From contig JANJWP010000016.1 in the NCBI GenBank assembly GCA_024709505.1, positions 1 to 32,329 of the forward strand: 32,329 nt of DNA. Direction: 5' to 3'. The first letter of the stretch is position 1; every line of letters starts with the position of its first letter. Source of the stretch: Candidatus Altimarinota bacterium (GTDB taxonomy: Bacteria > Patescibacteriota > Gracilibacteria > BD1-5 > UBA2023). The notes under the pieces were generated by a model. That model saw only the letters and a list, made by a program, of their open reading frames with translations, made no database searches and had not been told where the DNA came from. The position numbers and the translations under genes are program-made. Below are positions 1 through 32,329 of this stretch, one piece after another.

Positions 1-1386
<1,386 letters not shown>

Positions 1387-1471
1387 GAATCTTCGCGAAG
1401 TTTTTCCCAAAGGACGGGAAGCCGTTGCCTTCCGGTGCGTCGGATGCTACCAAAAATGCGTCAAATGAAGT

Positions 1472-1497
1472 AAAAAACCGCCCGAAGGCGGTTTTTT
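1472..1497 (+). terminator. Rho-independent terminator of the 16S gene
   Basis: AAAAAACCGCC, loop CGAA, then GGCGGTTTTTT: a perfect 11-bp stem with a tetraloop and a run of six T. It lies about 85 nt after the 16S 3' end. The A-run on the other side makes it potentially bidirectional, but no gene ends into it from the right. Confidence 0.9.
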
Positions 1498-1503
1498 AGC
1501 GCG

Positions 1504-1531
1504 TTGAAAAACGTTTGGATTCCTGTATGAT
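1504..1531 (+). promoter_or_regulatory. Sigma70-type promoter for the small lipoprotein gene
   Basis: A -35 box TTGAAA (1504-1509), a 16-nt spacer and a -10 box TATGAT (1526-1531) give a start near 1538 and a short leader to the ATG at 1566. It begins only 7 nt after the rRNA terminator. No SD-like purine run precedes the ATG. Confidence 0.6.
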
Positions 1532-1565
1532 GTTTTTGGAATAACGCCTCATTCTTTTTCCTTTC

Positions 1566-1811
1566 ATGCTTTTTCGGCACCTTACTCTCGCTGCGATTTT
1601 CATTTTTACGGCTTCGTCTTGCTCGTTTTCTTCCTTTTCGGGTGAGGCCTCGTACTGCGAGTGTCCGGATGGTTCCGGAAAAATTGGACAAAAAGGGGAG
1701 AAATGCGGAGATATCCTTCAGGAAAAAATCGGTGCCCAAGGATATTATGGAGAGCTCGAAGTCGTAAAAACCCCGGCGTATTTTTCCGAAAACTGCCGCT
1801 CCGAAGCTTAA
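1566..1811 (+). CDS. Small cysteine-containing lipoprotein (hypothetical)
   Basis: An 81-aa protein with a positively charged start (MLFRHL), a hydrophobic stretch (~residues 6-16) and an approximate lipobox TASSC (Cys19). This suggests export and lipid anchoring. The mature part has three further Cys residues (YCECPDG around residues 30-35, and EKC) and is rich in Gly and charged residues. No family is recognised. It has its own promoter at 1504-1531, ends in TAA and converges with the next gene, whose TAG is only 3 bp away; no terminator lies between them. The lipobox is imperfect (A-S-S-C rather than L-x-x-C), so a secreted disulfide protein is an alternative. The gene contains no in-frame UGA. 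Confidence 0.6.
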   Translation: MLFRHLTLAAIFIFTASSCSFSSFSGEASYCECPDGSGKIGQKGEKCGDILQEKIGAQGYYGELEVVKTPAYFSENCRSEA

Positions 1812-1814
1812 AGG

Positions 1815-2993
1815 CTAACGAAAGATCGCGAGCCCCCCTTTTTTGTTTCCAAGGGTTCCGACGAATACCCGCGAATAGAAGCACGAAAAAGTATCGTAAC
1901 AGGCAAAATTTACCGTTTTGCCGCTTTCGAGGAGTTCACGGATTTTTTCCGTCTCGTTTTCGTAGGTTTTTTCGTCCATGCGATAAAACGGAAAGGAAAT
2001 GACGGAATATCCGGCCGGGTAGCCGCGTTTCATGAGCGTTTCGGAAAGGGCTCAGAGCGGATCGATGAAAACGTCTTGCCGAGGAGTTTTAGAGGAATCG
2101 AAGACTTCGTAAGGAGGTTGGAAATCATAGGAAACCGGGGGAATTCCAAGACGCTTGAGAATCGGGTTCATTCCCGTTTTGAGCGCGTAGGCCGAATATC
2201 CTTTCGAACGAAGGTATGCCGTGGCGATGAGGCTTCTCGAAAGGTCGGCACCTCCATCGTGACAGACGAAGACGTAGGAAATTCCCTTTTCAAAGATTGC
2301 TTCGTCATTGACGATTGCCCGATATTCTACGTTTCGGGAGTTTTTAAAATGCGCCGAAGTCTCGAATTCGAGAGGGGTGCGGAGGTCGATAATGGAAAAT
2401 CCGGAAGAAATCTGATTTCACTGGAAAAGCTGTCCAAGTCCGATTTCGTAGCTTCCGTCCGCAATTTTTTGGAGCGTTTCTTCGTCGGTCGGTACTTTTC
2501 CGGCCGAAAGGTACCGGTTCCATATCACGTTGTTGTTTCGTCCGATGGAATAGGCGATTTCCTCTTCGAGTTTCGGGTCGGAGACGCTCAATCCTTTACG
2601 GGGGAGCTCCATATTTTCCAAAAGGAATCCTAACGGAATCTCACCTTCTTCGTCCAATCCCTTCTGTGCTCTTTCCGCAAGGGTTTTTCGCAGTTCGTCA
2701 AATGGAGAAACAGAAGGCTTTTCCCCGGTCCAAAAAAGCCCCGCCGCCAATGCGGTGAAAACGGTCGCGATTCCCGCAAAAGCGATTTTTGGATGCTTCT
2801 TTACGAAAACGCGGACATGAAGGGACGCTGCCGTCACAGCCATGGCGACGAATCCTGCTACCAGCGCGAAAATGGCGGCGGCATTCGAAATGAGTCCGAT
2901 TCCTCCTGAGACGAGAGGTCAAGGGACGGCTCCGGCAACGAGTGGCAACGAAGCGGTCGAAACGAGGAAAAAGGCTCGAAAAAGTGCGGACAT
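1815..2993 (-). CDS. Membrane-anchored rhodanese-domain protein
   Basis: A 392-aa protein read with three UGA=Gly codons (2919, 2418, 2052). The N-terminus has about three hydrophobic segments (MSALFRAFFLVSTASLPLVA, then GLISNAAAIFALVAG, then AGIATVFTALAAGLFW), so the rest is membrane-tethered. The rhodanese domain lies at about residues 190-275: SIIDLRTPLEF, then FVCHDGGADLSR with the candidate active-site Cys244, then LRSKGYSAYALKTGM. Rhodaneses transfer sulfane sulfur through a persulfide on this Cys; the substrate is unknown here. The C-terminal ~100 residues are unassigned and have Cys pairs (NFACYDTFSCFY). The ATG is 18 nt after the upstream stop, with no SD. It is the last gene of the surface-protein operon, stop TAG. 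Under the standard code it would appear as three fragments. Confidence 0.8.
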
Positions 2994-3011
2994 GGAAGAT
3001 CGCGGAGGATT

Positions 3012-3917
3012 TTATTCGGAGGCGGGTTCGGACGTTTTTCATTCCCACCGCTTCAAGGCTCAATCTATCCGCTCCAAGCGGTTTTTCAATCCTCGTTTTT
3101 GAACGTAGCTGAAGAGTTCTTTCATTCTCGTTTCGCACGTCTTCGCATCCGCTTCCGAAAGATTGCGGCATGCAAAAGATGGCGAATCGGGATATTCGAG
3201 TACCCCTGAGCGCGCCGCGAGCCAAACGGGATCGGGGGTTTTTCCAAGCAAAGCGTTTTCCAGGGCGTCTTCGACGTATTTTGAGGGATCTTCTCGGTAT
3301 TCCTCGTAACGTTTTGCGATTTCGAGGCAATCTTTCGCGAGGGAGGGGTGGACGTTTTGACACGGCGCTGAACCGTTCGCATAGGAATGGAACACCGCAT
3401 TGTCAACGATGCACGCCGCCGTGGAACAATGATCGTCGCTTTCCGTTGAAAACTTTGAGTCGTTATTTTTCCGGCATTCCTTCCGATTTTCTTCGAAACG
3501 GAGCGACGCGCAAAAAACGATGCCGGAATCCGGATCTCCGGAAGCCGAACGTTTTTCGCAATGGCGCGCAAGCGCTCCGGATGAGGCCTTTACCACGCTC
3601 GAATCACAAACTTGTTCGAGCGTCGATTCATCCAATAACGTGAGGACGTCGTGTATCGAATGTTCGCCGCCATTTCGAATAAGCCATTCCCAGGCGATCT
3701 CGGTTCTTAACAGGAGTTTTCCGGGATCGTTTCCGACCTTTGAGAGGTAATCGTAAAAAGGCGAGAGTGAAACCAGATGCCCGTTGTCCAAGCGGGCGGT
3801 TGACCATTCGAGCGCGAGATATTCGCGGTGTTGAAAAAGAATGGCCAAAGACGCGAAAATCGCGGCGAATCCCATGATTGCCGCGATTTTTCGAGGAAGG
3901 AAAAGGCCTAGTTTCAT
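3012..3917 (-). CDS. Membrane-anchored cysteine-pair-repeat protein (hypothetical)
   Basis: A 301-aa protein with in-frame UGA=Gly at 3060 and 3039. It starts MKLGLFLPRKIAAIMGFAAI, a single N-terminal membrane anchor (or uncleaved signal). The body is helical and charged, with repeated Cys pairs spaced 8-12 residues apart (for example VCDSSVVKASSGALARHC, CRNLSEADAKTC), like those of its upstream neighbour. Such repeats usually form extracytoplasmic disulfide-pinned helical hairpins; here that is inference. Its ATG overlaps the end of the upstream gene by 10 nt and it ends (TAA) 18 nt before the rhodanese gene, so it is co-transcribed with both. A longer start at 3974 is possible but adds a basic, non-signal-like stretch. 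Precise function is unknown. Confidence 0.75.
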
Positions 3918-4765
3918 CCTTTTACGATGGCTTTGCAAAGATCCCGGTCTTGGATGAGGACGATGGCGTCGCACTTGGTCGGATCTTTTGCGGCGATGGC
4001 AGAGTCAAGAATTGACTTGTTGTTTTTTGCCGAAGCCTTTTGTTCGCATGACTCCCGAGCGGATGAATCCGGAATGATGGAACAAAGTTTTCCATCGGCG
4101 CCTTTCGAAATCTCTTCGTCCACCCGGGTTGAGTAACAATACGTCTTATTGCGTCCGATCGCCGAAGAACACGCCACATTTACTCGGGCTTCGGGGGTTG
4201 AGGCATTTGCGATCGCCGATTGCACCTGTTGCATTTTTTCCTGCGATTTGGCTGTCTCAGCCGCGATTTTCGCATTTTCTCCCACCGCCTTTTGCAAGCA
4301 AGTTTTCTTTACGGAATCTTCCGTGATTTTCGAACATTCTCCAAGGTCGAGGAAGTATTTCGAAACCCTCGAAACGCAGACTTGACGGTTTCTTGGACGA
4401 CTGATCTTTTCGCAGGCTGAATAGTCATGGTTTTCGGTTCCAATCTTAAATCGGACGGCGTCTTCGCAGGCTTGAATGTCGGATTTTGGAAGTTTCTGGC
4501 ATTCCTTAAGGTTTGCGGAATTGATGGCCGAACCCAGAGAAACCGTCGATCCGGAAGAAACTTCGGTCTTTTCAAGTTCTTCGGTGCTTCCGCTTCCTTC
4601 GACGATGGTTGCTCAAGAAGCGTAGGAATCGGTTTGTTCCGAAACCGTAGGATTGAAGGACGGATTGGTCTCGTTCCCCTCCGTTTTCTTTTTCCAGGTA
4701 CAGGAAGAAAGCGCGAGGGTCGTGCCCACTATGGCGATGACGAGTTTAAGCGCGGTTCGTTTCAT
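3908..4765 (-). CDS. Lipoprotein with cysteine-pair repeats (hypothetical)
   Basis: A 285-aa protein with UGA=Gly at 4613 and 3914. It has a clear lipoprotein signal peptide: MKRTALKLVIAIVG, then ALSSC with lipidated Cys22. A low-complexity Thr/Ser/Glu linker follows (residues ~25-80), then repeated helical Cys pairs (for example CQKLPKSDIQAC, CSKITEDSVKKTC, CSIIPDSSARESC). The same repeat style occurs in the next gene downstream, which suggests paralogy or a shared structural role at the cell surface. It lies 19 nt after the giant secreted protein gene and overlaps the next gene by 10 nt. The final residues after the 3914 UGA are GGN, then TAG. The start ATG has no SD sequence. Under the standard code only a TTG-started fragment would be called. 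Confidence 0.8.
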
Positions 4766-4784
4766 GGTGAATGGTGGGGGAAGG

Positions 4785-7700
4785 TTATTTCGAAAAAACT
4801 TTCATTCCGGAGGTCGCGAATGCCGGATTGTATTCCATGACGAACGAAGCCGTCTTGAGGGTCGGTCGAAGTTCTGGAACATCGTTGGCATCGGTTTGAT
4901 AGCAGGCCTTCTTTCCGGCGAACGCGTAGAGTTCGGCCGTCGTTCCGAGGGATTTCGGGGAAAGTTTCCCCGGAAGGGAACAAGCGGCGGGAGCGCTCGC
5001 TTCAATGAGGAGGAACCGCCTCATGAGGGCGAAGTCGTAGCGCGAAGCCTCGACCTGCGAACAGCTTTTGCTCTTTTTTGCTTCGTAGGTATCGCTTCCG
5101 TAAGGACATTCCCAAACGCTGGTCGAGGTCATGCTTCCGCCAATGGTGTTCGAGGAAAAGAGGCTTCCGTACCAAAGGAGTTGCCGGGTCAGATCGCCCT
5201 CCCTCGTATTGTCGATGTCGTACACCTTGTTCGAAGTTCCGTCGTAACTCATGAGGCTTCCTTCGGCATATCCGGCACCAACGATGTTGGTTACCTTCGG
5301 GGACACGTAGATGTTGCCTCATTTGGCCCGATTCGTGTCGTCACGGAGCACGACGAGCGCGAGCATGGAATTCGCATCGGCATAATGCAGATCGGTGTCG
5401 AGGTGTACGTTTCCTCATCGGACGATGACGGTCTTTTTTCCGGAGACGGACATTTTCCGGTATCCGGAAGTTCGCCCGGTGTCAACGCCGCGAAGCGTTA
5501 CGATACATCCGGGATTGCCGTTGATTTCGGTTCCCGAAAGCTTGGAGAAATCGTAGTAGGTTACGTCTTTCGTAAGATTGGTGACCGAAACGGAACAAAG
5601 ATTTCCGTTATCGGAAGAAAGTCCTCTGACGAGATCTTCGACGTTTTTCCTGACGTTGCTCCTAAACTGAGCCTTATCCATGGTCTGAGTATCGATGGAA
5701 ACCCCTGATTCCACGGTTTCCATGCGGTTTTTTCCCGTATCGGCGATTTGGCCGGTCGCGGCGAATTTTTGCCCGAACGATTCCGAATTTCCGAATTCGG
5801 AATCGGGCATGGCCCCCGACTGGTATTCGAAGCCTCGGACATCGGAATCGATTCCGAGATTCGCGGTGTTGTATCCGGTGGTCGAAAGGGGCGAGGAACA
5901 ATCCGTTCCATTGCAGATGGAATTCGTTTCCAAAAACCAAGGCAAATAGCCGGTGAATCCGATTTTTCCAAATCCGATGCCGTAGGAATTTGCGCGAATG
6001 GATATCGTTTTTTCCACTTTTCCAGGAACGAATCCTCCTCCGGAACCGGAACCTTTCGGGACGATGGGGAGTCATCCGGTGAAGACAAAGGAAACCTTTT
6101 TATCATTTCCTTCTCCGAGTCAGGAATGGGTTCAGAGGTCTCACCGAATCGCGACGTCGGCGAAGTTTCCGAGGTATTTTTCGTAACGGAAATCGAACGC
6201 GTACTTCGCGGCGGAGAAGGAATGTTGGGTGGAGTTGTTGATGAAAGAAAGCTTGATATCGTGCCAGGTTCCGTCCGAAAGCGTGTTCCAGGTTTTTGAA
6301 GGCACGATTTCAAGGGCCGGCTTGAAGGCGAGATATCCGTTAATGGAGGTATTGGTTGCCAGGTCGGTTCCAAGCGATCGTCCATACGTTCCGTTCGCAT
6401 TCGTTCCGGTGCAAACGTACCCGCTCGGGCATCCTTCGGCATTCGAAACTTCGAGGGCGTTAGAAAACGCGAGCGTCTTTATTTTGATATCATTGGTCGT
6501 AAGTCCCGGATATCCTTCCTTCGTCGGAACGGCGCTTCGGACCTGAATGACGTAATTGCCTTCGTCACGCGTTCCGATTCCCCGGTATATTTTGGAGATC
6601 GAGTTCCCCTCCGCGCTGCTTTTCCAATTCCCGTCGTCCCAATTGTACCATACCGATCCGTCCATCGAATTTCCGTTCGAAGGCATTATCTCGTTTCCAA
6701 GGAAGGAGGCGTTGTTTTCGAATGCCCAATCGGCCCGGATGTCGAGAATTCCCGGAATCGGACGGATGACGTTTCCATTTGCGTCTTCCAAATGGATGGA
6801 ATAGGTATATCGGTCGTAGAGATCGGCGACGGTGGCGGTTGCGAGTCCCCGCGAGGAGGTTAAGGTCACGTCTCCCGAAATGGAAGCGACGGGCCCTGCG
6901 ATCAATTCGATCCTTTGTTCCTTCGTCGTCGCGTTCCCGGCACGATCCTGAAGGGTTATTCTCAACGTCGCGACGCATTTTCCGTCGCCATTCGTATCGC
7001 AACTCTCATTAACGAATCTCGCTTCATTCGGAAACACGTTCGAGAAGGGTTCCGAATTTGCGGGGAGGTTGAAATAGTTCGTGACGTTTCCCGACTCCGA
7101 AATCCAACTGAAAGAATAATCTCGAAAACCGGAGGTCCCCACCGCGTCGGTGGGCGTTATGATCCGATATTCGTAATTGGCAGTTGCCTGAAGGAGTATG
7201 ACCGCCGGGGAGGTCGTGGAAAAATTCGGCGGAGTCTTGTCGTAAATGATCGACGCGGATACCGAAGGGCTCACGTTTCCGGCATTGTCTTTTGCCCAAA
7301 GGTAGAGCGTTTTCGTTCCTTCCGCGGAATTGCAGGAATATTGTGCGTCGGTAAGGTCAACGCTCTTGGTCGAAGCTCCGGCTAACCAATCTTCCCATCC
7401 GCTATCCTGAAAGGTGGAGTTACAGGATAGCCGAATGGACTTCAATCCGGATCATCCCGCATCCGAAGGATCGAGATGGGCGGTTACGGTCGGGGTGTAA
7501 GTATGGAGATTCGATGCGGTTTCAGTGAGTGAGAGCGTGTGGCCGTTCCAATTCTTCACCTTTCCGGTTAGCTTGAAATATCCGTTGCTTGACGCGAGCG
7601 GGGCCGTGGTTTCCATGAAAAAGTTGGCCGAACGGGTCGAAGAACAGTTTTTTGCCATGTCACAGGCTCGGACCTTTGCCGTTTGAACGCTCGACGAACT

Positions 7701-9215
7701 CGTTCCGCAATTGAAATTTGCCGTTATGGAAGTCGTTCCGGTTGACCATGTCGCGCCATTGTCGCAACTGTATTGAATTCCTCCATAAGGAGATCCGCCA
7801 AGCGTGAGATTGTCTGCCGTTCAGACAAAATTGACGGGAGCATTCGTCCAAGTTGAGGGGGAGACGGTAATGTCGGAAATCGTCGGGGGTTCGTCATCCC
7901 AACACCAACATCAGGCGCTTCATGCCGGCGAAAGGTTTCCCACGACCTTCGCGCGGCTTTTGGGTTCTCACCTTCACGTTCCGTCAGGAACGCACTTCTG
8001 TTGCGGGCTGAGCCAAACGTTTCCGTTTTCTCCGACCGGAGGTTCCCACCAAACGATTCTTCCGGTGGCCGGATCCTGACAATCGTACCATCCATCGCCG
8101 GCCGTTTCGGGGATTGGCGGGGGAGGGGGGAGTTTGTGGATTGAGAAAATATTTGAATCCGTACACCGCTGCCCTGATGTTCCGACAAACTCGCAAAGCC
8201 GTCCTTGAATCTTGGTGATCCGATCGTTTTTTGGAATGAACGCATAGTTCAAGGGCGCCGAAACGGCTTCGTATTCGCTTCCCGACCGTATGCGGACCCC
8301 ATCTATGATAATCGGGTCGAAGGATCCGTTCGAAAACCATCCGGTATCGCTTTCGACGGCTCCAATGGCTCCGCTTACCAGATTTGCGTGATGAACGATG
8401 ATTCGGTAGGAAGCGTAGATTTTCGAAGGTCCGGCAACATCCGCCAAGGCGCACTTCACTTCGCCGGCATAAGGATTTCCGAGCGGGCGCATGTCGTTGA
8501 TGAAATTGTCGCAGTTCAATGCCGGCATGTTCGGCTCGAATCCATCGACGCGTTTTCTCGGACCGACGCATTCGATGGAATTTCCCGCGTTATCGGAAAC
8601 CGTAATGCGGGCCAAATCACCCATGATGGCGCTCTGGTTTGCCGGAGCGTCCAGGGTATCCGAAGGCCAGACATACGATTCGCTTGATTTTGGAACGCCG
8701 CTTTGGGAGTCGCTGATGCTTACTAAATAAGATCGGTCCCAAGGAATCCAGTGCCAAGGAAGAAAGGTTACGTCCTGTCAGGGGCTCCAGTATCTCGTTG
8801 GACTTCCGGTAGTGGCAATCGTCCAGTTTCCGCATGTCGGCGGAGTGGTGTCGATTCGGAGCGTTGGAGATTCGCATTCCTTGGAATGTCCGCTCACGGA
8901 ATAAGCTACGGTACAGGTCCCCCCATCGTTACTGACCGTACAAGATCTGCTGGAGAGGGTGGAGGTACTGCCTCACGTTCCGGTGTAGGTGGTTCATTGG
9001 TTTCGGAATCGGACCGATTCTTTCCACCAAACGGTGTCTCCGCGGTCGTAGGTCCCGCTTTTCACGTCAACCGTCCAGGATCAGCAATCAATTCGGGAAG
9101 ACCCAGAATCTTCTTCGGGTGCGGCTAAAACTGAAAAGCCCGTGGAATGAAGGGCGATCAGCAGAATGGCTGACGATGCCAATCGTAATCCAAAGGAAGG
9201 GCGGCCTCTTTCCAT
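4785..9215 (-). CDS. Giant secreted multidomain surface protein with Ig-like domains
   Basis: A 1476-aa protein continuous only if UGA is Gly; it has 16 such codons (9081, 8994, 8973, 8778, 7974, 7968, 7920, 7911, 7821, 7452, 6141, 6132, 6120, 6072, 5415, 5319). It has an N-terminal signal peptide (MERGRPSFG, hydrophobic core SSAILLIALHSTGFSVLA, likely cleavage after AA near residue 32). Several Ig-like/cadherin-like beta modules are marked by TTPP or TPP linkers (DTTPPTCGNW, DEPPTISDITVSP, YDKTPPNFS) and motifs such as VSDNAGNS, AKDNAGNVS and QDRAGNATT. A Gly/Ser linker (GSGSGGG, ~residue 1055) precedes a C-terminal beta-rich region with repeats VIVRGGNVHL and KGGNIYVSPKVTNIVG, a style common in CPR surface proteins. 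Many Cys suggest extracytoplasmic disulfides. It begins the 9215-1815 operon and has a candidate promoter just upstream. A role in host attachment is inference only. Confidence 0.85.
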
Positions 9216-9242
9216 AGTTCGGAATTGCGGATAAACGGCGGT

Positions 9243-9270
9243 ATTCTAAACTAAGTTTTCGCCAAAACAA
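9243..9270 (-). promoter_or_regulatory. Candidate promoter for the giant surface-protein operon
   Basis: On the minus strand: TTGTTT (9270-9265), a 16-nt spacer, and TAGAAT (9248-9243, five of six bases matching TATAAT). It overlaps the end of the preceding gene and would give a leader of about 20 nt to the ATG at 9215. It suggests that the surface operon can be transcribed separately from the hxs operon. Confidence 0.45.
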
Positions 9271-10858
9271 GCAAGTCTTCCCATTTAGGGGGAATTTTGT
9301 AACAGTGGGCGCTTATGGACGTCAATTGTTTGAATTTTTCGTCAAAATCCGTAGTCGATGAATTTTCGGAATTCCCGTATCGAATTTCCTTCTTTTCCGG
9401 AGACGGCGCGGTCAATTGAACGTGAACCGCTCCATTTTTAAAGGGGACGTAGGCGGCATTTCCATTTTCGGAAATTTCGAATGGCCGGAAATAGGGATAA
9501 CCGGAACCGGAATGCGTTTTCCGAACCCATCCCGGAACGTCTTCGATCGGGACCGAATCGATGTCGTTCCGGGCAAGATCGATATGGAAAGCTTCCTGCA
9601 TGGTTCTCGCGTTGACGATATAGAACCGATTTGGTTGCCCGATGGTGGCGATAAATTCCCCCAATGCGTTTTGAAACACCCTATGGCTGGTAAAGCGGTA
9701 TCATCTCGGAGTGTCGAACGTCCCGGTTTTTCGCAATTCGCCTTGGAACAGCTCAAATCGATCTATCGACGCGGGTCAGAAATACCGTATCCCATCTAAG
9801 AAAATATCGAAATTGTGACTTGAGACGTAGACCGTATTCGAATTTTTCGAGAACTCAAAATGCGCCGGACTCCCGTTTGTCGTTTCCGCGAGTTGTAAAA
9901 AATCGGGATTGGATAGGGGAAAATAGCTGATTCGACCGGGAAGGAATTTTGAATTTGGAAAAAGTTTTTCGAATACGACGTCGTTCAGTTGGTCGCATCC
10001 AAGCCTGGTTTTGAGATTTTGCAGGAATTTTTCGAAGGAGGGGGAAAGTTTCTTAATAAGTCAGAAACGTAGCAGACAGGAGTCTTCGAATGTCTCAACT
10101 GCCACGCTTCCGCCATGAATTTTTTGATATGACTCAAAGAGTTTCCGCATTGAGATTTCGGCCAATTCTTCCCGATTGAGCTTTTGTTTGCCGTTTTGTG
10201 GGAGAAGGTAATTCCCCTCCTTGAAATACGAATCGTAAAAAATCCCCTCATGCACCCTTGCCATGTGCGGTGCGTTTGCGTCTCCTTGATAGGCTTCCTT
10301 TGAAATGCGTATCTTCTTCCAGCGCGAAAAGTCATAGGCGATTTCAACGTCGCAGATTTCCTTCGTTCCGTCGGGAAGTTCGCGAAGGCAGGAAGAATAA
10401 AAAAAGTCGGAATCCGGCTTTACGAAAGCGGTAGTGGCAAAAGCGATGACCTTTTCTTCGGGTCAGAAAATTTCCGCGGAATCAAAAATGAAGGCCCTTT
10501 TATTTTTCGGATCGAAACGAATGCCGATCGAAGAAAATTCGAAAAAAGACAGAAAGGTTCCATCCGGACAGGGAATGATGCAATGGGCGTCCTGCATTGC
10601 GTTTGACATGTGCCGGAAAAAAAAACCGGAACCATCGTTTCGGATTTCTTCGGCAATTTTGATGTTTTCCTCCGAAAGAAGCCACCAAATGGAAACCTTT
10701 CCGAGCCGGTGGTTCGTGATTATCCCGTTTGGGAGCATGTAGTATGGGTCCGACTTCGGATCCATTGCAAAATGGACGATGGGGTTTTCGAATTCCGGAA
10801 ATTCGCGAAGTTCCGGAATTTCTTTCTCGAACACGTCGAGCGAAAGTTGTTTAATCAT
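9251..10858 (-). CDS. Uncharacterised hxs-operon protein
   Basis: A 535-aa protein read through UGA=Gly at 10463, 10061, 9776 and 9701; stop TAG. The start ATG overlaps the end of the upstream radical SAM gene by 8 nt, so translation is coupled. No signal peptide or membrane segment is evident, so it is probably cytoplasmic. Composition is mixed alpha/beta with many aromatic residues and Phe/Tyr-Gly turns (for example NTVYVSSHNFDIF, IATIGQPNRFYIVNA), compatible with a beta-propeller-like fold in the C-terminal two-thirds, but no diagnostic motif is visible. I do not recognise the family. Its place at the end of the hxs operon suggests a role in the maturation, binding or processing of the modified product. 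Homology search and structure prediction would be needed to go further. Confidence 0.75.
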
Positions 10859-12899
10859 TGGAAGAAACGATCATGTGGTATTCTTCCATGGTCCGGATGA
10901 AAGCCTCTTCCGGCGGCGTTTGAAAGGCCTTTGCCATATTCTCTTCCAGCGTTGCGGAATCATTCCATTTTCAGATATCAAATCCCGTTCCGGCTTTGAA
11001 ACTGAGGGAATATCCGGTGGCTAGATTGATCAGGGAATCCACCCCTTTTACGTTCACGTATTTTCCCAGTCGGTAACGCCGTTTTAAGCTCTCCTTCCAT
11101 GGAGTCCGCAAAAGCGCTTCCCGATCGCGCACGGTTTTTCGAAACGCGCTTTCCCGAAAAAACGATTTCAAGTGGTAGAATATTCCAGTCCGGTCGATGA
11201 AATCCCAAAAATCCTTTGGAAAATTTTCCGGGATGGCATTCGGATTGACGAATTCCAAGAACTGCAGCCGGTGAATTTCGTTTGCGAATTTTTGTTGGGC
11301 CTGCGAAAAAACCTTGGAACGAATCATTTCCAATCGCAGCTTCAAAGAAGCGGCATCGGGTTTATCCCGTGAAATTTGAATTCCGAAGCGTTCGCCATGT
11401 TTTTCGTACACGCTGCCGCGATTCAGGCCGAAAACGTTCGGGGAACAGGTGTAATTGTCGCGCTCGCGAATGTTTTTCGAAAGGAAAAGGAACGTTTCGT
11501 ACATTTCGTCCTGACGTTCTCAGGGGAGTCAGAGAATCGCGTAATTATGAAAAGGAATGCCTGCCGATTCGAAATTCAAAATGATTTCCATTTTCTTTTT
11601 CAAGGGCATTTCGCTTCCCTTGTTGATCAGGTCGCTTACTCTGTCAGACGCGCATTCGAGTCCGATTCACACGTATCTCGCGCCGGATTCATGCAAAATT
11701 CGACACGCTGCCGCATCATACGCAGAATCGAATCTGGTTCGAAAACGGTACGTTAACGACAGGCCCCTTTCGAGTATTTTTCTCGCGAATTCGAGAATAT
11801 CCTCCGATTTTATCGCCTCGTCCGCAAGATAGAGGTACTCGATGCCGTATTTTTCGACGTAATCTAAGCAAGCATCAAGATATCTCGATCCCTCCTGTTT
11901 ATAGGGATAGAGATGCGTCGAATTGATGGTGCAGAAAAAGCAGCTGCTCCAGTAGCACTTGTAGGGAAAGAGCCTCAGCGTGGAAATTCTTTTTCCAAAA
12001 ATCTTCCGTTCCCGGGGTTTTTTATGGAAATATTGAACAAAGCGCTCAAAAAGCGTTTCTTCTGAAATTGCCTTCGGTTTCTGGAAAGAAGGGGTTCATT
12101 CGCGTAAACATACGACATTTTCCAAATCTTGGGGAATCTCTTTTCCATGGGAAAAGGCTTCCAAAATCATGCCCAAGGCATGTCCGTAATCTTCGTATAC
12201 GGTAATCGCGTCCACGAATTCGAAGATTTCCGGATTTTCTTCGAACGCGGTTATCCATTGGGTAAAATCAGCCTGTTCATTGCTTTTTGAAAAATCTAAA
12301 ACAACCCTTTTTCCCAGTTCCTTGAATCTTTTTGCCAGAGGGATGACCTGATAGAGCCCTGCGGGCCAAAAGAAATCTATGACGATTGAATGATATTCTT
12401 GGAGTTCGCAGGCGTTTTTGATTTCGGAGAAGACCAATCGGAACAAGGGGTCTTCAAAAAACCCCCGGTCTATTTCAAAAAGGTCCGGCAAATCTATGTC
12501 GTTGGCGTCAAAACGGTTGATTTGATGGAGGAGTCCCATCGAGGGGGAAATTTTCCAATTTGGAAAACCGGCCATGAATTCCTCGCATACCGCATTCAAT
12601 CAGACAAATGCCACGAAAAGGTCTTCGGCCGAAGGCAGTTCCTTGTCGGAGTCGGCAAAAGCCCGCGTGGATTTTTCGAATTCCCGAACGTAGGGATTTT
12701 CCGATCCGGGAGAAATCCGAATCCCGAATTCGTGGATTTTTTTCCAAATAAGCGACCCGATATCGAATTCGTCCGTTCACCTTCCGATTTTTAGGAATGT
12801 GGAATCGAACTGAAACTTCCGTTCGTCCAATTTTCAGAGCGGCGAGATTCTGAGGATTCGAGGTTTAGTTGGCAATCCAGGTGCGGAAGATTCTTTCAT
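10851..12899 (-). CDS. B12-type radical SAM enzyme with CX4CX2C cluster motif
   Basis: A 682-aa protein with eight UGA=Gly codons (12834, 12777, 12600, 12096, 11667, 11529, 11520, 10971). Residues ~1-270 resemble the cobalamin-binding-like Rossmann domain found before many radical SAM cores (VIDFFWPAGLYQVIPLAKRF; VDAITVYEDYG), but no DxHxxG corrinoid loop is evident. The radical SAM core starts at residue ~305, with the cluster motif CYWSSCFFC (Cys315, Cys320, Cys323). The spacing CX4CX2C is non-canonical. Later come YVGIGLE and AIGLPGE, typical core motifs whose glycines include UGA codons at 11667, 11529 and 11520. The C-terminal ~180 residues are accessory. Its start overlaps the end of hxsB by 35 nt, so it is probably co-translated with it. 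Likely it modifies the HxsA-derived peptide or a related substrate; the reaction is unknown. Confidence 0.85.
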
Positions 12900-14313
12900 T
12901 GTCTGCGTCTTGGAGTCGGATAAAGAGCGCGTCCAGAATCCCGGTTTCTATTCGGCGCTTAAAATCAGTGGGGTATTTGGGGTAAATGTCCCCCGTGGCC
13001 TTGAAATTATTTGCGGGACACGATCCGATGTACGGTTTGTACGGGTCGCTCTCGTATCCAGGAAGTCATTCGATGAGGGACGCCGAAAGAATGGCCTTGG
13101 TCGAAGGGGACGTGATCATCGAGACGTAGGTGTTTCGGGGATCTTCCGAGACTTCGCCGATCTGAAAAGCGTCGCTGCCCATTCTGGCCAGCATCCGCCC
13201 CTCGTCACAGGTATAGATTTTCCCATCGTAATTATAGGCCACCTGACCTATTCCGGCTCAACACGGCGAACGGGTGTCTACGTAATTGGGATCGTAGGGC
13301 GTGAGTATTTTTTTGAGAAATATGGTCGAATACGCCTCCTTCATGGTTGATTTCCCCGATTTGTTGAGTTCAAGCAGGTAGTCGAGAACCCTTTCGTAGG
13401 ATGCCACGAATTCCTCAGGGGAATATCAGAGGAACGAAAACGTCTTCGCGCCGTAACCCATGGCATTAAGGGGGCGCCAAAAAAGTTGGTCCATGCCGAA
13501 ACTGTCGTAGGTATCTACGCACTCCTTCCATTTTTTCAAGCTTTTGGAAGTAACGGTAAGAAGTGCTGATATGACATTTTTTCTCCAGTATTTTTCTTGG
13601 GAAAAGGCATCTATTCGACGGATCCAAAACTCAACGTTTTTATAGGAATTTCCTTTGAGAAAAGTTCGATTGAAATTATGGGTGGATTCGTCCCCGTCGA
13701 GCGAAGTGTTGAGTCCCACGTTATGGTGGAGGAGAAATGCCATTTTTTCCTCGTCCATGAGGGAGAGGTTTGTAACGAGCGAGAATTGCACGGGCTTTGC
13801 GAGCCTTTCGGATTTCTCCTTGGCATACTCGATCGAATATTTCACCACTTCCCAATTCACCAGGGGTTCTCATCCTTGAAACTCGAAAGAAATTTTCGGA
13901 GCGGTCGAGAAAAATGCCGTATCGATTATTTTTTTGGCGGTTTCCTGGCTCATGTCGAACCCTTCGGCGTCCATTGGAGCAACGGCCGCATGGCAATATT
14001 GGCAAGCGTGATTGCAACGCAGGGTGACCACTAAAATGTGCAAATTCGGTCCGCAGGCCATGAACGCGTGCTTTTTCGCGAATGCCAGAGCGGATTTTTC
14101 CAAGGCGAGCCCGATGATTCCGGCGTTTTCGAGTTTCGTTTTCACGGTTTCATCGTTTTCGGGCGGTTCCCCGGCGAGAAGCTTTTGAAACTGCGGTTCG
14201 GAAATGATGGCGTATCCGCCGTGCTCGGAAGTGAGGATGACATTTCCGTCCTTGAGTTTCTTAAAACGGAACGGATTGAAATTTTCGGGTTTGAGGGAAA
14301 TTTTCGGTATCAC
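12865..14313 (-). CDS. hxsB: His-Xaa-Ser system radical SAM maturase HxsB
   Basis: A 482-aa radical SAM peptide maturase (typical length for HxsB). The N-terminal domain (~1-85) has the HxsB-like start FRFKKLKDGNVILTSEHGGY. The 4Fe-4S motif is TLRCNHACQYC (CX3CX2C; Cys100, Cys104, Cys107). It is followed by EFQGGEPLVNWE, where the second Gly of GGEP (residue 148) is the UGA at 13870, and by TNLSLMDEEKM and STSLDGDE. The C-terminal SPASM-like region has SPCGAGIGQVAYNYDGKIY (Gly at 13258 is UGA) and further Cys residues (TCDEGRM, GSCP). Further UGA codons are at 13426 and 13066. Start is GTG at 14313, because an in-frame TAA lies just upstream at 14332. It follows hxsD by 18 nt. HxsB acts with HxsD on the HxsA precursor; the exact chemistry cannot be read from sequence. 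Confidence 0.92.
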
Positions 14314-14331
14314 GGAACGGATGGGGAGGTT

Positions 14332-14778
14332 TTAGAGATTTTCGATTCGATTCCGGCTTTCTTCCAAATCGAATTCGGTTGCAAGTTCTTTGAGAACGTC
14401 GTCAATGCTTTGGGATTTTCGCGAGGATTCTTGGTCCGGCTCCGTAACCATGGCGGCTTTGAGGGAGTTTGATATCGCGGAAACGATCATTTGCTCGCGG
14501 ACCTGGGAGAATTTTTCCGTAAAAGATTCTTTGAGTGAGGTGTTGAGCAATTCGTTCGCGTACTGCGATTCCAAATCCGTGATTTTTTCCGTCGGATTTT
14601 TCGGACTGATCCGCACGCTGTAGTGGCCAGGATGTTCGGCATCCCGAAAAATTTCGACTTTTGCCCGGTCGATGAAAAAATATGCCGCGACTTTGCCGAT
14701 CTCGAGCGGATATATCGATTCGTCAACCAGAATCTCGGCGTATTCGGCGGATTGCTCCAATGGTTCTTTTTGGGTCAT
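14332..14778 (-). CDS. hxsD: His-Xaa-Ser system protein HxsD
   Basis: A 148-aa protein with the HxsD pattern: EILVDESIYPLEIGKVAAYF near the N-terminus, FIDRAKVEIFRD, then YANELLNTSLKES, which matches the LLNDYxLRE-like signature of the family, then REQMIVSAISNSL. The C-terminal ~40 residues are an acidic, helical extension beyond the usual core. HxsD proteins are small partners of the HxsB/HxsC radical SAM enzymes and may act as peptide-binding or chaperone components (inference from conserved pairing). It lies between a B12-type radical SAM gene (11 nt before) and hxsB (18 nt after), as in known hxs loci. No in-frame UGA; TAA stop; no SD before the ATG. Confidence 0.88.
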   Translation of the reverse strand: MTQKEPLEQSAEYAEILVDESIYPLEIGKVAAYFFIDRAKVEIFRDAEHPGHYSVRISPKNPTEKITDLESQYANELLNTSLKESFTEKFSQVREQMIVSAISNSLKAAMVTEPDQESSRKSQSIDDVLKELATEFDLEESRNRIENL

Positions 14779-14789
14779 ATGGCGGATGG

Positions 14790-16223
14790 TTATCTGAGGG
14801 TAATGTTCGTATTCTTCAACAAATCCATTGATCTTTTTACGTATTCGCGCGCTTTTTGTATGTCCTCTTTCGGAAAGGTCGAACTTTCAATGATGGAAGG
14901 AACGTTGTACGGATCGCTTTCCTTCGTACGTATTCCGTATTTTTCGACTTCTTGCGAAAGTTTGGTTCAAGGATTGAGGAAGAGCGAATTGATGGTGACG
15001 TCGTTGGGTTCGAGGGAAAGGGCGGTGTTGTAGGTTTCGATGAAATCGGAAAGCGTTTCTCCGGGAAGTCAAAGTATGACGTCGAGGCTCACGTAGGCCC
15101 CGTTGTTTTTCAGGAAGGCCATCACTTTTTTCATTCTCTCCAAATGAAAATTTCTTCCTATTGCGGCGTTCGTGTGTCTCGAGGCTGATTGGAGGCCGAT
15201 CTGCACGAACGACAGTTTGAGATTTTTCAGTTGCTCAAGGTGTTCCGAGGTACACATTTCGTAGCGAATCGCGATCTGGTATTCGAATTCGTATTCCGAA
15301 AACAGTTGGACGATTTCCGACATTCGTCCGTGGTTGGTTGTTCCGAAGCAGTCGTCATAAACGTAGACGGTCTTGAAGCCGGCTGATTTTAGGACGTCAA
15401 GATCCCTCCGTATCGTTTCCGTTGGCAGCTGCCGCACGTGGGAATACTTTGCTCACCGGTAGCAGTAGGTGCATTTGTACTTGCATCACCTTCCGGTCGT
15501 GATCAGGGCCTTTTTTTTCGCAAAGGCGGAATCAAGTTGGCGAATGAAGGCCGAACGCGTCTTCCGGTAATAGTATTTGTTGTCCTCTTCGCCCGTGTCG
15601 TCGTCCAAGAACGCGACGATTTGATAATAATTGTCTTTTTCCCGCAAGATGACGCCGTCCTCATAGGCCGGGAATACGCATTCCGACAAATCGTAATCGA
15701 CTTCCGTCGATGGGGAATCGAGAATTTGGCCATCGTCCCGATACGTGACGTTGGCTATTTCGGAATCTTTTTTGTTCCGTCCGAACCGTTCGAGCAGATA
15801 ATATTCGATATCGGTACGGACGACCGTTTTTACGAAGGGAAACCTCTCCATGAATGAGCGGGCCGACGGGGCATCCATTTTGGAGCTGTGGACGATGACC
15901 TCCTTTTCTTTGAACGAGGCTTCTGCGGAGGTGAAAATCGAAGAAACGTACCGATCGCAAAAAATGCTCGAATGATAAAAATTCTCCAAAAAGAACAGGA
16001 AACAGCCTTCCGAAAAATTTGGAAGCCTTTCGAGGAGCGAGCGGTGGTATTTTTTGAAAGGATACATGCTTTCGACTCGAATCGATTCCGCATTCACTCC
16101 GAGGGCTTTCGTGAGAAAAGCACTCACGTATCCCGCCTGGGTTTCCGGCCAAAGAATCATCCCCGCATCTTTCGTTTGCGGGTAGAAAATTCTTATCGAT
16201 TCGTAAGGAAAAGCCCTATGCAT
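14790..16223 (-). CDS. B12-binding-type radical SAM enzyme
   Basis: A 477-aa protein, continuous through UGA=Gly at 15486, 15453, 15069 and 14967. The N-terminal ~235 residues correspond to the cobalamin-binding-type domain region (SIRIFYPQTKDAGMILWPE...). The core begins ALITTGRGCKYKCTYCYRGA: the canonical CX3CX2C (Cys247, Cys251, Cys254), with both flanking glycines encoded by UGA. Further radical SAM landmarks are VYVYDDCFG, VQIGLQSASRHTNAAIGR and VILGLPGETLSDF (UGA at the second Gly of LGLPGE) and LNPGTKLSQEVEKYGI (UGA at the Gly of PGT). The ATG at 16223 overlaps the preceding stop by 8 nt; longer upstream starts run into the neighbouring gene in another frame. Related enzymes methylate or rearrange unactivated carbons. 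The substrate here is probably the hxs peptide (inference from the operon). Confidence 0.88.
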
Positions 16224-17925
16224 TTCAAGTATCGCTTTGGATAAGTTTCTCAAGATTCGCTTCCCAAACCTTGTTGGCAAAGTCCGTGAAGTATGCGCGG
16301 TTTCCCGTAAACGATATTTCCGTGACGATCCGCTCGTGATGGGCGACGGCGAAAACGACCTTTTTTCTCGAGACGTCATAGAAGCGGATGAGTCCGTCAT
16401 TGCTTCAGAACGCGAGGATTCCGTTCCGGAATTTCGAAGGTTTCGAAAATATCCGTCCATCGGTCGGAGTCTTGGAAATGACGTTTCCGGACCAATCAAA
16501 ATGGTAAAATATTTTATCGAGACATCAAATGAAAATCCCCGATTCGCTTGCGCATGCCTGCGAATATACGTTGAAAGGAGTTTGGTATGTCCAAACATCT
16601 TCTCCGCTGTCGGCATCGAGGCATCGGAGACTCCCGTCAAAGCCACCAAAAAATACCATTTTTCCATCCGGAGAAACGGTCGGACGAATTTTAATGGGGA
16701 GGCTGAATCGGCGTTTCCAAATGGTTTTTCAGGAGTCGGCGTCAATTCTGACGAATTCGCCTCCGTTCGTTCCGCAATAGATCGAGCCGGTCATTGGATC
16801 GTATGCCGGAGAAGCGTGTACAAAATCGGAAAATGCCGTTTCCCAAAGAATTTCCCCGTTCGATATTTTCAGTGCGGCAACGCCTCAGGCGGTTTTTCCG
16901 AAATGTTCGAGTCACACGAACGCCCGATCATTGGACATGTCGCACTCCGGAGTGCTTCCTATCCATTCGCCGAGGGAAACCGCGATCCTTTTCGTTCCGT
17001 CGGCTTTCCGTACGAAATGAACGGCGCCGTCGTAAGCTCAAAAACAAACGTCTTCGCCGCAATTCACGACCGAAGAGAGGATGTTTTTCCCTTGCGGAGT
17101 TTTTTCCATTCGATATTCCCAAAGCGTTTCTCCGGTCACCGTATCGATTTTGACGAGTTTTCCGGCTTCTCAGGCGACATAGGCGGACGTGTTTTCCACG
17201 AATGGCGATGACTTCGGAACCACGAGTCAAAGGTGGGGGGATCATAAATCCCTTAGCAGTCGGGCATCTGGAAAAAAGATCGGCGTTTCGACGTTTTTCG
17301 ATTCCAATTCCAGGCCGAATTCGTCAAGGCGGAACATTGACCGCAAGGGAATGTTTGAAAGGGGGGAGTTTTCCGCTTCCTGAAGGGGAGAGGGATTTTG
17401 AAAGTGACAAACGCAAAAACATTCGACGACGGCAATGCCCCCATTTTTTGCCGTCATTATTGCCTTCGCAAGGGATTTTCCGGAATTCACGATATCGTCT
17501 ACGAGAATTGTGGGCAGATTTTCCGAAACTCCTTCGATCCAATTGCAAAGCCCGTCTTTTTTTCTGGTTTTCCGAATGACGAGTCCGTTCGCGCGCTTTC
17601 ATCTTTTGGCTCATTCGGCCAAAAGGAATCCCAACCATGGAACCGCTCCCATTTCCACGCAGGCAATCTGAAACGGAAATTTCCCCTCGTACGTATCCCA
17701 AAAAAGTTCCGCGGCCAATTCGGCGCTTCTTGGCGAAAGGAATGCCCTTCGAAAATCCAAAAGCCAGTTTTTCTTTCCGGTTTTTGGAGCGCTGGATCAT
17801 TTCGGAAAAATCGTTCTTTCGTCACCCCGTATCACGCAGAGGTTTCGAAGAATGCCTAAAAGTTCCTTTTTTTTCGATTCCCTGAGCACGTGTTCACGGT
17901 TATTGTTTTTCGAACGCCCCGTCAT
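16216..17925 (-). CDS. Phosphoribosyltransferase fused to PQQ-type beta-propeller
   Basis: A 569-aa protein with 13 UGA=Gly codons (17797, 17611, 17599, 17242, 17227, 17170, 17038, 16912, 16885, 16729, 16525, 16405, 16225). Residues ~55-170 form a type I phosphoribosyltransferase domain resembling orotate PRTase: WLLDFRRAFLSPR, GLVIRKTRKKDGL and the PRPP-binding signature ILVDDIVNSGKSL (~140-152). Residues ~215-569 form a repeat propeller with Trp-docking PQQ-like blades: KIDTVTGETLWEYR, KISNGEILWETAF, IDADSGKTIWKRRF and CLDADSGEDVWTYQ. UGA falls on the turn glycine of several blades. The gene overlaps the upstream gene by 26 nt and the downstream radical SAM gene by 8 nt. No signal peptide is visible, so it is probably cytoplasmic. 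The fusion might couple a PRPP-dependent reaction to peptide binding; this is speculative. Confidence 0.88.
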
Positions 17926-19261
17926 TTATGACGAAGGATTCGTCGCGATCTATTATGCGGTCTCATCCCTTGAACTGGAAGCGTATTCTTTTCGATCGGT
18001 CTTCGGGGGTTTTCGCATCGAGGAGATAAAATCCATCATTGCTGATTCATACGACCATTTCTTCGAGACCGTCTCCATCCAAATCCTTCCCGAAGACCGC
18101 TCGTACGGAGTACAGCTTGAAGGCGGTAAGATAGGAACGCTTTTTGAGATATTCCTCCGTAATGAGATCTTCCGAGAAACGCATCTCATCAATCTTCTCG
18201 ATTTCCAGGGAGTTTGGCTTTTCCCGAAAGAAATACAGCGTCGAATTATCGCATCCGATTTGGATGGTGGGATCTTTGTAAAAATTTACGGCTGAAATGG
18301 TTTTGCATTCGACGTGCCCTTCGAGTTCGGCGACTTGTGCCTTTTCGATGTCGCCTTCCGGTCAATGGAAATACCGGTATATCCGAACTGGTCGAATGGG
18401 GCTTCCGCTGCCGTCAATCATCCCGTCGTAAAGCACGAGAACGCTTTTTTGAAAAGGGGAATCCAATGCCATGAGCCTCCTGGGAAAGGCCGGAAGTTCG
18501 TCTTCCAAATCCTTTATGACGGGCTTGTCGTTTCCGGGGTTGAACGAAATGGAAGTCACGGTTCATTCCGAATACCACTCCCGAGCTCAAGAAACGCCCA
18601 TGTAGGGGGTTGTTCGGGTAAGATAGATTTCGTCATTGCCGTCATCGTCGAGATCCGTGGCATCCACGAAATGGAGGAGGGTGGCGTAAGAATCTCCCCA
18701 AACGTCGATTCGCGGACGGTAAGGGACATGAAGAATCCTTTCCTTTCAGGAATCCAAAGATCGAAGATGCACGTATCATTCGCCATGGCTGACGGCTACG
18801 AAATACCGTTCGCCATTTATTTTCGCCGTGGTAAAATTTCTGATTCGGTAATCGGGCGTGGACATGTACGTCTCCGTCCTTCCGTTTTTTGCCACGAAAA
18901 AAACCTTTCCCGATCCGGGATTCTTTCCGGGTTTTCCTCCGGTTACCAAGAATCCCCCGTTCCAAGCCGCCGTATTTTGCGCGAAGAAGTCTTCCGGAAT
19001 TTCCGAGAACCGGTATTGTTTCAGATCTTCGCTTCCAAGCACGAGTCCCTTCTGAAAATCTTCCACGGAAAATCGGAGGATGCCTCAGGAGAAGCTTCCA
19101 TAAAGGCTGTAAAATGTTCCAACCAAAAACCGCTCTTCTCCCGGCCAAAATCCTATTGACCTAAGCGACAGGATCGAAATCAGCATCAACAAACCGAGCG
19201 TCCATGGTAAAACCGCTCTTTCGGTTTTACCATGGACGGGAGGGGAAAATTTCCGAAACAT
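17900..19261 (-). CDS. Membrane-anchored FG-GAP/VCBS-repeat protein
   Basis: A 453-aa protein with eight UGA=Gly codons (19085, 18776, 18746, 18587, 18563, 18362, 18047, 17963). It has a short cytoplasmic N-terminus, then one membrane segment (AVLPWTLGLLMLISILSL). The outside portion resembles an integrin-alpha-like FG-GAP propeller: calcium-loop style motifs DATDLDDDGNDEIYLT and KDLDGDGLEEMVV, with blades such as GGFLVTGGKPG and GISNDGFYLLD. These repeats bind Ca2+ and ligands outside the cell. Start chosen at ATG 19261; a TTG at 19267 would add two residues. A 17-bp perfect hairpin sits in the coding sequence 23 nt after the ATG. It follows the TPR gene by 6 nt and overlaps the PRTase-propeller gene by 26 nt, so it belongs to the hxs operon. 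Confidence 0.83.
19199..19238 (-). repeat. 17-bp perfect inverted repeat inside the 5' coding region
   Basis: Arms 19199-19215 and 19222-19238 are exact reverse complements (core GTCCATGGTAAAACCG) with a 6-nt loop CTCTTT. In the mRNA this hairpin would lie about 23-62 nt after the ATG of the FG-GAP gene. It lacks a T-run, so it is not a typical terminator. It may act in translation control or RNA processing. Confidence 0.9.
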
Positions 19262-19267
19262 TTTCAA

Positions 19268-20518
19268 TTACGACGAAAGCGACGCGATCTTTTTCTTTAA
19301 ATCCAACCACACTACGAATACGTCCGGCGTGGTGAAGGGCATGACGAGGAGATCGTTTTTCATAAGCGCCTCGGCCTTTTTGTAGCTTTCGAGCGCCTCG
19401 GCCTTTTTGCCCTGGGATAAAAGAGCATCGGCCTTCTTGTGGTGGAGGAATCCCATTCGCGCGTCTATTACGTTAAATTCTTTTTGGAATACCAGGGCTT
19501 TTTCTTTTCTCGGGGTCAGTTGAATCGCGGCTATTTTCTTGTCGGCAATGGCTATTCCAGCATCGAAATCGCCCTTTATCGCATAAAGGTTGGCAAGCAT
19601 GTAGGGGAGGTAGAAGCTTGCGGGCCAAAAGGTATGGAGCTTCGCCGCTTCGTATTCCGTAAGGTAGGTTTCGAATTCCGAAATCTCCTTATCGATGTCT
19701 TTCTTAAAGTCCGACTCCCGAAGGGTGGCGTAGCGCTGGAATATTTGTTGTCCTTTGAAGAGGACCTTTCTTTCTTCGTCGGTCAAATCGTTCCAACCGT
19801 TCCATTTAAGAAAGAAGTGCACCTGATTGTTGAGCGCGTATGTCGGATCCATGAAATCGAATTTGCCGTCCGACTTTCCGTATTCAAGCATCTTCACGAT
19901 GAGGTTGTATCTTCGCGAAGATTCCGCAAGGTGCCGCTTTATCAAGGGGTCCGCGAATTTTTTGAAATCTTCCGGATGGTTCGAATAGATCTCTTTCAGT
20001 ATCAGTTGAAGATATCCCTCCGAACCTATGGGCATGGCCGCAAGCTTCTTCGGATCGTATTCCCCGCGGTTTTTGTACTGTTGGTAGATGTATCCCTCGA
20101 GCACGATTCGGGAATCCAGTCACAGTCCGCTTAAGTCATAGGATTTGGCGGTAAGAATTTTTTCGGGAATATCGGAACCGCTTTCCCGAAGCTCGAGAAG
20201 AATTGGCGACATGGCGCTCAATTGCACCTTGTTGGATATCGTCGGAGTTTCCAATTGGAAATCTTTCGAAGGAGTTTTTCCTGCGGCGATCTCCTCAATG
20301 AAATCGTTTAGGGCGTATTCGGTTTTCTTAGGAATTTCCGCCTCTTTTGGATCAATGCTTTCTATTTCGACGGTTTCCTTCGTTTGCGATGTTGGCGAAA
20401 ACCACGAAGACCCCGTATCGTTTTTTTGGTAGAAATAGAAGCCGCTCCCGAGAATCGCCAGGATTCCGAGCGCTAACGCCGCCGTCAATAACGCGCGTTG
20501 ATTTCCATTCTTGTTCAT
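19268..20518 (-). CDS. TPR-containing membrane-anchored protein of the hxs operon
   Basis: A 416-aa protein, one UGA=Gly at 20120 (residue 133). The N-terminal anchor (residues ~10-30, TAALALGILAILGSGFYFY) is followed by a Ser/Thr/Glu linker and a long helical domain. The C-terminal part has tetratricopeptide-like helices: LANLYAIKGDFDAGIAIADK and KKADALLSQGKKAEALESY. TPR arrays bind peptides or partner proteins. Its place immediately after hxsA suggests a role in presenting, exporting or receiving the mature product outside the membrane (inference). The gap of 88 nt to hxsA holds a strong hairpin. It ends with TAA 6 nt before the FG-GAP gene. No SD precedes the ATG. Confidence 0.82.
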
Positions 20519-20558
20519 GTTCGAGTTTTAAGTTTTTAAGGAGTTTATGGGAATAGCA

Positions 20559-20590
20559 CGAAAGACGGCGTATGAAACCGCCGTCTTTCG
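20559..20590 (-). terminator. Strong hairpin between hxsA and the maturation genes
   Basis: A perfect 12-bp stem, CGAAAGACGGCG (20559-20570) and CGCCGTCTTTCG (20579-20590), with an 8-nt loop, 16 nt after the hxsA stop codon. There is no clear U-tract on the minus strand, so it is better viewed as a partial terminator or 3'-end stabiliser that raises precursor mRNA over the enzyme genes. Confidence 0.65.
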
Positions 20591-20606
20591 GGCGACTGAC
20601 GGATTG

Positions 20607-20930
20607 TTATCCCCCGTCGCCACCATCGCCTCCCCCGTCGCCGCTACCGCTTCCGGAATCGCCGCTCGAGGAGTGGTTTCCGTGAGAGGAGTGGAGGCCT
20701 TGTCCCGAGGAATTAGAAATCGTGCTGGTGTGACCCTCGACGCTCGGGATGATTTGTTCGATGATATCGTTGCCGAGGCCATCGCGATCAGTGAAGGCAA
20801 GTGCCACTAACGAACCAACGATGCCCATTCCGAGAATGTTTTTCGTGCCGATGGAAGCATCGCGCGAAGTGAGAAATCTCGTAACGGAGCCCTTTTTCGG
20901 GGCAGAAATTTCGGTTTTTTCCTTTCTCAT
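20607..20930 (-). CDS. hxsA: His-Xaa-Ser repeat precursor peptide HxsA
   Basis: A 107-aa candidate precursor of a ribosomally made, radical-SAM-modified product. Residues 1-35 are charged (MRKEKTEISAPKKGSVTRF). A hydrophobic stretch follows (LGMGIVGSLVALAF, ~35-46), then DRDGLGNDIIEQIIPSVEG. The C-terminal ~38 residues are nearly all His, Ser, Gly, Asp and Asn, including GHTS, LHSSHGNHSSS and a Gly/Asp tail. There are three H-x-S triplets (HTS, HSS, HSS), as expected for HxsA but fewer than in long-repeat members. It is followed by a hairpin and the rest of the operon including hxsD and hxsB, which is the main support. No in-frame UGA despite ~25 glycines; TAA stop. A large palindrome lies upstream. 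Confidence 0.85.
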   Translation of the reverse strand: MRKEKTEISAPKKGSVTRFLTSRDASIGTKNILGMGIVGSLVALAFTDRDGLGNDIIEQIIPSVEGHTSTISNSSGQGLHSSHGNHSSSGDSGSGSGDGGGDGGDGG

Positions 20931-20959
20931 GGGTTAAGGGAAGAAGGAATACAACGATT

Positions 20960-20991
20960 CGACGCCATACGGAACGCGTTCCGTTTCGTCG
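20960..20991. promoter_or_regulatory. Palindrome upstream of hxsA (candidate operator or terminator)
   Basis: ACGGAACGCGTTCCGT (20969-20984) is a perfect 16-bp palindrome, flanked by CGACG and CGTCG arms that extend it imperfectly to 20960-20991. It lies 30-60 bp upstream of the hxsA ATG and just after the preceding operon (stop at 21009). It could be a regulator-binding site for hxsA or end transcription from the pepF operon. No convincing sigma70 -10 box was found here. Confidence 0.55.
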
Positions 20992-21008
20992 TGCGACAGG
21001 ATAGCCCG

Positions 21009-22127
21009 TTATCTTGGGGCTGTCAAGACGAATGTCCCAACGTGCCCGAACTCCGCTACGGAAACTCCGATCGCGGCCAGGAAAACATAAGGACCGAGTG
21101 GCAGGTGCTTCACGATTCGTATCTCATTGGGAATGGCGGGGTTTTCCCGAATGGATTCTGCCACGGTTTCCCGAATCTTTTTTAAGGTTTCGCCATCGAT
21201 TCTGCCGACGTTCGCCCATTCGTTCGCATCCGTCTTTCCGGAGAGGAACCTTGCGGTGAAAAATGCCGAATCCAGAACCATGCCTTCCGAGAGCGCTCCC
21301 GAATCTATGATTTTCGACCTTGAAGCCTCGAGGTACAGGTTCAGTCCTCGGACGAGGAACATGAATACGAAAGACAACGAGAGTCCGACCGGAACGGCGA
21401 CCGCGAGGGAGCGCATGCCATTTGCGAATCACGATGCCCAAACGTCTATCGATACGGCAAGGACGGCGGGAACGACAACCGCCAAATACGCTCCTCCCTT
21501 GCGCCGTCCGAATGCGCCCGCGATGCTTTTTACGACGAGCGGGAAAACGAGCATGAATGCCACGAGCAATAGGAGGAAACCTTTCTCGATGCGGATTGCT
21601 TGTCCCGTTGCGGCGAACGTCGCCTTCGCCGCAACGACGTAACAAACGACCGAAACGACCGAAACGAGAACCTCCGACCGACCGCGTTTTTTTTGAAATC
21701 CTTCGGAAAAATGCCGTTTCATAGCCCTTCTTGACTCTGGATTCCGAAGGGATCGAAAGAAAAATGCCATTGCGGCGAAGGAAATGGAAGCGACGAACGA
21801 TCCGAGGAAAACGAAAAGGAAATTCGTTCCCGCACCCAAGGCCGAAAAGAAGGCTGAAAAAGCAAAAAGAAGCTTCGCATATGCGGCATTGAGGGATTGT
21901 TGAACGGCGAGGAAAATGAGAATTCCGAATGTGACCAAAAGTTCGAAAAGGCGGTTTCGCGCTTCGGAAAAGGATGCGGAAAGTTCCACGTTCCACGCGA
22001 CGAACGCCAGTCCCAAAACGAAAAAGGCGATCCACGGCGGAAGGTCGCCGCGCCGCTTGTCGGCGATTGCCGCGTATAAACCGAGTACGCACGCAAGCGT
22101 TGCCAGTGCGGGGAGAACGAATTCCAT
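21009..22127 (-). CDS. Polytopic membrane protein, possibly prepilin-peptidase-like
   Basis: A 372-aa protein with one UGA=Gly at 21429. It has about eight hydrophobic segments, starting MEFVLPALATLACVLGLYAA. Two features recall A24/archaeal preflagellin peptidases: an early Asp loop ADKRRGDLPPW (compare DxxxxxIPN), and a C-terminal soluble stretch GRIDGETLKKIRETVAESI followed by VKHLPLGPYVFLAAIG. However, the GxGD motif carrying the second catalytic Asp is not visible; the nearest candidate reads LGAGTNF. An active peptidase is therefore doubtful and the assignment is weak. It starts 11 nt after the His-tailed membrane protein gene and is last in the pepF operon; TAA stop. Confidence 0.7.
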
Positions 22128-22138
22128 GTACGGTCGTT

Positions 22139-22903
22139 TTAATGGTGCGCGTGCCCGTGTCCTCCGTGGCCATGGGGGTCTTCGTGTTCGTCTTCGAAAT
22201 CCTCGTGCCCGTGCCCGTCATCGTGATTAGCGTGCCCGCTTTCTGGATGTCCGCCGTTTCAGCCTCCCTTCATTCGCTTGAGAAGGGTGGAGAAGACCGC
22301 GGCGACCGTCGCGCCGACGATTTCGGCGAAGAACGCCTTATAAATGCCGAAAAGCACGGCCGAAACGACAACGCTCTGCATGTGCGAAGCGAGAAACGTC
22401 AGCGCCTTCGAACCGGCGACGAACGCCGTGAATCCGGGGGAATCTCTCAAGAGGGTGAAGGCCGTATCAGCGGTGAAGACGTAGGACTGCGCCATGAACC
22501 CGAATCCCGAAGTGATGATCACCGCCATCGCGAAAACGGCCACGAAACCTGATTCGAGGGCTCGAATGAGGGGATTTTCCGCTCCTTTGACGTTCAATCC
22601 ACCGTTTATGGGACCTAAGAAAAAAAGAATGGGAATGAGGTATGCCGACGATCCGATAAGGAACGTCGAAACCGAAGGACTGAGCACTTTGGCCGTTTCG
22701 GGGGAAATGTAGGCCGGTCCGAGAAGGGTTTGGAGTACGACGTAAATGCCGATCCCGACGACCGCTCCGAAAAATGCGGAGTACGCTTTGGAACTTCAAA
22801 GGAACGCAAAAATCGCGAATGCCAAAACCCCCGCCGCGGCGACGACGAAATCGGGATTCGATATCCCGATGGACGCGGTGATGGGGGTAAGGAACGCGAG
22901 CAT
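22139..22903 (-). CDS. Membrane protein with His-rich cytosolic or periplasmic tail
   Basis: A 254-aa protein with UGA=Gly at 22796 and 22259. It has about six hydrophobic segments (for example DFVVAAAGVLAFAIFAFLG, AYLIPILFFLGPING, AVFAMAVIITSGFGFMAQ). After the last segment (LLKRMKGG) the UGA-encoded Gly leads into a tail of about 36 residues with 12 His plus many Asp/Glu (GHANHDDGHGHEDF, DPHGHGGHGHAHH). Such tails bind divalent metals such as Ni, Zn or Co in transporters and chaperones; no transporter family is recognised. Under the standard code the tail would be lost. It starts 3 nt after the pepF stop and precedes another membrane protein by 11 nt. Metal delivery to the nearby cobalamin-type enzymes is only a guess. 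Confidence 0.8.
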
Positions 22904-22906
22904 GGA

Positions 22907-24691
22907 CTAATTGTACGCGAGTGCTTCGAATTCTTCCACTTTCTTTTCGAGGATCGAGAGTCCGAGGCGGTAGAATTCCGGACGGGAAATATCGAATCCG
23001 TATTTCGCCAGGAGCTCTTTTGGGCGAACGGAACCTCCCGCGCGCAAAATGTCCTTGTAGCCTTCGACGAAGGATTTTCCGGTTTCTTGGTACCGTTGGT
23101 AAAGGGCTAGTACGAGGAGGTGTCCGAACGAATAGGCGTAGCAGTAAAACGGCGAATTGAAGACGTGGGGAATCGAAGACCATCCGAATTCTTCGCTTGC
23201 GGGAAGTTCGTATTCCACGGCGTCGGCGCTCATGGCGAGCTGTTCTTCGCGCCACATTTGGTTGTAGTCGTGGTAGGTGAGTTCCTTTCCGGAATGCACG
23301 GCTTCGTGGGCGCGTTTTTCGAACGAGACGTATTGGATCTGTCGGAAAATCGTTGAGAACGCGTCGGAAATTTCGTTCGAAAGGAATCCGGCGTAGTCCT
23401 TTTCGTCCAAGCGTTCGCGAATCTTTTCGGACAGAAGCATTTCCGAGAATATCGAGGCCGTCTCCGCAAGGCAGAGAGGGCTGTCAAAAACGCTTCCGTT
23501 TTGGATTTGCGAAAGCTTTCCGTGGATGGCGTGGCCGAGTTCGTGGGAAAGCGTGGGGACATCAAGCAACTTCCCCGTGTAATTGAGAAGAACGAAACTC
23601 TCGGAATTTTTCGAATAGCTCGCGAACGCGCCGCCCTTCTTTCCTTTTTTCGGAAAGGCGTCCACCCGTCCGGATTCGAAAATCTGAATGGAATAATCGT
23701 GGAATTCCGCATCGAAATCCTTCATGGTTTGGAGGTGGAGGGCCAAGCCTTCTTCGAGCCCGCAGGGGGTTTCAGAGGTCGAAAGCGGAGCGAAGACGTC
23801 GTAATTCTTAAGCGAATCGAGCCCGAGAAGCTTCTTTTTGGCTTTGAGGTAGCGCGGAAAAAGCGGATAGGCACGTTTTACCTCGGACAAAAGCAATTCG
23901 ACCACCTCGTTTTCGAGTTCTTCGGAAACGTTGCGCGGTTCCATGACCGACGAATATCCCCGGAGCGTGAGGTTGGACGACCAATTTTTCAAAATTCCCG
24001 AATACGACGCCCCAAGCGCGATTTGCACGGGTTTTTGAAGGTAGGCCGCCGCAATCGATTCGAAGGCCTTTTTCCGGATTTCCCGCGAGGGCGATTCCCG
24101 CAGGGCGCGGATTTCGGCGTCGGTAAGGATTTTTTTCTCGCCATCCTCTTCGATTTCGAATTCGAGCGCGCCGACGAGTTCGTCGTGGAGAGCTCCGGCG
24201 GTTCCGAGCGGGCGCGACTTGACGTTGAGGACGTATTCTTCTTTTTCGCCCAAAATGCGCTTGATCGATTCGGCCGTATGGACGACGGCGTTCGCGTGCC
24301 CGGCAAGCGCGGGCGATTTCGACCATTCCAAAAGACGGTCGTAGCCGATTTCCTTCCAGGCTTGCGAAACGAAAAGGAGCAAGTTTCCCGCTTCGATGAA
24401 CATGACGTCGATCTCGCCTTGGGCTTTGAGAACCCGGGAATTTTGGGTGTCGAGGCTTTCGAGGTAGGAAACGTAGTAGGCCGGTTTGGAAATCGATTCC
24501 GAAAGGGTCTGTTCTTCTTCGATAAAGGTTGCGAGTTCTTCGGGCGTACCGACGCGTTTGAGCTTTTCGCTCCATTTTCGTGCGAATTCCCGAACCTTCG
24601 GAAGCACGTCGGCAAGATCGCTTTGGAATTTCGGGTCGTCGAGGGATTCGTAGAAGTAGCGTTTGAGGTCCCACTCGGTTTTTACGGGCAT
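22907..24691 (-). CDS. pepF: Oligoendopeptidase F (M3 family metallopeptidase)
   Basis: A 594-aa zinc peptidase of the usual PepF length (~600 aa). The catalytic motif is SHELGHAIH (HExxH: His383, Glu384, His387), preceded by the conserved TLSHELGH context. Downstream comes LAETASIFSEMLL, which supplies the third zinc ligand Glu. The C-terminal part has FNSPFYCYAYSFGHLLVLALY and FDISRPEFYRLGLSILEKKV, as in PepF. It degrades cytoplasmic oligopeptides of roughly 6-20 residues, and might clear leader peptides of the neighbouring Hxs system, though this is inference. A good promoter (TTGCAA-16-TACAAT) lies upstream. No in-frame UGA occurs in 594 codons, unlike most neighbours. Stop TAG; the next gene starts 3 nt later. 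Confidence 0.96.
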   Translation of the reverse strand: MPVKTEWDLKRYFYESLDDPKFQSDLADVLPKVREFARKWSEKLKRVGTPEELATFIEEEQTLSESISKPAYYVSYLESLDTQNSRVLKAQGEIDVMFIEAGNLLLFVSQAWKEIGYDRLLEWSKSPALAGHANAVVHTAESIKRILGEKEEYVLNVKSRPLGTAGALHDELVGALEFEIEEDGEKKILTDAEIRALRESPSREIRKKAFESIAAAYLQKPVQIALGASYSGILKNWSSNLTLRGYSSVMEPRNVSEELENEVVELLLSEVKRAYPLFPRYLKAKKKLLGLDSLKNYDVFAPLSTSETPCGLEEGLALHLQTMKDFDAEFHDYSIQIFESGRVDAFPKKGKKGGAFASYSKNSESFVLLNYTGKLLDVPTLSHELGHAIHGKLSQIQNGSVFDSPLCLAETASIFSEMLLSEKIRERLDEKDYAGFLSNEISDAFSTIFRQIQYVSFEKRAHEAVHSGKELTYHDYNQMWREEQLAMSADAVEYELPASEEFGWSSIPHVFNSPFYCYAYSFGHLLVLALYQRYQETGKSFVEGYKDILRAGGSVRPKELLAKYGFDISRPEFYRLGLSILEKKVEEFEALAYN

Positions 24692-24719
24692 TTCGTTTCG
24701 AAAAAGGAATTAAGGCGGA

Positions 24720-24747
24720 ATTGTACGGTATGGCGCCCTTTTTGCAA
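24720..24747 (-). promoter_or_regulatory. Promoter of the pepF operon
   Basis: On the minus strand: -35 TTGCAA (24747-24742), a 16-nt spacer and -10 TACAAT (24725-24720, five of six matching). The start would be near 24713, leaving a leader of about 22 nt with no SD. The -35 box lies in one arm of an inverted repeat. Confidence 0.6.
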
Positions 24748-24775
24748 CGCCGGAAGTTCTGGTCGCGTTGCAAAA
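24740..24775. repeat. Inverted repeat between divergent pepF and dnaX
   Basis: TTTTGCAACGC (24740-24750) and GCGTTGCAAAA (24765-24775) are perfect 11-bp inverted arms with a 14-nt spacer. Each arm contains a TTGCAA hexamer that can serve as the -35 box of one of the two divergent promoters, so a protein bound here could affect both genes. Confidence 0.75.
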
Positions 24776-24795
24776 GCGTTCTTTTTCGGTAATCT
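24768..24795 (+). promoter_or_regulatory. Candidate promoter of dnaX, possibly leaderless
   Basis: -35 TTGCAA (24768-24773), a 16-nt spacer and a weak -10 TAATCT (24790-24795). The ATG at 24805 lies only 9 nt after the -10 box, so the transcript would start at or within a few nucleotides of the start codon. Confidence 0.4.
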
Positions 24796-24804
24796 TTGGT
24801 GCGT

Positions 24805-26253
24805 ATGTCGCTCTACCAGAAATACCGTCCGCAAAATTGGGACTCGCTTTACGGCCAACGCTTCATTCGCGAAGCGCTTTCCAATGCGCTTTTGGAGAAT
24901 CGGACGGTTGGAGGATACCTTTTTTACGGTTCCCGCGGAACGGGAAAAACGACCGTCGCCCGCATTTTTGCCAAGGCGGTGAACTGCACGTCGCTCAAGC
25001 CGGACGGAAGTCCTTGTGACGAATGCGAAAATTGCCGGGCCTTCTTGGAAGGGCGGATGATCGACGTCGTCGAAATCGATGCGGCATCCAATAACGGCGT
25101 TGACCATATCCGGGACCTTATTGAGCGTTCCAGGTTCCAACCGACCGTCGGAAGATACAAGGTGTACATCGTTGACGAAGTGCACATGCTCTCGAGGCCG
25201 GCGTTCAACGCGCTCCTCAAAACCCTTGAAGAGCCGCCCGAACACGTCAAATTCGTACTTGCGACCACTGATGTCCACAAGGTTCCGGAAACCATCGTTT
25301 CCCGAACCCAGCGTTACGATTTCCGCCGCATATCCGAATCCGATATCGCCGAACGACTCCGGTTCGTTGCCAAGAAAGAAGGCATCGAAGCTGAAGAATG
25401 AGCCGTTCTCCGCATTGCCAAACTCGCCCGGTGAGGGCTTCGCGACGCGCTTACGCTCTTCGAACAGTTCGTCATCGGAGGAAAGATCACTCAGTCCTAC
25501 GTCGAAAACCGGCTCGGACTCGTGGGTGAGGAATTTCTCCGCGAACTCGAACGGGCCGTAGCCCTTCGTGACAGCCAAAAGATTTTCGAACTTTCTTCGG
25601 AAACCCTTCGTCGCTCCGACCCGATGAAATTCGTGGACGAACTTCTTTCGTATCTTCGCGACCGAATCGTCGAAGTCGGCGTGAGATCTCCGGAGTTTCC
25701 GCTCCTCTCCGATTTTTTCGAATCGGTTTCCGCGGCGTATCCCCGGGCGAGAATGTCTCCCGATCCGATGTTCGTCATTGAGACGACGATCGCCAAGGTC
25801 GCGTTCGGGCCGGTCGCGAGAATCGCGTATGACGTCGCGGAGGTTCAATCCCCTTCGATAAAAGTTTCGGCGGGTCCGAGGTTTTCTCGTGCCGCTCGTG
25901 CCGAAACCGGAGATGGCGTATCCGTCAAATCCGAAGATCGAACGTCGCCGACCGAAATTGCCGCTCCGCCCCCCGAAACGATTGAAATTCCTCCGGTTTC
26001 CGAACCCCCCTCGGTTTCGGTAGCCGAACTCGTCTCGAAGCTGAGGGAAACCCCGCGCTCCGCCGCATTGGTCCAAGCTTTGAAAAACGCTCCGAAAAGC
26101 GCCTTTTCCGACGTTTCGACCTTTCTTGTATCCGCCAAGAATTCCTTTGATTCGTCCGTCCTTTCCAAGCCGGAATCCCGCACGTTGATTTCCGAATGCC
26201 TGCAATCCCTTTGCGGACGACCGGTTTCGGTTAAAGTCGAAACCGCTTCCTAA
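24805..26253 (+). CDS. dnaX: DNA polymerase III gamma/tau subunit
   Basis: A 482-aa clamp-loader ATPase. It starts MSLYQKYRPQNWDSLYGQ; an upstream TTG at 24796 is unlikely because the DnaX start is conserved. Walker A is GSRGTGKTT (~42-50). The Zn-binding loop has CTSLKPDGSPCDECENC, Walker B is VYIVDEVHM, and sensor 1/SRC is ETIVSRTQR. After EGIEAEE, UGA codons at 25399 (codon 199) and 25432 (codon 210) fall at EEGAL- and ARGGLRDALTLFEQ-type positions where homologues have Gly. This is the cleanest evidence for the recoding. The C-terminal third is low-complexity Pro/Ser/Glu followed by a small domain, and is poorly conserved. It is the first gene of the plus-strand operon; the permease starts 11 nt downstream. 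Confidence 0.96.
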
Positions 26254-26264
26254 GTTTCCCTTCC

Positions 26265-27485
26265 ATGATGCGACTCCCGTTTTTTCTCCGATTGGTTTTC
26301 AACCGCTTCTTTTTTCAGAAGATGGCGGCGCTTGCGATTCTCGGCGTCTTCATTTACGCGCTTTCGGATTTTCTCTCCATCTTTCTTATCACGTTCCTCT
26401 TCGCCTTTTTATTCTTGGATTTGTCGAATTGGCTTTTGGGGAAGATTCTCGCGTTTTCTCATCGGCTGAATCCTCCGGCCCGAAATTTCGTCGTCCGGAT
26501 GAATAAATTGCCCGTCATCGTCACGGCGGTATACCTCTTCTTCATCGCGGGCGTGGTGTTTCTTTTTTCGAACCTCGTTCCCCAAGTTCTCGAAGAATCC
26601 AAGGGCATCGTGGCTGAAATTCCGGGTATCGCCCGCGACGTCGAACGCAACATTGCTTGGATGGAGTCTTCCATGCAGGTGGATTTGGGGCTTCGGGAAG
26701 CCATAAGTTCCTATTTTGACAAGCAGGCGATGGAACAGACCGCGAAGGACGTTTTCGAAAATCTTCGGAATGCCGGAATCCTTTTGGGGAAAATATTCAT
26801 CGCCCTCGTTTTAAGCTACGTGTTCATTATCGACCGAGCCAAAATCATGGGATATCTCGAAACCGTCAAGCGGGGGAATTTCGCTTTCCTCTATGACGAA
26901 TATTCGATCATCCTTTCAAAAATCGGAAAGGGTTTCGGTCTCATTTTCAAGGCGCAGGCGTTCATCGCCCTCGTAAATGCGCTTTTAACCACGCTCGGAT
27001 TGCTCGTCATAAGCGCCATCCACGGGGGGGACGTATTTCCGTACATCTCCACCCTTGGCGTGATGGTATTCATTCTCGGATTCGTTCCGGTCCTGGGTTT
27101 CATTCTCTCTTCGATCCCGATTCTCATTGTCGGATATAACTACGGCGGAGCCTCCGTCGTATGGATGGTTTTAGCCATGATCGCGTTCGTTCATGCGGTC
27201 GAGGCATACTACCTCAACCCGAAAATCGTCTCTTCTTACATGGAATTCCCGGTGTTCATCACCTTTCTCGTCCTGCTCGTTTCGGAGCATGCCTTCGGTT
27301 TCGTAGGGCTCCTCATCGGAGTTCCGCTCTTCTATATTCTCATCGACGTCGCCCGCGACGTGGATGCGTTCGTAAACAAGGTGAAAAAGGTTTCCACGGC
27401 AATCGACACCACCAAGACGTCCACGAAGGAAGCCATTCATAAAAACATCCGACTGTCCCGTTCGCAAGGATCTTCCGAGGAATAA
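26265..27485 (+). CDS. AI-2E/PerM-family membrane transporter
   Basis: A 406-aa protein with the family layout: paired N-terminal helices (AALAILGVFIYALSDFLSIF), a central soluble helical segment (~110-170, LVPQVLEESKGIVAEIPG), and C-terminal helices ending in the conserved region NPKIVSSYMEFPVFITFL then GFVGLLIGVPLFYIL. Family members are UPF0118/PerM-type permeases, proposed as exporters of small molecules or Na+/H+ antiporters; the substrate cannot be inferred. The start is ATG 26265 (a second ATG is the next codon), 11 nt after dnaX. No in-frame UGA. The C-terminal tail is cytosolic and basic/Ser-rich. TAA stop. Confidence 0.93.
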   Translation: MMRLPFFLRLVFNRFFFQKMAALAILGVFIYALSDFLSIFLITFLFAFLFLDLSNWLLGKILAFSHRLNPPARNFVVRMNKLPVIVTAVYLFFIAGVVFLFSNLVPQVLEESKGIVAEIPGIARDVERNIAWMESSMQVDLGLREAISSYFDKQAMEQTAKDVFENLRNAGILLGKIFIALVLSYVFIIDRAKIMGYLETVKRGNFAFLYDEYSIILSKIGKGFGLIFKAQAFIALVNALLTTLGLLVISAIHGGDVFPYISTLGVMVFILGFVPVLGFILSSIPILIVGYNYGGASVVWMVLAMIAFVHAVEAYYLNPKIVSSYMEFPVFITFLVLLVSEHAFGFVGLLIGVPLFYILIDVARDVDAFVNKVKKVSTAIDTTKTSTKEAIHKNIRLSRSQGSSEE

Positions 27486-27510
27486 GAGACCGCACTTTTG
27501 CTTTTTTCGC

Positions 27511-28572
27511 ATGGAACGCCGAACGATCTTTTTCCGCCGTCTCCGAAGCGCGGCCGCCATTCTCGCGGTCGTTTCGACCCTTCTTTTTTCCGCCTACGCG
27601 CTCCTTCCGATTTTTGGGGAGCCGCCAAGGCTCGAACAGGAATACAAACTCTCGATTTCCGGAACGCTTTCATCCGAACAGAAACGGGCCCTCTACGACC
27701 TCGTCGTCTCCGATCTCCCCAAGCGGGAATGGGCAAACGCGGCCTTTATTTCGGGCGCGTACTACATGGGCAGCGATCTCGACACCCTGTATTTCGAAGA
27801 CACCTATTTCGATACCGGATCGGGTGATTTGGAGCGCCTTGGAATTTCGCACCGCCTTCGCTACCGTTGGAATTCGGAAGAGGACGTTTTTTCCCATGCG
27901 GAAAAAGGCATCGTTCCCCAACGCGTCGAACTTCAAACGAAGGCTTACGGAACGGGGGCCATTGCCGATTCGGATGGCTACAAGAAGGCCATGAAAAACC
28001 GCTACGAAATCAAGAAGGATTTCCGATTGAATCCGATTACCCAAACCATTTTGCGTCGCGAAAACGGCGAAGCGTTCGTGGGATTGCTGCAAGTTCCGGT
28101 TTTTGGGTCGAGATTTTCCCCGGTCCGGTTGGTGGAAGACGCGCTTGCCGAACGGGGCGAATCCCGAATTCGCTATGCGGACTTGCGTCCCGCCGTCGAA
28201 ATGGTAACCACCCGCACCCGCTTCCACATAAATAAGAAAACCCCTTTCGGATATGGGGACAATCCCGACAACGCGTTTTTGGTATCCATCGACGAAAGCC
28301 GGGTCTACGAAATGGGAACGCGGAACGTCGTAGCGGAGTTTTCGGAAATCGAAATCGACTTCGAACGAAATACCTTTTTCAAGTTGTTCGATTCGGTTTA
28401 TCGGGCGGGAAACGCCGAACATGCGGCGATTCTCAAATCTTTCGAAGCAGATCAGAAAGCTTTGAAGGACATGATTGCCGAAGAACTCTCGAGTCTTGGG
28501 TTTCCGCCGGAAACCGGTTCGGTCGTTTCGAAATATTCCAAGGCCTTCCGCGCGGCGGAAGGGGAAAAATAA
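27511..28572 (+). CDS. Membrane-anchored CYTH/triphosphate-tunnel domain protein
   Basis: A 353-aa protein. An N-terminal anchor (AAAILAVVSTLLFSAYALL, ~14-32) is followed by a CYTH-like domain. It starts with the hallmark ExExK in LEQEYKL (Glu42, Glu44, Lys46). Then come TLYFEDTYFDT, a basic strand ISHRLRYRW, ELQTKAYG, an Arg-rich strand VTTRTRFHI, and an acidic strand SEIEIDFE. These are the usual metal- and phosphate-binding strands of the tunnel fold (adenylate cyclase CyaB, thiamine triphosphatase, polyphosphatase). The insert at ~125-200 is larger than in soluble CYTH proteins. An external location would be unusual if the topology is N-in. Function is uncertain: triphosphatase or polyphosphate-related. 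It starts 25 nt after the permease. No in-frame UGA; stop TAA. Confidence 0.75.
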   Translation: MERRTIFFRRLRSAAAILAVVSTLLFSAYALLPIFGEPPRLEQEYKLSISGTLSSEQKRALYDLVVSDLPKREWANAAFISGAYYMGSDLDTLYFEDTYFDTGSGDLERLGISHRLRYRWNSEEDVFSHAEKGIVPQRVELQTKAYGTGAIADSDGYKKAMKNRYEIKKDFRLNPITQTILRRENGEAFVGLLQVPVFGSRFSPVRLVEDALAERGESRIRYADLRPAVEMVTTRTRFHINKKTPFGYGDNPDNAFLVSIDESRVYEMGTRNVVAEFSEIEIDFERNTFFKLFDSVYRAGNAEHAAILKSFEADQKALKDMIAEELSSLGFPPETGSVVSKYSKAFRAAEGEK

Positions 28573-28578
28573 AATTCC

Positions 28579-28911
28579 ATGGACGAACTTTCGCTCCGCT
28601 ATTTCTGAATTCTTTCCGCAATAGGTTGCGGAATCCTCGTAAGAACGTTTTTTCGATGGAAGTCCGATGGAAAACCTCTTGCTGATTTCGTGACGACCGC
28701 GCTCTTGATGCTCTCATTCATGCCCGCATCGATAACTTCGGCCGCCGTTTGTGCTGGAAAAGGGGAATTCGGTCCAATAAAGTGGGTTGCGGCATCCATT
28801 TTCCTCTTCCTATTGTACTGTCCGTTTTTGATCGGCGATTCTTTCTCGGTTCCGGTTCTTTCCTACTTGGATTTCGCGGATGGCGGAATACAATCTCCGG
28901 TACACGAATAA
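28579..28911 (+). CDS. Small membrane protein (hypothetical)
   Basis: A 110-aa protein with UGA=Gly at 28606 (codon 10), giving RYFGILSAIGCGILVR. It has about three hydrophobic segments (ILSAIGCGILV; VTTALLMLSFMPASITSAAV; WVAASIFLFLLYCPFLIG). No family is recognised. It begins 6 nt after the CYTH gene and ends (TAA) 2 nt before the next ATG, so translation is probably coupled. Under the standard code only a GTG-started 73-aa remnant would be seen. Confidence 0.65.
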
Positions 28912-28913
28912 AA

Positions 28914-30332
28914 ATGTTGAGAAAATCTTTGGAGTCGCGCGTTTGGCATAAGGAAATTCCGGTATGACCGGGCATTTTCGAATTTTTTTCCACGGCATCT
29001 CTTAAAACCTCCTCCGAAGCCGATTTTACCAAGGCGATCCGGGAAATTGAAGGCCGATTGGAGGGGCGCGTTTTCGAAGGGGTGAGCGTTACCGCCTTTC
29101 ATTCCGTTTTCTGTCCCTTTTCGGTTTCCGAATCCCGAGCGCTTCAAAAACTTGCCCGAACGGCATTTATCGGATGACGGGCGCCGGACGGGCGATCTTT
29201 CGTATTCACGGGGTACGTTTTCGAATCCGAGGCCTTGCGGAACGCTTCGTTTGCCAAGGATGATTTGGGCGATTGTTCGGTTTCTTGTATTTCGTTTCCT
29301 GGATGCAAAAAAATCACCCTCGACGCGTTTTTGTCCGAAGGGGAATTCGAATCGCAAGTCGATGCCTTCTACGACCGGATCGAATCGGTCATGCGTGCGA
29401 AGCGGCTCCCGCCCGAATCGTTTGTCCGAAGCTGGAATTACGTCGATTCGATTTTGAAAAACTATCCGACGTTCAACCGGGTTCGCGACCGGAGGTTCGA
29501 CGCGATGGGAATCGAACGTTCCGCGTGCCCGGCGGGAACCGGGATAGACGCGGTACTTCCCAATGCCGGAATGTCGGCGTTCGCGGAGTTTCATTCGGCA
29601 GGGGAGTCGGGCGTTCCGAAAATCGTGAAATACAAAGCGGGACCTCAATGCGAGGCTCTGGATTACGGTCCGAGATTTTCGCGTGCCGCTTACGTGGAAT
29701 CAAACGGTTGGAGGAGGATCCACGTTTCTGGGACTGCGTCGGTGGGGTCGGGGGGTGAAACGCTCAATGCCGATGATATCGTGGCGAACGTCGCCCATAC
29801 GATGGAAACGGTCCGCGAACTCCTCGATATCGCCGGAGCGGAATTTTCGGACGTCGTCCGTTCGCATGCCTACTTCAAACGAGAGGAATTCGAAAGTGCT
29901 TTTTCCGACTGGAAGGCTCGTGGAGGATGGGATTTTCCCACGGCCGAAAACGTGTGTGACGTTTGTCGCGACGACTGGCTCTTCGAATTCGAGTGCGTGG
30001 CGTTCGTCCGGGTGAAGCGGGGGGCGTTCGAACGTTTCGGCGACGATGCCGAAACAATCGGTAACAAGGCCGAAAATTGCCGCAAGCTTGCCGAGCTCGG
30101 ATTCCCGGTTCCGCCCTCGCTCGCGATTCCCGGTTCCCTGAATCCGGAAATTTCGAACGGCATTTCGAATCTTCGCTTTTGCGTGCATTTTGAGAAGATT
30201 TTCGACAGAAACGTTTCGCCGTTCGGTCGAGCTCTTCGGCGGAAGATTCCTCTTCTTCGTCGATGGCCGGGGCATTCCGTTCGGAAATCGACGTTCCGTT
30301 CTCCGGACTTTGACACGCCGTTTCATTGGTAA
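28914..30332 (+). CDS. RidA/chorismatase-like domain, N-terminal part of a PEP-synthase-like fusion
   Basis: A 472-aa reading frame with UGA=Gly at 28965 and 29175. Residues ~140-365 resemble the RidA-fold chorismatase-like family (FkbO/Hyg5 type): SWNYVDSILKNYPTFNRVRD, PAGTGIDAVLP, YGPRFSRAAYV, RIHVSGTASVG, VAHTMETVRELLDIAGAEFSD and FECVAFVRV. The last ~90 residues enter the start of a pyruvate-phosphate-dikinase/PEP-synthase ATP-grasp domain, AETIGNKAENCRKLAELGF, with no stop between the two. Homology then leaves this frame near 30180 (after ISNLRF), and the real continuation is in the -1 frame (next entry). The tail to the TAA at 30330 is therefore an out-of-frame artefact. The start ATG lies 2 nt after the preceding gene. 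The enzyme activity is uncertain. Confidence 0.78.
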
Positions 30333-32026
30333 GGGAATCGCTCGAATCGAACGGGGAACCTTTCGGAATCCTCATACAGGAATACGTCCCGCTTTCGAAG
30401 TTCGGCGTCGCGTTCACTTCCGATCCCGATTTTCGCGAACACGCGATGTCCGTCGAAGTTTCCGAAGGTTCCGGGGAGGTTCTCGTTTCCGGGAAAAACG
30501 CTCCGAAGCAGTTCGCTTTTTCGCGCAATTCCCGAATCGAACCCGCGGTTCGAGACGGAATCGACTTCGAATTTTGGAGGAAAACGTTCCGCCGGATCGA
30601 ATCGGCGTTTTTCGCTCCGCAGGATATCGAATGGGGAATTTCGGAAGACGGGAAGCCATTCGTTTTTCAAACGCGCCCGATAACGACCCTCGGCTCCGGA
30701 GAACGGGAGTTCCTCGGAACGCTCGATCGGTTCGAAGTCGAACGGAATCCCAAGGGGCCGTTCGAACTCGTCCGAAACGAACTTTGCGAACCCTTCGACC
30801 GACCGACCGCTGACGAACTCGCCTTTCTCCGGACGCTCTATTCCCACGAATCGGTAGTTTCGGCTTACCGGAAATGGGGAATCGAATACCGTCCGAAGGA
30901 TTTTCTCGCAGTCGTGGGCGAGAGGCTTTTTATCGATGTCCAAAAAGAACGCGAGTGCTTCGATTTTTCGGGCGTTCCGGGATTTTTCGGATGGTGGTGA
31001 CGACAAAAGAATTCGTGGAATCTCGGATCGGTCGCTTCGAAGTTGCGGCTTCGCGGAGAGGGGATTTTATCCGAACTGGAAGCGCGAATGTTCGTTTCCC
31101 TCGGACGTCTTGCCAACGAAGACGCGGGACCATTGGAAGGAACGAATTCAGCGAAGCGGGCGGGCGGGCTTTTCGGTTCGGACGGACGGTTCGCTCTTTG
31201 GATATCCGAGCTTCTTTCCGCGCACTACGGCGCCGTTTTCGAAACGAATTTCCTCGCTTCTTCTTGGGCGTCGTTCCAAAAGCGGTTCTCCTTTCGGGAA
31301 GGGGGTCATTCCTTGCAAAACGTGAACGCTCCGTACTTTCCGAACGATTCGGAAAAATGGAAATCGCTTTTCGAACGGATTGCTTCAAGGGGATTTTTGG
31401 GAAATTCGCTCGCATTTTCGGACGTTTCGTCGTTCGTAACCCCGCTTTTTTCGCCGTCGCGATGGAATTTGCCACTGGGGGAGGCGGAGGGTTTCCGTTC
31501 CGTTTCGAATGTTTGAGGACTGCTTTCGGATGTAGAAATATCGGCCCGACTCGATTTTTTACGAGAAGCCGGACGTGCCGTGTCGGTGGGGATATCGAAT
31601 GCGATTTCCCCCGCACGCACGCGCTTTCGGACGACGGGCCCAAATGCCGAATCCGCTTCTGCCATTCGTTGTCCGCGCCGTCTCCTCTCGCCATTTTTTC
31701 AAGAAACGCCGCATGGTTTCGATTGGGAAACGGTTTCCGCTTGAATGGCTGAAGGGAAGTTCGTTCGGCTCGGTTCGACTTTCGAGGCTGGAACTCCTTT
31801 GGTATTTTTCGTGGAGTCCCTTGATCCGTCCCTTGCGGTTTCTCTCCCCGAATCCACCGTGGCGGTCATATCGGCGCAAGGGGGGCGACTTTCCCATTTT
31901 GCCATCGTCGCCCGCGAAAGGGGATTGCCCGTTTTCGTCGCGCCCGGATTTAACGCTTCGAAGTTTCAGGACGGATGGGTGAGGGTGTCGGATGAGGGGG
32001 TTTTTGAAGCTCCGGAATGATTGTAA
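30179..32026 (+). CDS. PEP-synthase/rifampin-phosphotransferase-like protein, C-terminal part after frameshift
   Basis: Continuation of the previous entry in another frame, with UGA=Gly at 30191, 30311, 30998, 31514, 31742 and 32018; TAA at 32024. The ATP-binding part starts RAFGEDFRQKRFAVRSSSSAED, then GLGHAVSLVRESLESN, QEYVPLSKFGVAFTSDP and DIEWGISEDGKPFVFQTRPIT, as in PEP synthase and rifampin phosphotransferase. The middle is divergent. The C-terminus is the swivelling phosphohistidine domain: AVISAQGGRLSHFAIVARER with catalytic His at 31895-31897. There is no C-terminal TIM barrel, so the order ATP-grasp, variable domain, His domain is that of rifampin-phosphotransferase-like dikinases. 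The frame change maps to CGCTTTTGCG (~30174-30183); one missing T would restore the frame. No own start codon is evident, so it is best read as one fused gene. Confidence 0.78.
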
Positions 32027-32106
32027 AAGAAACGTAAAAAAATCTTGCGTTCCATTTTTGAAAGTGGCACTATTTCCGGGTGCTACTTTTTAATGGAATC
32101 TTCCTC

Positions 32107-32329
32107 ATGGAATCTTCTTCTTCCCGGGCTTTTTCGTGGGTTTCTCGGCTCAGGGGCCCGGTACTCTCCGGAATCGCCTTCTTCTCGACGGTCGCCGTCC
32201 TTTCGGTGGGATACGCCGCCTATTCCGCCCTCCAGACGGTGGGGACCGCGTCGTCCGGTTCGCAGATCCTCTCGGCCGAATGGAACAAGATGGTTTCCAA
32301 TTTCGCCTCGGTGGATTCGCAGCTCTCCT
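32107..32329 (+). CDS. Cell-surface/pilin-like membrane protein, 3' end outside the window
   Basis: The first ~74 residues of a protein truncated by the window end. The N-terminus MESSSSRAFSWVSRLRGP is followed by one hydrophobic helix (VLSGIAFFSTVAVLSVGYAAY) and then SALQTVGTASSGSQILSAEWNKMV. The last motif (Gly-Ser-x-Ile/Leu-ser-Ala-x-x-Trp-Asn) is frequent in CPR surface proteins and pseudopilin-like proteins. It is separated from the PEP-synthase-like gene by 80 nt, which hold a weak candidate promoter (TTGAAA at 32058 with no clear -10). An upstream ATG at 32093 is in another frame. No SD precedes the chosen ATG. Confidence 0.65.
   Translation, partial: MESSSSRAFSWVSRLRGPVLSGIAFFSTVAVLSVGYAAYSALQTVGTASSGSQILSAEWNKMVSNFASVDSQLS

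What the first reader, a model, noticed from the sequence alone, without database searches (positions are those of the whole stretch)
1815..32026. UGA is read as glycine across the window (table 25)
About 80 in-frame UGA codons occur in at least 15 genes whose reading frames and homology continue on both sides. Many sit at invariant glycines: DnaX ARG-G-LRDAL (25432), HxsB FQG-G-EP (13870) and PC-G-AG (13258), radical SAM R-G-C (15486) and IL-G-LPGE (15069). All delimited genes stop with UAA or UAG, and UGG still encodes Trp. This is known for Gracilibacteria and Absconditabacteria. It means a standard-code annotation of this contig would report false pseudogenes and lose most of the genes below.
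Basis: partly seen in the sequence, partly recalled or inferred. Interest (0 to 1): 0.75.

Follow-up and report, generated by a model that had tools for sequence, protein, structure and literature searches.

The report
UGA codes for glycine (code 25)
This stretch comes from a small, poorly known bacterium that reads the usual stop codon UGA as glycine, an alternative genetic code already known for its group; the less expected lead is a classmate genome that seems to read UGA as glycine while keeping the protein that normally stops at UGA.

Summary
Confirmed, and mostly known. In 22 window genes read without UAA/UAG, 83 in-frame UGA codons occur in 17 genes (10.9% of Gly codons); every gene ends in UAA (17) or UAG (5). 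Against a same-genus genome, 21 of 26 UGA sites with a sense codon face Gly (background 7%, P 2e-20). DnaX UGA-213 faces Gly in 77/77 standard-code bacteria; two HxsB sites in 8/8. UGG stays Trp; CGA/CGG stay Arg. The only release factor is RF1, itself carrying UGA at the invariant Gly of RAS-G-AGGQ. One tRNA(UCA) has Gly identity elements; ARAGORN mislabels it SeC. RF2 is missing in 59 of 60 sampled genomes of the order. This is code 25, shown by proteomics in a BD1-5 bacterium (PMC4032931). Possibly new: the order's UCA tRNA is 79 nt, with a 6-bp anticodon stem and no GG in the D-loop. A classmate outside both known clades (G069) has UGA at Gly sites of pilB, 2.9 kb from an intact RF2 gene in ancestral gene order, plus a Gly-type UCA tRNA: a candidate intermediate, so far from one unnamed assembly.

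The parts
1..1386 (+). 16S rRNA, cut at its 5' end by the contig edge
   Evidence: Rfam RF00177, 1324.5 bits
1815..2993 (-). rhodanese-domain protein, 3 UGA (first bases 2921, 2420, 2054), stop UAG
   Evidence: two of three UGA face GGG in G001
3012..3911 (-). unknown protein, start uncertain, 2 UGA (3062, 3041), stop UAA
3908..4780 (-). lipoprotein-like protein, start approximate, 2 UGA (4615, 3916), stop UAG
4785..9215 (-). large surface-type protein of 1476 aa, 16 UGA, stop UAA
   Evidence: 7 of 7 aligned UGA face GGN in G001
9251..10981 (-). unknown protein, 5 UGA, stop UAG
10851..12899 (-). radical SAM protein, 8 UGA (IL-G-LP-G-E at 11531 and 11522), stop UAA
   Evidence: PF04055; both sites face GGN in G001
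12865..14313 (-). HxsB radical SAM maturase, 4 UGA (13872, 13428, 13260, 13068), stop UAA
   Evidence: TIGR03978 450.8 bits, cut-off 370; Gly 8/8 at codons 148 and 352
14790..16931 (-). radical SAM protein, 6 UGA (R-G-C at 15488, IL-G-LPGE at 15071), stop UAA
   Evidence: PF04055 6.1e-21
16216..17925 (-). phosphoribosyltransferase / beta-propeller protein, 13 UGA, stop UAG
17900..19267 (-). unknown protein, 8 UGA, stop UAA
19268..20518 (-). unknown protein, 1 UGA (20122), stop UAA
21009..22127 (-). membrane protein, 1 UGA (21431), stop UAA
22139..22903 (-). membrane protein with His-rich tail, 2 UGA (22798, 22261), stop UAA
   Evidence: UGA 22798 faces GGA in G001
22907..24691 (-). M3-family oligoendopeptidase, no UGA, stop UAG
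   Evidence: PF01432; TIGR02290
24796..26253 (+). DnaX (DNA polymerase III gamma/tau), UGA at 25399 and 25432, stop UAA
   Evidence: TIGR02397 380.4 bits; UGA 25432 = Gly in 77/77
26265..27485 (+). AI-2E family transporter, no UGA
   Evidence: PF01594
27511..28572 (+). unknown protein, no UGA
28579..28911 (+). small membrane protein, 1 UGA (28606)
28914..30332 (+). chorismatase / Rid-like protein, 2 UGA (28965, 29175)
30077..32026 (+). PEP-synthase-like ATP-grasp protein, 6 UGA, stop UAA
   Evidence: PF01326, PF00391

Best explanation
The window lies in a patescibacterium of a Gracilibacteria (BD1-5)-type order that uses NCBI genetic code 25. A tRNA-Gly with anticodon UCA reads UGA, RF2 has been lost so nothing terminates at UGA, and RF1 ends genes at UAA and UAG; UGG remains Trp, read by tRNA-Trp(CCA). 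Shown by sequence: UGA at Gly columns, the tRNA gene, RF1 alone, no UGA gene ends. Inferred: charging of the tRNA with glycine and the incorporated residue. In this genome UGA is a minor Gly codon (10.9% in the window, none of 98 in rpoB), which fits its higher GC (51% in the window).
For: Site and stop counts. Gly at UGA columns: 21/26 in the same genus, P 2e-20; 77/77 DnaX; 8/8 at two HxsB sites; in RpoB of the order, 140 of 141 invariant UGA-facing columns are Gly. tRNA(UCA) with G1:C72, C2:G71, G3:C70, U73, beside tRNA-Gly(GCC), found in 64 of 77 genomes of the order. RF1 is the sole release factor, PET motif, and its own gene has UGA at the Gly of RAS-G-AGGQ, aligned with Gly in Thermus RF1. 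RF2 absent from 59 of 60 genomes of the order. Proteomics on a BD1-5 bacterium: 97 peptides unique to UGA-Gly against 3 unique to UGA-Trp (PMC4032931).
Against: Five of 26 UGA sites face another residue in the relative, much as ordinary GGN codons do (69% conserved for GGA). The same-genus genome G001 gave no tRNA(UCA) hit, but it is only 79% complete in 150 contigs. One genome of the order (G058) has a prfB; it is 2.7 Mb in about 500 contigs and may be contaminated (not tested). No peptide data for this organism.
Confidence: 0.97

Rival explanations
1. UGA is read as tryptophan (table 4), as in mycoplasmas.
For: UGA to Trp is the other known bacterial UGA reassignment (PMC8629427); RF2 is also lost there.
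Against: No UGA column faces Trp in the same-genus relative (0 of 26), DnaX or HxsB. The tRNA(UCA) has Gly, not Trp, identity elements, and tRNA-Trp has anticodon CCA.
Confidence: 0.005
2. UGA encodes selenocysteine, or the UCA tRNA is tRNA-Sec, as ARAGORN labels it.
For: ARAGORN prints tRNA-SeC.
Against: The tRNA has a 7-bp acceptor stem, 4-bp D-stem and a 4-nt variable loop, unlike tRNA-Sec. UGA is spread over 17 of 22 genes, mostly at Gly columns. SelA/SelB and SECIS elements were not searched.
Confidence: 0.003
3. The UGA codons are sequencing errors or decayed genes under the standard code.
For: Under table 11 most of the long genes are cut.
Against: 83 UGA but no UAA or UAG in the same frames, where composition predicts 148 and 165; UGA sits at invariant Gly columns; housekeeping genes (dnaX, prfA) carry it; no RF2 in the genome.
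Confidence: 0.002
4. UGA is ambiguous here: mostly Gly, but sometimes still termination or another residue.
For: Hanke et al. found single peptides with other residues at UGA (PMC4032931). UGA is avoided in rpoB of this genome, 0 of 98 Gly codons against 10.9% in the window.
Against: No gene end at UGA in the window and no RF2 in the genome. Avoidance in one highly expressed gene can be ordinary codon bias in a genome of about 51% GC.
Confidence: 0.02

Closest known systems
NCBI genetic code 25 in Gracilibacteria (BD1-5/GN02)
   Same: UGA=Gly, UAA/UAG stops, no prfB, prfA present (PMC6851277, PMC4032931, PMC8629427)
   Different: About 51% GC, near the top of the 0.21-0.53 range reported in PMC8629427; UGA is a minor Gly codon and absent from rpoB
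Absconditabacteria (SR1) code: UGA=Gly plus CGA/CGG=Trp
   Same: UGA=Gly, RF2 lost, Gly-type tRNA(UCA)
   Different: CGA and CGG remain Arg here; the likely SR1 family (f13) has a tRNA(UCA) with a D-loop GG and a 5-bp anticodon stem
Mycoplasma code 4 (UGA=Trp)
   Same: UGA made sense after RF2 loss
   Different: Amino acid and tRNA differ

Membership tests
Genetic code 25 | UGA at conserved glycine positions | tested here: met
Genetic code 25 | genes end only in UAA or UAG | tested here: met
   17 UAA, 5 UAG, 0 UGA in 22 window genes
Genetic code 25 | tRNA(UCA) with Gly identity (G1:C72, C2:G71, G3:C70, U73) | tested here: met
   G000:C27:50920-50998 (-); rule from PMC8629427
Genetic code 25 | RF2 (prfB) absent, RF1 present | tested here: met
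Genetic code 25 | UGG still Trp | tested here: met
   32 of 39 columns Trp; tRNA-Trp(CCA)
Genetic code 25 | glycine found in peptides at UGA sites | not testable with these tools
   no proteome for this organism; done for another BD1-5 bacterium in PMC4032931
Genetic code 25 | member of the Gracilibacteria/Absconditabacteria lineage | tested here: inconclusive
Absconditabacteria CGA/CGG=Trp code | CGA and CGG face Trp | tested here: not met
   CGG: Arg 31, Lys 11 of 57; CGA: Arg 32 of 45; Trp not among the residues listed
Genetic code 4 | UGA faces Trp | tested here: not met
   0 of 26 sites
Selenocysteine insertion | tRNA-Sec fold | tested here: not met
   7-bp acceptor, 4-bp D-stem, 79 nt
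Selenocysteine insertion | selA/selB/selD and SECIS | not tested
   not searched

The most novel reading that the evidence does not exclude
UGA=Gly is not confined to the two known clades of the class, and one genome outside them, G069, is a living intermediate. It has UGA at Gly sites of pilB and apparently of several surface-protein genes and a Gly-type tRNA(UCA), yet keeps an intact RF2 gene with its programmed frameshift site, in the gene order of a standard-code relative; some of its genes may still end at UGA. A further genome, G070, uses UGA for nearly all Gly in rpoB. Within the window's own order the UGA-reading tRNA has a conserved non-canonical fold (6-bp anticodon stem, no G18G19).
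Probability: 0.5. Interest if true: 0.8.

Novelty: new member of a known kind. Interest (0 to 1): 0.4.

Why it matters
For the window: any standard-code annotation of this contig reports broken genes, and ARAGORN names the decoding tRNA SeC, so the correct code is needed for all other readings here. For the field: reassignment of UGA is usually explained by loss of RF2 or by an ambiguous intermediate. A bacterium with RF2, a Gly-type tRNA(UCA) and UGA at Gly sites would let those models be tested directly, and it would conflict with the statement in a 2026 review (PMC13293708) that UGA-to-Gly is restricted to the Gracilibacteria/JAEDAM01 lineage and goes back to its last common ancestor.

Tried and rejected
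Campbell et al. 2013 is not held, so I could not check whether the SR1 or BD1-5 tRNA fold is already described; held papers searched did not describe it. RNA model R1 is not specific: it also matches ordinary tRNA-Gly, His and Asn. A first RpoB tree used wrong frames for three genomes and was redone. Chimeric assembly of G069 contig C59 was considered and judged unlikely: prfB, pilO and pilB keep the order seen in standard-code G067, and GC is fairly even. Independent origin for G070 is not shown: grouping it with the known clades is not rejected (p-AU 0.144). Grouping G069 with them is rejected at p 0.0145, one of four such tests, not corrected.

Full report
What was checked. The window is contig C29 of a 1,166,642-base genome in 33 contigs, 98% complete. 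In 22 genes read without UAA or UAG, 83 UGA codons lie in 17 genes, making 10.9% of Gly codons; all genes stop at UAA (17) or UAG (5). From the base composition at each codon position one expects 86.5 UGA, 147.7 UAA and 164.9 UAG in these frames; found are 83, 0 and 0. UGA thus behaves like a sense codon. The zeros for UAA and UAG are partly built in by the choice of frames.

What UGA means. Aligned with the same-genus genome G001, window UGA codons face Gly in 21 of 26 columns with a sense codon, and UGA in two more; background Gly is 7% (P 2e-20). Ordinary GGA codons face Gly in 109 of 157. UGG faces Trp in 32 of 39. CGG and CGA face mainly Arg or Lys, and Trp is not among the residues listed, so the additional Absconditabacteria change is absent. 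In 77 standard-code bacteria, DnaX codon 213 (25432) is Gly in all; codon 202 is variable. In eight HxsB proteins from plasmids, codons 148 and 352 are Gly in all; 296 and 416 are variable. In RpoB of genomes from the order, 140 of 141 UGA columns that are invariant in standard-code relatives are Gly.

Machinery. Of the 42 tRNAs over the Rfam cut-off one has anticodon UCA, 21 bases from tRNA-Gly(GCC). ARAGORN calls it SeC, but its acceptor stem has G1:C72, C2:G71, G3:C70 and U73, the rule used for Gly in PMC8629427. The only release factor is RF1 (PET motif; prfA 455.8 bits, cut-off 423; prfB 262.8, cut-off 370). Its gene holds one UGA, at the Gly of RAS-G-AGGQ, which is Gly in Thermus RF1; this organism must therefore read UGA as sense to make its own release factor. 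Among 60 sampled genomes of the order, 59 have no prfB over the cut-off; the exception, G058, is 2.7 Mb in about 500 contigs. Family f13, probably Absconditabacteria, has none either, while most other families of the class have it.

Known or new. UGA=Gly in Gracilibacteria and Absconditabacteria is established: proteomics in PMC4032931, computation in PMC8629427, absence of prfB in all BD1-5 genomes then available in PMC6851277. The window adds a higher-GC member in which UGA is a minor Gly codon: 0 of 98 in rpoB, against 73 of 96 and 75 of 92 in low-GC members of the order. The same-genus genome G001 is probably JAUPLX01, a bin named after a WHONDRS sample: its contig C98 and record JAUPLX010000087.1 share length and alignment.

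The tRNA. In 30 genomes of the order the UCA tRNA is 79 nt. The drawn cloverleaf, with a 6-bp anticodon stem, is paired in 99.7% of cells with compensatory changes. No copy has GG in the D-loop; the other tRNAs of this genome that were printed have it. The f13 UCA tRNAs have a D-loop GG and a 5-bp stem. I found no description of this in held papers, but the key paper, Campbell 2013, is not held.

A lead outside the window. Testing the tRNA model on standard-code classmates turned up G069 (family f14; 1.5 Mb, 95% complete, 1% contamination), which has a UCA tRNA with Gly identity elements. Its contig C59 carries an RF2 gene with SPF and GGQ motifs and the frameshift-type site AAGGACTATGTTTGAC, and 2.9 kb away a pilB with five in-frame UGA. 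Four of the five face Gly in the standard-code relative G067, where prfB, pilO and pilB keep the same order; the fifth faces Gly in Geobacter PilB. In 423 kb sampled, 51 of 249 long reading frames contain UGA (an upper bound, because starts were not fixed). A few genes (a TagA-type transferase, a transposase, a uracil-DNA glycosylase, LepA with UGA-UAA) may end at UGA. The RpoB tree puts G069 among standard-code families, and grouping it with the known clades is rejected at p 0.0145. G070 (f15) has 77 UGA and 2 GGN in rpoB, with 47 of 51 invariant columns Gly; its separate origin is not shown (p-AU 0.144), and no UCA tRNA was found among its 26 detected tRNAs. These are single unnamed assemblies, and the conclusions are provisional.

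Noticed in passing
G069 contig C59 (L250:6963-7994 and 10886-12130): Intact RF2 gene with frameshift-type site beside a pilB with five UGA codons at Gly sites; the genome also has a Gly-type tRNA(UCA). Candidate intermediate in UGA reassignment.
   Followed up: partly
G070 rpoB (L314): 77 UGA and 2 GGN codons; UGA sits at Gly columns, in a family that falls among standard-code families in the RpoB tree.
   Followed up: partly
G000:C27:50920-50998 (-) (L040:221-299): UGA-reading tRNA-Gly of 79 nt with 6-bp anticodon stem and no GG in the D-loop, conserved across the order; ARAGORN labels it SeC.
   Followed up: partly
own genome prfA (L041:1447-2526, -): RF1 gene carries one UGA at the invariant Gly of RAS-G-AGGQ.
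   Followed up: yes
window 20607-20930 (-) with HxsB at 12865-14313: Candidate HxsA-like precursor with His-x-Ser repeats and a Gly-rich tail near HxsB and two more radical SAM genes; a RiPP-type cluster in a patescibacterium.
   Followed up: no
window 32155-32329: Contig-end repeat, 96-99% identical to places on contigs C23, C25 and C26 of the same genome.
   Followed up: no
G058:C153:10080-11129: A 507-bit prfB in a genome of the code-25 order; the assembly is 2.7 Mb in about 500 contigs, so contamination is likely.
   Followed up: no

Follow-up and report, generated by a model that had tools for sequence, protein, structure and literature searches.

Gene content, reading code and layout

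The window, i.e., the whole 32,329-nucleotide stretch of Gracilibacteria DNA analysed here, carries a run of nine genes that an earlier note had described as a minus-strand operon of hxsA, hxsD, hxsB and six further genes. All nine were found as placed, with two neighbours that may belong to the same locus:

21009-22127, minus strand: 372-aa membrane protein, possible divergent A24-like (F7) relative (weak match)
9251-20930, minus strand: whole locus, nine genes from hxsA to P1, as follows
20607-20930, minus strand: hxsA-like precursor, 107 aa, with a leader (about residues 1-60) and a GHTSTIS...HSSHGNHSSSGDSGSGSGDGGGDGGDGG tail
19268-20518, minus strand: membrane/TPR-like protein, 416 aa (TPR_2, 23 bits, below cut-off)
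17900-19261, minus strand: membrane protein, possibly FG-GAP/propeller, 453 aa (FG-GAP, E 0.14 only)
16216-17925, minus strand: PRTase domain (PF00156, 27.6 bits) fused to a PQQ/BamB-like beta-propeller (PF13570, 149.7 bits)
14790-16223, minus strand: rSAM1, CX3CX2C radical SAM enzyme (PF04055, 76.6 bits)
14332-14778, minus strand: HxsD (TIGR03976, below cut-off)
12865-14313, minus strand: HxsB, SPASM-type radical SAM maturase (TIGR03978)
10851-12899, minus strand: rSAM2, CX4CX2C radical SAM enzyme (PF04055, 35.5 bits; motif and invariant residues)
9251-10858, minus strand: P1, 535 aa, probable cluster member (no Pfam match)
4785-9215, minus strand: predicted secreted protein, 1476 aa, family F4, probably the final gene of the locus

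The nine frames stay open only with TGA read as sense, and the in-frame TGA codons 148 and 352 of HxsB stand opposite glycine in 49/49 and 47/47 of the relatives with a residue there, two standard-code relatives among them, in line with the recoding of UGA noted earlier. Most genes abut or overlap, since the intergenic spacing is short or negative: 88 bases from hxsA to the TPR-like gene, 6 from there to the FG-GAP gene, -26 to the PRTase-propeller gene, about -8 to rSAM1, about 11 to hxsD, 18 to hxsB, -35 to rSAM2 and about -8 to P1. These spacings incorporate corrected starts for rSAM1 (close to 16223 instead of 16931) and HxsD (close to 14778). Genes at the loci of relatives were taken from homology-weighted calling, which is imperfect in the GC-rich window itself.

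An Hxs core with a divergent precursor

The locus is almost certainly an Hxs-type system. On a UGA=Gly translation, HxsB scores 450.8 bits against TIGR03978, above the curated cut-off of 370. HxsD reaches about 37 bits (37.2-37.3) against TIGR03976, below the cut-off of 50, and matches the HxsD adjoining HxsB at about 45 relative loci. The profile check suggested in the earlier note was therefore borne out in part, with HxsB over its cut-off but HxsD below and hxsA unrecognised; neighbouring genes are kept in relatives, and neither outcome named there as a refutation occurred.

Against the curated NCBIfam HxsA/A2/A3/A4 models, the window precursor gave no match even at E=10, and in the full leader HMM search it scored under threshold. 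Its His-Xaa-Ser motifs number only three, a count reached in 276 of 20000 shuffles. It lies in the same operon and on the same strand as hxsD, about 5.8 kb upstream. The gene can be considered real despite this lack of a model match because of (i) a homologue in the same genus (G001:C149, 62% identical), in a genome that keeps the gene order HxsA-TPR-FGGAP-PRTase, and (ii) leader homology. For the latter, a score equal to that of the window leader against the order-wide leader HMM arose in 2 of 5000 shuffles, and the genus leader profile aligned to the order profile by hhalign with E 2.4e-7 (score 35.6, against a maximum of 18.6 among 200 column shuffles). The link from the window leader to HxsA3-like precursors is in this way an indirect one. 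The leader was found at more than 40 loci, mostly beside HxsB. The idea of a pilin-like leader was set aside as unsupported, six leaders yielding no pilin family match.

Classical HxsC (TIGR03977) has no match in the window, in agreement with the earlier reading; nor does any of 99 genomes carry it over cut-off, with sub-cut-off copies common in relatives. The accompanying view of two B12-type enzymes as a fixed stand-in for HxsC is rejected, because rSAM2 and rSAM1 (with its PRTase partner) are separate, variable modules that come and go, and because G041 has both of them together with a further SPASM-type radical SAM enzyme near HxsA.

Distribution across the order

Of the 77 genomes of this Gracilibacteria order, 45 have an HxsB over cut-off, against none of 22 other class members and 2 of the 379 other phylum genomes sampled. 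The loci read share a core of HxsD, HxsB and an HxsA3-like precursor with 1-16 radical SAM genes, to which an HExxH hydroxylase, A24 peptidase, NifH-like protein, carbamoyltransferase or halogenase may be added; tailoring across the order is very probably variable. The window cluster, portrayed earlier as striking for a small genome with few biosynthetic clusters, is not an isolated oddity, since HxsB loci are widespread in the order, many of them much larger than this one and some with more than 10 radical SAM genes. Few biosynthetic pathways are usually attributed to CPR bacteria, yet over half of the order's genomes have an HxsB locus.

Membrane and secreted neighbours

The two membrane proteins next to hxsA have homologues in G001:C149 (41% identity for the TPR-like protein, in the same order; 38% for the FG-GAP protein) and are conserved within the genus only; neither they nor the 21009-22127 protein have phmmer relatives at other loci. 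Both genes reported earlier are thus present, but their TPR and FG-GAP names derive from sub-threshold Pfam matches. P1 has one homologue, of 514 aa, at the rSAM2 locus of G049 (74 bits). Beyond P1, the cluster probably takes in the predicted secreted protein of 1476 aa, encoded 35 bases downstream, which scores 257 bits against an F4 HMM built from other loci; F4 adjoins or ends many Hxs loci, in 1-4 copies per genome. On the other side, the cluster possibly extends to 21009-22127, whose product gave no Pfam match and only a weak F7 HMM match (E 0.006 in a search of every ORF at the loci read) in a C-terminal GPY(I/V)F region.

A product displayed or sensed at the surface, as put forward earlier, is plausible, but the basis for it is the neighbouring predicted secreted proteins, and we regard a surface role as evenly poised. 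Should it hold, the product could bear on cell interactions with hosts or neighbours. The precursor could instead be a His/Ser/Gly-rich surface or metal-binding structural protein (pilin- or adhesin-like), matured by radical SAM enzymes and not a diffusible peptide. This would fit with the roughly 16 loci that contain or adjoin A24 prepilin-peptidase-like genes (F7), with giant secreted F4 proteins at the locus end, and with precursors in which a hydrophobic segment follows the charged leader. However, the leaders match no Flp or other pilin family, and the window A24-like candidate is very weak, with no second catalytic Asp visible. We give this reading appreciable weight, short of an even chance.

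Two enzymes with a cobalamin-type fold

In predicted structure, rSAM1 and rSAM2 fold like cobalamin-type radical SAM enzymes. The AlphaFold model of rSAM1 (pLDDT 90.7) retrieves CysS, TokK, TsrM, OxsB and AprD4 by Foldseek (best E 2e-22), and that of rSAM2 (pLDDT 83.3) has OxsB, AprD4 and TsrM as best matches (E 7e-12); the overall fold of these solved structures is common to both enzymes. No solved relative emerged when PDB sequences were searched with an alignment of rSAM2. The B12-type label given earlier is consistent with these folds, but no B12-binding Pfam domain matched either protein. Profiles for KedN5 and the RiPP radical SAM C-methyltransferases (TIGR03975) gave weak matches far under every curated cut-off (rSAM2 against TIGR03975: 29.9 bits, cut-off 281.85). 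The CX4CX2C motif sets rSAM2 apart from the cobalamin-type enzymes compared, with which it shares the predicted fold.

rSAM2 and the Ser-Gly tail

rSAM2 is present in 8 of the 77 order genomes, all of which enter this count, and a pattern scan of 84,980 species recovered it from Gracilibacteria/Patescibacteria MAGs only; as far as scanned, it is a Gracilibacteria-only family. A longest alternating Ser-Gly run of at least 4 marks the precursor in 7/7 rSAM2 genomes versus 0/36 other order genomes, with a run cut-off that was set post hoc. The eighth rSAM2 genome, G001, from the window's own genus and the only one read afterwards, has a precursor that also carries SGDSGSGSGDGG, bringing the (Ser-Gly)n tail to 8/8 rSAM2 genomes versus 0/36 order genomes without the enzyme. 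The match of rSAM2 to a (Ser-Gly)n precursor tail is shown at the level of gene and precursor sequences. On the HxsB tree, rSAM2 is scattered (6 changes); the best tree offers 6 independent pairs, and well-supported branches 4, and the 4 tested agree in direction (sign test on the four well-supported contrasts alone, p 0.125). Within G074, an SGSG tail is present in the precursor that immediately follows rSAM2 and absent from two other precursors.

That rSAM2 acts on this tail is our moderately favoured reading. Alternatively, the tail would be a by-product: loss of an HxsC-like enzyme would let (HGS)n decay to a Ser/Gly linker, and rSAM2 would act elsewhere, its target being another part of the precursor or some other molecule. 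Ser-Gly tails are indeed of low complexity, the window locus lacks an HxsC-like enzyme and shows just three HxS motifs, and G014 carries rSAM2 yet has zero HxS. Against this, G013 and G074 retain long HGS runs with a Ser-Gly run added, loci with few radical SAM genes (e.g., G005) retain HGS tails, and rSAM2 and the tail have been gained or lost together several times. We consider this alternative unlikely.

rSAM1 and the PRTase-propeller protein

The PRTase-propeller gene accompanies rSAM1 in 7/7 genomes with the enzyme versus 2/92 others, and its PRPP-loop residues (VDD..N) are invariant. The pair might serve a small-molecule or nucleotide pathway of its own, with only the operon in common with the Hxs genes, as could be proposed from G087 and G095, standard-code class relatives in which rSAM1 and PRTase occur without HxsB over cut-off. 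However, each of the five order genomes with rSAM1 has an HxsB that clears the cut-off or else an HxsB locus, the two are adjacent in G000, G001 and G063 and lie in one gene run in G041 (contigs permitting), and G095 itself has radical SAM enzymes of the peptide-maturase kind beside rSAM1/PRTase; an independent pathway is therefore improbable.

Finally, reading TGA as glycine might have created spurious open frames or a spurious hxsA call. This idea can be dismissed, for although GC-rich DNA gives rise to many long shadow ORFs, the HxsB codons match glycine in standard-code relatives too, which already refutes the idea for HxsB, and hxsA has no TGA and a 62% identical homologue.

Proposed pathway and relation to known systems

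Overall, the evidence tilts towards a RiPP-like Hxs system of UGA=Gly Gracilibacteria, an expanded variant present order-wide, in which precursor tail repeats match the radical SAM set. The leader would recruit the maturases, assisted by HxsD, and HxsB would modify the His-Xaa-Ser part of the precursor. rSAM2 would modify the Ser-Gly tail, with radical C-methylation or some other carbon-centred change as the likeliest reaction; a third change would come from rSAM1 together with the PRTase-propeller protein. The finished peptide would then exit the cytoplasm and function on the cell surface or outside it, together with the TPR, FG-GAP and 1476-aa secreted proteins. Methylation specifically is doubtful: one of the close fold matches, AprD4, is a dehydratase and not a methyltransferase, which we count against our own explanation.

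More tentatively, Gracilibacteria may practise combinatorial tailoring, with one leader family, a variable radical SAM array, and each tail repeat block served by its own enzyme; rSAM2 would then represent a new cobalamin-type family of peptide enzymes working on (Ser-Gly)n, and rSAM1 with PRTase-propeller a new tailoring pair. If so, surface peptides would differ between species of a gene-poor, probably host-dependent lineage. The rSAM2/Ser-Gly pairing also affords a testable enzyme-substrate prediction for a previously unknown enzyme.

Full-text searches of the open-access literature returned no paper that links Gracilibacteria to radical SAM peptide maturation, passing mentions only of Hxs, and no characterised Hxs product; in one paper, HxsB and HxsC are named only as annotated clusters putatively maturing a His-Xaa-Ser peptide (PMC9062424). 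With the HxsABCD system (TIGR03976-TIGR03979), the window shares HxsB over cut-off, an HxsD-like partner, a His-Xaa-Ser precursor and an operon, but differs in having no HxsC, two B12-fold radical SAM enzymes, a PRTase-propeller protein, secreted partners and a Ser-Gly tail. Precursors of relatives match both HxsA3 (NF038309) and HxsA4 (NF038313) and share the charged leader, but of those tested all except one fall short of the cut-off, and neither model picks up the window precursor. The poly-cyclopropylglycine system TvgA/TvgB (PMC9062424) likewise has a radical SAM enzyme acting along a simple precursor repeat, but of a different enzyme family and on another repeat (TVGG).

Operon structure and genetic code

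The window comprises one entire contig of 32,329 bases. Nine minus-strand genes, running from 20930 to 9251, are open throughout only when TGA is read as a sense codon. Glycine is the residue aligned at the HxsB TGA codons, standard-code relatives included; code 25 is therefore correct for this genome (1.17 Mb, 98% complete). Corrected starts lie at 16223 for the radical SAM (rSAM) enzyme rSAM1 (14790..16223), 14778 for HxsD and 10858 for P1. Among named MAGs, the carriers of close loci are Gracilibacteria/Patescibacteria. HxsB, at 450.8 bits, passes the equivalog cut-off of 370; HxsD scores 37 bits against a cut-off of 50 and, judged by sequence, is genuine but divergent. Model searches found no HxsC in the window.

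The window precursor matched none of the HxsA models. The hxsA call is rescued because (i) its leader score against an order-wide leader HMM was equalled by only 2/5000 shuffles, (ii) in the same-genus genome G001 a homologue (62% identity) precedes TPR, FG-GAP and PRTase genes arranged as in the window, and (iii) the genus and order leader profiles align by hhalign with E 2.4e-7 and a score of 35.6 (200 column shuffles gave no more than 18.6). Precursors at the loci read share a leader of the type KKKIFPKIKKKLKGFLTDESGKISKKDALGL, with HASGIVNGHYS frequent and an (HGS)n tail usual. In G001, rSAM1 and HxsD are encoded on different strands of a contig other than that of the precursor; HxsD is followed by HxsB and rSAM2 (window 10851..12899), matching the window order.

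Several further genes were observed. G001 carries a second HxsA-like gene (L126, contig C10) with the tail HSSHSSHASHSSHASHSSSGNSSGGG, neighbored by an ORF resembling, by eye, the rSAM2 N-terminus and by a long ORF resembling the giant secreted-protein family F4. A protein of 521 aa is encoded at L112:1506-3068 in G366, a CPR genome that uses the standard code and has HxsB, HxsD and a SPASM rSAM; the protein has an HxsA3-like leader and a large additional C-terminal part, and contains 22 His-Xaa-Ser motifs. Window positions 22139-22903 encode a membrane protein of 254 aa whose C-terminus is His-rich, 65% conserved in G001.

An order-wide, variable system

The earlier note had presented the operon as a striking and possibly new Hxs subtype. 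The operon is confirmed, and relatives conserve its parts; it is not singular, being one member of a variable Hxs-type system found across the order. Of 99 genomes compared, 45 have an HxsB above its cut-off, and these all belong to the window's order (77 genomes); so do 2/379 other members of the phylum, sampled evenly, have such an HxsB. In the loci read, HxsD, HxsB and precursor are grouped, often with a small protein of ~65 aa. Between 1 and 16 recognized rSAM genes lie no more than 45 kb from HxsB; where a contig or fetched region stops short of that distance, the count is a minimum. Matches to the HxsC model reach 21 in one genome, every one below cut-off, and some are perhaps not HxsC relatives.

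The arrays also hold an HExxH peptide beta-hydroxylase (TIGR04267, 54 bits versus a cut-off of 40), an A24-like peptidase, a NodU-like carbamoyltransferase, an AsnB-like protein, a Trp-halogenase family protein, and a NifH-like protein accompanied by one that resembles a nitrogenase component. F4 (window 4785-9215) is frequently the last gene of the locus, and is present in HxsB-less genomes too.

Individual cases include NifH-like and nitrogenase-component-1-like proteins within Hxs rSAM arrays of CPR genomes (L066:4576-5403 in G066 and L041:445-2337 in G032; also G038 and G039), the NifH-like protein scoring 302 bits to Fer4_NifH, under the NifH equivalog cut-off. Near an Hxs/rSAM2 locus, L051:19399-20000 (G049) encodes a member of the Trp-halogenase family (PF04820, 114 bits), and an aKG-HExxH-type peptide beta-hydroxylase over the TIGR04267 cut-off was found at L068:7142-8260 (G062) and 10 more loci. 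At array ends, beta-hydroxylase, A24-like gene and F4 adjoin in a recurring order.

rSAM2 and the Ser-Gly tail

rSAM2, present in 8/77 order genomes, coincides with a particular precursor tail, and this pairing is what makes the window finding testable. Precursors were readable in 43 genomes, and the longest run of alternating Ser and Gly was at least 4, a cut-off picked after the values had been seen, in 7/7 rSAM2 genomes and 0/36 others. The chance of this split is 1 in C(43,7), ~3e-8, assuming an independence of genomes that does not hold; another measure (runs made up of any of Ser/Gly/Asp/Cys/Thr, with thresholds from 6 to 9) gave p values of 4e-6 to 5e-5. rSAM2 is scattered over the HxsB tree, changing state six times; the best tree yields six independent contrasts, or four when only strongly supported branches are counted. 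All four scored contrasts fall in the predicted direction (p 0.125 on four alone); the remaining two also agree, because both traits share states on all tested rows.

The G001 precursor, read after the other genomes, has the Ser-Gly tail; G001 belongs to the window's genus. In G074, SGSG occurs in the precursor directly after rSAM2, and two other precursors are without it. G029 combines rSAM2 with a Ser-Gly precursor, although its best HxsB match falls far under cut-off. That genome, 98% complete with no HxsB over cut-off, carries two HxsA-like precursors (C1 and C6; L049, L050). The single relative of P1 among the loci read is in G049, beside its rSAM2 genes.

Enzyme folds and proposed maturation

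AlphaFold models of rSAM2 and rSAM1 (pLDDT 83.3 and 90.7) both find their best structure matches among cobalamin-type rSAM enzymes. Cobalamin use is only putative: B12-binding domain models match neither protein, and one of the top fold matches, AprD4, is a diol dehydratase according to its PDB description. rSAM2 has the cluster motif CX4CX2C in place of CX3CX2C; in a pattern scan of ~85,000 species, matches were limited to Gracilibacteria/Patescibacteria MAGs.

Given the leader homology, the presence of HxsB and HxsD, and a tail that carries repeats, the likeliest scheme is leader-guided maturation. The literature searched does not state which atoms are modified in Hxs systems; from its fold and a weak resemblance to TIGR03975 and families related to it, our guess is that rSAM2 might be a methylating enzyme.

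A PRTase domain is present in 7/7 genomes with rSAM1 versus 2/92 others, and the PRPP-loop aspartates of the PRTase-propeller protein are invariant; this protein may transfer phosphoribose or just bind a ligand. Two of those seven, G087 and G095, which lie outside the order and use the standard code, carry rSAM1 and PRTase with no HxsB over cut-off; the pair thus forms a module able to exist apart from HxsB.
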